A stretch of DNA of 64,000 bases from Nereocystis luetkeana (taxonomy: Eukaryota > Sar > Phaeophyceae > Laminariales > Laminariaceae), in NCBI GenBank assembly GCA_031213475.1, contig JARUPZ010000014.1, positions 2,480,001 through 2,544,000 of the forward strand, in the 5' to 3' direction. The stretch's first letter is position 1. Each line of letters starts with the position of its first letter. Shown piece after piece: positions 1 through 64,000 of the stretch. The notes under the pieces were generated by a model that made no database searches, had not been told where the DNA came from, and saw only the letters and a program-made list of their open reading frames with translations. A program made the translations under genes and the position numbers.

Positions 1-2140
1 AATAATGGCAATCGAGGGGGCGTGATAAGACACCGGCTTGAAAAAATCGAGTATACAAACGGCTCCCGGACGTTTGGAACCGGCTTGGTTGGAATGGCTG
101 GTGTGCGCGTGTTCAGGGAGGGGATGGCTTAGGGGGCGGATAATTATTGCCAGTAACATGGATGGCTGTAATCGTAAGACCATAGAGGGGAGGGGAGGGG
201 TGGATACATCTACCAGGGGGGCGGGGGGGGTCCTTGCTGCAACCCATTGACCACCAGCGACCACACCACCGCCGTGGGCCGTTGTGACGAGACTGTTATG
301 AATGTAAGTCATTGTTATTCCATGTGTTGAATAAATCCGGGTTGTGCGTGCACACTTGCTTGCACGGGTGCTTGTTTGTACCATGCACCCCTGGATGTTG
401 GTGTGCCCCTTTCATACTCCCGCACGCCTGTGAGTAAGCAGAATAACAAACACACCTTGCGTTATTACTATCAGTACTACAAACACGTGAAAGTAGGAAG
501 TTTTCTGGGAGGCTTCTTCAAATAATCCGTATAGCCGGGACGACAGGGGACTGCTTAATGAAACTTGGTGGCTGGAAGACGAAGTCAATGGCCAAGCACT
601 ACATCAGGGCTACCTCTAGTGGAAAAACGCATGGTTGAAGAGGAAACACCGCCAGAGTCACGCCGACGCCACATAGCGAGCTACCACTGTCGTCTGAAGT
701 TGAGATATAATTCACAGCGTGTGCGGAAAATAATTGATCCAAAGCTCACCAGGTTTGTGTGAGACGACTCTGCGCCTGACAAGTGGTTAGCTGCAAAGAC
801 AATCCAACGGCACAATGATGTACGGGCGGGACCACGGGCCGGCGCAGGAGGTCTAATCCAATCCGTCACTGGCATTAAAGTGTCCACGGTAGGGAGACTA
901 CATTATTATTACTGTAGAAAAAATGCGGATCCCATCGGATGGTCAAAATTTGGCACAGAAAATGGAACCGCGGATTGTATCGAATTGCCTTTTGGGATTA
1001 GTATCGCATAGTGGTCGCCCTTCTTCTTTACGCTCCCTAACATCGTGAGCAGAGTTGGAAACGAAGTTTTTTAGACTATCCCACCCACCCGGCAGCAACA
1101 CGTATTAACAGGTTTCTGTACCCACGGTCACATTTGCGGGTACCAGCTCCGCGCCGAGTTTATGATACGCTTGCTAAGCGTCCACTCGGTACGGGGGGAC
1201 ATACCAGGCGATGACCCCCTCCCGGCGCAGGAGGCCTCATCCAGTCCAATACTTACATCAAATGATCCACGGTAAGGAGGCGGAACACGTTATTAATATC
1301 AAGAGTATACTGGTACTACAAATGTTGGAAAAAATGTTGTGATACTGGTACATAATAATACAAGAGGTCAAAAGGAGTGCCTGGTACCTGATGCAATGCA
1401 TCATGGCTTGTGGCTGATATGCGGACGCTCGTGGCACTTACGGTTTGTGGATCAACGTTCTCACAGAACGTGTATATCGAATTGTGGGCGCTTCACCCTG
1501 CGTGGCTCAGCGTTCAAATCGAAATGCGGACGCTTCACGCTGCGTCGCTCAGCTTTCAAAGAAACGCGCGCATCGTGTATACGTCTCCAGTCTCGCATTG
1601 CGCAACAAGGGGATGGGCCTACCTGTAGGCAGCTGGGCGAAACTTAGTTTTTTGCACGTACTTTTCGCGCACGAGTCAGTCGGCTGTTGATGGGTGCACG
1701 ATACCCACGATTCCGGCGCTTGGCTCAAAAGTGCTTAGAGCGCGCAGGGGACATGGTGTTCCTTACTGTAGGTGAGCGTTAACCAATTAATAGGGCCTCC
1801 TTGACGGAAGGGCCAAACGTGTCCAGTTCAAAAGTAACACTGCATGCACGAAGCCCGTGTCTAAATAAAAGCACTTGTATATGTTCGGATTGGCAATTCC
1901 CAACTCGGAGTCTAACCTTAGCCAACACCGACCACCCCCAACCCGATCGCCACTCGTACACGCATGTACTAAGGTGACATATATGGGGAACGGCACGGCC
2001 GCGCATGTCGTTGTCGTGTGGTACAATACGAAGCACGGACTGGAATTGAATGATTTTGGTGAAAGAGAGCATACTATATTAGACGCGCATCAAATGGTCT
2101 TTGGTTAAAAATTCAACACTTGGATCAAATTCATTTGATA

Positions 2141-2248
2141 TTACGGGGGGCCATACTAAATAGGACCTACGGTACACACAAAAACCTACATATATTTCGC
2201 TATCTTTACTAGCAATATTTGGTCCTAATTATTATGGCCCCCTGTAAT
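2141..2248. mobile_element. MITE, CCCCGTAATA family
   Basis: Begins TTACGGGGGGCCATACTAAA and ends TATGGCCCCCTGTAA, with the conserved interior GGACCTACGGTACACACAAA and TTTACTAGCAATATTTGGTC. Flanked by TA. Confidence 0.85.
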
Positions 2249-2869
2249 AGTAGAAGAGAGCCTGCGGCGATTGCCATTCGTTGGTGCTGTAGCGGTAGCG
2301 TCCCCTTTTGCACTGTGTACCGCTACCAAAAAATGACGGCCGGCGACATACAGCAGCCCTCAACCCTTTGTTCCAACCTCGTTTTTGCGTTTTTGAAGCA
2401 ACGGTATTGAGTCAGTCTCCTCTGTGGATAGAAAGAAAAGCCTCATTACGCGGAATCTAAACCCACATGACGGCCGCTGAGATATACTGTATATGTACAC
2501 AGCATGCAGTCCTCACAACAAAGCTGCAGTGCAAAACTCGTTTTTCAAGCAACGGCGTTGGACCAGCCTCGCCTGCAGATATACACAAAAGGAGTGCTGT
2601 TAGTACTTGGTGTGCGGATTTCAAAGAAAAATGACAGCCGCCCGCCCGCCCGCCCGCCCGCCCGCCGACAATGCAGTCAACCAACTGATCTTCATTTTTC
2701 ACGCAAACGAAAGATATCGGGCCATCAGCTTCCTCTCTCTGTCGAGATGAACGCCTTGCACCAGTAGCATCGAAACAAGCGTGTCATATTATCGCCATAA
2801 CGACACAGGCGGCGTGCAGTGCATGGTGTTTGTCCACCTTCAGTGAAGGGGAACAAAAAAAAACAAAAA

Positions 2870-3150
2870 AAAACTTCCAGACATTGCGCAGATCACGATC
2901 TACGAGTCATCTACTGTAGATCCTAGTAACCTGCTAGCCAAGCCTGCAATTATGATATAATATTCTCTCCAACCCAGAAAACGTGTTCCTATATAGATGG
3001 TACAGATCATACGGCTCCCCACCCTGCGACGTAAACCAGGTCATACAGATCATACAAATCCTACAGATCAGGAATCCATCTATCCGCCCCAAAAAGGTTC
3101 AGATCATGTAGTGGAAATCGATTATCTGTTCGAGGCGTGAACCTTGCTGC
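2870..3150. mobile_element. GATC-rich MITE
   Basis: Contains CAGATCACGATCTACGAG, GTCATACAGATCATACAAAT and CGATTATCTGTTCGAGGCGT. Shares order and end sequences with the copies at 19645, 34905 and 58545. Confidence 0.6.
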
Positions 3151-4659
3151 GGGGGCTAAAACGGGTGAAACAATGCAAAGCACAAAGAAACAAAAAAAAC
3201 AAACGTCCTGGGGGGGGGGGGGGGTAACGGACGCAAAAAAAATGACAAAAAAAGAGAAAAAATCGCTCCAATAGGAAATACGGGTAAGCAAAAACAAAAA
3301 AAAAAGCACGAAACCATCCCGAGACGACTAGAAGGTGACGAAACAGGGGGGGGGGAAGAGCGGAAACCGTCCTGAGGGGGAAAAAAAAGAAAAAAATGCG
3401 ATGTCTCCGTACGATATATACCTGGTGGACGTTTTCCCTCCAGGGCGTTTTCCGTTTTTTTTCGCGGTCACCGCAAGTGGTCCATGCAGGCAGCACGTTC
3501 GACCCAAAGGCGAAAAACCATACCAGATACACAAGGCAGGTCTGGGCGCCTCTAAGTGTGTGTGTGTGCCGACGGAACGCCTTTGCGTGGTGGCCTAAGG
3601 CGGGTACGTACGCAAGCAAGCGACTTTTGGCTGCATCTCAAGAAAGGATATGTCAGAAACCGAATATGCTGCCTTTACAAGTGTGGCCTGGTGCGCCATC
3701 ACGTCTTGTCACTCCACCTTTGTTAATCTAAACCTTTATTTCCTCCCAACCGCATCCATCCAGTACCCCGAGAGGGCCCATTGGAACGCTAGTTAATACC
3801 TGTGCTCTCTAGATAACTTTCTTTCTCACGTAGAGATATTTCTTTCTACAGTAGAGAGATGCCAGGTACAACCTCTGTTGTCTTACACCTTAAGCCTACA
3901 ACCTTTTACCTCCACCGAACGACGCCCATCCACGGCACCCACAGTATCGTGCGGGTCATTCCTTCCGCAGAATTTTCTTCCCACACAAACTATTTCTGCA
4001 GAAACTTCTTTACACACCGGAAACCATTTGTACAGAAACTACTGTATTTCTACGTAGAGAGATGCAAGTTCCGCTGGCTTGCACGCTAATGAGAGTCAAA
4101 ACCTATACTTCTGCCCAACGACATCTCATCCAGCAATACCCAGAAGATCCACAATACCAGATGGTGCTGTTCTTCGTCTCACGGAGATTCCTCCCTAGAA
4201 CGATGCAAGATGAAGCGGGGACGGTACCCAAAGAAAAAAAAAAAGAAGATCCAAAACGACCCGGGATACAGAAAGTTCAGTATAACACCAACCCCACCCA
4301 CCGGGGGTTACACACCAACCTACTACACTGTAGCCTGTGTTGGCCAGACTACGGTCCCATGCGCCGTAAGAGCCGTCAACGATCGACGGCCACCCCTGAA
4401 AACTAGGCGCTCTACAACAGCAAAAACAAAACAAAAACATCGAGGTGTTTTGCACAATGGTCAACCCTTACTCTAGTCACGCGTGACAGAACTGTACGTA
4501 CTCCCCAGTGCACGACTTAAAACGCGCATTCACCCCCACGCTTACCGCCCGTAACACGAGCGTAAGATCATCCCGCTAGCGACACGAGGCCCACCAAAAA
4601 TGACTGCGAAGCGGTTCCTACACCCGAAGCCCACAACGAGACGCGACATAAATTTCTGC

Positions 4660-5045
4660 GATTATTCTTGAATCGTCGGCACTGATCAAGCAGCACAGCC
4701 GAGACGCGCTAGAATGTTCTCCGACTTCTTGAACCACCGGCACCAGTCAAAAAGCACAGTCAAAAAGCACAACGGACTGCTTAAGTGGACGCGAGAGAGT
4801 TATCTACGACCACTCTTAAATTCCGCGGTGTTGATAAATAATTGATTTGATTGATTGGTGCCATTTTTTCCGAAATTTTCTTGAACCGCCTGGCACCGAT
4901 CAACTAGCATAACGGGCGAGACGCGAGATAAGTTTTTACGACTATTCTTGAACCGCCGGCACCACTCAATGAGTGCAACGGGCGAACGAGACGCGAGATA
5001 ATTTCCCCCGAACATTATTGAACCGCCGGCATCAACCAACCAATC
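4660..5045. repeat. Tandem repeat downstream of GNAT stop
   Basis: About 65-70 bp units with TTCTTGAACCGCCGGCACC, ATCAA and ACGGGCGAGACGCGAGATAA. The array starts about 120 bp after the GNAT stop codon and probably falls in or just beyond its 3' UTR. Confidence 0.75.
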
Positions 5046-5163
5046 ACACGAAGTAACAATCAGCTCTCTACGGAAATCTCAAAAGACAAGTCCACGATAA
5101 CATTTTCGGTCGCGGCCGCCAGCGAACGAGCGAGCGGTGATACCACACGCACCGACCGGTCTT

Positions 5164-5199
5164 TTACAACGTCTTCTTCATGTAGCGCAAAGCTGGGGC
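5164..5199 (-). CDS. GNAT exon 6 with stop codon
   Basis: Acceptor CTGAATGCAG/GCCCCAG with a T-rich tract upstream. It codes [11 protein letters not shown] and then TAA at 5166-5164. The LRYMxKxL ending matches the usual C-terminus of plastid-type GNATs, which supports this 36-bp exon despite its size. Confidence 0.85.
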   Translation of the reverse strand, partial: APALRYMKKTL

Positions 5200-8100
5200 C
5201 TGCATTCAGGCGGAAAAAGACGGATCGGACCGTAACAAGCAAGCGACAAAAATACATCGAGAATAAGAATAGAAAAGGGGTTACGGAGCGCCATCGGGAG
5301 AGACGGACCCTCGAGGCGCATTCCAGTATTTGTCGACGACTTGGCCCAGCATCGACTACGAGGCTGATAGTCAACACTAACTCCTCATGACATCCCAAGA
5401 CACTCCGAGAATTTTCCCAGGTGGTAGGGGATATAGGGTTGTTAGGGTTTAACGGCAAGGTCTATGCAGCCCTCGTGTGCACTCCGGGTACGTCAGCATT
5501 GCAATCTGACGAAGCATTAACCCTTTTAGAACTCCAGTCCCGTTTTGGGGACAAACCAGTCAAATTCCAAGTAATTTGTCACCAATGGTCCCCAAAACGA
5601 GACTGCAGTCCAAAAAGGGTCAAGTACAAGAAACGGGGAAAATGGCGAGGCTTTTCTTGTTTTAGGACGGTTTTTACTTCAGCATATGTTTGCGGTGTTG
5701 GCATTCCCTTTCTTGTCATGCCTCTCACAACGTTTTTTCATGTACTATCCGTCGAGCGACAAACGTTAAGACCGGTGTCGTTGTCCGGTGGTTCAGTCAG
5801 CGTTTCGGAAAACGCTTTCTTCGCTGCTACTTGAGAGTTGAGAGAGCCGCGGGATACACACGCGCGCGCGCAACGCCCCGCCATGTTTTTTTTTATTGCG
5901 TAAAGCGTGTACAAGAGAAGCAAAGTACACAACCACAAACAACTGAGCCGCCGCAAGAGGGCGACAGTGTTAAGTCACAACGAGCACCAACCGCTGGTGG
6001 CATGAGAAAGAAGGATTGCAGCATGATTTCGTTGCGCTCAGCGTTCACCCTGTAGATACCGGTTGCTGCCGTCACAGTTTCGTACAGAAGCGCGTTTTCA
6101 CGGTACTCGCACGGCACACAAAGAGCAGGTACAAATAAACACTATTGGAACTATCCAGTCTAGCCTACGAGCACAACACCTCCAGCGGTGAGCCTCACAA
6201 AGACACAGACCGAAGCGCCGAGTATCGATAAAAACGTGGAAAGCGAAGGCGATGCGAGACTTGATACGCCCCAAGTTGCAAGGCGCAGCAGCAGCGATGT
6301 CAAAGCGGGGGAAAAAACAGCGAGGTCCCAGCGAAGCGCCGCACGGATGAACAAAGCGTGGAGAAGGGGAACGCAATGCAATGGAGGTCAAGTAAACCAT
6401 TATAGGAAACCGACCACTTTCAGGCGCGTCAATGCCTTTTCCGGCCTAATTATACCAGATTTAGTGTAGGGGGCGGTCAGTCAAGGGGGTCTCCTATGAT
6501 ACGATGGCAGTTTTTATGAATACAATACGATATCGACGTGGGAACAAAAACAGCAAGGTTCCCAGCAAAGCGTCGCAAATTACCGAGCCAGCCGCACGCA
6601 CGCGCCGATGTGGGGATCCCCCCCTCCTCACCTCCCACTTCACTTCCAGCATGCTCACTACCTCATACCCCATCGACTCGTACAGTTGCACCGCAGGCCA
6701 GTAGGAAATATCGACGTGCAAATAAACCTGCAAAAAACGCCGCGGATTTCAAATCGAACCGGGCAAACATGTCAAGCCAAAACAAAAAAAGGTAGGATAG
6801 CCGTCGCCAGGAAGTCGCGCAGCAGGATATTAGTAACAGTCGTCACCTTGCGTGCGTTGGTGGTCTCATCGCCATCATCAAAGGAGGCGCCGTCGATCCT
6901 GATTTATGTATCTTCGGAGATTCGGCGATTCGGAGATTTATCGCGATCAGATGGCTGGATATCTATCTGATGGAAAAGTATGTTACAGCGATTTCGAAAG
7001 AGGCAAGTACCCCCTAAAAAACAAGGCGCCGTGTAAGATAGAAGGTCATTTTCGCTCGTAGTTCAAATAAAGTAAAACATAAATGGCGGTCACTCCCCTG
7101 GAAGCCGACAGGTATAGCCAGTCAGAACGAAACGGTCCAACACGTCAAGACAACACTTTTTTCGTCGTTGTTACACTCTCGCCGGCAATACAAGCCCCGT
7201 TCGATACTGTATCAGAGTGCTACTACGGGGGACCATAGTTAATGGGACCTATGGTATATACAAAAACCTGTATATTAAATCATTTTTACTAACAATGCTA
7301 TGGTTCCCCGTAATAGGGGGGTCATTGAGTGGCGGTCCACTCCAAGCTCACAACAGAAACGAAACGTCAAGTACGTCGAACGCAGCAGTACGGTTTTCTA
7401 AATGGTTAGAGTGCCGAACGGGCGACAGTCGACGAAATCAGCAGCCACCGTGAGGCATGGGGCCTGCCCACACCACCGCGTGCGACACCTGACATCGAAA
7501 AAAAACGCACCGCGGGAGAGCTACTCCGGACGTTTTTTCTTCCGGGAAAACGACTACCAGGTACAGTAATTAAGGCCTATTAATATTATACCAGTAGTAT
7601 TTTCGGTTCTGATAGATGGATTTCTCAATTTCCTGATTTTTAATTTTTGGATTCTCTACTGTAGTGTGTTTCGTATGCTCTGTGGTAAAACAGGAAACTT
7701 GGGAAAAAATAGCGTGGAAACGAATTGGGAAGCTAAAATTTCCAAACGCTTATCTCTTTTTCCTCTTGTTCGTCTTCAAAACAAAACCAGGAATTTCAGG
7801 AAAAAAAACTTGTTAGATAAAAACGGAGGCCAAGGCCAATACACGGCCGACATATAAAGGTACCCAAAACGCCGACACAGAAATGTACCTCAGGATAGGC
7901 TATACACGGCCGACAGGCAGGTGCTGAAAACGCCTTATTCGGAAAGAAACCTCGGGATACCTGAGTGTGCCCCCAGTCTCGGGCCTGCTGCTCGCACCGC
8001 AACATGAGCTTCTTCGCTAGCCCTTGCCGCCGCACGCTAGGGTTGACCAGCACGTTACTTATGTAGGGCATCACAGGACCGGGCCAGGCTATGAGCTGGC

Positions 8101-11100
8101 GAAGCACGGAAAACAATACAAACGAAGCGAGTAGGGATGGGGGGAGGGGGTGTACTCATTATCATGCACGGGCGTAGTCGTATGACCATAGACCCTCGCA
8201 TCCCTGCAATGCCGGGACGGAGGGAGCACTTCGGGTTTTCACCGACCAGACAGACATTGGTTGCGCCAAGCGCGAAGCGCCGTGAGGTGTCGGGCGAGTC
8301 GCATGACGGGTGGGCTGCATCCTACTAAGAACCGCTTTTGAGGCGGATTTTCTTGCATATGGATCGCAGGGTCAATGTGCGGTGAGGGGGGGGGTGTATT
8401 CAGGGCATGCATGGCCGTAGTCGCATGATCATATGGCCATATACGTTCGCACTTCTGCAAGGGAGGAACGGAGCACGTCGGGTTTCCACCGAAGGCGTTT
8501 CGGACAAAAATCGTCAGACAGGGTTGCGGTCGGTTCTGGGACTACCGCAATACGTGCGCGTGAATTGAAAGAACGAAGACATCCGGCTGTTGATGGCGAC
8601 GCACGGTGCGGCGTGGTGCGCCGCTGTGTCTCAGGCTTGCTTGGGGTGAGTTGACCGTGTTGAGCCTGTTGAGCGTTTTCTCGCGCTGATTTGTCTACAC
8701 ACAGCGGTTGAGGCAACATTGCGTGCTTTTTACCCAAGGCTGATGAAATAGAGGGAGGTGTGTGATAATTGTATCGGGATCGACTGCCTGTCGGAGAAAA
8801 GTTTCGTGGTCGACTGCCTGTCGCCTTTGGAAGAAGCTGCGTGTGGTGTGGTGTGGTGCGGTGTGGTGTGGTGCGCCGTGTCGGAGCAGCTGCGGAATGA
8901 TTTCTCGCCGCTCTTCGTCGATAGACAGCGGTTGAAGCGATTGGGCATTTTCTTCCCTGAAGAACACGGGGAGCTGGTCATGTCATCTGCTCTCGCTGAT
9001 CGTTTGTGCGACAGCCGCGACCGACCGTCAGTCGTGCGCGAAACCCTTCTACAACACCCCCCCTCTAAAAGTACTCGCCTTGGCCTTCAACACAACGCCC
9101 ACCGCAACCGCAATTATTCAAAGTAGTGTTAGCTAGCCTCGTGCTGCAACACAATGCTCATCGCCACGCAATTTTTCAAAGGAGTGCTTGGCAGGGTACC
9201 ATATGCACCTGTGGGCAGGAAAGCTACTCGGGTTTAACCCACCAACAGGTATGCACTGCCTACCCTACGAAGGACCGTTATTATCGCCCTGCATTTCCCG
9301 ACTATCCTTGATTTTTTTTCCTAGAGGAGACTTACGTGAGCGTCCCTGATTTTCTCCCTCCCTGTTGTTTTTCCTGATCTTTCTGGGGGTTTATTTTTTT
9401 TTCGAGACAAAAGAGGAAAACCAGGAAAAGAAAAGAAAGGAGCGGCGCTATTTTTTTTTTTATTTTTTTTTTTCCATCCCATTCATTATCTTCGCACATC
9501 TTCTTCTCTCTCTCCTTCCAACTCGTAACTCAGATCCGGGGTCACATAGCAGGCTCTTCTCCCCCCTTCCCGCTACGGTACGTGCCTTCATTTTTATCGC
9601 GAGAAGATTTCAGCCTTTTCTTCCCTCGTCGACTCGCATCGAATTGTGCCTACCCACGCTGCAAGGCGCTCTCAACAATTGAATCCCTTTTTTTATTTTT
9701 GCAAATAAAGTCAAAGTCCGACCCTCCTAGGGCTCGAACCCAGGACTCAAACAAGTAGAATTCGAGGTTAACCACTTGAACCACCGGGGCGACCGGCTGA
9801 TATGAAGCAGTCCCACACCGTTTTTTTTTACCACAAGCTGACGCCCAACTCCATTCACACATCAACAGTGAAAACAATGTTAGGCGATGTATGGTGACAT
9901 GTTAACAATGCGTTAACCGTACGCGATTTTCCCCCCGTCAACGTACTATGAGGGACCATACTCAACAGGACCTACGGTAAACACAAAAACCTACATATTT
10001 CGCTATTTTTACTAACAATAGTTGGTCCTATTTACTATCGTCCCCCGCAATAGCAACGTACAATTTTTCTACAGTAGGTTCGGGAGGGACAAGGCCTCTC
10101 TTTTGTCTACATAACCTGCTTCCGGGGAGATTTTTTTCTTCGGGAAGCGTCAAGCTCTTTTTCGGCGGCCTTGGTACACCAGTTTTTCTAGCGCGTTAAG
10201 ACCTTTTTCGGCCTGAATACACTGCAGTTTTTCGTGTCGGTGGTCGGTCGGTCAAAGGGGGTTGGCCCACCCTTAAACCTGTCCACCACCGAAAACAATA
10301 CCGCACACAAATTCACAGTACACCTGGTATACCAGCACCGCGTAACACGTGAGGGTAACACCCCCCCCCCCCCCCCCGGACGAAACTTAAGGCCGGTTTT
10401 CTCGACAAAGAAGGGCAGTGCAAACGTCGAGAGAGGCGTTTTGATGGGAACATCTCGACGACATCTTCTCAGACCCGGCGTTTTTGTTGATGGTCAAAGC
10501 TCACCCTTCATGCGACTCGCGCAACATCTCACGCCGGTTCGCGCTTGCTGCAAACAAGCAATGTCTGTCTGGTTGGTCGGTGAAAACCCGACTCGCTCCG
10601 TCCCGGCATTGTAGGGATGCGAGGGTCCACGGCCATACGACTACGGCCACGCATAATCACGAGTACACCCCCTCCCCCCCCCCCCCCCCCCCCTCTCTCC
10701 TGGTTTTGGACAACATCGGCTCTGAAATTGGTCCCAATAGGAAGTATGTGTGCTCTATTGTACCTTACCAGGTACCTGGTAGTATTTATGGGAAGGGGGG
10801 ACATATAAATGAGGACCAAATCTTCTGAGTAAAAATACTTCAATATGTAGGTTTTAGTGTATACGACGGGTCCTGATTACTATTGCCCCCCGTGGAACAT
10901 ACCGCAGTAATCAGGACCAAATCTGCTGAGTAAAAATACTGTAATATATAGTTTTTAGTGTGTATGATGGGCCCTGATTACTATGGTCCCCCGTGGAACA
11001 TACCGCAGTATTCAGGACCAAATCTGCGGCGTAAAAATACTGTAATACAAGGCGCTTCGCTCAGGAAGGAAAAAAGTACATCAAATTATGCGAAGCGAAC

Positions 11101-14100
11101 AGAGGTCCACGATTGAGTTTAGTTTTTTCAAGGATCGTAATTGCAAACCGGCGACTTGATAATGCCAAGGGTCCCGCCGCCATGCTTCAGGAAAAAACAG
11201 CTCCGACGTCAGCTTGGATGCCACATATACGCTTCGCGTCGCGGATGTCGTACGTACGTACATACACCCCAGGTAGGGTACTACTGTCTGTACTTATTTT
11301 CTTTTTTCGATATGCTCTATGTCTGTACTGTATGTACGAAGAAAGCGAAAGCACAGCACGGCACAGAGGCAAAAACAATGAAAACGAAACCGAAAACTCG
11401 GAAAGCAAAAAAAAAACCCGTCCCCTCTCGTGTAATATTTTTCTGCCTGATTGGAACAGTTTTACACCCGGTCGAAAAGAAGAAATGAAAAAATCGCACA
11501 GAAGAGCTTCTCTCTCAGCCTCGTGCGCCGCCCGCCCCTCTCGCGACCACCTCGCTACCGATTCGGTCCGGGTAAAGCTTTCATCACTCTCTGCCACAAT
11601 CAGCCCCGTCGCCCGCCCCGCGTGAAGCCCGGTGCTCACCGTGGCCGTCGTTCGCCAGCTCGATAACGTTGGTGTTCAAACTGCACACCTCCCTCTTTCA
11701 ACTTCAGCGTGGTCGCAAAAATAAGCACCGCTTGAATATTATCTTGCCCTCCCGAACGTCCTTTATAAACTCGTACATACTCTATCAACAATCATAAATC
11801 GAAGCCAGACAAAGCCCGTTCATGCATCCCTCGTGTCTCGAGGCACACGCGACGCCTAGGCACGAAAGCGGCGACCGCGCTCCTTGCAACCCTCCCTCTA
11901 CCCGCCAGCACCCGCTGGCACCCGCGACGGTGCCGGGTCCTCCCGCGATGCCGTGCTCGGAGAACACGCACGCACACGAAACGAAAGAAGAAAAAAGGAA
12001 GAAATGACCGAGAAAACAAAGAACTGCTGGAAAGGTCCGGCAAGTAATGAAAGGAGGCGGTTTGGAAGTGGGAGCCCTGAGAGGCCAGGGAAGCACCAAC
12101 CGAGCACGCTCAGGGGTTGTGATCTAAGTATGTAGTTCTATATACTCCGGAGTAGTTTTTAGTGTGTATGATGGGCCCTGAATACTATGGTCCCCCGTGA
12201 ATAGCTTGTCCCCCCCAAAAGTAGGTGCCGTGCAGTTTAAAAAAAAAAGCTACGAGTACAGTCGATAAGAAACCTGAAAATCAGATGTAAGGCCCCCGTC
12301 CTTATATCCTTATTCTGGCGGAATGAGAAAGGGGGTAAATTCCTTACAAATTCCTACAGACAGTGAGTGCCTACATTACGAAAGGCTACATACATACTTT
12401 CTAAAAAAAGTCCAGTCTAGATTTCATAAAATCTGTTTTCTCACGAGAGGGTCGACATGCATATATCTATATATATCCATACCCTGGTATTTTTTTTTCC
12501 TCTCCATCCCATTTATGGTTCTCGCCCTCCCACCCTCTCCCAGTGGTATCTCAAACGGGGTTGCATAGCGGGCGCTCCCCCCCCCTCCCCACAACGGCAT
12601 ATACGTGCCTTGTTTTTAGTCTACTGACTGCTGTCCGTAGACACGACGGCAGAGAGGGTTCCAAGTAGCTTGTCCTCATAAGTTGGGTGCAGTCCGCAAA
12701 GACACAGGTTCACGTCACGGCGGCAGGGTGCGTACAGCGATGCGCTCCATGTACTGTAGACTCGCCTTTTTTACCCCCAGAGGTACGGGAAACGGCGGGG
12801 CGGTTTTTCCGTTGGGGACTTGGAGGCTGACCTCCGCCACTGCCACCAAATCGCCGCCCGAATGCGGCCTCTCTTCTCCCTTTCCGTCCGACACGCAGAA
12901 CACCCTGCGCCGGGAAACAGAACACGGAGGCAACACGGGCGATGAAACTAAAAAGGCACCTGCAAGTTTTAACAACTTTTGGCTTCACTCTGACCAGGAC
13001 ACACGACTCCCGAAGACAGGCTGACTGCCCTCTCGTCCAAGCAAGCCGCGAAAACGCTGCTACCTGTGATATCACGCAAACGCTTTTACCCTTGCGGGTG
13101 TATCAATTGTAGAGACCCAAGCATAGCGACAAAAAATAAAACGAGGGCTGTGTAGACCTTTGCTTGGCCCAGCTTGGTTGAAAATTGCTTGATAGTATAC
13201 CTTACCCCTGACCCTAACAACGAATGCCTGGGAATATTCTCTGGGAAGTTTCTTGGGAGAAAGGTGTGATGAAGAGTTCCTTGTTGACTACCAACCATTT
13301 GTCGACGATGGGCCAAGTCGTAAACACTACGAGGTACGCAGGTGAAAAAACCGGCGAGGGCGATACTAGCAAGCGTCTAAGAAGCGCGTGCGGCACGACA
13401 AAATCACGCGGCGCTCTGCCATGAGAAGCATTCGAGCGAACGAGCGGCAGTGGCACCAACGACGCAGGCAAAGTAAGGCAATGCAGGCACGCAAGCCAAG
13501 ATAAGGCAAGGCAAGTTAACGCAAGGCAAGAAATGCAAGCTAAGCCAAGGGAAGGCAAGCCAAGGCAAGGCAAGGTAAGGCAAGCACGCAAGCTAAGGTG
13601 AATCAAGCTAAGGTAAGGCAAGCTAAGGTGAGATAAGGTAAGGTAAGGCAAGGCAAGGCAAGGCAAGGAAAGGCAAGCACGTAAGCAATCAGAGCAAGCG
13701 AGCAGCTGTATTCCGAGAATTTCTCCAGGCAATCGAGGTTTGTGTTAGGGATACGGCTTAGAGTCAACTATGTTTTCAACCGTTTTGTCGATGCTGGGCC
13801 AAACCGTCTACACGGCTCCGCAGGGGTGCGCACCTCATTTACCAAAGCTCGCTATCAGCCATCATACCAAACATACACGCATTGGACAGATCAGATAGAT
13901 CATCCGCAGACCATTTACACTTGACCATCTAGGTATTTCAGGATGGATGGATGGATCTCTGATCTGTATGATCTGCATGATCTGCATGACCTAGCTCATG
14001 ATGCCGGGTGGGGGCCGTACAATCTGCACGACCTAGGACATATTTCCTGGGTTCGAGCTGTACTATACACATATCCTGTACAGCACCTCAGAACGGCAGG

Positions 14101-15318
14101 ATAGTGATTAAAATATCTATCTGTGGATGATCTATCTGTAGATGATCTATCTGTAGATGATCTTTCCGATGTGTGGAAGTATCGCAGTGGTGCTGCAAGG
14201 TCTGCTACTACCATGGGGTAGAGGCTCGCTTGCTCGCTGACGCGGACGCAATTTTTTTGGCGCAGCAAGCGGCCTCTTTCTTATTTGCTTCGCCTTAGGG
14301 CCGTTATTATCGAAGAGCGTTTTGTTGGAAAATGCCGGATTTTATCCTGATTTTTGTTGTTGTTTCCTCGCGTATAAAATATAATGTTATCTCTTTTTCC
14401 CTCTTTTTCCTGATATTTTCAAGAAAATGGGAAACAAGCAAAAAAATTCTTCGACAATAGCGGCCCCTGATATACTATCTAAGATACTACCTGGTAGCTG
14501 TTTGGGCGCCGTGTCAACAAGGCCACTTTCGGGCTTCAATTACTAACGTTGGGCGCGTCAAGGCCTCTTTTGGTCTGAATCTGCTATTAATAGTTTCGGG
14601 CGCGTCAAGATCCCTTGAGGCGTTGATTTACCAGCTACTAGCTTTGGGCGCATCAAGGTCACTTTGGGCCTTAACTTACTAACGTTGGGCGCGTCGAGAC
14701 TTCTTTAGGCCTGAATCTGCTACTAATAGTTTGGAGGGCATCAAGACCCTTTAAGGCGTCATTTTCCTAGGTTTACGCTCGGCTAGGCCTCCTTCGGCCT
14801 CAATATACCAATAGTTTGAGCCACTTTGGGCCTCAACTTACTAGTTTTGGGCGCGTCAGAAGCCTCTTTAGGCCTGAATCTACGAGTTTCGGCCGCGTCA
14901 AGACCTTTCAAGGCCTACATTTAATTGACTAGGTTTAGGCGCGGCAAGACCTCGTTTGGCCTGAATATACAAGCCTCTTGGGCGCGTCAGGACCTCTCTC
15001 CGGATTCACCCTTCACACTCCATCAATGGGGGGCATATTAATGACCCCACGGTGGGCCAAAAAAAACAGGTACCCCCCCCTATGTGTGCACAGCATATTT
15101 GGTTCTGATGACTATTGCTATGCTCCCCGGTAATACTTTGTTTAACGCATCAAGGACTACTGTATTGGCCTCAATATACTAGTTTTAGTGTGTGTGTGTG
15201 TGTGCGGGGGGGGGGGGGGGGGGGGGGGGGGGGCGGTCAGTCAAGGGGCCAAACGGCGGTTTCCTGTTATATCCGGTAATGAATATGAAAGCATGGCATC
15301 TTTGTTGCAGACCAGACC

Positions 15319-15356
<38 letters not shown>

Positions 15357-18300
15357 CTCAGACCTCCTTCGCTCTTCTTGTGAACGCTTTCCCACTCGAC
15401 GCTTTCGACGAGTTACTTGTAGAGGTCGGCGTCATACGCCAGGCACTTCACAACAAAATATAGTTCCCTGGCAAACACCTGGTATAAATAATAAATAGGG
15501 TACCAGGTACCTGTTATCATGTGATACTTTGTGGATACACCTCGTACCGGTGTAACATGTGGTATGATGTATCGTATCAAGATGATGGAACATGCGTGAT
15601 CATTTTACACCAATATCGTACCGGTATACCAGGTATTACATCTCGTCGTGGCGCCTAAAACTACGAACAGCACACGAACGATACCGACCACTATCAACCC
15701 CAGTGGCCTTGACCCCGACATAGCGACCAGAACAATGGTTGGCAACTTTGCTGGTGTTGTGATATCAACCATCTGCTAGCATCAGCGTGAGCGCCCAGCA
15801 GTATTGCACGGGTAGAGCGGGACCATGTTGCCTGCACCCGTGCCGTACGTACGACTCCTTTCAACCATCATTGTCACTCGGGGCACCAATGGGCATCAAA
15901 TCATCATCAATAATCATCCCCCAATCACGCAAAGGCCGTTGTTGTAACCGACATTTTTCATCGACAATGTTGTCCCTCTGATCTAAGTCCCCAGAGAGCA
16001 GAGAGTCATCAATACTTACTTGTGGTCTTGTCCGCCTTTTCCGATTCGAGCCCGCATGCCGAAGCCCCACCGTATGACTTCACGCAGCCAAATCATCTCC
16101 AGCCTGACCGCAACGAGGCGAGGGGGAGGGCGAAGAGGCGTACCTTATGCGTGATGTGATGCGCCATAGTATGCAGTGCAGTATGGATGATGCTTGTGAC
16201 TACGATATGTGATGGCGTTCCACAATATTGATGTCACCGTTCCCCATTGCACGTGGGAAAGATCTCCCAGCCTGTTAAAAAGAAGTAGTTAGTCCCACAA
16301 ACAGATGATAATCGATTCGTGGCCTCATCTTCCTTCAGCGACCACGACGAGCAGCAAAGAGAATGCCGACAGCAGTGGGGTCATCGCGAGCAGCGGAGTT
16401 GGAGCGAGATAGGACGGGTATAGAGCAGAGGAGTGAGGACTGGGGATAACTGAGATAAGGCAAGGGCGCTTTGGGTCATGGTTTGCGTTGGATTGAGAGC
16501 GAAAGGGTTGAGTGCCACGACAATAACCAGAAAGAGAGAAATTTCAGACATGGCACCAGTGTGTGGCTTGACAGCCACCACCCTATCGTCAACCACTCTA
16601 ACGGGAACGTGATACAGCAGCGTGGTTGTGTTTGAGGTTGCTCTTCTCGAAATACCTCGCCGCCAAAAGTCCAGCCCGTGATCACAGGACAAACAGGCTC
16701 CAACAACTCTGGACTGGAACAGTACCTCAGGAACATAATAAAACAAAGCAATATAAACCACAACTTATTGCATCGCACACCTCACACAGTAAAATACAAG
16801 TGAAATCAGCGTACGTACGCACCAGATACATACATTGTAGGCATTGAACAGGGTATACACTATACGAGTAGAATCCGAAACCGAGGGGATACCATCACAT
16901 AATAACAACGTATGCGTTGACAGCTAACTACAGGCCGAGCGCAGTTTGTAAGAGAGCTTAAGCAGGTGACGAGGGGTGACACGAGCACCCCTTCAGTACA
17001 GAAGAGGGAAGCTAAATAAATGTGCGCCGAAAAGAGTATCGTTTGGTGAGAAAAAAAAAGAAGTCACATCCGAGCGCATCTCTAAAGACACATTTACAGG
17101 TGAACAGCTAGCAGTGATAGGCCTCGCTAGGTCGGCGAGCTTACCCGTGGTACACCGGCGTGACGGACAGCTCCTTAGATTGCGGGTACTGTAGGACACA
17201 AACCCTAACCTGCCGGAAGTCCAAGAACACCCCCTGAGCACTTACTCTATGTGCACCTACCTCCCTCACAAAACACCGCGAAAACCAACGCGAACACCAA
17301 CAGGGCCAAGCCCGAACAGACAACATGTGTAAAAAGCCTGGCCCCTTAACGGCCCAAGCGAATGCGGAACGGTGACCTAGACAGTAGGAGGTCGTCCGAC
17401 AGGCAAGATTCCTCATTTAGTTGTGCAAACCTCACGGAACGGATTGGGCGACGCCTTATAGCCCCCGAGGCCATACTTAGCCCCCCCCCATTATGCGCCT
17501 CAAAGAGATGGAAACCAACTAATGCCTTGAATCAGAATGGACCACAGTAATGAATATCACAATGTAAATATAGTCGATTTCTTATTTTTTCTACTTCCGT
17601 CTTCGCCAGAATTCCGCCGGACAAAGCTCCCCAATGCATGCATGGGTAGGGTCGCCTCCTTTTAATAATATATATTTTTAATTCACATTAGCTCAAGTAG
17701 CTACCAGGTAGTGAATTAAACGTCACCCACCCCTACTAATATTGCGTGTTATGCCATACCTTTACACGTTAGTTAGGTAGTTTTGCGGGTGTGAGAGACG
17801 TCAAGCAGGTCAAGAGGGGGAAAAAAAGTATACCAGGTATAAACTCTTCGTGGCACAGAATGATTGTAGGCTGACCGTCTTTGTAACATCGTTATGTTGA
17901 CCCTGGTGCTAGGGAGTCGCTAGCCTACACCCTTGCACGAGGCAATACGCAGCCCATGCAGCCCGTTACAAGCCGGATGGGAGCATCACACGCAGCTTGC
18001 GAAGACAAGTTTCGACAGAGTCCTCGGTCTCACAGCTGCAGTGTCTTTGAACCGCTTTGGGGCCCGTCTACGATACGTGGCGACTAACAAAACGACAGGA
18101 GCGAACTTACCAAGCGTCTGTCTGGTCATAGTAATAGGAAGAACGTGCAGCCGTATGTACTCCGTGCGTGGCTTACAGCCCCTTCCATCGCAGGTACTAC
18201 TGTAGGACACATCCCCCATTCCCTAATGGAGCAGCCCGGATAACTTCGTGTGACCGATGCTGTACTATAATCAAGTATTTTTCTGACAGCTTTTATCTGA

Positions 18301-21300
18301 GAAAGCTCCAACGACGGTCAACTCCTTACTACTGTAAGCTAAGAACATACACCAACTATTACGGGGGGCCATAGTTAATAAGACCTATGGTATACATAAA
18401 AACCTATATATGTAACCATTTTTACTGACAATATTTGGTCCTATTAACTATGGTCCCCCGTAATATTAATAGCTGCTGTCGGAGTTGATGTTCACGTTTT
18501 TATCGCTCGCCCCCCGTTTCACCTTGTTCAGACATCTCACCGCCAAGTTTACTGCCAATGCTACTGCCAATGCTAATGCTACTGCCAATACAGAATACAC
18601 ACCGAAGTGCGAATCATGTGTCGTATTATTTCACACACTACATACACGTGCCAGCCGGGACTGTTGGTATCCACGTACTAGCGCCACCAACTGGTGCAGC
18701 TGGTTCGAACGTGGACTTCCCTTGTCTTCTCTTTTTTGTTTTGTTTTTTTCTTTCTTGCGCTGACTCTCCGTGATTTTCATTTTATTTTTTTCTCTTCCT
18801 TTTCTGATTGATAAGCCGTACTGAAGGAGTCGTGTGGCGTGGTTGGATGACGAACCTGCTCTGCTCGTTTCGTATAGTCTGACGCCAAGGGGTTAGGCAT
18901 AGTTGATGAAAGCAGGGCGGAGACGGCAGTCTGGGTAGCAAGGTACCAGGCGTAATAGCAGGGGGAACCTGGCTATACTACTCGTACCACAAACTGCTGC
19001 CGCCACCTGGAGGGTGCTTTGGGCTTTGGTCTGCCTGTTTTTTTCCCTTTGTTATTTTTTTCCTTGGTTCTTTGTCTTACTCTGTTTACAAGCAGTGGTG
19101 TTTTTGTTATTTTTTTCTTTTTTCCAGCTCGTTCTTTTTCAAGTGTTGGCCACCTCGCCTGCGGGGGGGGGGCACGACAGATTGCTTCTTCTAGTTTTTG
19201 CTTTCATTTTTTTCTTTTTCTCTTTCGATTTGTCTACTTTGTTTTTATTTCTCTTTGGTTGTTTCCTTTCGTTTCTCTATTTCATAGATTGTGTATGTCG
19301 TGCCTGTCGTATCTAGTATGATGACATGACATTGCATTGCCCACTGCAGTGCTTACTGCACACGTATCTCTGTGGCGTAGCTTTGTGACCACAGAACTTG
19401 TATCTCTTCTAGGATTCAAGAATCGGCACGGACACTGGTTGTGCTGGATGTCGACGGGTAGAAAGAACGGTTTAATGTGAAGAACACACACACGTGCTGG
19501 GCGATGTATGACGTCGTTTCGAGTGTGTTACACCTATTACGGGGGGCCATATTAAATAAGACCTACGGTACACACAAAAACCTACATATTTCGCTATTTT
19601 GACAAACAATACTTGGTCCTATTTACTATGGTCCCCCGTAATAGGACAGACAGATGATGATCGAAACTACTGCTGTACAGTACTAAATCATCTACAGTAG
19701 GTTCTTCACCTGCCCTTGTAAGAAACTGATGTGCGGGATCCGCGTACGTAGTACAGGTCTAACGCGGGAAACATGTCCTAGATCATGCAGATCATACGAC
19801 TCCCACAGATCATACAAATGGTAAAGATTAAGGATCAGAAATATGTAGCTCATAAAGTGGGAATCGACGATCTGGAAGATGATCTGTCTGAGGCGTGATA
19901 AACGTGCGTGATACTATTAATAGCTGTATTACCAGATCATGTCTGATGTACCGACAGCCCGTTTAAGATGCGAAGCGGGCACGATGAAGTTAACTCATTC
20001 GAACAAGATTAGGGAAGGGAGGATCGACCTATTTTCGACAAGGGCGATTGCATCCGCGTCTAAGCGAGTGCCATTGCCCGTGATTGCCCTTGAAGGAGAT
20101 CATCGCTACGCCCTTCTCCACATATTGTGCGCAGAGGTATGATCTGTAGCACGCGCAGGTGGAGGGAGTTCCTTGTTACGCAGCAGTGTAACTGAAAAGC
20201 TGCATGCGGCAATGACTGGAGCTGTGAGCTGGATCACTAAAAGTCGCCTGCTATTAATAGGTATTGCAGTAGTGGTGTAGGTAATATATGTAGTTAGTTG
20301 CAGTGGTGCCAACTATCCGACTATTTGGGTTTCCTTGTTTATGGGAGGCTTCATTGCTCCGGGGTGCGCCTTTCCCTGTGAGACCACTCGCTCCGAGAGG
20401 CAGAGAGAGCTGACAGCTTTCTACTGCAACTTATGGGTATCGAAGCCCATCGCCATCGACGGTGTCGGTACCGATGGCAGAGCCGAAGGCCGCTGGCGTT
20501 CATTTGATCATACTTGTGAATGTAAAGTGAAGCCAAATAGCGCCAGCCGACCACTACAGGGGAAGATACTGCAGTAATCTGGAACAGAAAAGAGGGGACG
20601 CCAGCAGGGTGAATCCCTTTTCGGGAAAGTCTCACTGTTGTATGGGGAGACAGTGATTGAGTACCACTCCGTGAGCGATATCGCAGCTCTACAACAGCGC
20701 GATAAAGCAGAGAGGCTAAGAACAACAGAGCTTATGACGAACGCAGCGATCGCTGCGGCGGCCACCCCGCTCCCTTTTCGTCGGGTGCGGATTGATTCCA
20801 AACTATATACGAAATAACGTACGACGCGATGTTTCAAGAGTAATCAGGACCAAATGTGTAAAAATACTGAAACATACCTGGTATAGCTTTCTGTGAAAGT
20901 ATATGATGGGTCCTGATCACTACGGCACAGTCTATTGCGCCGGTAGGAGGCTGGATTCGACGACGAGGGAGGAGGGAGACTGAGCGTCGACGTGCGGGGA
21001 AGAGACGGATTGACCTTCCCCTGCGCGAGAATTTTTGTTTTCCAGATCAGAACCGCAAGTGCGAGGAGCATTTTGTTTTTCAGGATGACGGAGAAAGGGA
21101 AACGACTGGAAGGGAATGGCAACGAGTGCACGCGCAAAGGAGCGGGTGGATTGGGCCAAGGCGATGATGCGGCCATGAAGAGCGGCAGGAAGACGGTGCA
21201 TGGAGACCTATGATCTGCGCGCACACTATCATCACGAGAGAAGCAGTCATAGTTTGTTTTTTCCTGGTATTGTTTTTCACGAGGCAGAATAGTATCTACC

Positions 21301-24300
21301 GGTACTTGTTATAAACGTCGTCACTGGTCGTTGTAGTTTAACGAGTTGTATACCCTTCATGGGGAATAACCTACGCAATTATCAGGGATGTGGTATCATA
21401 ACTGTGCTGCACCTTTTTGTGTCAGACAGTCCAGGAAGAGATGGCGATCGTTGATATTCGTATGGTAGTAAGGTTCGATTGCTCCTTTTTTCACTGCATA
21501 TCCGCGAGTCTTCACTCTGACAGCACTCCAGATAGCAGGCAGGTGTGTTCCTCTTTCGTTTTCACGACTACCGTGCGTTTCGTACGGTGCAGGCAGCACT
21601 TCAGACAGCATCCGCTGTAGTCAGCAGCCACGAGTTGGTTAGTGGTGGGAACGGGGGTACTCTTCTATGTTATAGTTGAGAGGATATACCCGCGGCCATG
21701 TTAGTTCAGTTTTGCACATTGGTTTTATCTTGTGTGCGCTTTTTTCGTCTCGTGTATTTTGAGGCAGCCGAATTTTCGTTTTTTTTTTTGTTTTTCGGAT
21801 CTTCCTAGGGCTCCAGCACCTTTGTGTGACCACGGACTCCTTCGTCAGAGAGTTCATGTGAGAACAACAACAACAACAATATGGTCCCCGTAATACGAGT
21901 CGTACAGCAGTAAACTACGAGTTAAGTAAGTTATATACATGTGTGTGTGTGTGTGTGTGTTCTTCACATTAAACCGTTCTTTCTACCCGTCGACATCCAG
22001 CACAACCAGTGTCCGTGCCGATTCTTCCATCCTAGAAGAGATACAAGTTCTGTGGTCACAAAGCTACGCCACAGAGATACTACGTTGCCACGTGTGCAGT
22101 GTGAACTGCAGTGGGCAATGCAAAGCCATGTCATCATACTAGATACGACAGGCACGACATACGCAATCTATGAAATAGTGAAACGAAAAGAAACAATCAA
22201 AGAGAAAACAAAAACAAGGTAGACAAGTCGAAAGAGAAAAAGAAGAAAAATGAAAGCAAAATCTAAGAGAAACAATCTGTCGTGCCCCCCCCCCCGCAGG
22301 CGAGGTGGCCTACACTTGAAAAAGAACGAGCTGGAAAAAAGAAGAAATAACAAAAAACACCACTGCTTGTGAACAGAGTAAGACAAAGAACCAAGGAAAA
22401 AAGTAACAAGGAAAAATAACAAAGGGGAAATAACAGGCAGACCAAAGCCCGAAGCACTTTCCAGGTGTGACGGCAGCAGCTTGTGGTACGAGTAGTATAG
22501 CCAGGTTCTCCTTGCTAATCCGCCTGGTACCTTGCTACCCAGACTGCCGTCTCCGCCCTGCGTTCGTCAACTATGCCCAGCCCCTTGGCGTCAGACAATA
22601 CGAAACGAGCAGAGCAGGTTCGTCTTCCAACCACGCCACACGGCTCCTTCAGTACGGCTTATCAATCAGAAAAGGAAGAGGAAGAGAAAAAAATAACATG
22701 AAAATCACGGAGAGTCAGCGCAAGAAAGGAAAAAAAACAAAACTAAAAGAGAAGACAAGGGAAGACCACGTTCGAGCCAGCTGCACCAGTTGGTAGCACT
22801 AGTAGTATGGTCATATTCTACTTCCTAGTCGACTTGGTGCCTTGCTACCCTGTCTGCCATCTCCTTCCTACTTTCGTCTACCGCCGTTTCCCTTCTACCC
22901 CTCCTGTTCCCCCCCCTCTCCGCATTCCCTCGGTCGGGCTTTATGCCACTTCTCGTGTTGCCCCCTCCCCCCCCGTTCCTTTGGGCACCATCCACGGCGG
23001 ATGCGCGGCGCTGTCTACTCATCTCAGCCTCAGCCTCGTGCCACCTCACCATGAACCGTTCGGCTGCTTCAAGGATCCCCCGGTACCACTTCCCCACCTT
23101 TTTGGCTGCAGTGGACCACAACGCGGTCTCAACTCCAAACACCAAGGGGGCAACTTCCGTTGACCCTTCGGTGGCTCGGAACTCCCTAAGGTCTTCGACT
23201 ATGCATCTATGCCAAGTCTTACACTGTCCGCCTGGTCTCGGGTTCTCCCCACCAGCTATCGTCCCGAGCATTACCCGATTGGGTAATCGCTCCTTGCTTT
23301 GCCGTGCCACGCCCCCCGCAAAGAAGAGCCGCCGTTTGCGAATGGTCGTTTCGATGCTCTCGCAACGTGTCATCTTGAGGGCCTTCGCGTACGAGAGGGT
23401 GGCATGGTCAGTACGAAGTCGGCGCTGGAAGCCAATGACTCGCAACAGGACTTGGTGGTGAGCCGTTCGAAGCTTGGCAAAGTGTTCCGCTCTGAGGGTC
23501 CACGTCACACACCCGTACAGCAGGGTCTCAATCACCTCGGCCTTCAGCATTCGGACTTTAAGGCTAAGGGGGGCGGTCGTCCTATCATACAACTCCGGGC
23601 CGAACCGTTTGAAGCATGCTCGCATGAGGCGGATCCGTCGGTCGATTTCGAGCGAGAGGTCAGCGTTTTCGTGGATAACGCCGCCTAGGTATAAGAACTG
23701 GGTCGTCTGCTTATACCTCTGACCTGCCGCTTCGATGACGAGCGGTGGTGCGAGGGTTGTCCGGTCTGGTGTTTGTAGGACCATTGTCTCAGTCTTCTTT
23801 TCCGACACCGTGAGGCCTGCTGCTTCGAAGACAGTCACGATGACTGTCATCATTTTTGCGAGCCCTTCAGCCGACTTCGAGACAATTCCTGCATCGTCGG
23901 CGTACAACATGCCCCATACAGACCTTCGCACGCACGCCAATGGCTCCTCCTTCCCTGTTCGAACTACTCCAGCTTCCAAGAGTTGGACCAAATCCCTTAC
24001 AATGGCTTCGTCTTGGCTGAAGCGTACTAGTACGACGTGTAACGCAGCAGCGAAGAACACGTTGAACAGTAACGGTGACAGTACACAGCCTTGCCGCAGC
24101 CCCTGCGTGACATCAAACCATTCCGAGAGCTCGCCGTCATCAGTACGCACGCGAGCCCGCATGCCATCGTGGAAATTACGGATAATTCTCAGCATCTTGG
24201 TTGGTACGCCAAAGCGTGTGAGTACCTTCCATAACAGCTCTCGGTCGACAGAGTCGTACGCTTTCTGCAGATCGATGAAGCACACGTATAAGGGGATTTT

Positions 24301-25147
24301 CCTCTGTCGTCCGAGCTCTTGCAGCCGGCGCACGACGAACAACATATCAATCGTTGATCGTGCGGGGCGGAAGCCGCACTGTTCCTCGGGGAGTAGTTCC
24401 TCGGTCTCGCAGTAGTTGCTGATACGTACTCGTAGTTACCTGTAGTTTCGCCAGCCAACTATTATTGGGGACCATACCTGGTAGTAAATAGGGCCTACGG
24501 TACAAACACAAACCCACATATTTAACTATTTTTCCTAACAATATTTGGTCCTATTTACAATGGTCCCCCGTAATATTAATAGTATTAGTATTATTAAATT
24601 AGTACCATGGTATCAAATACCCGCGGCGACTACGAGTACTGCTGTTGTAAAAGTTGTCATGGCGAATTACACACTCGTCTGCATTTCACCCTCGTCTCAA
24701 CTGAACTATCCAATCGCACAAAAGCAGCAACAGGAACCTATTAAAATACCACATGTATGTACAGCAGCAGTAGTGGCAGTAACCTAACAAAACGCACCTA
24801 CTTTTATTTATTAATACCTGGTATGTTCGAGTAAAACGCCGTGATCCGCTTATATCATGATATACTCTCTCACCAGTCATTCAGCTCTTCGATGTCATCT
24901 TCTTGAAAACTGCCATACAGCTTTGCCCGGCGCCACGTCTCCCCCCAAATATCGACCCCTCTCACATCATCCACGTTCACGGGGCCTTCGTAAAACTCCT
25001 GGAAGGCTAACCCGACCACACTGTCAATATCCGTCTCCTGCATTGGCCGGAGCGTGGTTCCTTCGGGCAACGGCTTCGGGGCGAAAGTAAACGCTTCTCT
25101 ATCGCTTGTTGAGTCCACACCGCCTCCTCCTCCGGCGCTCCCTCCTC

Positions 25148-25187
<40 letters not shown>

Positions 25188-25589
25188 TGCTGCGGCCGCT
25201 GTTGATGTTGCTGCCGCTGCCGCTGTCATCATGGAAGGTGAGAAAAACGGAGCTTCTCCAGCGTCCGCTACGCCTCCGGGGATATCGTTCATCCACGGGT
25301 CCTCCTCGCGACCAGCATCGGCAGATGCCGCAGCAGGTAGCAAGCAACGCGGTGGGTCCTGTGAGAGGCCCCAGGAAGCTGGCCGCCGGCGACGGGACAA
25401 GGCCTTGGACGGCTTGAAGGCAGCACATGATGAAGGAATGCGGCGTAACCTCGAGTCGCCGAGCACATGAGAGGGGCACACGTTGACGTTGCCTAAATAA
25501 AGCGCTGTGGCGAACGCTGGGGTGGTAGGCATGGCCTCTAGTACCATGGAACTTAGTGTTAGAGTTTTCAGCAGGCCGATACCCTCCAT
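5164..25589 (-). CDS. GNAT-family N-acetyltransferase, six exons, possibly plastid-targeted
   Basis: Join, in minus order: 25589-24874, 16103-16020, 12904-12775, 8095-7961, 6727-6632, 5199-5164. All introns are GT-AG, all phases fit, and the sum is 1197 bp (398 residues). The ATG at 25589 has context ACCATGG and an in-frame TGA lies about 45 bases upstream. Residues 1-170 are an extension rich in Ser, Arg and Pro, with a poly-Ala/Gly tract at about 122-157. The GNAT fold starts at about 175 ([11 protein letters not shown]). The acetyl-CoA pyrophosphate loop RRQGLA is at 332-337, after [13 protein letters not shown]. The C-terminal half carries [20 protein letters not shown] and ends RYMKKTL. 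Known of the family: plastid GNATs acetylate protein N-termini or lysines using acetyl-CoA. A CAAFKP motif at about 55-60 resembles the ochrophyte ASAFAP transit signal, but no strong hydrophobic signal peptide precedes it, so plastid location is inference. The introns are full of transposons. Substrate unknown. Confidence 0.92.
5200..6631 (-). other. GNAT intron 5
   Basis: A 1432-bp intron. It contains a fold-back of the TTTTGGGGAC type at about 5515-5625 and a single unit of the GGCGCGTCAAGGCC repeat at about 6415-6490. The rest is unassigned. No other exon was seen. Confidence 0.8.
5500..5630. mobile_element. TTTTGGGGAC fold-back (MITE)
   Basis: TTAACCCTTTTAGAACTCCA, GTCCCGTTTTGGGGACAAAC, a centre CAAATTCCAAGTAATTTGTC, then CCCCAAAACGAGACTGCAGT. 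The arms are complementary. In GNAT intron 5. Confidence 0.7.
6632..6727 (-). CDS. GNAT exon 5
   Basis: Acceptor TTTTTTGCAG/GTTTAT and donor TGGGAG/GTGAGG. Its 32 codons read [20 protein letters not shown] and [12 protein letters not shown]. This is the GNAT motif B region, where A-x-x-L-Y-x-x-x-G-Y is the usual C-terminal signature. It is in phase 0 with both neighbours. Confidence 0.93.
6728..7960 (-). other. GNAT intron 4
   Basis: A 1233-bp intron. It contains one CCCCGTAATA-type MITE at 7223-7316. Nothing else is recognisable. Confidence 0.8.
7223..7316. mobile_element. MITE, CCCCGTAATA family
   Basis: CTACGGGGGACCATAGTTAA ... TATGGTTCCCCGTAATA with a short internal deletion. In GNAT intron 4. 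Confidence 0.85.
7961..8095 (-). CDS. GNAT exon 4 (acetyl-CoA binding motif)
   Basis: Acceptor CGCCAG/CTCATAG and donor ACTCAG/GTATCC. Its 45 codons hold the core motif: [20 protein letters not shown], then [18 protein letters not shown]-x-x-G-x-A is the GNAT motif A loop that binds the coenzyme pyrophosphate, so the catalytic core is intact. Confidence 0.94.
8130..8480 (-). mobile_element. Poly(C)-tailed short element, two partial copies
   Basis: Reverse complement of the unit GGATGCAGCTCACCCTTCAT...GCGCTTCGCGCTTGGCGCAA...CGTCCCGGCATTGTAGGGATG. The tail is ATGAGTACACCCCCTCC. The second copy starts at about 8385 and is shorter. Confidence 0.75.
9462..9797 (-). mobile_element. tRNA-derived SINE (most complete copy)
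   Basis: Read on the minus strand it begins GGTCGCCCCGGTGGTTCAAG with a Pol III A-box-like TGGTTCAAGTGG and B box GGGTTCGAGCCC. The body holds CGATGCGAGTCGACGAGGGA, TCTTCTCGCGATAAAAATGA and GTGACCCCGGATCTGAG, and the tail is A-rich. The tRNA-like part lacks a pairing acceptor stem, so it is a SINE head and not a tRNA gene. Confidence 0.8.
9946..10050. mobile_element. MITE, CCCCGTAATA family
   Basis: CTATGAGGGACCATACTCAA ... TACTATCGTCCCCCGCAATA with the family interior. In GNAT intron 3. Confidence 0.8.
10480..10695 (+). mobile_element. Poly(C)-tailed short element
   Basis: Has the same core (TTCATGCGACTCGCGCAACA, GTCCCGGCATTGTAGGGATG, TACGACTACGGCCACGC) and ends CACGAGTACACCCCCTCC with a run of about 18 C. 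Confidence 0.8.
10800..11052. mobile_element. Tandem partial MITEs
   Basis: Three successive partial units, each TCAGGACCAAATCTKCTGMG ... CCTGATTACTATKGYCCCCC, joined by GTGGAACATACCGCAGTA, so the terminal TAATA is replaced. This is a short tandem array derived from the CCCCGTAATA family. Confidence 0.7.
12120..12205. mobile_element. MITE fragment
   Basis: The right part, TTTTTAGTGTGTATGATGGG then CTATGGTCCCCCGTGAATAG. The left part is missing. Confidence 0.65.
12487..12640 (-). mobile_element. SINE fragment in GNAT intron 3
   Basis: Shares CTCCATCCCATTTATGGTTC and the GGGGTTGCATAGCGGGC region with the SINE 3' part. Diverged and truncated. Confidence 0.6.
12775..12904 (-). CDS. GNAT exon 3
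   Basis: Acceptor GGCGCAG/GGTGTTC and donor CTGGGG/GTAAAA. It codes [20 protein letters not shown] followed by [13 protein letters not shown] and PFPVPLG, the central beta strands typical of plastid-type GNATs. It ends on a complete codon, in phase with exon 4. The donor is weaker than the others, so the last one or two residues could differ. Confidence 0.87.
13440..13690. repeat. CAAGG pentamer-type simple repeat
   Basis: AGGCAAGGCAAGGCAAGG and variants, degenerate, about 250 bp. In GNAT intron 2. Confidence 0.85.
13870..14180. mobile_element. GATC-rich MITE
   Basis: Ends ACACGCATTGGACAGATC and GATCTTTCCGATGTGT form terminal inverted repeats. The interior has GATCTGCATGATCTGCATGA and the TTTCCTGGGTTC motif. 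In GNAT intron 2. Confidence 0.7.
14505..15020. repeat. GGCGCGTCAAGGCC-type array, short units
   Basis: Repeated TTGGGCGCGTCAAGGCCTCT, TTTGGGCCTGAATCTRCTA and CTAGTTT in degenerate 45-60 bp units. In GNAT intron 2. Single units recur at about 6415-6490, 10175-10262 and 15125-15250. Confidence 0.75.
15028..15155. mobile_element. MITE remnant
   Basis: GGGGGGCATATTAATGACCC and ATTTGGTTCTGATGACTATTG ... CCCCGGTAATA keep family features. Internal sequence diverged. Confidence 0.5.
15188..15234. repeat. TG run followed by a long G run
   Basis: GTGTGTGTGTGTGTGTGC and then about 28 G. An extreme homopolymer, prone to G-quadruplex folding and to sequencing error. Confidence 0.85.
15319..15357. repeat. 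TCTA microsatellite
   Basis: About nine copies of ATCT. A similar run is at 62341-62379. Confidence 0.9.
16020..16103 (-). CDS. GNAT exon 2
   Basis: An 84-bp exon bounded by GGTCAG/GCTGGAG and CACAA/GTAAGT. It completes the split Trp codon and codes [12 protein letters not shown] and [11 protein letters not shown], the helical segment expected between the first helix and the second strand of the fold. It ends with two bases of a Lys codon that exon 3 completes. Phases match on both sides, which is strong support for so short an exon. Confidence 0.88.
18356..18466. mobile_element. MITE, CCCCGTAATA family
   Basis: TATTACGGGGGGCCATAGTT ... CTATGGTCCCCCGTAATA, full length, with TA flanks. In GNAT intron 1. 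Confidence 0.88.
18690..19492 (+). mobile_element. LINE-A 3' UTR fragment in GNAT intron 1
   Basis: An antisense copy of the LINE-A 3' region, matching copy 1 at 21940-22800 and ending GAAGAACACACACAC. It contains the G-run GGGGGGGG that is also variable in the other copies. Confidence 0.85.
19534..19643. mobile_element. MITE, CCCCGTAATA family
   Basis: CTATTACGGGGGGCCATATT ... TATGGTCCCCCGTAATAG, full length. In GNAT intron 1. Confidence 0.88.
19645..19905. mobile_element. GATC-rich MITE
   Basis: GGGAAACATGTCCTAGATCA, GCAGATCATACGACTCCCAC and GATCTGTCTGAGGCGTGATA in the family order. It begins right at the end of a CCCCGTAATA MITE. Confidence 0.65.
20841..21897. mobile_element. MITE interrupted by element C
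   Basis: The left part at 20841-20916 (TAATCAGGACCAAATGTG...GGTCCTGATCACTA) and the right end at 21881-21897 (TATGGTCCCCGTAATA) are separated by the 960-bp element C. The MITE is therefore the older of the two. Confidence 0.75.
20917..21880 (+). mobile_element. Element C, short copy inserted in a MITE
   Basis: About 960 bp nearly identical to the reverse complement of 47650-48598, ending in the same GAGAACAACAACAACAACAA. It is inserted inside a CCCCGTAATA MITE between CACTA and TATGG, apparently duplicating TA. It is the 5'-truncated member of the pair. Confidence 0.75.
21939..24442 (-). mobile_element. LINE family A, copy 1 (5'-truncated)
   Basis: A non-LTR retrotransposon read on the minus strand: reverse transcriptase ORF, a polypyrimidine-rich 3' UTR and a terminal (AC)n tail (TG run at 21939-21960). 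The 5' end is lost near 24442, next to a MITE. It sits in GNAT intron 1 in the sense direction. The 3' UTR contains an imperfect GCCCACTGCAGTG hairpin. It is nearly identical by eye to copy 2 over the shared 1.6 kb, so both look young. Confidence 0.9.
22825..24442 (-). CDS. LINE-A reverse transcriptase, 5'-truncated ORF
   Basis: An uninterrupted frame of about 539 codons ending at 22825. It enters at [20 protein letters not shown], then shows RT motif [14 protein letters not shown], motif [19 protein letters not shown] and motif [13 protein letters not shown]-terminal region ([18 protein letters not shown], then [11 protein letters not shown]) is typical of RTE- and Ambal-like LINE proteins. 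Both catalytic Asp of YADD are present. The endonuclease domain and the true start are missing, so this copy cannot be autonomous. Clade placement is inference. Confidence 0.9.
24459..24577. mobile_element. MITE, CCCCGTAATA family
   Basis: CTATTATTGGGGACCATACC ... TGGTCCCCCGTAATA, carrying a TACCTGGTA motif inserted in the left arm. It directly abuts the truncated 5' end of LINE-A copy 1. Confidence 0.85.
24874..25589 (-). CDS. GNAT exon 1 (N-terminal extension and start of fold)
   Basis: Starts at the ATG at 25589 (ACCATGG). Codes 238 residues plus two bases of a Trp codon. It holds the low-complexity extension and the first strand and helix of the GNAT fold, ending [11 protein letters not shown]. 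The donor is CTG/GTGAGA. The Ala tract is coded mainly by GCN repeats at about 25150-25240, which also makes a CTG-like microsatellite. The exact start is the least certain part; Met21 or Met26 are alternatives. Confidence 0.88.
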
Positions 25590-25810
25590 GGTTACAAGCT
25601 CTGACTTTTGCTCGTACAAACGCTCCTGTTGTCATGCTGCTGCTGCTACCTGGGATTGTCAAAAGAGAACCACCCTCCAAAAACGCAACCGAGAGAAACC
25701 CGGGGAAATCGTCCCCAGCGTCCCCGATCTTTGGTTCTGCTGTTCGAAAACTCAAACTATTAAAAACATTATTCTGTAGTATTGTTATGCTTTTATTACC
25801 ATCCGACAAT
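25590..25810 (-). promoter_or_regulatory. GNAT upstream region, bounded by a LINE 3' end
   Basis: Only about 220 bp separate the GNAT ATG from the (TG)n/(AC)n tail of LINE-A copy 2, which lies in the same orientation. Any core promoter and 5' leader must lie here or inside the LINE. No clear TATA box was seen. The segment carries a GCAGCAGCAGCATG run and an AT-rich stretch near 25760-25790. Confidence 0.4.
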
Positions 25811-27505
25811 GTGTGTGTGTGTTCTTCACATTAAACCGTTCTTTCTACCCGTCGACATCCAGCACAACCAGTGTCCGTGCCGATTCTTCAATCCTAGAAG
25901 AGATACAAGTTCTGTGGTCACAAAGCTACGCCACAGAGATACTACGTTGCCACGTGTTCAGTGTGCACACTGCAGTGGGCAATGCAATGTCATGTCATCA
26001 TACTAGATACGACAGGCACGACATACGCAATCTATGAAATAGTGAAACGAAAAGAAACAATCAAAGAAAAAACAAAAACAAGGTAGACAAATCGAAAGAG
26101 AAAAAGAAGAAAAATGAAAGCAAAATCTAAGAGAAACAATCTGTCGTGCCCCCCCCCGCAGGCGAGGTGGCCAACACTTGAAAAAGAACGAGCTGGAGAA
26201 AAGAAAGAAAAAAAAGAAAGAAAAGAAAAAAACACCACTGCTTGTAAACAGAGTAAGACAAAGAACCAAGGAAAAAAGTAACAAGGAAAAATAACAAAGG
26301 GGAAATAACAGGCAGACCAAAGCCCGAAGCACCTTCCAGGTGTGACGGCAGCAGCTTGTGGTACGAGTAGTATAGCCAGGTTCTCCTTGCTAATCCGCCT
26401 GGTACCTTGCTACCCAGACTGCCGTCTCCGCCCTGCGTTCGTCAACTATGCCCAGCCCCTTGGCGTCAGACAATACGAAACGAGCAGAGCAGGTTCGTCT
26501 TCCAACCACGCCACACGGCTCCTTCAGTACGGCTTATCAATCAGAAAAGGAAGAGGAAGAGAAAAAAATAACATGAAAATCACGGAGAGTCAGCGCAAGA
26601 AAGAAAAAAAAACAAAAACAAAAGAAGAGAAGACACGGGAAGACCACGTTCGAACCAGCTGCACCGGTTGGTAGCACTACTAGTAGTATGGTCATGTTCT
26701 ACTTTCTAGTCGACTTGGTGCCTTGTTACCCTGTCTGCCATCTCCTTCCTACTTTCGTCTACCGCCGTTTCCCTTCTACCCCTCCTGTTCCCCCCCCTCT
26801 CCGCATTCCCTCGGTCGGGCTTTCTGCCACTTCTCCTGTTGCCCCCTCCCCCCCCGTTCCCTTGGGCACCATCCACGGCGGATGCACGGCGCTGCCTACT
26901 CATCTCAGCCTCAGCCTCGTGCCACCTCACCATGAACCGTTCGGCTGCTTCAAGGATCCCCCGGTACCACTTCCCCGCCTTTTTGGCTGCAGTGGACCAC
27001 AACGCGGTCTCAACTCCAAACACCAAGGGGGCAACTTCCGTTGACCCTTCGGTGGCTCGGAACTCCCTAAGGTCTTCGACTATGCATCTATGCCAAGTCT
27101 TACACTGTCCGCCTGGTCTCGGGTTCTCCCCACCAGTTATCGTCCCGAACATTACCCGACTGGGTAATCGCTCCTTGCTTTGCCGTGCCACGCCCCCCGC
27201 AAAGAAGAGCCGCCGTTTACGAATGGTCGTTTCGATGCTCTCGCAACGTGTCATCTTGAGGGCCTTCGCGTACGAGAGGGTTGGCATGGTCAGTATGAAG
27301 TCGGCGCTGGAAGCCAATGACTCGCAGCAGGACTTGGTGGTGAGCCGTTCGAAGCTTGGCAAAGTGTTCCGCTCTGAGGGTCCACGTCACACACCCGTAC
27401 AGCAGGGTCTCAATCACCTCGGCCTTCAGCATTCGGACTTTAAGGCTAAGGGGGGCGGTCGTCCTATCATACAACTCCGGGCCGAACCGTTTGAGGCAAT
27501 GTGCA
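25809..27505 (-). mobile_element. LINE family A, copy 2 (truncated, frameshifted)
   Basis: Same orientation and 3' structure as copy 1, ending in a TG/AC run about 220 bp upstream of the GNAT ATG. It is 5'-truncated near 27505. Relative to copy 1, one extra T at about 27281 shifts the frame between FQRRLHTDHA and [11 protein letters not shown], so the RT remnant is a pseudogene. Confidence 0.9.
26706..27474 (-). pseudogene. LINE-A RT C-terminal remnant (frameshifted)
   Basis: Codes the LINE-A segment from [20 protein letters not shown] to the C-terminus in two frames, because of a single-base insertion near 27281. No catalytic motifs remain. Confidence 0.85.
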
Positions 27506-27539
27506 CAGCAGCAGTGTTGTTCTAAAAAAAGAATTAATT

Positions 27540-28026
27540 TACAGAAAGTGAATTTCCTTTGTTATTTTTTCCTTGGTTTTTTGTCTTACTCTCTGTTTAA
27601 GAACAGTGGTGTTTTTGTTATTTTTTTTCTTTCTTCCTGCTCGTTCTTTTTCAAGTGTTGGCCACCTCGCCGGCGGGGGGGGGGCACGACAGATTGTTTC
27701 TCCTATTTTTTGCTTTCATTTTTTTTCTTTTTCTCTTTTGATTTATCTACTTTGTTTTTGTTTTCTCTTTGGTTGTTTCTTTTCGTTTCACTATTTCATA
27801 GATTGTGTATGTCGTGCCTGTCGTATCTAGTATGATGACATGGCTTTGCATCGCCCACTGCAGTGCTTACTGCACACGTGGCAACGTAGTATCTCTGTGA
27901 AGTAGCTTTGTGACCATAGAACTTGTATCTCTTCTAGGATTGATTGGAGAATCTCGGCACGGACACTGGTTGTTGTCCTGGGTGTCGACGGGTAGAAAGA
28001 ACGGTTTAATGCCAAGAACACACATA
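27540..28026 (+). mobile_element. LINE-A 3' UTR fragment, inverted
   Basis: The plus-strand counterpart of the family A 3' UTR, from the polypyrimidine region through GTGTCGACGGGTAGAAAGAA to AAGAACACACA. It lies head to head with copy 2, leaving about 35 bp between the two truncated 5' ends. Confidence 0.85.
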
Positions 28027-28065
28027 CATGGTACAACGAACAGACAACGGCTATCACGACCACAC

Positions 28066-28268
28066 AGTGGGTAGGCACAAATCGATGCGAGTCGGCGAGG
28101 GAGGAAAAGGCAGAAATCTTCTCGCGATAAAAATGAAGGCACGTACCGTAGCGGGAAGGGGGGAGAAGAGCCTGCTATGTGACCCCGGATCTGAGTTACG
28201 AGTTGGAAAGAGAGAGAGAAGAAGATGTTCGAAGATAATAAATGAGATGAGCCAAAAAAAAAAAACAT
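28066..28268 (+). mobile_element. SINE copy, 5'-truncated
   Basis: Shares TTCTCGCGATAAAAATGAAG and TGACCCCGGATCTGAGTTAC with the SINE at 9462-9797 and ends in an A run. The tRNA-like head is missing. Confidence 0.8.
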
Positions 28269-29341
28269 AGGCAAGATGGATGTGTGATCCTAACAGACTC
28301 GCACCTTGACACCAGGATTAAGAAGAGATGTATCCTGATGAATGTGATAGTACCAAAGCTAGAATAAGCAGGAGGAGTATGAGAAGGGAATGCGAAACTC
28401 GTAAAACAGTTGGAAACAGTACAGATGACAGCAAGCAGCCAAAAAAATCCTAAGATGCTCAAGTACGACTAGTAATACAGTATTAAGAGCAGAACTGGGA
28501 ATGCACCCACTCAAGACAAACAGGGATATGAGAAAGTTGAAATGGCAATACAAAGTAAGGAACATGCCAAAAAAGAGGTTGCCGGCCATAATTGATAGAG
28601 CTGTATGGGAGAAAGCAAAAAAAAAGGGCGAGCTGGAATAAGGTGGGATAGCGCAGTTGAGAAAGTATGGAAGGATATAGGGGGAAACAAAGAAGAGGTG
28701 ATGTTCGCCGGGAAGTTTGGGAAGTACAAGGCAGAAGTAGAAGAAAGGATAGAAAGAAGGGAAAGGCTAGCGCTACGAAACAAGGTGGAATCGGAAAAAC
28801 ACCTAGAGATATACGGGAGATTGAGGGAAGGAATAGGAATGAAAACGTATCTGCACGGCCCAATGGACTTCGCGAAAACGCTGAAGCTGCGCTTTCGTTT
28901 AGGTGACCTGGACTTGCCAGAAAGAAGAAAGAGGTATACCAGTAGCCGGGAGGAGGAGGAAATAGATGCACAGATGTGCCCGTGTGGCAAAGCGACAGAG
29001 AGTACAACTCACATAGTAGGAGAATGTGAAATATACAAGGAGGAACGGGATGTGTTAGAAGAGGAGATGAGGGAAATAGACGAATATGGAGGAGTTTGAC
29101 ACACTAGATAGCAGCGAGAAAACGATTGCTATCCTAGGAGATAGATGCTGGCCACAGACGGCCAAACAGGAAGGGAATAAGATTAGCAAAAAAAAACTAT
29201 GTAGTATATGGAAACAACGTAATGAGCGCCCATTGTTGGAGGTGTCTCTATTAGGAGTAGGAACGGTGCTCCGTCTCGAAAGGGATGCGTGATCAATGGT
29301 CAAATGGCTAAGGCAAGCAACAAATGAGTACCCCCCCCCCC
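28268..29341 (+). mobile_element. LINE family B, 3' half with poly(C) tail
   Basis: A 5'-truncated non-LTR element. It carries the C-terminal coding region of a LINE ORF2 and ends AAATGAGTAC followed by about 14 C. It is unrelated in sequence to family A. No reverse transcriptase core remains. Confidence 0.85.
28440..29292 (+). pseudogene. LINE-B ORF2 C-terminal fragment with CCHC knuckle
   Basis: Frames read TSNTVLRAELGMHPLKTNRD, then WEKAKKKGRAG (about 28605 onward), KVWKDIGGNKEEVMFAGKFG, and the knuckle CPCGKATESTTHIVGEC. After a stop near 29099 an overlapping frame continues EEFDTLDSSEKTIAILGDR to VLRLERDA. The knuckle is intact but the coding unit is broken by frameshifts. Confidence 0.8.
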
Positions 29342-30399
29342 CTGCAGCTTCACCCAACCGAAGCGTAGCGGAACCCCTAATGTATGATTATAAGGTCACG
29401 GCGGCACTCTCTGGGGTGTACGAAGAAAGTAATCGCGCATAATAGGGGTTTCGCCAAAATGCACAAACCATGTGTAATTTGAGTAGAATTTGCAAACCGA
29501 AAAGATCCGTTTTTTTCTGAATAGCTCAAGACTGCAGCAAAGACACAAGTTTTTTAGCCCTTTTTTGCTCGTTTTTGCACCCACTAATTTACTACTATCC
29601 CTGGTATATAACATACCTTTGTCAGGAACGCGTAGTTTTCTTCTCAGCAACTGTTTTGGGTACGCTACTATTAATATAATATTGTTATTAACAATAGTTC
29701 AAACTAGCTTCCAGGGAACCAGCAGGGAAACCAGCAAATGTTTGGTTAAAGCCATTTTTTTCATCGTCGATGGTGCCGGCCGGCTCTGGCGCGTGAAATA
29801 AATGTATGCGAGTTTGGGAGCTCCTTTGGGTCACGAGTGAAACACGAAAACATCTATAGTGAGCTGCCGTCTGGCGCACCCGACACCCCCACGCACCCTA
29901 CCGACCCAGTAGGAGCGTGCCTCGGTTTCGCGGGATGTGCTTCTTTGTGAGGAGCTGTTGTTGTAGCTGTCCGCAGATCGAGTGCGAACGTCCAGATGGG
30001 GGTTGTTTTTTTGTCTCCTTGCGTGTTCCAAGTTTCGATCATCGTGGACCACCGCAGCACCCAAAAGTCAACTCGTAGGCTTCTGTTGAGAAACAAACGC
30101 CGGCGGAGAATCTGGATGCAACCACAAGCTGCTGTAGAGGGGACACTACAGTAAGCTGGTGATACACACCCGCTCTCTGCTAATAATGCACACACCAACC
30201 AGTCGAAAAGGTTCAAACGCGTTAGAACGCAGCGGCGCGATTGACTGCACCGAAGCAATATCTATAGCTATCGATAGTAGAGTCCTTAAAATACGCCGAC
30301 CCCGCTTCCCTAAAATATCGAGCCCGCTTCCACCAACCATCGAGTCGACCCGCCGTTCGTTACGTATCGGGTGGAGGGTTCGCATACCGGGCAGATCGT

Positions 30400-30700
30400 A
30401 TCATACGTATCATATCATATCAGACCCTCCATCGCACGATCTAGATCTTTCGTGGCAGACAAATCGGTGATCTGTGAAAGATCTGCGCAATCTGCAAGCA
30501 GTAGTACGTTTCGTTTGTCGGGTGCGGGATCTGTTTGACACTGGCTCTTTATCGCAGAACATGTTTGCCAGGTGGGATCTGTATCAATACGGCCGTTGCG
30601 CAAAACATGTCATACCTGCAAACAAATGCAGGATACACAGATGATTTAGATGGTCTAGATGATGTACTATAGATCGTGATCTGTCCGGCGTGTGTGTGGA
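30400..30700. mobile_element. GATC-rich MITE
   Basis: Contains GATCTAGATCTTTCGTGGCA and ends ATCGTGATCTGTCCGGCGTG. Intergenic. Confidence 0.55.
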
Positions 30701-30959
30701 AGGTTGAAGCACCCTCTCCCTACAGTACTGCTAGGCTGTTACTATGTTAATAGAAGGGGACGTACGTACAACAAAAGGCCAATCCTCGCACAAAAAAAAC
30801 ATTGTACAAGGAAAGCGAGCCTGACATTTTTGCAAATAAATATGATAAAAACAAATGATCAGCCCGGGCCTGCCCAACTCCTTCTTCTGTAGTCCGGAAC
30901 CTCGCCGTCATTGCACTCATTGTGCCTCCGTTTGTCTGCACAAGTAATGCACCGTCGGC

Positions 30960-31270
30960 GCTCCAGACAGCCTGCAAGTCTCAGGGTGGTTTTGAAGGCA
31001 GAGTCTAAGCCTTGAGGCTACGGGAGATGCAGTGCCATCTGTCTACCCAAGCAGAGGGCATCCCCGGTTTCCAAGACAGTCGGCAAGTCCTCGGGCGGTT
31101 CTCAAGACGGCGTGCAAGTCTCCGGGCTGCGGAAGGTGTAGTTCAGGATCTTCTCTCGAGACAGCATGCAAGTCTTGGTTGGGGCTGCGGGAGATGTAGA
31201 CGGGGAGCTTCGCCGCCGTCACTCCTTCGCCGTGCCGCCTGTCTACACAAAACAATGCACCCTCGGTTCT
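30960..31270 (-). repeat. Degenerate copies of the Rab28 last-exon 3' end
   Basis: 31155-31255 (minus) reads RRHGEGVTAAKLPVYISRSP, alignable to [20 protein letters not shown] of Rab28 exon 6. A small insertion shifts the frame, in which the next residues would be KTCMLS. Shorter pieces (CAGACAGCCTGCAAGTCTC, AAGACGGCGTGCAAGTCTCC) repeat at 30964-31110. They lie about 1 kb downstream of the true stop. Confidence 0.6.
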
Positions 31271-32205
31271 CTAGACAAGCCTGCGCAAGCCTTCCGGTAA
31301 CGTGCAGAACAGGACACCTACCTGGTATGCTGTACCCTACCAATCTGTCATATACTGTAAATATCGTTTGTATCGCAAGGAATGGCATGATTAGTTAATT
31401 GACAGGTGCAAGGTTTAAACATCAACTACTGCCGTACAATGGCTTTGAATTGATACATAAACTGTAGCCTGCCTCTATCCGAAAATAAATGTTCGAAAGC
31501 CTACTGGGTTTTCCAGTATGAGGTGTTCAAACATTGGGGGGGGGGCATGTGGGAATGTCCAACCTGCACGTATCCGGAGATCATCGTAAGGGTGTCCCAT
31601 GCAGGTATCACCAGTTCATCTGAAAACAAGATCTTCGTCTCTTATCGTACAACTGTGACGTCAGATCTCCAATGATATCACCAGCAGGATATAGGAACAA
31701 CCCGTCGTCGACGAACGAACTGCCTGTGGTTGATATTATTGCCCCCAGACCATCTGATGCATGACAAAATGCGTCACGCGCATCTGTCACACCAATCTCG
31801 CTCCAGACTCGTCGTCGAGTTTGCATCTGCACCCCAACACCAGGCGTTTTTATCCACGCCAGGCATACAAGACAGAAACTGTTGTTTCCCCCGAGGCGAA
31901 CCCTGAGTGCACCCACTCACATTTGTATATTATTAACAAGTCATCTGTCATCCATACAATCCTTATATATTGGGGCATAGTGGTAATACAATAAGAAACC
32001 GAGCACGAGAAAAAACAGACAGAGATTCGCAGGAGAATAATAAATTCGGAACTCGCTGCACAGCAGCGTATGACGCCTCCGCTCTCGCATATGAAACTCA
32101 GCAGTCCAGACCAGCTTTCCTGATTATCATTATTGTTAAGCGTGCTGTACTGTACACACGTGCCGTGTGTCTATAAAACACACACACACAAAAAACACTC
32201 TGTTC

Positions 32206-32394
32206 TTAAGACAACGTGCATGTCTTGGGGCTGGGGGAGGTGTAGTCAGGAACTTCCCCGCCGTGCACCTCTTTGTCGTGCCGCCTGTGGTTGACGATGC
32301 TTGCCTTTACCACCCCCCCCACCGCGTCCAGCTGCGACCTCGAATGCGCGATGCCCGAAAGGTGCCCCGCGATTCTATGAAAGCACGCGTCTAC
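32206..32394 (-). CDS. RAB28: Rab28 exon 6 (C-terminus, CaaX, stop)
   Basis: Acceptor TTCTGCAG/GTAGAC. It codes [15 protein letters not shown], a linker with [20 protein letters not shown], and ends [10 protein letters not shown] before TAA at 32208-32206. VxxCFxxIAxxLxGI and VVKAxIVNH align with the end of Rab28 in animals. The final CTLS is a plausible prenylation signal. Degenerate copies of the 3' part of this exon lie downstream at 30960-31260. Confidence 0.93.
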   Translation of the reverse strand, partial: VDACFHRIAGHLSGIAHSRSQLDAVGGVVKASIVNHRRHDKEVHGGEVPDYTSPSPKTCTLS

Positions 32395-35300
32395 CTGCAG
32401 AAGACAGACACGTCGGGATGTTGCGTTGGGCCTCAGACACAGGCTGTTTCATTCGGCAGCCAGGCTATTGCATTCGGCAGTCAAGTTATGTGTGGCATCA
32501 GGTTATTTTTGCATTCGGCAGACAGGTTATTTCTTCTGCATATATTCGACAGGTCGAGGGCATTTCACTCGGCGGTCTGGTTATTGCATTCATGAATTTC
32601 AGCAGTCAGGCTGTGTTGCTTTCAGCAGACGGGTTATTTTGCGTTCGGCAGAATGAGCCTATTGCTTTCGGCGGACAGGTTGTTGCTCTCGGCGGTCAGG
32701 CTATATTAGCATTTAGCGGGCAGGGTATTTGCGTTCTGCAGACAGGGTATTCCGTTCCCCGGTAAGTTTACCGTGGCATCTTTCTTCTCGTCGCCGTTTC
32801 GTTTCGTTTCCTTCACGATGGTTATGATGATGTATCGCATTCGGCAGACAGAGTATTCCTACTATCGCATTCGGCAGACAGAGTATTCCTACTATCGCAT
32901 TCGGCAGACAAGGTACGTAACCGCATTCAGCAGACAGAGTATTCCTACTATCGCATTCGGCAGACAGAGTATTCCTACTATCGCATTCGGCAGACGACAG
33001 AGTATTCCTACTATCGCATTCGGCAGACCAGGTGCGTGACCGCATTCAGCAGACAGAGTATTCCTACTATTATTGCATTCGGCAGACAGATTACTTCATT
33101 TTACAGACGGGTCATGGTTAGATACTGCATTCGCCAAACAAAAAAGTGTTCCACGTATGCATGTGCCCACAATAGAATAACTACAGTATTGATGATATTA
33201 ATGGCATGTTTTAGAGCAGTGCCACGGCGGTAGAGGAGATAACTACCGCTCTGCCCCCGAATGTGTGAAACGTTTGCGTATTAACAATTAATCGAGAAGG
33301 TGCTTATATTTGGGTACGGAGTGGAAAATTTTACGGGGTGCTCCGCTAAGCTTTAGTTTTACCAATGCGCCCGAGGATAAAAAAATGGGGAGGATGGGGC
33401 GGCAGAAAAGAAGGCACAAGTCCCTGGCTTGGCTGGCCGCCCAATCCAGCGGATACGTCACGTCTGCTCGTACTCGCGGCAGGACCTCGCGCTCCCGTGC
33501 TTGCTCGCGCCCGACGTGGGGGTGCTGGCCTGTACCGATGCTTTCCTCGAAAGGACTGCTTGTAGGACCGTCAGACCACTGACCACCCATAAACGCTCTC
33601 TCAGTCCCCGATACAGACACACCTTATTATGCTGTTTGCCAATAAGCCCTGTTGTTGGTTACTTCGTTTTTGCGGGGGCCGTTACTTCGTCTACGAAAAA
33701 AACTACTCCATTTTTACTAATCCCCCGATGGACAAGAAAAAGAAGACGCTGTGTGTATACATTCGATGGAAACACCCGTCTGCTTGCAGAAGACTGACAG
33801 CCTAGTCTTTTTGCGCTCGTCAGACAGTATAGTCGACCGCTATGATATGCGATGAAAAGCACGTGCCCAACTCAAGAAGACAGACAGCCTGCCTCTATTT
33901 ATGCTCTCGGTATCACTTCAGATTCGTGTGTACAATTTACGAAGTACCAGGTACTAAACAATACACGCGTCGTACAGCACATCTCACGATGTCGGACAGA
34001 TCACGATACATATATCTATCTATCTATCTACAGATAGATCATCTAGATCATCTAGATCCTAACCTGCCGTCATGATATGTCGTGCTGGGTCTGTACAGTA
34101 CAGCCCCCATGCAGGTTACACGGGTTCCAACCGGCAACATGAGCCAGATCATACAGATCAGAAATATATCTGCCCTGAAAGATCTAGATCATCGAATGAT
34201 CTGTAGATGATCTATCTGTCCGTCACGTGAAGTTTGTAGCTGATATTTTTAGCAATCCCACGGAAGAGCGGGGTACCCATTTTTGGCCAAATTCTAAGAC
34301 CAACTATTAGGGGAAATTATTTCTGAGCTCTCAGAACTGAGTTTTTAGGCCGAATATACGCGTTTTACTCGGCGGGAAAGCCACAAACACCGATAGACTC
34401 CTCAAAATGCTCCCGGTAGTTTTTTGCGATATTTCAGGAACAATATTCAGTTTCCCCAAAGTCCTAGTTTATTTTTTGGGGCAGCCAATCAGTTTTCTCT
34501 GGAGGCTCAGAAATATGGCTGTTGGTCAGAACCGGGGCCAGAAATAATGGATCTTGGAGGATTTTATGAAAAATCATGATGTCCTCCGAACTGGAAAGAT
34601 GGACGAACAATCCAACTTTGACTCTGGAGAAACGGAGAAGTGCTCGAGAAAGCCCTCGGAAAACCAAAGGGGGCATCCTGAGGAGCCTACCGGTGTTTTT
34701 GACAGTCCCGCCGAGTAAATCGCCGATTTTCGGCAAAAAATGCCAGTTCTGAGACCCCATAATATTTTCCCATATTAGTTGGTCTAACGATGAGGAGCTG
34801 TCTGGTGATCTACGGTAGGACAGTAGAGTGGGAGCTATACCCCCACTTCTCATTTTCGCGGTTAGGCCGCACGGGCGAGCGGTTCTGCACCTCGCTCACT
34901 ATTGAACTTGAAAATATATCACACCTCGAAGAGCTAATCGATTCCCGCTTGATGATCTAGCTCTTTCAGGGCAGATAGATGATCTATTCACGATCTTGTA
35001 TGGTCTGTATGATCTAGCTCATGCTGTCGGGTGGGACCCGTAGATTCTGCAAGATCTATAGAGCACGTGTTTCCTGATTTGGATCTGTACTAAAGACAGA
35101 TCCTGCACGTAGCTCTCACTACAGTAGGTGAGGAACTATTGTAGATGATCTATCTGTAGATAGATAGATCATTATCTAGATGAGGTGTGAAAGATTATGT
35201 TGGCGAAGCTCAACAAACAAAAAAGCCCATGGCGCGGCGCCTATCGCGAAACCTCCCTTAAAAACCTCGTGTAAACGACTGCAAAAGGTCGGTCACTCAG

Positions 35301-38300
35301 TGGACCGTGGCTCTGAGTGGCGGAAAAAAAGGGAGCCCGTAAAAGGGGGGGAACCCCCCCCCCCCCCCCTCCCCCTGCCGTATCCTTGGTTCGCTTTACA
35401 GGACCACTCTGGACGGAAAGGTACGGACCCTTTGGTATTCGTATTGATATCCCGACGACCCTTATATTACCGGCCAGAGTGGTCCGGACGGATATGTATG
35501 GGCCCTTTGGTATTCATGTTTCTACCTCAACGATCCTTATATCACCGACTAGAGTGGTCTGAACGGAAATGTAAGGACCCTTTGGTATTCATATTTATAT
35601 CCCAACGATCCTTACATTGCCGACCAAAGTGGTCTAAACGGATATGTAAGGACCCTTTGGTATTCATATTTATACCCCAACGATCCTTATGTTACCGACC
35701 AGAGTGGTCTGGACGGGAATGTAAGGACCCTTTGGCATTCGTACTTATACCCCAACGATCCCTATATTACCGACCAGACTGGTCTGGACGGAAATGTAAG
35801 AACCGTTTGGTATTCATATGTATACCTCAACGATCCTTATATTACCGACCAGAGTGGTATGGACGAATATGTAAGAACCGTTGGGTCTTCGTATTTATAC
35901 CCTAGCGATTCTTATATTACTGACCAGACTGGTCTGGACGGAAATGTAAGAACCGTTTGGTCTGCATATGTATACCCCAAAGATTCTTGTGTTTTCGACT
36001 GGCAAGTTTATGGCGTCCGTCATCAAATGTTCGACACAAACAGGTTATACCAGGTATTTATTTCGCGAAAGAAGTCACCAAAATAAAGGAATCGACAGGC
36101 AACTTTATTGTAGTGCGCTCGATCAACTCCCTCTCTCAGTGCTGCAAAAAAAAACCTGCCACTACAGTATTAATGGTTTCAACTATTACGAGGGACCATA
36201 GTAAGCAGGACCTACGGTACACACTAAAATCGATATATTACCCTATTTTTGCTCACAAAATTTGGTCCTAATTACTATTAATATGGTCCCCCGTAATAAG
36301 TACCAGGCATTTTTTCTAAAACATTGTGGGCCTCCCCCTTCCCCCCAGGGTACCGTTTTTTTAGTTTTTTGTTGGCGGTCACCACGGGGTGTATGGTATG
36401 ACACCCACGAGGGAGTTACGTAGTAAAACCCATTTGATGTCTCTGGAAGTGGCCACACCAGAGATTAAATCTTTTCATTGATGCTGTCATCCATACATTG
36501 ATGCTGTCATCCATACATTGATGCTGTCATCCATACATTGATGCTGTCATCCATATGCAAGGAAATCCGGCTCACAAGCGGTTCTTCGTAGGATGCAGCT
36601 CACCCTTCATGCGACACGCCCAACACCTCACGGCGCTTCGCGCTTGGCGCAAGCAAGGTCTGCCTGGTCGGTAAAAACCCGACGTGCTCCGTCCCGACAT
36701 TGTAGGGGTGCGAGGGTCTATGGTCATACGGCTACGGCCATGCATGATAGTGAGCACATCTCTCCTCTCCCCCCTGAACGGTCATACGACTACGGCCATG
36801 CATGACGATGATTACCCCCCCCCCCCCCCCCCTGTTTCCCCCCTCGCGCCTGATGCAAGCAATGCCTGCCTGGTCGGTTAAAAACCCCACGACGTGCTCC
36901 GTCCCGGTATTGTAGGGTTACGAAGGTCGATAGTCATACAACTACCGGCCATGGATGACAACGAGTAGCCGCCCCCGCCCCCCCCCGCCGCCGGTGTGTC
37001 TACCCGCTTTGTTAGCGGAGGTGATGAGGAAAACAGACGAACGTTGCATGGATAAGTTTGGCACACTATATAGAAGCGAGAAAACGATCAAAACGATCGC
37101 ATCCTAGGAGATAGATGGTGGCCACAGACGACAAAAACAAGAAAAATGTGTGGTAGATGGAGAAAAAACGTCATGAGCGCCCCAATGTTGGAGGTGTCTC
37201 TGTATTCGGAATAAAAACGGGCCTCCGTCTCTAAAGGGATGCGTCGTCAATGGCCAACCGACTAAGGCAAGCAACCAATGAGTACGCCCCCCGCCCCCCC
37301 CCCCCCCCCTCCCCGTACCTGATCTCCGGACTTGGCCGACATGAAGAAGGTGTACATTCCGTTGTCGTCGGCGAACTGATGGGCGCTCACCGTTCGCACG
37401 GCTCGCAGATGGCTCAGGTCGCCTGGACCGGGCCGAGGAGCCAATTAATCGAGATGTCGGAGGAGCTGAGTACGGGGTTGGGCAATTAGTTGCCGTGGTA
37501 TGAATGTTTACGAGGGGCCATAGAAATCAGGACTCCATCATGTGTACAAAAACCCATGTATTCCAGCCTTTTTTTCTGAGTATTCTTACTGCAGTCCTGG
37601 TTACTGCTGCAGGTTCCCCCGATTTAGTGGTCCGAGAATGCGTGCAGAGTGGGGACTCCAGACGAGTGAAGGTGGAGGGAGGGGGGTGGGGGGGAGGGGG
37701 AGGTGCAGTATGGGGCGGCCAACAAGAAACGCCTACGTACGTAATCTGAGCAAGGTTTTCAGACCTTGTTGTGGCACCGACATTCAACATAGGCTATTAT
37801 ATATGCCTGGTAGGCTATCGCGTACCGCTCTCTGGACGGAAATGTAAGGATCGTTGTGTGTTGATGTTTGTACACCAACGGTCCTTAAATTTCGATCCAT
37901 ATAAGCGTAAGGAGCGTGTTCTACTGGCATTTGAACGCCAACGGTCCTTTTGCATTTCCGGCTAGATACATGTTAGGAGCGCTTGTTTGTGTCTTTTTGC
38001 CATCCCATTTATTGTCGTCGCCCTTCTTTTCTCTTTCTCCTTCCTGTCAACAGTCGTAACTTAGATATCCGGGGTCACAGAGCAGGCCCTTCTTCCTCCT
38101 CCCGCACCACGGTGCTTGCCTTGGCAGGCGTTTTTATCGGTAGAAGGGCTTCGGCCCTTTCTTCCCTCGCCGACTCGCATCGAATCGAGGTATGGATGGA
38201 TGGTGATACGCCAACGATTCTTATACCAGGGTAGGTTGTCACTCATAGCGGTATCAGGTACATAGGGCTTGCAGTGTTTATCAGTCCAGAGCTCGACGCT

Positions 38301-41300
38301 GACTTTTTTTCTTAGCGTTCCCCCAAAAATGAGGCTAACGAATCTCAACCCTTTGTAGGCCTGCAGTCCAGTTTTGGGGGGGAAAATTACTTGGAATTTG
38401 AGTGCTTTGTTCCAAAAAACGAGACTGCCGTTCTCTGCTGGTTAGTCTCAACGGTTTGTTTTTTTCTCACTCATTGATTGGTCTGTACGTGTACTGCTGT
38501 GTAAGGTTATTGCGTGTTCTAGCCGGATGGAGTCTCACATTTGTTCCCGACCATGGCCACGTACGGCATGGTTCCGTTGGCGAAGGTCTTGACAACGAGA
38601 CGATACCAATCATCCAGATTCTGAAAGCTATCGTAGTTCGTGATGTCGTAGCACATCACCACGGCCTGCATTGAATCGCAATGCGGAACAACCATGGTGG
38701 GGCGTGAGCGAGTGCGTGCGCATTCACACGTCGGAGAGGTCGTGGCTTGCCGGGTTCTCCTGCTGTACCCGGTTGATCGTACAGATCAGATCATGATCTG
38801 CCCGACCTGGACCGTGCAGCTCAGTGGGTGGGGACGTACTGCCTCCATTGCACCGCAGTGCGGAATAATCGCGATAGAAATTGGGTGAGTGTATTGACAC
38901 GTCCAACAGGTCATGATCTGCGTGACCTACTGTTAGATCGTACAGATCAGTGGGTGGGGACACACTGCCTGTACTTAACCACGGTGCGGAATAAATGCGG
39001 TAGAGAGAGGACGAGTGTTCGGACAGGCAGGTCGTGCACGGTGCGGAATAAATGCGGTAGAGAGAGGACGAGTGTTCGGACAGGCAGGTCGTGCACGGTG
39101 CGGAATAAATGCGGTAGAGAGAGGACGAGTGTTCGGACAGGCAGGTCGTGCACGGTGCGGAATAAATGCGGTAGAGAGAGGACGAGTGTTCGGACAGGCA
39201 GGTCGTGATCTGCCTGACCTAGATCACACAGATCAGTGAGAAGGGACATATGTACGTCAAACATACGCGCGAGAGCCGTCCCACCCAGATACATCCCACT
39301 CGCAAAACACGATATTTGGTGGATTGTGCAGGTCTAGATCATGCAGCCGTATCATTGAACGAATCGTACCCGGCAGCAAACATGTTTGCAAGAGCCGTCT
39401 CATGCACATCCCACCCGGGAAACGTGACCTAGACCCCGAACGATCATAGATAGTAGTGACCTACAGTATGTGCACCGAATGATCTAGATCATGAACTGGG
39501 GATCTGATCCGATTTGATCTGATCTGATCTCTCCTATGTGTGAAAAAGTCGGGCGTAATCGGACACCTGTTGTTGGATCTCACATGCGCCCCGGCGATGT
39601 ACTTGGACATCATCTTGCTCCCAATGCTCTGCCCTCCGATGTCCCATATCTGTAACGCCACATGGACGTCCCCTTCAAAAGTTCGGTTCGGACGACAAAG
39701 GTTAAGGTCGAGAGACACATGTCACGACAAGGTATGCTACATGACTGGATACCTGTCTTTTGGGGTCCGTCAAGGCCTCTTTTTATCTTATTATACTAGT
39801 TATAGTGCAGGGGGCGGTCACCCAAGGGGCCCAACCGCGTTCGGACCGTCTACGTCAGCAGACCGGTACTTTTAGGCGCGTTCTTTTGGCCTTAAATATA
39901 CTAGTTTACTATAGGGGCGGCCAGTCACGGCGTCAAACCGCGTCAGGACCGACTATGCTTGCAGACCGATCACTTTGAGCGCGTCAAGGCCTCTTTTGAT
40001 ATTACGATACTAACTTTAGTGTAGGAGGCGGCCAGTCATGGGGTCCAACCGCGTCAACACCGTCTATGTCAGCAAACCGGTCACTTTAGGCGCGTTCGAG
40101 GCGTCTTTAGGTCTAAAAATATACTTGTTTTAGTGTAGCGGGCGGTCGGCCAAGGGGTCAAACCGCGTCAGGACCAACTATGCCATGTAGGAGACCGGTC
40201 ATTTTAGGCGCGTCAGAGGCGTCTTTTGGCCTCGATAGACTGGTTATATGTAGGGGGCGGTCAGACCGCGTCAGAATCGCTACGTGTGTAGGAGACCGGT
40301 CATTTTGGGCACGCCAAGGCCTTTATTTTCAGCCCTTTTTTTACTAGATTTAGTGTTCGGGGGAGGTCAGTCAAGGGGCCTAACCGCGGTCTCGTACTGT
40401 AGCATAGTTGGCTTGCAACGCTACTAATGGTAGGTAATGTACGGGTGCTACCTCGAGAGTAAACCTGCATGCAGCTCACACGGACAGATATTACACCACC
40501 GCTGAAAATGATGATGACGAACCGCCGTTGCCATGAGTACACATAACACGCCGGAAGTGGGTGCATAAGGGAGTTAGACTTCGTGCATATGTTACCTTTT
40601 TTTGTTTCCCTCTGGGCTTCTTGTTCTTGCTCTGTTGCTGCTTTTGAGCGATCACGGTTAAAGCTCGGGCTAAATAAACATTGTAGGGTGGCAATCATTG
40701 TATAGGGCGTTTGCGAAAAAAGAGGTTGGGTTTCTTGTAGTCTGTTTCCCATGTAAATAGACGGCAGTCTCAACCGACGAAAAAATAGGATACTCCAACA
40801 GCAGTGATTGGTGCGGGAAAAAGTGACACATATAATACCTGGTATGACGTTTTTTACCTATGCATTTTTGGGCTGGGTTAACTCCGTGGGTTGGTTAGCA
40901 AACGGACCAACTCCTGATTGGCTAGGGCCTCGGAATCACCTGTTTAGCCAACCAGCCCTTCAGATGCGTCGGTTTCAAATATCTTTTACATAGAACCCAA
41001 CCAAATTGGACTATTGTTAACACCCTGATGCTATTACGGGGGACCATAGTTAATAGGACCAAATATTGTTAGTAAAAATGGTTAAATATATAGGTTTTTA
41101 TGTACACCATAGGTCCTATTAACTATGGTCCCCCGTAATAGTATGATATGGTTTCCCTTTGTTTCCTTCTTCGTTATGTACCTCTTCGTGAGTGATCAAC
41201 GTTGAAGGTCATGCTGCACATTTTCTGATGGCAAACGCAACACATACTAATACATCAGTGTTAATGTAAGACACTAGTATTACGAGACCCCTTGGGCTAC

Positions 41301-44300
41301 TGGTCAGAGGCTACCGACTAGACAACTCACCACCACGGCTAAGACCTTTAGCCTATTGTCCTGCCCTAGACACCGGTGTGTGAAGGTATGCGAAGTTACG
41401 TAGAGTAATGTGAAGATATGCGAACGTACGTCTATGTGGAGGTGTGTGAAGGTATCGCAGGTGGCCGGTACCCCCCCCCCCCCCCCCTTGCACAATGTGA
41501 GCTTGAACAAACCCTTGTGGAGACATTGAACAATGCATACATAACAACAGCAAACCCCAAAAGGTGTCGACAACCCCTCAATTTCGGTACGCCTAACGGT
41601 GTGCCACATTGTTCAATGTTTCCACAAGGGGTTTATAACGCCCACAATGTGCAGTGGCGGGGGGGGGGGGGGGGGGGTACCTGTGACGTGGAGACGTGTG
41701 AAGGTATGTGAAGGTATGTGAAGGTATGTGAAGGTATGTGAAGGTATGTAAACGTGCGTGAAGGTGCGCGAAGGTATGTGAAGATATGAAGGTATGTGAA
41801 GGTATGTGGAGGTATGTTGGCGTGTATAGAGGTATGTGTGAACGTATGTGAAGAGGTATACGCAGGTGTGTGGAGGTATGCGAAGGTATGCGAGGGTGCG
41901 TGAAGGTTTGCAAAGGTACGTGGAGGTACGCGAAGGTACGTGAAGGTGCGTGAAGCTATGAAGGCATGCGGAGGTGTGTGAAGGTATCTGGAGGTATGTG
42001 AAGGCACGTAAATGGATGCGGACGTATGTGAAGGTATGATAAAGTATGTGAAGTTATGTGAAGGTATGTAAAGATACGTGAGGGTACGGTACGTGAAGGT
42101 ATGCGAAGGCAAAAAATAAATGTGGAGGGATGTGAAGGGATAGACCACTGGGCTATTGGGTAAAGATAGCCTACTGTAAGTGTGTCCAACCCAGGGTGTG
42201 CCTTTATTTCACCAACAAACCGTGCGTACGCTCCTCAGCACTTTGACGTGGTCTGGCGTATATACATCGTGGAGCAAAAAATAAAACGGGCTCTCCAGCT
42301 GGTGTATAGAGTAGCCCCACCCCAAGGGTTTCCCATTGATGGTAACATTTCAAACGTGGCCCGCCCCTAATTCCAAGTAATCCCCCAAAACATGGGTGCA
42401 ATTCCTAAGGGTTTAACCCTTGACCAGCATATATATATATTGCAGTCCCGTTTTGGGGACAAACCACTCAAATTCCAAGTAGTTTGTCCGCAAAACGGGA
42501 ATGCGGTCCTGTATGGGTTAATAATTGCAACTTTTTGTTGGTGCATACTACCTTGGAATTAGTGTTGGATATTTTTTTAGTCGTGTGAGGGTTGGTGCCG
42601 GCAATGCTTCCCCGTCTTCGTCACTAAGCCGCTGCTACGCGAGTGCTGTCGCTATTGGGGAAGTGCTTCGTACGGCGCGCAAATAAATGCTGCAGCACCC
42701 TCGTCAACAAGTTACAATAGCGCTGGGAGACTATGTTCTTGAGCATGGTCAACGGAGTGTTATAGACGACACCTATTACAGCAGTAGTAGCCAGTGTTAG
42801 CTAGTCGCTGCTGCATAACACAGGGCTACCACATAGGTAGGTGCTACTATAGCAACCATAGTTTAGGTACACACCCATCTCATACAAGCAGCTGTTACAG
42901 TAGAAAAACAGAACGATTCTATGTATGTTCGGTTATTTTGTATTTCTGTAGTATGTGTTGAATTCACTCCTTGGATCTCATGCGGTAGGTACATCATGTA
43001 CAACTGATACTCCTTGACACTCATGTGGGTACATTACGTACGAGTGTTTGTTCCCAATAACAACATCACTACTTGACGTTGCATGTGTTTTAGCTTATAA
43101 CGCAGAGTAAGAAAGTGCATGCTTAACGGGAGGAGGTATTAGAGATGATACTTATCAGTAGCCATCATACTATTATTAATAGCTTGGTGCATGGGTTTCC
43201 TTTTGTTTCCGAGGTTTTCTTCTTTCGGGAAAGTTATGGTGATCCATGTTGAAGATCATGCTGCACATTGTCGGATGGCAAGAGAAATAATAAGAATAGT
43301 CGTTACTTGAACACTTTTTTTGTCATCTGGTATACATCTACGCATTTCTAGGTACACCAGACAGTTTTCCAGTCTCTGGGTTACAGTCTGTTTAAATACA
43401 GCAGTATACAGCAGCAGCTATCTTTTTACATTATCTACTGCTGTGCACTCGTAGCTCGTACGAGTACATAGAATAAGTATCAATAACAAGTAGTATTGTG
43501 GATCTACTGTAGTACGTACGTACGTACGTACGTAATCTACGGCAAATCACAGAGAAGATATCTTCAGTACCCCTCCGGGACCAGTAGCAGAGTATTTTGT
43601 TATGATTGAAGTAACAACGTAGGTCACGAGTAGTGCGTTCCCCAAGAGATATCGATCGGTGCAGTAAAAACGGGGTCTCCGTGTTGTTTTTATTGAACTG
43701 AACTGACTTCAAGGGTATTTCGTACCAGGTATTTCCCTATCTTGTTTTTGTTTCAACGAAGTGTAGGCCCTGGGGTCGTCCTTTGTTTCGAGCCGCGAGC
43801 GCGCACGCGCACCGCTCCCCTTTGAGCTCACTCTACTTTTGCTCGCCATAATCAGCTTCCAGCTGAGAAAAATTAATCAACACTGCTGTGGCTTGGGGTC
43901 ACCACACCATCTTCTTCTTCTCTTCTACTGAAGCTTCTCGTACAAGTCACCTGACAGCTGTAGATCCTACCATTATTTCATGACGCCAGAAGGTAACGAT
44001 AAGTAATGGTGGGGTAATATTATAGATAGTAATAAGTAACATGTAACCGAATTCACAACAGGGGCAGGGAAGCTACGCCGCATATGATGCGTCCTCCTGT
44101 ACAACAGGGGTTTTTCGCTCTCTTTCGGTCGAAACATTTCCGACCGACAGAGCGCTCCACCCAAGGACCTACCGCGTATATTATTATTACAGTAGTAATC
44201 CATCTGTGTTGCGCAATTCTCGGTTTAACAGACAAAACGGAAAAATGAGAACGAAACAAAAAATGGGAACGGACGGTTTTTTTTAGAAAGCAAACCAATT

Positions 44301-47300
44301 GTGTACAACTCCAAGAAAAAAAGTTGACAGTCCTGTGGGGCTGTACAGCAGCCTTCGAATGAGCTGTCGCTCAGGCTGGAAGTCCTCGGCATCGCCGCGG
44401 TAGCCAGCATCTAGAGAAATCACAATAGAGCCAGCGTATATCGCTTTTTGCGCCCACCCGAAGGCACGAGATGGAGCATGACCGTTCTGACGAGCTCCTC
44501 TCACAGGGCTGGCCAAGGGGTTTCGCAGGATCATTTTGGTTCTCTGATACACCACATGGTTCTGGAGATACGGCTTGGTTCTCATTTTAGGCTTCGTTCC
44601 CATTTTTCAGATTTGTCTGTTGTTTGTAAAACTGAGTCTCAGCTGCGGTGATTACAAATCTGTCTGCCTGTCTGTCTGTCCGCATGGCTTATACCAGTAT
44701 CTTGATACTCTTCGTGAAGAACCTAGGTCATGGGATTGCCCATTCAGGGCAAAAGCTTACCACTCTGTCCCTAAGGCCACTTCTTATGCAGTCGGAGTTG
44801 CAGTCAGTTGGAATGGTGCTATCGGCAAGTTCGCACGAGTTTTTGCCCCAAAAATGGGCGAAACCGCTATTATTCCTTGCCTCAGAAAGACTTGGACTTT
44901 TCTCCAAGACCTATCTAGAGCTGTTTCCCGCTCCTCCATGCGCCCAGTTGCAGGAAATCACCTTCGGTACTTTTCCGATCCAACTGGGTCAAATACGATT
45001 ACAACCCCCGATTGGATCGGAAAAAACGTTTTTTCCGATCCGATCCCAGATCGTAATCGTATTTGACCCAGTTGGATCGGAAAAGTACCGAAGGTGATTT
45101 CCTGCAACTGGGCGCATGGAGGAGCGGGAAACAGCTCTAGATAGGTCTTGGAGAAAAGTCCAAGTCATTCTGAGGCGAGAAACAGCAGTTTCGCACATTT
45201 TCGGGGCAAAAGCTCGTTCGAACGTGCTGATCGCACCATTCCCAACTGACTGCAAATCCGACTGCATAAGAAATGGCCTAAGCGTAAGGTTGGTTTTGAT
45301 TTAATGTTAATATACACACTGCCCTCATATTCAAGGATAGAGTGGCACATAATATTTTCTCTAAAGTCAGTTTTGGGTGACTTGCTTCGTAACGACTTAC
45401 GGTGCTAAATAGTACCACTATGTCCGGGAATGTAAGGAAACGTGTATTTTCATATCTAGACTTGAACCGTCCCTATATTTCCGGACAGAGTGGTATGCAG
45501 CTCCTCAAGTGACGAAGCCCAGGAAAATAAGGTGCTATACGTACACACTAGTATACCTATATCGTGGCACACGCGTAATCTTCACGCGACAAGCGAGCGC
45601 GAGTGTAGTTAATATGTGGCATTATGGTTAGACTGAGAGAGCGATTCGCGTGCAGTACGATATCTCAGCATCATCATCGTCAACATCATCATCATCGGGC
45701 GAGCGTTTGATCGGAAGCAGGAGGGGGGGATATCTATTAATAGGACAACGTCACGCAATCAAACTGACGTCGACTTTCACCACAACGCAAGCATCTGGGA
45801 CCCTCTGGAATAGCGTACGAGGTGGTTGGACCCTTTCGCAGATTCCCCAAGTCGATATACGGTCCGATAGAGGCAAACACTGAATCAGTGCTACATATTT
45901 ATAGGTGAACTTGTGCGAGCTTCAGAAAGAAGGGTCTACACCGCTCACCTGGTAAAACAATTCGTTTCACGAAAAAGTCCAAGCCGATAGTTTGCTTGTA
46001 CGACTGCGAGAAGTCGTCCTGGGCGAACCTTGTCGCGATGGACGTCTTTCCTACTGTCCCGTCGCCCAAGAGAATCACCTGTTTTATCCCCACGTACCAG
46101 TGCGTACGTGAAAAGAATGAGGGAACTTTCTTCCTGTCAGCTTGCACTGTATAGTTTTCCCGGAATTCGTCCGTCCAAATACGTGAACCAAATCTCTCTC
46201 TTTATCTTTTCACGTGTGTTTTGTGCTTTCCCCAGTAAAGCGCATTCAATATGCACAGTACTACATTCATTTTTGTTTTTCCTGAACGGACCACGAAACA
46301 GCAACAAGCCACGACCCAGTGGTCATTCTCCGGGAATCGAACGTTTCGGGTTTTGAGCGTTGTGCGTTGCTCACATATTACATCGATCTGACGTTTTTTT
46401 TCGCCTCGTAACATTACGGCAACTGCTACATACGGGTACCTGCTACACGAGTATCACAACCCAACTAAAGGTGTATGGCCTGCCTCTGGTCCGCCAGTTG
46501 GCCCCCTGCGATCTGTTTCGGCGGTTGGCTGCTCTCATTTATATTACCTTGAGGGGTGAGGCTTATGAACTAACGGTATGACAGCATCCACACCAACGGG
46601 CGCCACAGACATCAGTGCAAATCACGAACACAAAAATTGTACCTGGTACAAGGGAAACGTGGCAGGGGGCAAAGTCGACCATCTTCTACCCCCCCTCTGA
46701 ACGGCCGGACTATATCGTCAACATCAATCGATGCTGAGATATAACACCCCCCCCTCTGTACGACGGGAGGTTATAAACAACACTACGGTAGTAATCGATG
46801 CTGAGATAAAACGCTCCCGTGCCCTCTGAAAAGGGCGGGAGGTTATCAGCAGAATTAATCAATGCTGCGAGATATCACCCCTTCCGTCAAGCTTCCGTAC
46901 AAGATAAGCGTCGAAAGTCGGCAGGTTATCAACAACACCACAACTGTAATCGATGCTGAGATATACCCCCCCCCCCCTCCTCTGAAAAGCGGGAGGTTAT
47001 AAAACCACTCACTGTAATCAATGCTAAGATAACTCTCCCCTCGTACGAAATCCCCCCGCCCCCTGGATATCCTGACGGAATCTCCGTAGTCGGCGTGTGT
47101 GCGCGGCTCCTGAGTTAGATCAGGCAGCCCGCCGCAGAGGCAAACGCTTTGGCCGGTGTCGAACCGACTGATTGTTTCAAGCTTCAGCTCTGAGAAGAAC
47201 ATATGAAAGAAATGGCGCTCAAGGCCAGTGTTGAGTATCGGTCTTGTCCAACAGGACAGGAGGAGGAGGAGGAGCAGGAGGAGGAGGAGAAGAGAAGATA

Positions 47301-50300
47301 AGAGAAGTGGACGAGTGTGCGTGTGCACGGTCGATCGATCTCGGAGCTCTCAAGGCTCAAGACCCCCAGCAAGCGGGGAAAACTAAAACTCGAACAAAAA
47401 GCTTTGGCTGAGCTCGAAACGGTATTTCGAGGTTCTCTGCCGCATGTAAACCCGAGATAACTGATCCAACGGAAACCCACCGCATACTACTGATACCGCA
47501 CTGCTTGTACTGCCGTAGCATATTGTACTGCTGCTGTGGCCTACTCGCTGCAGGCGACTATGATACCGATCAGCGACTCGGTATACACTACTGGCTACTG
47601 TTATAAGGATTACCTTGGGCTGGGTAATCGATCGATCTTTTATCCCTGTTGTTGTTGTTGTTGTTCTCACATTAACTCTCTGACGAAGGAGTCCGTGGTC
47701 ACACAAAGGTGCTGGAGCCCTAGGAAGATCCGAAAAACAAAAAAAAACGAAAATTCGGCTGCCTCAAAATACACGAGACGGAAAAAGCGCACACAAGATA
47801 AAACCAATGTGCAAAACTGAACTAACATGGCCGCGGGTATATCCTCTCAACTATAATATAGAAGAGTACCCCCGTTCCCACCACTAACCAACTCGTGGCT
47901 GCTGACTACAGCGGATGCTGTCTGAAGTGCTGCCTGCACCGTACGAAACGCACGGTAGTCGTGAAAACGAAAGAGGAACACACCTGCCTGCTATCTGGAG
48001 TGCTGTCAGAGTGAAGACTCGCGGATATGCAGTGAAAAAAGGAGCAATCGAACCTTACTACCACACGAATATCAACGATCGCCATCTCTTCCTGGACTGT
48101 CTGACACAAAAAGGTGCAGCACAGTTATGATACCACGTCCCTGATAATTGCGTAGGTTATTCCCCATGAAGGGTATACAACTCGTTAAACTACGAAGACC
48201 AGTGACGAGTACCGGTAGATACTATTCTGCCTCGTGAAAAACAATACCAGGAAAAAACAAACTATGACTGCTTCTCTCGTGATGATAGTGTGCGCGCAAA
48301 TCATGGGTCTCCATGCACCGTCTTCCTGCCGCTCTTCATGGCCGCATCATCGCCTTGGCCCAATCCACCCGCTCCTTTCCGCGTGCACTCGTTGCCATTC
48401 CCTTCCAGTCGTTTCCCTTTCTCCGTCATCCTGAAAAACAAAATGCTCCTCGCACTTGCGGTTCTGATCTGGGAAATAAAAATTCTCGCGCAGGGGGAGG
48501 TCAATCCGTCTCTTCCCCGCACGTCGACGCTCAGTCTCCCTCCTCCCTCGTCGTCGAATCCAGCCTCCTACCGGCGCAATAGACTGTGCCGTAGTGTGGC
48601 CTGTGGTGGCGCCTGCCTCCGCGCACGGACACCCCGATTGAGCATTGCTGCTCTGCCGCAGCTGCCTAAAAAGACGCGCGAATCGTAGGTCTCCGTGCCT
48701 GACGCACCACGTACGACCCAACTCTACTGCCGCCTGAGCGTCGCGGCCACAGGCAGCAGCAAGAAGGTATCACTCCTTGAGGGTGAGTCCGGCCTTACAC
48801 CCGCCAGAAAGACCTACCCCACTCGCTATTAGCCTGATAGGGCATGCCTCGCAGCATTCCTTGCCGAGGCAGCGAGGGGAACGGAAGTATAGACGACTAG
48901 GTATGACGTTTCAACTATATAGCTCAGTAGGTAACACCTTCACATTTGACGACGTCCAGGTCACGGGTTCGAACCTCACTTCGAACGTTTATTTTACAGA
49001 AACGCTTGCGCGTGCACACCTAAAAAACACATCTCCCTGGTTCCCCAGGTAATGAAACGAAGCGGGTAGGTCAGCGTACGGACGTATGTATACGGTTCCG
49101 ACGCCCCAAAGATCCCGCCGTTCAGAGGGGGGGAGAGTGTTATAAGGATTACCTTGGGCTGGGTAATCGATCGATCTTTTACCCCTATAGCTCAGTAGGT
49201 AACACCTTCACACTACTGCTGGGTATCATGGCAGCTATCCTTAATATCATGTTATATACCCTTAATAACGTGTTTAATCATTTTTTATAAATGTATGAAA
49301 TACGTCAGCTGTGAGTTCGACTGCTTAAAAAGTTGATACTCAACTTCGCAAGGTGCGTTATACGTCTGGTCTATATCCCATTTTTTACTGAATTTATAAC
49401 ATAGGTTGGGTTGGTGTCGGTTGGCGAAAGAACATGCCGCTCAGTAGGTGAGCTAGACGCTAGACAACTATTAATAGGGTGCCGTTTTTTTTTTGCCGGT
49501 TGGTCACAGCTCGCGATCGATCTACATCATTTGTGCGGGGTGGAGAATCAGAGGAATTATCGTACCACGTAGTGTTTCTGGTAAGGCACCCACGAGGCAG
49601 TTACATAGTACCCTCAATGCTGTCTCTGGAAGTGACTACACCGGAAAATAAATCGACTTATTGGCGCTGTCATCCATATGCAAGTCCGCCTCACAAGCGG
49701 TTCTTAATGGGATGCAGCTCACCCTTCATGCGACTCGCCGAACACCTCACGGCGCTTCGCGCTTGGTGCAAGCAATGTCTGCCTGGTCGGTGAACACTCG
49801 ACGCGCTCCGTCCCGGCATTGTAGCTACAGGCAATGCATGATATCGAGCACCCCCCTCCCGTACAAGATAAGCGTCGAAAGGCGGGGGCTTATCAACAAC
49901 ACCAACCAATAATAATGCTCACGTACTGCCCCCGTACAAGAAAAAGCGGAGGTACGTTCAAAGTCGTCGAAATCCTGTGCGCTGAAACTACACAGTTCTT
50001 ACACGCAGTACATTCCTGTGATGGTGGGGACACAAAGAGCGAGGACAGGTCGGGTTCGGATATATGTTTGGTCGGGCACAATGGTACAATGGCACAATGA
50101 AGAGTCGAGCCTACGGCACGCTTCGATTACTCATGGAAGGTGGTACAGCAGTAGAGTTACGAGTATGCCAGGTACTGTACCTACCTGGTACTGTAATAAA
50201 CAGAGCCAGCTGTACTGAACTGGTAGTAGTGCCTACGTACATGCGTACTGAGTACCGGTGTAAAGCTTGTCCCTTCAGGATCCAAGCAGCATCACTTTTT

Positions 50301-51158
50301 GTCGTTGTATGTCGTTGTATGATACCGGTGTGATGGTATGATACGTTTCGGTCCAAAAGTCTCGCCCTAGAGTACACATACATCAACATATATACACGTG
50401 CGGGAGCGGTATTTCGAACGTCGCTCGTCGAGCGTATAAACGACACAGCAGTAGTAGTATTAATAGCAGTACAATAATAGTGGTGGTCGTCTCGCAGAGC
50501 TAGAAGTATATAATCTCGGTTTCCCCGTACGAATGCCGAACAAGTACATATAAGAGGAGGCACTTCATCTTGCCGCATGGAGAGGTCAAGCTCGGTCTCG
50601 CCCATCATCGAGACGGATCGAACAACATCAGCGAGGTGCAGGACAAATACGTATACATATCGTTTCGTGACATTTGCTCACATTTGCTTGTCGGCATGAT
50701 CACCCCGGAATAACCACGTACCTGGTACGTACCAGGTACCAGGCCACACCAAAACAGGACTTACTTCACACTTCACAGCAGTAGTTTTCGAACCATCGGA
50801 GGAGGATCTTAAAGTTTCTGACATACTACATATATTATGACGATACCTGTAGCAGGGCGCGGTGCTTATGGTGGATGCCGAATCGCAGCATCTCAACACC
50901 GTATCTCAATAACGCTTCGGGTATGCTGGCATGCAACAAGGAAGGGGGTCGTGTCGGCATCATCGCCGTCGTCGTTCGTTTATTATGTTGATTATTCTTC
51001 AATTATTCCGTTGAAATAATCTTGAGGGAAACAACGAAACAACAGGATCGATCGGCGCGCGTGGGTAGCGTTTGCTTCTTTACCTTGTACTGCAATCGCT
51101 CTGGCTCCGCATCGGAGTCGGTCTCCTCCTTTCCCTCCTCCTTATCATCATCGCCCAT
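32206..51158 (-). CDS. RAB28: Rab28 small GTPase, six exons
   Basis: Join, in minus order: 51158-51084, 46078-45949, 39672-39584, 38665-38539, 37422-37319, 32394-32206 (714 bp, 237 residues). All introns are GT-AG with consistent phase. The order is an acidic N-terminus, P-loop GDGTVGKTS (30-38), switch [11 protein letters not shown] (T55), G3 WDIGGQ (78-83; Rab28 has IGG where most Rabs have TAG), G4 NKCD (139-142), G5 SAKSG (169-173), a C-terminal helix [12 protein letters not shown] and a terminal CaaX box CTLS (234-237). Known of the family: Rab28 is a prenylated GTPase of cilia and flagella, carried by intraflagellar transport and linked to the BBSome. Length is close to the animal protein (about 220). 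All nucleotide-binding motifs are intact, so the gene looks functional. The Cys-x-x-x end fits farnesylation, as for human Rab28. Its start faces a possible divergent gene. Confidence 0.96.
32440..33110. repeat. CATTCGGCAGACAG minisatellite at the Rab28 exon 6 acceptor
   Basis: About 30-bp units; the cleanest are GCATTCGGCAGACAGAGTAT plus TCCTACTATC at 32838-33070. Diverged units reach to within about 50 bp of the exon 6 acceptor (32395), where the branch point should be. Confidence 0.85.
33985..34235. mobile_element. GATC-rich MITE with GATA microsatellite
   Basis: TCGGACAGATCACGATACAT, a TATC run, CTAGATCATCTAGATCCTAA, and the end GATCTATCTGTCCGTCACGT. In Rab28 intron 5. Confidence 0.65.
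34298..34784. mobile_element. 487-bp fold-back element flanked by TAA
   Basis: Begins GACCAACTATTAGGGGAAAT and ends ATTTTCCCATATTAGTTGGTC, with long imperfect inverted arms (CTCAGAACTG, TTTACTCGGCGGGA and ACACCG appear in both). TAA flanks both ends, the target pattern known for PIF/Harbinger elements. No transposase seen. In Rab28 intron 5. Confidence 0.75.
34905..35190. mobile_element. GATC-rich MITE with clear TIRs
   Basis: Ends TATCACACCTCG and GAGGTGTGA are inverted. The interior has GATGATCTAGCTCTTTCAGG and GATCTGTACTAAAGACAGAT. In Rab28 intron 5. Confidence 0.7.
35405..36003. repeat. Exact 75-bp tandem array of a hairpin unit, 8 copies
   Basis: The motif GGACGG or variants recurs at 35411, 35486, 35561, 35636, 35711, 35786, 35861 and 35936, an exact 75-base period despite many substitutions. 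Each unit has inverted arms ATGTAAGGACCSTTTGG and CCAACGATCCTTATATTACC. Because 75 is a multiple of 3, a 25-residue repeat ([20 protein letters not shown]) stays open on the plus strand from 35180 to 35905. In an intron of a minus-strand gene I regard that as a by-product. Confidence 0.85.
36180..36299. mobile_element. MITE, CCCCGTAATA family
   Basis: CTATTACGAGGGACCATAGT ... TATGGTCCCCCGTAATA, with a CTATTAATATGG variant in the right arm. In Rab28 intron 5. Confidence 0.85.
36475..36556. repeat. 20-bp tandem repeat, 4 copies
   Basis: CATTGATGCTGTCATCCATA repeated without change. It sits at the 5' side of the first poly(C)-tailed element in intron 5, whose counterpart at 49655-49680 has only one copy. 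Confidence 0.9.
36540..36985 (+). mobile_element. Poly(C)-tailed short elements, three nested or tandem copies
   Basis: The first is full length (36585-36773) and ends AGCACATCTCTCCTCTCCCC. The second is only the 3' end (36777-36832, ending GATGATTA plus about 18 C). The third (36850-36985) ends GACAACGAGTAG plus C/G. Successive copies appear to have been added at or within the previous C tail. Confidence 0.75.
37050..37311 (+). mobile_element. LINE-B 3' end inserted next to Rab28 exon 5
   Basis: Matches 29090-29341: GAAAACGAT, CCTAGGAGATAGATG, GAGCGCCC, GGGATGCGT and AACCAATGAGTAC, then a C-run interrupted by G. The C-run ends about 8 bases from the GTACGG donor of exon 5. It is antisense to the gene. 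Confidence 0.85.
37319..37422 (-). CDS. RAB28: Rab28 exon 5 (NKCD end, SAKSG)
   Basis: Acceptor GGTCCAG/GCGACC and donor GATCAG/GTACGG. It completes NKCD, then codes [20 protein letters not shown] and [13 protein letters not shown]. The donor is followed within about 8 bases by the G-rich end of an antisense LINE-B fragment. Confidence 0.95.
37507..37622. mobile_element. Decayed MITE
   Basis: TTACGAGGGGCCATAGAAAT, AAAAACCCATGTATTCCAGC and GTCCTGGTTACTGCTGCAGG preserve the order of the family but not the terminal sequence on the right. Confidence 0.5.
37805..37965. repeat. 75-bp hairpin family, two units
   Basis: CTCTGGACGGAAATGTAAGG, CCAACGGTCCTTAAATTTCG, then CCAACGGTCCTTTTGCATTTCCGG. In Rab28 intron 4. 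Confidence 0.7.
37990..38195 (-). mobile_element. SINE copy in Rab28 intron 4
   Basis: Plus-strand text has CCATCCCATTTATTGTCGTC, CCGGGGTCACAGAGCAGG and TCGCCGACTCGCATCGAAT, the reverse complement of the SINE body. Head lost. Confidence 0.75.
38340..38450. mobile_element. TTTTGGGG fold-back
   Basis: CAACCCTTTGTAGGCCTGCA, GTCCAGTTTTGGGGGG, centre ACTTGGAATTTGAGT, then AAAACGAGACTGC. In Rab28 intron 4. Confidence 0.65.
38539..38665 (-). CDS. RAB28: Rab28 exon 4
   Basis: Acceptor TTCAATGCAG/GCCGTG and donor AACAAAT/GTGAGA. It codes [20 protein letters not shown] then [20 protein letters not shown] and NK, which includes the Rab YDITNxxSF strand-helix and half of the NKxD motif. A minisatellite in intron 3 has units resembling the sequence at this acceptor. 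Confidence 0.95.
38666..39583 (-). other. Rab28 intron 3
   Basis: A 918-bp intron. About 550 bp next to the acceptor is a minisatellite of GATC-containing units, including four near-identical 57-bp copies. The remainder (39250-39560) holds GATC-rich sequence. Confidence 0.8.
38690..39245. repeat. Minisatellite next to the Rab28 exon 4 acceptor
   Basis: Four near-identical 57-bp copies at about 38979-39209 (CACGGTGCGGAATAAATGCG, AGGACGAGTGTTCGGACAGG) expand a larger, older unit seen at 38790-38950 and, diverged, at 38670-38790 against the exon (AATGCGGAACAACC, GAGTGCGTGCGCATTC). Confidence 0.85.
39584..39672 (-). CDS. RAB28: Rab28 exon 3 (WDIGGQ)
   Basis: Acceptor TTTTGAAG/GGGACG and donor GCGCAT/GTGAGA. 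It codes [25 protein letters not shown] and IAGAH. WDIGGQ followed by IGxKM is diagnostic of Rab28. Confidence 0.95.
39750..40400. repeat. GGCGCGTCAAGGCC-type array, long units
   Basis: Five or six units of roughly 120 bp: GCGTCAAGGCCTCTTTT, TACTAGTTTTAGTGTAGG, GGGCGGTCAGTCAAGGGG, CCGCGTCAGGACCGTCTATG, GCAGACCGGTCACTTT. In Rab28 intron 2 just upstream of exon 3. Confidence 0.8.
41032..41143. mobile_element. MITE, CCCCGTAATA family
   Basis: CTATTACGGGGGACCATAGT ... CTATGGTCCCCCGTAATAG, full length, interior in the opposite orientation. In Rab28 intron 2. Confidence 0.88.
41380..42140. repeat. Decamer satellite GTGAAGGTAT
   Basis: Dozens of imperfect copies of AAGGTATGTG, in two blocks (about 41380-41460 and 41690-42135) separated by the inverted element. 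In Rab28 intron 2. Confidence 0.85.
41466..41682. repeat. Inverted pair with GGTACC+poly(C) and poly(G)+GGTACC ends
   Basis: The left end GGTACCCCCCC... with TTGCACAATGTGAGC and CCCTTGTGGAGACATTGAAC is mirrored by GTTCAATGTTTCCACAAGGG, CCCACAATGTGCA and ...GGGGGGTACC at the right. It interrupts the decamer satellite. Confidence 0.75.
42400..42525. mobile_element. TTTTGGGG fold-back
   Basis: GCAGTCCCGTTTTGGGGACA ... TTTGTCCGCAAAACGGGAAT, with a TA run in the left arm. A half copy precedes it at about 42365-42420. In Rab28 intron 2. Confidence 0.65.
44770..45283. repeat. Large palindrome, about 255-bp arms
   Basis: Centred at 45027/45028 (GGAAAAAACGTTTTTTCC). The left arm from CTAAGGCCACTTCTTATGCA is mirrored to TGCATAAGAAATGGCCTAAG, with scattered mismatches in the outer half and near identity in the inner half. 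There is a small asymmetry near the centre (ACAACCCCCGATTGG against CGATCCCAGATCG). It lies in Rab28 intron 2 and would fold as a long hairpin in the pre-mRNA. Confidence 0.85.
45412..45496. repeat. 75-bp hairpin family, single unit with intact arms
   Basis: ACCACTATGTCCGGGAATGT ... TATATTTCCGGACAGAGTGGT, an imperfect palindrome of about 24 bp per arm. The best view of the ends of the unit. Confidence 0.75.
45949..46078 (-). CDS. RAB28: Rab28 exon 2 (P-loop, switch I)
   Basis: Acceptor ATAAAACAG/GTGATTC and donor TTACCAG/GTGAGC. It codes [20 protein letters not shown] and on through [17 protein letters not shown], then one base of the next Gly codon. It holds the Walker A loop and the switch I threonine. 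Confidence 0.95.
46660..47060. repeat. GATGCTGAGATA tandem repeat
   Basis: About five degenerate units with TAATCGATGCTGAGATA, a C-rich spacer, CTCTGAAAAGGGCGGGAGG and TTATAAACAACAC. Part recurs at 49855-49915. Confidence 0.75.
47602..47649 (+). repeat. Left 48-bp direct repeat flanking element C
   Basis: GTTATAAGGATTACCTTGGG continuing to ATCGATCGATCTTTTATCCCT. It is matched at 49137-49184 with one visible difference (ACCCCT). Probable target-site duplication, unusually long. Confidence 0.75.
47650..49136 (-). mobile_element. Element C, long copy in Rab28 intron 1
   Basis: A roughly 1.49-kb insertion that, on the minus strand, ends with TGAGAACAACAACAACAACA. It is flanked by near-identical 48-bp direct repeats. 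No conserved ORF was recognised. A tRNA-like segment with TAGCTCAGTAGG and GGTTCGAACCT boxes lies within it at 48916-48985 on the plus strand. The (AAC)n tail and long duplication suggest retrotransposition; the class is uncertain. Confidence 0.65.
48916..48985 (+). repeat. tRNA-like sequence (Pol III boxes)
   Basis: A-box-like TAGCTCAGTAGG and B-box-like GGTTCGAACCT at tRNA spacing. The acceptor stem and the closing part of the D arm do not pair, so it is not called as a functional tRNA. The same 5' part recurs at 49183-49211 without the B box. Confidence 0.55.
49137..49184 (+). repeat. Right 48-bp direct repeat flanking element C
   Basis: Second copy of the repeat at 47602-47649. It runs directly into ATAGCTCAGTAGGTAACACC, so the insertion point lies just before a tRNA-like A box. 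Confidence 0.75.
49475..49862 (+). mobile_element. Poly(C)-type short element with 5' extension
   Basis: Matches 36330-36770, including the upstream part GACACCCACGAGG-like / GTCTCTGGAAGTG and the core ATGCAGCTCACCCTTCATGC, ending ATCGAGCACCCCCCTCCC. This defines a longer unit of about 390 bp. Confidence 0.7.
51084..51158 (-). CDS. RAB28: Rab28 exon 1
   Basis: An ATG followed by 25 codons, [20 protein letters not shown] then RLQYK, with donor TACAAG/GTAAAG. The acidic leader and the LxYK start of the first beta strand match the Rab28 N-terminus. It joins in phase 0 to VILLGDG. Confidence 0.9.
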
Positions 51159-51420
51159 AGTCCACGCGCCACGCGCCACGTGTAAGTATGCCCAACGCGA
51201 AATATCTCGCAGAGATTCGCTTCGCAAACGGCCGACAACAGAAAAGATCGCGACCGGTGCGGCGTGAAAATATTTTGAGCACGGTTGAAAAACGGGAAAA
51301 ACTGTTAAACTAACGCCTCTCGGTGGAAACCCAGTGATTTCATTTCTCGTACACACGCCGACACTTTGCTTGAGGGCTGTGTTGCGCTTTGCTGTGCGAC
51401 AGGCGAGCGACAGGGAGATA
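51159..51420. promoter_or_regulatory. Probable bidirectional promoter between Rab28 and a divergent ORF
   Basis: 262 bp separate the Rab28 ATG (minus) from the ATG at 51421 (plus). The segment carries GCCACGCGCCACGCGCCACG direct repeats at about 51162-51180 next to the Rab28 start and is free of recognisable transposons, unlike nearly all other non-coding sequence here. Promoter function is inference from position. Confidence 0.5.
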
Positions 51421-51480
51421 ATGGCGCCGTCAACGGACAGAGAGCTGGACCTGCTCCTTTCGAAGCTACGCAAGATTCAG
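51421..51480 (+). CDS. Possible first exon of an unidentified divergent gene
   Basis: An ATG (ATAATGGCG) opens MAPSTDRELDLLLSKLRKIQ, an amphipathic, protein-like start, and then meets a CAG/GTGATG donor. A second possible donor (GGA/GTGAGC, at about 51507) would extend it by nine residues (VMDAVLGGG). The position back to back with Rab28 across a short repeat-free gap supports a real gene. I do not recognise the family and could not secure exon 2, which given local intron sizes may lie many kb away or outside the window. Confidence 0.45.
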
Positions 51481-52639
51481 GTGATGGATGCTGTGCTGGG
51501 GGGGGGAGTGAGCGATGGTATCGCACTGTTGCTGCTCCTTTGTTTTTTTTCTACTCCAAAAAGAACACCTATCCTATACCGAACCTTTAGTTTGGTGTTC
51601 CGCCGGACGAGATATACCCTGCTCTGTCGAGGACTGGTATGTTGAAGCGCTAGATGCAGTCGATGGGCCAGCCAGGTGCCGAGGTCCACTCTCCGCGAAG
51701 TCGCTGCTGTAGGTCTCATCGCTGAGCGGCAACCAAGCCAAGGACATCGGAATTTGATATGGTTTCTAATCCGTAAGATTTTTGGACTCTTCGGCACTTT
51801 GTCCTTTTGCTGGGAATATATCGGTATCGTATTCGGGTACTGCCGCTGCTGCTACTGCTTCTGGTGCTACTGCTGCTTCCTCTGCTGCCTCTGCTGCCTC
51901 TTACTTCTATTAATACTACGCTACGACGACCACTATTGTGCTTCTGCTACTGTACTACCGTTCACTACTGTACTTAGTAAGTGTGAATTGCAACAGATGG
52001 ACCTGGTACCACCCATATAGCATCTGAGCATCTGAGCATCTGAGCTATACGATTGAGACGGCTCTCCTTTGCGCGTGCTTCTGCAGCACAAAATGTACAC
52101 CACAAGCAGTAACTGCGTACCAGGTACCGGTATTTGTTAATATTACTACAGCAGTAGTTGCTTCCTCGTCCGCGAAGCCTAAGAGAGCCTAGAGCCTAGA
52201 GCCTACTCACGTACCAGTATACAGCAGTAGAGCCTACTGGTAGAGTTATCGTGGACGTACAGTGAAACTACTGCTGCTACTGCTTGTATCGGTACCACAT
52301 CACCTCGCCAGCAGACAGATGACAAATACTCCAGGTTATGCAAGATATACCTGGTACTGTAGTATGTCGTGCTCGAGCGTGCATTGCAAAAAAGGGGCAC
52401 GTACGGGGGAGCTTGCTGCGATTGTTCGCTGCACTTGTAGGAGTACCAGGTTCGAATTGGTCCTCGTAAATGTGCATGCTGCTCCTGGTACGCTTACACG
52501 TTTGCCGTTTGTTTACCTGAAGACTACCGTTGTTCCTCGTACGGTTGCTGTTATACGTGGTGCCAGGTATGTCCCAGGTACCAGGCATGGTGGTAAGGCA
52601 CACGTGTTGTATCGGTGGTATAGTTCGGTATACCCTCTA

Positions 52640-52740
52640 TTAAGCCTTTTAGGAGTGCAGTCCCGATTTGGGGAGAAACTATTCTAATTCCAGGTGCTTT
52701 GTCCCCATAACGGGACGGCATCACTCAAAGGATTAACCGT
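52640..52740. mobile_element. TTTTGGGG fold-back
   Basis: AAGCCTTTTAGGAGTGCAGT, CCCGATTTGGGGAGAAAC, then TTTGTCCCCATAACGGGACG and CAAAGGATTAACC. Confidence 0.65.
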
Positions 52741-53169
52741 TTTGGAACCTACAAACAGCAGTACGTGTGTGTGTTCTTCACATGTACATGTGTATGGCGA
52801 CATGGCGACCAATAAAACGACGAGTTGGTGTGATCAAGCGTGTGTTCATACAGCAGTAGGCAGAGCGTGCTGCAGCGCTGCGGCACTGCTACGTACGAGT
52901 CACCATGTTGGGCGCGTGACGCACACAGCTGCGTCTATCGCGGTTCGGACGCATCTCACTGCCCCAGCAGCCTTATCGCTATGAGGAGCTGGTCTAGTCA
53001 AAAGTGTGGCCGAGGCCCAAATCGTCACCTTTTGCCAACGTTACACTTGCCCCCCCTTGAAGCCTAGAACTTCTGTACGTACATAAGAGCATCCAGTTCA
53101 CATGCTATCGCCAACGACATACAGCAGTACATAAAATAACACCCCAGGTACACCAGTACATCACTAGAC

Positions 53170-53253
53170 TATGCCCTTTGGTATTGGAAAGAACCTTTTG
53201 GGAAATCATAGTGTGAGCCAAACGTTCCCAACTTTTCCGGACAAAGTGGTTTG
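53170..53253. repeat. 75-bp hairpin family, diverged unit
   Basis: TTTGGTATTGGAAAGAACCT ... CCAACTTTTCCGGACAAAGTGGT. Confidence 0.55.
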
Positions 53254-54956
53254 TGTGTACGAGTCTCGCATGTCCAGCACGCGACACCTCTGTATACTGA
53301 ATACGTACGAGTATATGAAGAAAAACAAAAATGACACGAAGCTGTGAGATGTGAGGCCTATGCCAATCGAAACGCAAAGTTTCCATAAAAAGTTGAATTC
53401 CAGAGATACCCGCCAGAACATTTCAGGTACAGCTTGCCGTGAGCACGATTCCTCAAACAAAAGTTCCAAACATTTGGAAAACCCTTATGGGGCCGATGTT
53501 GGGCCAAGATTGGCTTCAGAATAACTCAGGCGGTATGTTTATTTCGAAGCGGCCAGATTCCGAGTCCTCGGCAGACGTCGATCAACTAAACCAACGGCTG
53601 CGTCATGAATTCTGAACGGAGTGCGCTCGTTAGGGGCTCCGACCCACCCTAAGGTCACCGTGTTCGCACAATGGCCGGTGATATGTGACGGGCGCTGGCT
53701 AGCTGACCAGGCGTATGATAAAAAAAAATAGGCCGCTGGTGTGCACATAACACATGACGAAATTTCTCGATCCCTCTCGGACGGCAAAAATAGAGTGTCT
53801 TCAGGTTTATGGGAGAAGATCGTAGGACGCCGCCGGCAAACTCTCGCACCCTAGCCCATGGATCCACCTGGTATTCTCGAGGCCGTCATCTATACTACTC
53901 GTTGGGTTTGCCCAACACCAAGAGGGTTGCCCGAGGGTTGAGTCTGCGTCGAGATCGAAGGTCTACCGTCGCATGAACTGTTTTTTTATCAGCGTGTTGA
54001 CGATTACAACATGAAACGAATTGCGCCGCCTTCAGCCGTGTGAAAAAAAAAGCAAGAAGAAACAAATCAAACGTGTTTTCCCTTTTTTCCCATAGCGGCG
54101 GTACGAGAATATCTTCAGCTATTTCGTAATAGCAATTTTTTTAAAAGTAATCTTTGAAATATCGTGTCTCCATTGTCATCGGTCTGAGTCACGTTCACGT
54201 ATTGCACGACAAATACATCCAGTCGTAGCTTGCCGCGCGAGTTCTTCTAATAGCGAAGGCTGTGCGGTATGTTGTGCTCGCATATGCTGCTGCTGCACTG
54301 TTGCTTTGCTGCTATCCTTTATCGTTTATGCCGCTTGCTGGTTCTGTCTCCCACTCTCATATATAGATATTCGTACGTAGTTTGTGGCCACGCAACTTGC
54401 ACGCACGGTCGAAGTCTATTTCAGTGTAACAGCATCTCGTACACGTGCGTATATGCGATTATCTCTGTTGCTGTTTTCTTTTTTGTTGTTCTCACATTTT
54501 CCGTAAGTACAGTGCAGTTAGTTCTGAAGTGGGATTTCGGAGAAGTGAAAAGTGAAAAGTGACTACCAGGTACAAAAATGGGCGATTACGTACGAAGTAT
54601 ATATATGCGGCATCGTCCACTGCCTGCTGGGTTGGGGGGTGATAAGTCTGGTGTCCGCACTATCGTATCGTTCTGTCTTCCCTCTGTTTGATGTATCTGG
54701 ATTGCTGGCGCGTGTATGCTGGGCTTGTCGTACGCAGTACGGTGGCATGGCATTCATTGCCTTATCTACTCCCATTACTGCATTGCAACGTACTGTAGTA
54801 TGTGTGTCATCGTGATGTGACCACAGCAGAGCTTGCACATATCTGGATGAAGAATCAGCACGGATAGTGGGTGTGCTGGATGTCGAAAACTCGTCCAAAG
54901 TCCACTGTCGAAATCCTCGAAGGAACCCACTCCTACTGACAGTACCCCCCCATGTT

Positions 54957-55085
54957 GTTGACTACGGAACGCTTGCTTGTACACACAACAGGTCTTGGAA
55001 CGAGCCATCATTCCACCTGTCAATCGTATAGAGGGCATGATGACTCCTTCCAAGACCTCCAATCCAGCGTTCCGTAGTCAGCAGA
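54957..55085. repeat. Fold-back element
   Basis: GACTACGGAACGCT at the left and AGCGTTCCGTAGTC at the right form a perfect 14-bp inverted repeat. Inside, GGTCTTGGAA pairs with TTCCAAGACC. Confidence 0.7.
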
Positions 55086-55175
55086 GAGTAAGTAGTATGG
55101 GGGTGTGATCTCTGTAACGGTGGATCCCTTTGAGCGAGTTTGGACGAGTATACGAGATTAGCCGGGGTGACCCCA

Positions 55176-55214
55176 AGCTCCCTCTCCTCTCCTCTCCTCT
55201 CCTCTCCTCTCCTC
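55176..55214. repeat. CTCCT microsatellite
   Basis: CTCTCCTCTCCTCTCCTCTC, about seven copies. Confidence 0.9.
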
Positions 55215-56429
55215 GATCCTCGTCCTAAAAAACACCTAAAACGTTCCTTTCCTGATTGGCTGATTGGGGGTTTGCATAAGCTCCGGTCGACCTGCAACTA
55301 TAAGAGACTACAGCACTGTGAAAAAGAGACCAAATGCGCACTGTGGACAACATACACGCCGGTGTGATGCACGGGATCGTATTCTACGATAACGGGTGGA
55401 GCATAATGACCAATATAGCAGCGGGCTAATGTTACTGGGAGCTCATATTACTCGTCGACGATTGATAAGACCCAAGCTTATCGTTTTTGTGGCCAACGTC
55501 GCTGGGTCCCGAAGCGGGTGTAACCCTTGGCCGCCATTGTTACTGCCATTAGCAGTAATTACGTAATTAACTGGTTGTTGCATGCCCGCGGCCATGGAAA
55601 GTAGAGGGTTCCATTTTTGGAGAAGTACGAGCTGAGGGTGGTTGGCTAGAAAGAAGGTAGAAATATCAAAGAGCGGGTACAGTACTGCTATGACCCTCTT
55701 TTTTGCGGTAACAGCCTATAGATGGGTGTAACGTGCTGAAATGTGAAAGGGGGAGTCACCAACAACCACGGCGACGACGCCAAGAACCCAGCGATATTTA
55801 TGTATTCATTGATGGCATGTATTGAATGAAGGTTTTTCACATTATTTCGTTTTGCTCTGGATCAATGTATCTGTGATGTAGGTTGCTGCCTTGTGTTTGT
55901 CGTGCTTGTCGTACGCAGTACCAGGACCTGACGTTGCATTGTATGTTCTCCTGGCGAGTACAGCCGCACTACATTACGATACGAGTATATAACCGGTGTT
56001 TTTCTTGTCGTAGCTTGTTTTTCTCTCTTTCAACGTATCTGGATTGCTAGCATGTGTGTGCGCTGTGCCTGCCGTATCCCGTAGGTTGGACATGGCATTG
56101 CATTGTCTACTCTGCTTACTGCAGTACAATGTCCTGTACGATCTCTGTGTCGTGGTTTTTGTTACCAAATGCTTGTACCTCTTTTGTTACCAAATGCTTT
56201 CAGTACCTCTTTAGGATGAAGAATCTGCACGAACACTGAGAGTACTGGATCTTGACGATTAGAAGTATCGGTGTAATATGAAGAATACGCACAGAGCTTG
56301 TATGTCTCTACATTGGTAAATAGAGTACAGGGCCAACACCGACACTGGGTGTGCTGAATGTCGACGGGTGAAACATAATGTGAAGAACACACACACGGCA
56401 CAGGGTGTTTTTTTCTTTTTAAAGATGCG

Positions 56430-56780
56430 GTGCGGTTCGGAGCGGTTTGACCGAACCGCACCACACCGAACCGTCCGTACGGTTTTGTATTCAACAGAAC
56501 CGCGCCGCACCGCGCACCGCACCGCAATAATTATTCTAAAAATGAGCATCCTCACCGAAGTGCACCCTTCGACTCTCACAAAATCAAAACGTGGAAGGCG
56601 GAGGGTCGTCAGAATCAAGTGCTTGGCTACGGTGCGGGTACGGTGCGACTTTAGCCGGCTTTTGCCGAACCGCAGCGCACCGTACGATTCTCAGATACCA
56701 AAATCCGGACCGTACCGCACCACACCGCACCGCACAGTAGTTCTGATTCTGCATATAGAAGAACCGCACCGCAGTTCGGT
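56430..56780. repeat. CACCG-rich palindromic region
   Basis: GGTGCGGTTCGGAGCGG, CCGAACCGCACCACACCG, CGCGCACCGCACCGC and similar strings occur in both orientations, so the segment can fold on itself several ways. Confidence 0.7.
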
Positions 56781-57689
56781 GCTTCACCGTGAAAAGCCTT
56801 CTTTCAATCGACAGCCTCGGTTGTTTTTGCAATTTTTTGTTTCGAAGGTGTTTTGCGAGCTACCAAGTATACTACACGATCGGGCAGCGGTTGCTTTCGC
56901 TCATGAGACTACCTACTGCAAAATGACACTTTCATCTCCTAAAGTAAAAACATGCCGTCAGTTTGCGATAACTCTTCCGAAATGCCCGCAAGGTGTTACC
57001 AGACCAGTAGCTACGTACCAAGCCTGGTATACGAGTAAACAGTCACCAGTATACCATGCAGAGTAGGAGTAGCAGTAGTATTAATAGCGGTTGTTGTGGT
57101 TGCTGTTGTTGTTGTTGTTGTTGTTGATGATGATGTTGTTCTCGCAGGAAGTCATGGCCATGATGCAGTCGGTGGTCACAGGACAGGCTCTAATGACTCT
57201 GGGGTGGGAGATTCACCTCCGGAGCAAAAACAAAACGGGAAAAATTACCTTGTACTGGCGTACCAAGTATATTGCCATTTCATTGCCTGGTACAAATGCG
57301 GTCGTTTTCATAGCAGGCTGTTGGGTAGTTTCAGTTCAACCGAGTACCGTATACCAGGTATATGTAACACGCAAGGTTACACTCACCCTCGGCTGCTTTT
57401 CGCCACGAGGGGCAGGGTGCGAGCGCATATATAGCGAGGTGTCATGTGGGAAATAAGTCGACAAGATATTTCCGTTCAACCATCTTCTGTGTGTTTTGTT
57501 CGTTTTTGTTATTATTAATAGTAGTTGTTTGCTTTCGTTGTTGTTTTTTTTTTTCTCTGTTACGTTTGTTTGTTGTTTCCAGCGGTTATGGTCGTTATTT
57601 GTTGCTGTGTGTTGTTGTCGTTGCTGTGTGTTGTCGTCGTTGCTGTTGCTGCTGCTGCAGTTGTTGTTGTTGTTGTTGTTTTTATTTCC

Positions 57690-57900
57690 AAATATTATCT
57701 CGGCCCCTTTCCTTTCTCCCTCCTACCGCACTCGTAGCTCAGATGAAATGTTGGGTCACGAAGCAGGCAATCTTCTCCCCCCTCCCAACTACGGTACTAC
57801 AAGGCAGTAAGTAGTACTCTGGTAGGTGCCTTTTATTTTGATCGCGAGAAAGCTACATACAGCACTTTCTTCCCGTGTCTCACTCGAGTCGATTTTTTTT
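57690..57900 (-). mobile_element. SINE fragment
   Basis: Shares TTTCTCCCTCCTACCGCACT, GGGTCACGAAGCAGGC and GATCGCGAGAAAGC with the SINE body, in reverse orientation. A second piece in direct orientation lies at about 58125-58205 (GACGAGGGAGGAAAG, TCTTCTCGCGATGAAAA). Confidence 0.6.
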
Positions 57901-57982
57901 GTGTCTCCAATGTGGAGAAAGTCGGCTATAAAATAGAGCCATCCCAGGGTGTGTGTTATGTTATCACGCGTGTGATACGGTG

Positions 57983-58066
57983 TACGACTCTGGCCGGAAC
58001 TATAAGGAACTTTTAGTCATTAGTGAGAAGACCAAACGTTCTTTATATTTTCGGCCAGAATAGTAG
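57983..58066. repeat. 75-bp hairpin family, single unit
   Basis: CTCTGGCCGGAACTATAAGG ... CCAAACGTTCTTTATATTTTCGGCCAGAATAG (shown in part); arms complementary. Confidence 0.65.
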
Positions 58067-58544
58067 AATATACGGTAGACATGATTTTACCTGCTTACTT
58101 TTGTTCCAGGGTTTCAACCCCCGGTGCAACTCGACGCAAGCCGACGAGGGAGGAAAGAGGAAAGGGGCTGTAAGTCTTCTCGCGATGAAAACCATGCGCA
58201 GACACAAACCGTGCGTACAGTAGTGACTGTAGCTTATACTTTTGCTATCAAACATGTCTATCCGTGCCATTTGAGGGTCGTATGCTCTATTCACACCTGG
58301 TTTGTAGTGAGACAAGATAACGCCCCTTCTGCTGGGATTGATTCCCGAGCCGTTTCCCCCCAAAATTACTGCTGTAGAGGGGTACGCACTACTAATTCTC
58401 GCAGTAATTGGGTAGTATCTCGAGATGGTTCCATGTAAATGTCTCGAAGTTTTATTCCCATAGACGCATCTCTCGGCGTTTGCAATCTCAATCTCCTCAA
58501 TGTCGGGAGGAAATCGGCTTGAAAAATGGTTGGGGAGGGGGTGG

Positions 58545-58865
58545 CATACCTTCCACACCTCGAGCAGATAATCTACAGATCATCGATTCCCACAGTTCGT
58601 GGTCGAGATATCTCAAGGCAGATCTATTCCCGATCTTGTATTAATAGTAATCATCGAAGCAAATTTCCGGGTACGACCCACCCGTATAATCTGCATGATC
58701 TACTTGAGCACATGTTTCCTGGGTGGATTCTGTACTATAGACAGATCCCGCACAACCTCTCGCAGCGGCAGGTGATGGTGAACTATCAATAAATGATATG
58801 TCTGTAGATATATAGATTGATAGATGGACAGATAGATAGATAACGATCTGTCCGACGTGTGACTC
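58545..58865. mobile_element. GATC-rich MITE
   Basis: Starts CCACACCTCGAGCAGATAAT and ends AACGATCTGTCCGACGTGTGA, an inverted pair. It shares CACATGTTTCCTGGGTGGAT and CTATAGACAGATCC with other copies. Confidence 0.7.
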
Positions 58866-59963
58866 CTTTTGCAACACACCGCTTACAGTAGGATTGATTT
58901 CCGAGTCGATTTCCCCCGAAACTAGGGCGGAGCGGGCACGAACAACCTTGGAAACATGCCGAGATGGTTCCGTAGACGGTACTAAAAGATCTCTCGGCGG
59001 TTCCACTCTCCTCGTTGTCGCGGAATTCAGCTTGGAAATTCGTCTGAGGTGGTGTGGTGTGATATCTTGTGTGATACCTTGTGTTTTGTACCTGGTATAC
59101 GGTGTACCTGGTATACGGTGTGCCAGGTATCATACAATAGGATCATGGTCTATTATTACGATATGATTGAAGGGAAAGAAAAGCGTTGAGTTTGCACGGG
59201 GGTGCTAAATCCGAACAGGCTGTTTTCGGAAGGCTCTCTCTCTCTCTCTCTCGACCAGATCTCATTTCCGAAAACGCCTCCCCTGCTGTTGATGATGACG
59301 ATGTTCTCACATTACCTCACTTCCCTGGACTTGTGCCTGTGTTCACGAAAGCAGGCTGTACCAAAAATGCATCTCGATGGGAGAAGACATACAAAAACGA
59401 ACTGTTAATAGTGCGCACACGACAGTACCATTCCGGACCATACCGGCCCGTAAGGGAGACTGGTGCTAACGAGCTGTGGTGTGCACCATCCCGCTGCCGC
59501 TTGCAGCAAAATAACACCAGGAACATATCCATGGTACATATCCATGGTACTAAAATGTAGACTCGAAAAAAAAAAAGAAAAAAAACTCGAAGAGAGAGAG
59601 AAGATAGAAGAAGGAGAGGGAAAAAGGAAAAGGAAAAAAGGAAAGAACAGTTTTTCGGTATTGGCAACCTTAACCTTCCCGTTCTGGAAAAATCGAGCGC
59701 TGGAAAACGATCGCACCCCTGCTGTGCGATCTCAAACCCCTCTTTTTACGGTAGCCCGCCCCTGGCTACCAGGTATAATATATTGGCGTGCCATTTCATG
59801 TTGGTGTTACACATTTCATACATATAGCGGGAGTATCAGCTTGAACCTTCGAATGTACGGGCGTGTTTTTTCAACCGCCGGCTGATCGGTGCTGACCCGA
59901 TGTCGATGCCCACAGCCAGCGAGATAGGCCAGCCCAGCAAAAGACCATGTCTACATGTATACC

Positions 59964-59966
<3 letters not shown>

Positions 59967-60002
<36 letters not shown>
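59967..60002. repeat. TA microsatellite beside a TACCAGGTA motif
   Basis: ATACCAGGTATATATATATA onward. The dinucleotide run grows directly from the TACCAGGTA palindrome. Confidence 0.9.
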
Positions 60003-60006
<4 letters not shown>

Positions 60007-62342
60007 CGTAACATGGCGCAGCATATATAACAGACTTAGCTGGCCTGGGGTAGGCAGACTAGTCCCGTGTTAGAACCTGCTGTCTACTCTCGGTAGTATG
60101 CTTACTGTAGTCGATGCTGTAAATCGTCATCTTGTGTCCTGCACCGCACACTTCCACCAAGGCAGGGAGGCTGTACGCTCGGGTGTTCGTCCAACAATCG
60201 GACTCGAGGAACAATCCTGCACATGATAACATATACCAGGTACATATCCACGTATCTCCCGATTTTTCGTAGAAACAAGATAAAACATAGTGTGTGTGTT
60301 GATGCCATATGATGTGAGTTCATATTCTCACAATCTATTAATGTACACAGCAGATGGCGTTCGAGAAAATTCCATTCTTGGTTTGGTTTTGGCTTTTTTT
60401 CCGTAACTCTCTAATTACTACTTGGTTTTAGTGTGAAGTAGGAAAAAAACTGAGCGCCACCGAAAAAAAATAATCTTAAAATGTTACCAGGTATGTACTT
60501 TCATAATAACCCGAAAAAAATAATTATTTTTAACTTGATTTCAGTATAGAAGGCGTTATTACAGAGTCTATCGACGATTTCTCCAATATTTATTTCTCCG
60601 ATCCGGCAAACTCCAGATATTTCGTGCATTCTTAGAAGACTTCAACTTTTTTTCCCTCTTTGATCAAAAATTTGTCGAAATAAAACATGCTCTGAATAAA
60701 ACTTTTTCCGGTCAATTTTCCGAAAAAAAAAGACTGACGTCATCATCCACGGCCACTTTTCCAAGTTCTTGTTTTTCCCGAAAAGTGACCTCACGATTCC
60801 GGATTACGACACATGTCGACCAAGGATTTTCCACCAATCAAAATTTACAACCAAAAAAATTGACCAATCAGAAAACTGCGGGCACGAAATCCCTTTCAGT
60901 AGTACCCGGTACGAGTAGCTGGTACCCGGTATTTTTTTATGGGGACTACGCACCAACTTTACCTTTTTTTTCCCGGAATACTCTGAATACTCTTACTTTC
61001 GTCCCTCGGCCGAGGATCGTTTCGCGCGCTCTCGGCTGCGGGGCACGCGGGGGGCATGTGAACTGTGGAACTGGTGTACTCACGTACAGATCACGGCAGA
61101 AGCGTGGGTCCTGGCCGGGCTCCTTGGGCCGTGTTCTAAGCGTTCAAAGTCGCGGAATCAGGCTAAGAACCTCGCGGAGGTCTCCCGCCCAGCTAGAGCC
61201 AAGCAGGTCCATGGAAACCCCACAAGTTTATACGAACTACAAACCTACAAACCCTTCGAGTCCTGCTGTACACCTCGCACCAGGCACGCGTTTTGATAGC
61301 ACAACTAGCACCGGGCACGCAGCCTAGCAATGACCATATCGCACAGGACACGTGCGTAGTCTGGTCGGGCACGCAGGGCGGCCGCGTGTACGCCACGGCG
61401 CATGTGTGACTCGGGCTTTGGAAGTCGCCCAAAACTGGCAAATAATTGCAGGGAAACGTCCTGCCCACCCACAGCCAAGCAGGACAATAGGAAACCCCAC
61501 AATTTATTTTTTGACTCTGCTGCTGGCTGCTGTTGCCGCTGTAGCATGGCTGATCACACCGTCCCTGAAGACCTCTACTGTATGTGGCAGCCACGGAACA
61601 TCAGTCGCACATGAAGCTCTTTCCTGTTGTGACAGCCGCGTACGGTATGTGTGTGCTTGCCGTGCGAACTCACGTATTCTCAGATCCAGTTACTTTCATG
61701 CTGAGGGGCAGGACGACCGTACGAGTGCACCCTTCCTCGGGATTAAAAAAAAATATCTGCGCCGCCAAAAACTAGCAGCAGCGGTACAACAGCAGCGCAG
61801 TGCCACCAACGCTTGGCAAAACATTGGCTTTTGTGACAGCCCACGGTGCTTTATTTTGTGTTCGTCGTATGTGTGCGCAGACAGTGCTCAAGAGATAAGA
61901 TACTGCATGTTCACATATCCACCTACAATTTTAAAGTCAAGCACACGTCGTCGTCGACCCTCATTCTGTCACACGGCAGTACCGCCAGGCACACTATCAA
62001 TACTGTGCAACAGCAGTGCAGTTAATAGGGACGCCTGGTTGTGCTGATGGCCCCCACCTTTACTTTCGCGACACCCCCGAGATTTCAAGTCAACTACACC
62101 CCGAGGGGGAGCCTTTTATGTATATTTTGGTCATATACTATTAGGTACTTCGTATATATGTGTTGTTGTATTGGCCCATGTTGTCGGGGTGCCACGGCTG
62201 AGCTCACGGCACACGGCGCGTTTTTTAGCTGTACCCGTATGTCTCTTTGTCCCTCCTTCGTTTTTTCTTCTTCTCTTCAACGCTGCCCCATCTGTTTGGG
62301 GCGAAACAGTTACAGCAAGTTACACACGTCGGACTGATGACG

Positions 62343-62378
<36 letters not shown>

Positions 62379-62444
62379 GCTGTAGACTGTCAGTAGTTTT
62401 TGGCTCGCCATTGTGAGATGCTGTGCAGGATCTGTGCGCGTATT

Positions 62445-62556
62445 ATTAACGGGGGGCCGTATTAAATAGGACCTGCGGTACACACAAAAACCTGTACTTT
62501 TCGCTGTTTTTTCCAGCAATATTTAGTTCTATTTATTGTGGCCCCCCGTAAATAGT
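62445..62556. mobile_element. MITE, CCCCGTAATA family
   Basis: ATTAACGGGGGGCCGTATTA ... TGTGGCCCCCCGTAAATA with the family interior. Confidence 0.8.
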
Positions 62557-62574
62557 ACAGGCCCAACCCAAGAA

Positions 62575-62740
62575 ACCTGTCCTACAGTAGAGCATGCAGA
62601 TTGTGCATAGGGCTCGCACGCGGCAACATGAGCTAGATCATACAGAGCATACAGACCAGGAATATATATAGCTGTCCTGAAATATCTGGATCATGAAGCG
62701 GGAACGATCTGTATCTAATCTGTCCGATGTGGAAATATAT
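62575..62740. mobile_element. GATC-type MITE, short copy
   Basis: GGCAACATGAGCTAGATCAT, ACAGACCAGGAATATATATA and ATCTGTCCGATGTGGAA follow the family order. Confidence 0.55.
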
Positions 62741-62809
62741 GTAATTAGTGTGGGGTCATTGTTCAAGTATTTAGTTAGCTGGAGGCCCAGGTACAGCCTT
62801 GGTGGTAGC

Positions 62810-62995
62810 ACTGTGGGCGGAAATATAAGGACCGCTTCGTCTTGATATTAATGTCCAAACGCCCCGTATATTTCCGTTCAGAATGGTGTTGTGGCCTGAA
62901 GTATAGCACTCCGGGCGTAAGTAAATATAAGGACCGCTTGGTCTTGATATTAATGTACAAACGCCCCGTATATTTCCGTTCAGAGTGGTGCTGTC
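62810..62995. repeat. 75-bp hairpin family, two units
   Basis: GGCGGAAATATAAGGACCGC ... CGCCCCGTATATTTCCGTTC occurs twice, with near-identical centres (TTGATATTAATGT). Confidence 0.75.
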
Positions 62996-63589
62996 GCGGC
63001 ATTCGGTCTTCGCTTTATCCAACTCGTAACATACTGTAGTTTGAGATCGATGAGGGCTCTCTTTTGCGATCAGCCGGAAACTGTCACCCAGCGCTTCTAC
63101 TGTAAGATTGTTGGAAATTGATATGCAGTGTTCGGAACGATACTATTAATTATAACGAGAAAAACAACCACCAGGTATTAAAAACGGACACGTTATCGAT
63201 TTTTGATAGATTGAAGCTTTCGTCCAATATCTGCTTTAAAACACAGGTGTATTCCCGGAGATGGAAGGCAAAACTACTGCTGTACGTTCATCGATATGAT
63301 ATACCGAGACTCCGATATTTCAAATGATCGAAATAAATGGTCGATACGATATCGAAATTCGATATTTCGATATATCGAAAGTAATTATCGATACGATATC
63401 CAGCGCTAACTACTACGGTACGACCCCCGTGTTACTTCACCCTCGTCGCAGAGCCGACTGCTTCGTATGAATCGATACGAGAGTGGCCACCCTGTGTGAG
63501 AGGTCTGATGTGATGCTTGCTGCATGCTGCACGCGTCTCGTACAACTCCTCTAGCTGAAGTACGATGTATCAAACCGTAGTATTAGTAG

Positions 63590-63880
63590 GAATAGTAGAG
63601 AGAGCGTTGTTTTTCAGCGCTCGATTTTTCCCAGAGCGGGAAGGAAGGGAGGATGCTTGCCAATACCGAACAACAAGGGAGGCGTTTTCGTAGAGGGAGG
63701 CGTTTTCGGAAAGGTTTGGTCGAGAGAGAGAGAAAGAGAGAGAGAGCCTTCCGAAAATAGAATGCTCGAGTTTTATGTAGCAACCTTACCGTTGAGAGAA
63801 AACGACCGCTGAAAAAACGATCGAACTCCTGTGCTGTGCAAACTCAACGGTCCTTTTTCTCTCCACGGCGGTTTCGATGC
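63590..63880. repeat. Dispersed repeat shared with 59215-59290 and 59650-59750
   Basis: GAGAGAGAGAGCCTTCCGAA, AACGATCG and TTGCCAATACCGAA recur in inverted form near 59220-59750. Unassigned family. Confidence 0.5.
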
Positions 63881-64000
63881 CGAATGTGCCGTCCTTTCCC
63901 TAACTAATCCAGCAGCCTGGGCCCAGGCTGCTTGGCGTGACCGGTGGCCGATGCTGTAACTGTAAGTAACCGTCAGTTGCTTTCGTCGATTGTTCTCTCC

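Follow-up and report, generated by a model that had tools for sequence, protein, structure and literature searches.

TACC[A/T]GGTA words in the genome of Nereocystis luetkeana as probable excision footprints of a transposon inserting at TA

Sleeping Beauty, an element of the Tc1/mariner group, leaves the canonical excision footprint TAC(A/T)GTA, which derives from 3-nt 3' overhangs, according to the passages on excision in two reports (PMC3432063; PMC7827188). Stowaway and Osmar5-type mariners of plants are described, in the relevant part of PMC1925063, as leaving 1-4 bp of their inverted ends behind at sites flanked by TA. Footprints of Tc1/mariner elements are generally given as 2-4 bp (PMC7913693, in the lines on footprints), and non-canonical ones exist, as an excerpt on Hsmar2 records (PMC3770610). 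The footprint passages looked for in PMC2170065 yielded nothing useful for the present comparison. The piggyBac element targets TTAA and is excised seamlessly (PMC7351741, in its summary of the element). No paper found contains TACCAGGTA and TACCTGGTA together as whole words, or 'brown algae' together with 'excision footprint', and no title among the matches listed refers to a genome-wide excess of such scars.

Here we analyse a stretch of 64,000 nucleotides (the window) and the genome from which it comes. We consider it quite probable that the word TACC[A/T]GGTA (TACCWGGTA) is the excision footprint of a cut-and-paste, Tc1/mariner-like transposon whose insertion at TA duplicates this dinucleotide. 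With Tc1/mariner elements in general, such an element would have in common cut-and-paste movement at TA.

Abundance of TACCWGGTA and its companion words

An earlier note on the window had described short TAC...GTA palindromes as strongly over-represented, and the counts bear this out. The window contains TACCAGGTA 17 times and TACCTGGTA 13 times, that is 30 copies of TACCWGGTA, whereas the trinucleotide composition of the window predicts 0.72 (Poisson log10 p about -37). Counts of the other words also agree with the note: 11 for TACAGCAGTA (8) and TACTGCTGTA (3), 9 for CTACWGTAG and 5 for CTATTAATAG. The coordinates listed there are correct within 0-4 bases (7555, 15501, 17831, 36048, 43723, 52348, 57352, 59960, 60234). 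The sites are given below in window coordinates with strand in brackets; the evidence is a word match unless relatives are mentioned, and footprint stands for putative footprint.

7555..7563 (.), TACCAGGTA footprint
10766..10774 (.), TACCAGGTA footprint, nested, TA common with the footprint at 10773
10773..10781 (.), TACCTGGTA footprint, nested with 10766
14488..14496 (.), TACCTGGTA footprint
15501..15509 (.), TACCAGGTA footprint
15627..15635 (.), TACCAGGTA footprint
17702..17710 (.), TACCAGGTA footprint
17831..17839 (.), TACCAGGTA footprint
20875..20883 (.), TACCTGGTA footprint; empty-TA relative at window 10906-10986 (1 alignment)
24475..24483 (.), TACCTGGTA footprint within a 105-bp MITE copy; relatives: 5 alignments with plain TA, 2 with another length
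24815..24823 (.), TACCTGGTA footprint, overlapping TATTAATA at 24809
31319..31327 (.), TACCTGGTA footprint
33945..33953 (.), TACCAGGTA footprint
36048..36056 (.), TACCAGGTA footprint
36276..36283 (.), TATTAATA, second footprint class, within a MITE copy; relatives: 11 alignments with plain TA, 2 with another two bases, 1 with a substituted word
40836..40844 (.), TACCTGGTA footprint
41032..41140 (.), 105-bp MITE with perfect 24-nt inverted ends TTACGGGGGACC..., TA-flanked (109 bp with both TAs); unhit family member, test bed
43723..43731 (.), TACCAGGTA footprint
46640..46648 (.), TACCTGGTA footprint
50182..50190 (.), TACCTGGTA footprint, then overlapping TACTGTA at 50189
50719..50727 (.), TACCTGGTA footprint
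50730..50738 (.), TACCAGGTA footprint
52118..52126 (.), TACCAGGTA footprint
52348..52356 (.), TACCTGGTA footprint, overlapping TACTGTA at 52355
54564..54572 (.), TACCAGGTA footprint
57352..57360 (.), TACCAGGTA footprint
59089..59097 (.), TACCTGGTA within a tandem repeat of 16 bp, with which it was probably copied
59105..59113 (.), TACCTGGTA, second unit of the 16-bp tandem repeat that contains the 59089 copy
59767..59775 (.), TACCAGGTA footprint
59960..59968 (.), TACCAGGTA footprint adjoining a (TA)17 array
60234..60242 (.), TACCAGGTA footprint
60485..60493 (.), TACCAGGTA footprint
62583..62589 (.), TACAGTA, Sleeping-Beauty-type word; relatives: 2 alignments with plain TA, 1 with a substituted word

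The copy that the note had placed in a MITE arm at 24476 does lie there (24475) and provided the key lead. Its position is also the MITE site used for the genome-wide insertion census below.

Throughout the genome (465,085,209 bases), the count is far from expectation: TACCWGGTA occurs 182,395 times versus 1,744 for the reversed pattern, which amounts to about one exact copy per 2.5 kb, and a hand calculation at uniform composition gives about 3,550. Twenty stretches of 10 kb on 20 contigs have a density of 0.385 per kb versus a genome mean of 0.39. Together with the window they form a sample of 264 kb, in which words were counted per site. The excess in this sample is strong for TACCWGGTA (107 versus 2.6 expected), TATTAATA (70 versus 1.7) and TACAGCAGTA+TACTGCTGTA (30 versus 0.8), and modest (3x) for TACWGTA (130 versus 42.6). 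The middle base of TACCWGGTA on the + strand is A or T equally often (49 A : 58 T, p 0.44). Near-variants are over-represented as well, TACCSGGTA 5-fold, TACCGGTA and TACCAGTA 3-fold, TACCAGGGTA 13-fold and TACCATGGTA 11-fold (3 sites), which suggests that the scars differ somewhat as products, or that some have decayed.

Insertion at TA and target preference

In a motif-centred test, sites with a spanning relative in the 264-kb sample were compared with other TA-N5-TA words as controls. Four of the 107 TACCWGGTA sites had such a relative, and all 4 show plain TA in some relative, versus 3 of 158 testable control words (of 975; p 1e-6). Copies of TACCWGGTA are insertions at TA, with the TA duplicated. 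Three of the four testable sites belong to a single MITE family or to a related repeat, and two of the four additionally have relatives of other lengths or bases. For TATTAATA, a 6-bp insertion at TA, a plain-TA relative exists in 4 of 7 cases versus 13 of 189 controls (p 0.001). TACWGTA has an empty relative in 1 of 9 versus 1 of 140 controls (p 0.12), and TACAGCAGTA a plain-TA relative in 0 of 2 testable sites. An unfiltered indel census among repeat copies gave 449 insertion loci, 60 of them of TA..TA form, with 2 for TACCWGGTA, 6 for TATTAATA and 9 for TACGACTA/TAGTCGTA (one repeat family); CCWGG made up just 2 of 32 seven-base differences. Since local arrays and simple repeats account for much of this census, we prefer the motif-centred test, which has controls.

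At one TA of the MITE, a census that is independent of insert sequence found 223 insertions of 3-31 bp genome-wide, and 100 of these were listed with their inserts. Seventeen of the 100 are 7 bp long; 15 of the 17 are CCTGG (8) or CCAGG (7) plus TA, although these 15 cases may be partly non-independent, because MITE copies can duplicate together with the scar. The same 100 include TACATA (4), TACGTA (4), TACWGTA (3), TACTCGTA (2) and TATTAATA (1), and 3 places carry two or three CCWGG units with common TAs.

Of three interpretations offered in the earlier note, footprints of an excising element are supported by the empty-site comparisons and the census at the MITE site. Sites for a DNA-binding protein fail to explain plain TA in paralogous repeats and the equal use of A and T in the middle, and seeds for TA microsatellites find no support, with 1 of 13 (TA)5+ arrays in the 264-kb sample adjoining a copy.

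Around the former TA, insertions show a symmetric target preference, WA....R-TA-Y....TW, and a model of this preference reaches a cross-validated AUC of 0.87. While TACCWGGTA marks 0.7% of TAs overall, it marks 10-12% among the best 1-2% of targets. One-transition versions of the word (69 sites) share this preference, though less strongly. A motif that binds a protein or acts in regulation, kept by selection as a genome-wide control site, might be expected to be palindromic, frequent and sharply defined, as TACCWGGTA is, and to have a weak symmetric flank preference, as for a dimeric binding site. We regard this explanation as very improbable: at 4 of 4 testable sites exactly 7 bp have been inserted at a TA that is plain in paralogous repeats, A and T are equally frequent in the middle, copies are doubled and tripled with a common TA, and the one-transition versions with their weaker preference, like the excess of one-mismatch versions, resemble ageing neutral scars.

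Flank information around the 107 sites is back to background past +-8 bp. Origin from a longer repeat family was rejected, as little common flank sequence is found beyond that distance. A single ordinary repeat family of greater length that would include every copy, as a few copies within repeats (24475, 20875, 59089/59105) could suggest, has negligible probability, given the flank signal and the spanning relatives at only 4 of 107 sites in the sample. Nested pairs with a common TA number 5 in 264 kb versus 1.6 expected at mean occupancy. Such tandem copies could also arise if CCWGGTA were a 7-bp word that needs no transposon and spreads when replication slips or repair is templated; we hold this to be highly improbable, since most copies are single and in unrelated flanks, and since slippage cannot make a first copy from TA, the equal middle A/T or a target preference over +-8 bp.

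Proposed mechanism and search for a source element

Based on these data, we hypothesize that a Tc1/mariner-like transposon would insert at TA, duplicating it. Upon excision, its transposase would cut one strand at the tip of the element and the other strand 5 nt inside it, so that both flanks would be left with a 3' overhang CCAGG (or CCTGG). The two overhangs may then pair C.G, C.G, G.C and G.C, with the sole mismatch (A.A or T.T) in the middle; ligation and mismatch repair would yield TA-CC[A/T]GG-TA, with 7 bases added and chance deciding between A and T in the middle. We deduce from the scars that there is such an element, that its cut is staggered by 5 nt and that its transposase is of the Tc1/mariner kind.

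TATTAATA is supported as a second footprint class, and may be the scar of another such element with a fully self-complementary 4-nt overhang TTAA and a target preference of its own. A possible third class is TACWGTA (3-nt CAG/CTG, like that of Sleeping Beauty), and a possible fourth is TACAGCAGTA. The rule that all self-pairing cores are enriched fails outside CCWGG and CWG: 5-nt palindromes with middle A/T, CCWGG excluded, are at 0.83 of expectation, and 3-nt self-pairing cores, CWG excluded, at 0.95. TACCATA/TATGGTA, the word that a 3-nt overhang CCA would give, is no more frequent than chance predicts (37 versus 36.0). A core CAGCAG would require two mismatches, and CTCG/CGAG lies outside the self-pairing scheme.

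Terminal inverted repeats were searched with the ends TACCWGG, TACCWG, TACCW, TATTAA, TACAG and TACTG at 40-4000 bp, considering the 25 best pairs of each search. Up to 4 kb and wholly inside a stretch, no element ending in TACCWGG...CCWGGTA was found in the 264 kb that hold 107 footprints. Inverted ends flanked by TA were also searched in general (60-1500 bp; 64 pairs listed), again without a convincing element that ends in CCWGG; it is therefore the scars that link the word to a transposon. The pair at 18944-22529 was rejected as source, being enclosed by a larger inverted repeat (18819-22654). Its TACCAGGCGGATT word has 4 copies in 264 kb, 3 with identical upstream sequence, which places the pair inside a repeat. 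As a source of TATTAATA, positions 8651-8751 of a sampled stretch (L022; TATTAA...TTAATA) were dropped, as they point to a TTAA-flanked piggyBac-type MITE; seven more places resemble them in end or core, four with full TTAA directly before the end. Pfam matched 2 of 10 reading frames (from 218 long ones) to reverse transcriptases and 8 of 10 to nothing, and Rfam gave 0 matches on the window.

Footprints far outnumber visible elements in the 264 kb, as if insertions were nearly always removed. This might suggest a domesticated or programmed excision, comparable to the internal eliminated sequences of ciliates, instead of ordinary transposon jumping. We consider it improbable, as tandem scars with a common TA, like the target preference, call for new insertions time and again, and a mobile element supplies these. 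For the transposon, we tentatively entertain, at somewhat less than even chance, a "hit-and-run" mode in which one lineage combines a 5-nt stagger, self-annealing ends and exact resealing, such that scars outnumber copies by orders of magnitude. If such a self-sealing transposon existed, a large part of the best targets would have been struck, with about one in ten still legibly scarred, and the history of the element could be counted from scars alone.

If the footprint reading is right, excision has here been recorded densely, although as a rule few of its traces can be counted: scars of this one kind number about 182,000, and every one of them marks a once-occupied TA. A single genome would then suffice to measure transposition history, target preference, A.A/T.T mismatch repair and re-use of sites, even where the elements have been lost. 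Each event would add 7 bp (a frameshift in coding sequence), about 1.3 Mb in total by simple multiplication, and the scars would indicate a transposase that cuts with an unusually long stagger.

Comparison with known systems

TATTAATA includes TTAA like piggyBac targets, and the sample has TTAA-flanked MITEs with CCCTTTTAG ends; unlike the seamless excision of piggyBac from TTAA, which would not produce it, TATTAATA adds 6 bp at TA. Stowaway and Osmar5-type mariners likewise have TA-flanked footprints, with repeated loss and re-insertion at one site; the section concerned reports five distinct footprints in one intron, whereas here one exact product dominates its length class (PMC1925063). Against the 2-4 bp range stated in the lines cited for Tc1/mariner, TATTAATA (4 nt) and TACWGTA (3 nt) fit, while the TACCWGGTA core of 5 nt, as read from the scar, lies outside (PMC7913693). 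The footprint of Sleeping Beauty, as far as the excision passages of PMC3432063 describe it, has TA on both sides and a self-complementary core whose central A.A or T.T mismatch becomes A or T, as TACCWGGTA has; it arises at the donor site after excision, and we propose the same here. Unlike Sleeping Beauty, with its 3-nt core CWG and laboratory events, TACCWGGTA has the 5-nt core CCWGG and about 182,000 natural copies, and its putative source element is deduced from the scars.

Abundance of the palindromes

An excess of short TA-bounded palindromes had been claimed for the window by the earlier note, and this observation is real and strong. TACCWGGTA (W = A or T), the main palindrome, occurs there as TACCAGGTA (17 times) and TACCTGGTA (13 times), against 0.72 expected jointly from the trinucleotide composition of the window (Poisson log10 p about -37). 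Window counts of the remaining words roughly match those claimed, and the coordinates proved accurate to 0–4 bases. The excess extends to the genome: in 465,085,209 bases on 1,987 contigs, TACCWGGTA was found 182,395 times and the same pattern read backwards 1,744 times.

Counted per site in a 264-kb sample, composed of the 64-kb window and 20 stretches of 10 kb on 20 contigs (places given as L0xx:position), TACCWGGTA reaches 107 sites against 2.6 expected, TATTAATA 70 against 1.7, TACAGCAGTA/TACTGCTGTA 30 against 0.8, and TACWGTA 130 against 42.6. TACWGTA alone is no proof, since the mouse genome carries it at more than 300,000 places (PMC4378557). Among TA-N5-TA words CCWGG is unrivalled, with a score of 34 and the next listed at 9.2. 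In the same sample, TACTCGTA/TACGAGTA occurs 38 times against 9.5 expected and TATWATA is enriched 2.7-fold. The window is also rich in C or G runs of at least 8 (149 overlapping CCCCCCCC or GGGGGGGG against 3.7 expected).

Among palindromic 5-nt cores that contain no internal TA, those with a W in the middle are enriched 6.6-fold and those with an S 1.1-fold. Once CCWGG is removed, the W-middle cores stand at 0.83 of expectation, and 3-nt cores without CWG at 0.95; the excess is therefore tied to particular words and not to palindromes generally, as expected for particular elements. The middle base of TACCWGGTA on the plus strand is A or T in a ratio of 49:58 (p 0.44). Its one-mismatch versions lie at 0.5–5.6 times expectation, and those at the top are mostly transitions, as expected for ageing neutral scars. 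The variants TACCAGGGTA (13-fold), TACCATGGTA (11-fold, 3 sites), TACCGGTA and TACCAGTA (both 3-fold) may be imprecise products.

Insertion at TA

For each site, the surrounding ±100 bp were aligned against the remainder of the 264-kb sample, matches within 200 bp of the site were removed, and a relative was accepted if at least 9 of 12 bases matched on each side. Spanning relatives exist for 4 of the 107 TACCWGGTA sites, and in the alignments all four have at least one relative with exactly TA:

Window 20875
Window 24475 (also two alignments of other length)
L012:3808
L026:7056 (8 alignments with TA, 12 with other lengths or bases)

Three of these lie in copies of a common 105-bp element (MITE) or in a MITE-aligning repeat, the fourth in another repeat. 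Control TA-N5-TA words had relatives for 158 of 975 sites, with plain TA in 3 of the 158 (TACAGACTA, TACCTCGTA, TACAGAGTA; Fisher p 1.3e-6 against 4/4). For TATTAATA the proportion is 4/7 against 13/189 in controls (p 0.001). By these counts, insertion is shown for TACCWGGTA on few sites and supported for TATTAATA. TACWGTA gave 1/9 against 1/140 (p 0.12), and TACAGCAGTA/TACTGCTGTA 0/2 against 0/154 in the 264-kb alignments. Among unfiltered indels between repeat copies, CCWGG accounts for 2 of 32 seven-base differences and TATTAATA for 6 of 66 six-base differences. A recurrent 6-bp difference (TACGACTA, TACGGCTA or TACAACTA against TA) is probably inherited within its repeat family, which contains GGTCATACGGCCATGCA:

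Window 8176, 10632 and 36728; L003, L013, L014, L026: repeat with the recurrent 6-bp difference

One TA site of the MITE, GGGGACCATAGTTAATAGGACC, was censused independently of insert sequence, by the MITE-arm pattern GGGGACCA...GTTAATAGGACC with any 5–33 bases replacing the TA. This pattern occurs at 223 genome places, its reversed control at 0. Insert sequences were taken from the 100 places listed, first in contig order: 48 are of the form TA...TA, 19 MITE-internal or tandem, and 33 other. Seventeen of the listed inserts are 7 bp long, namely CCTGG+TA (8), CCAGG+TA (7), TACACAGTA and TACCTCGTA. Shorter TA..TA inserts among those listed are TACATA, TACGTA and TAGTA (4 each), TACWGTA (3), TACTCGTA (2) and TATTAATA (1). 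Those of TACTCGTA/TACGAGTA and TACGTA/TACATA look like further scar types; not all of their cores follow the self-complementary rule. At three listed places, two to three CCWGG units adjoin via common TAs (with differing middle bases in one), which we read as a single TA struck repeatedly. The eight TCATA inserts among the 100, six of which share a contig, have the look of a single variant that was duplicated. The census figures therefore stand for places and not for proven independent events.

Target preference and surrounding repeats

Base composition around the 107 TACCWGGTA sites departs from that of other TAs mainly at -1, -6, -7 and the mirror positions (0.22–0.33 bits), slightly at -2 and -3 (0.06–0.08 bits), and stays close to background (at most 0.04 bits) from -8 on. 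This argues against one longer repeat family as the source of all copies. With the motif removed, the flank consensus is WA....R-TA-Y....TW. A weight matrix of ±8 bp tells these sites apart from 14,434 other TAs (cross-validated AUC 0.87). TACCWGGTA marks 0.7% of all TAs in the sample, 10.3% of the best 2% by matrix rank, 11.6% of the best 1% and 6.4% (n=5 sites) of the best 0.5%. The target of TATTAATA differs (TAC-TA..TA-GTA), which points to two or more kinds of transposase behind the scars; its -1 C is also seen, more weakly, at TACWGTA and TACAGCAGTA.

No CCWGG-ended element was seen in the 264 kb, where elements above 4 kb or overrunning a stretch would escape the search. TACCWGG occurs 341 times on both strands and is followed by TA in 214 cases; among the remainder, one continuation has four copies, which lie within a repeat, and three have two copies each. 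The repeats and frames encountered are as follows:

Window 41032–41140: common MITE, 105 bp between flanking TAs, ends TTACGGGGGACCATAGTTAATAGGACC
Window 18357, 19535; L014:652, 8192; L016:9065; L026:167: further MITE copies with both ends
Window 5521, L013 (two copies), L019, L022:8656: MITE family whose ends resemble CCCTTTTAGAACCGCAGTCCCG, with TTAA immediately preceding the end
Window 42442, L010, L014: related places without full TTAA
Window 18819–22654: large inverted repeat, matching ends 3.6–3.8 kb apart
Window 22825–24435, minus strand: 536-aa open frame that carries a reverse transcriptase domain (PF00078, E 5e-29)
Window 26706–27386: shorter frame resembling the 536-aa frame
Window 41697–42086: degenerate array of 39 tandem copies of the unit TGTGAAGGTA
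Window 38980–39207: 57-bp unit in four identical tandem copies (100% matches)

The CCCTTTTAGAACCGCAGTCCCG-type family, with TTAA at the junction in 5 of 8 places, is presumably piggyBac-like, judged by its ends; its L022 copy sits within a TATTAATA. At window 59960–60001, TACCAGGTA adjoins a (TA)17 array, as is true of 1 of 13 (TA)5+ arrays in the sample.

Proposed mechanism and known systems

Several independent tests support the proposal of the earlier note that the palindromes could be footprints of an excising element. Cleavage by Sleeping Beauty yields 3-nt 3' overhangs (PMC7827188), and its scar is TAC(A/T)GTA (PMC3432063). In that system CAG pairs with CAG, the sole mismatch being the central A.A; CCAGG, the overhang proposed here, likewise self-pairs, through four G.C pairs on either side of a central A.A, and a TTAA overhang would pair fully with itself. 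Since all three self-pair, the same logic covers TACCWGGTA, TATTAATA and the Sleeping Beauty word. CTCG/CGAG would fall outside it, CAGCAG would need two mismatches, and the MITE's own scar, from a 3-nt TTA overhang, would be TATWATA. A 3-nt CCA overhang joined with a one-base overlap would yield the same product as CCAGG; no base pair would hold such a join, and TACCATA/TATGGTA, which it also predicts, are at chance (37 against 36.0) and absent among the 100 listed MITE-site inserts. We infer a 5-nt stagger, together with a source element and its transposase.

The open-licence literature gave no match for both motif words together or for 'brown algae' with 'excision footprint', and the matches listed include no published case of a natural single excision scar at such density. 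A survey of Ectocarpus transposons reports 17 Mariner-Tc1 families with 11,912 copies, and the words 'footprint' and 'excision' are absent from its main text (PMC12477816). As no CCWGG-ended element was seen in the 264 kb, that TACCWGGTA works like a Tc1/mariner footprint is the stronger claim than that it is one. Published footprints measure 2–4 bp for Tc1/mariner (PMC7913693) and consist of 1–4 bp fragments for Stowaway/Osmar5 (PMC1925063); those of Hsmar2 include non-canonical ones (PMC3770610), and excisions in rice are mostly imprecise, with 8 of 94 perfect (PMC4423477).
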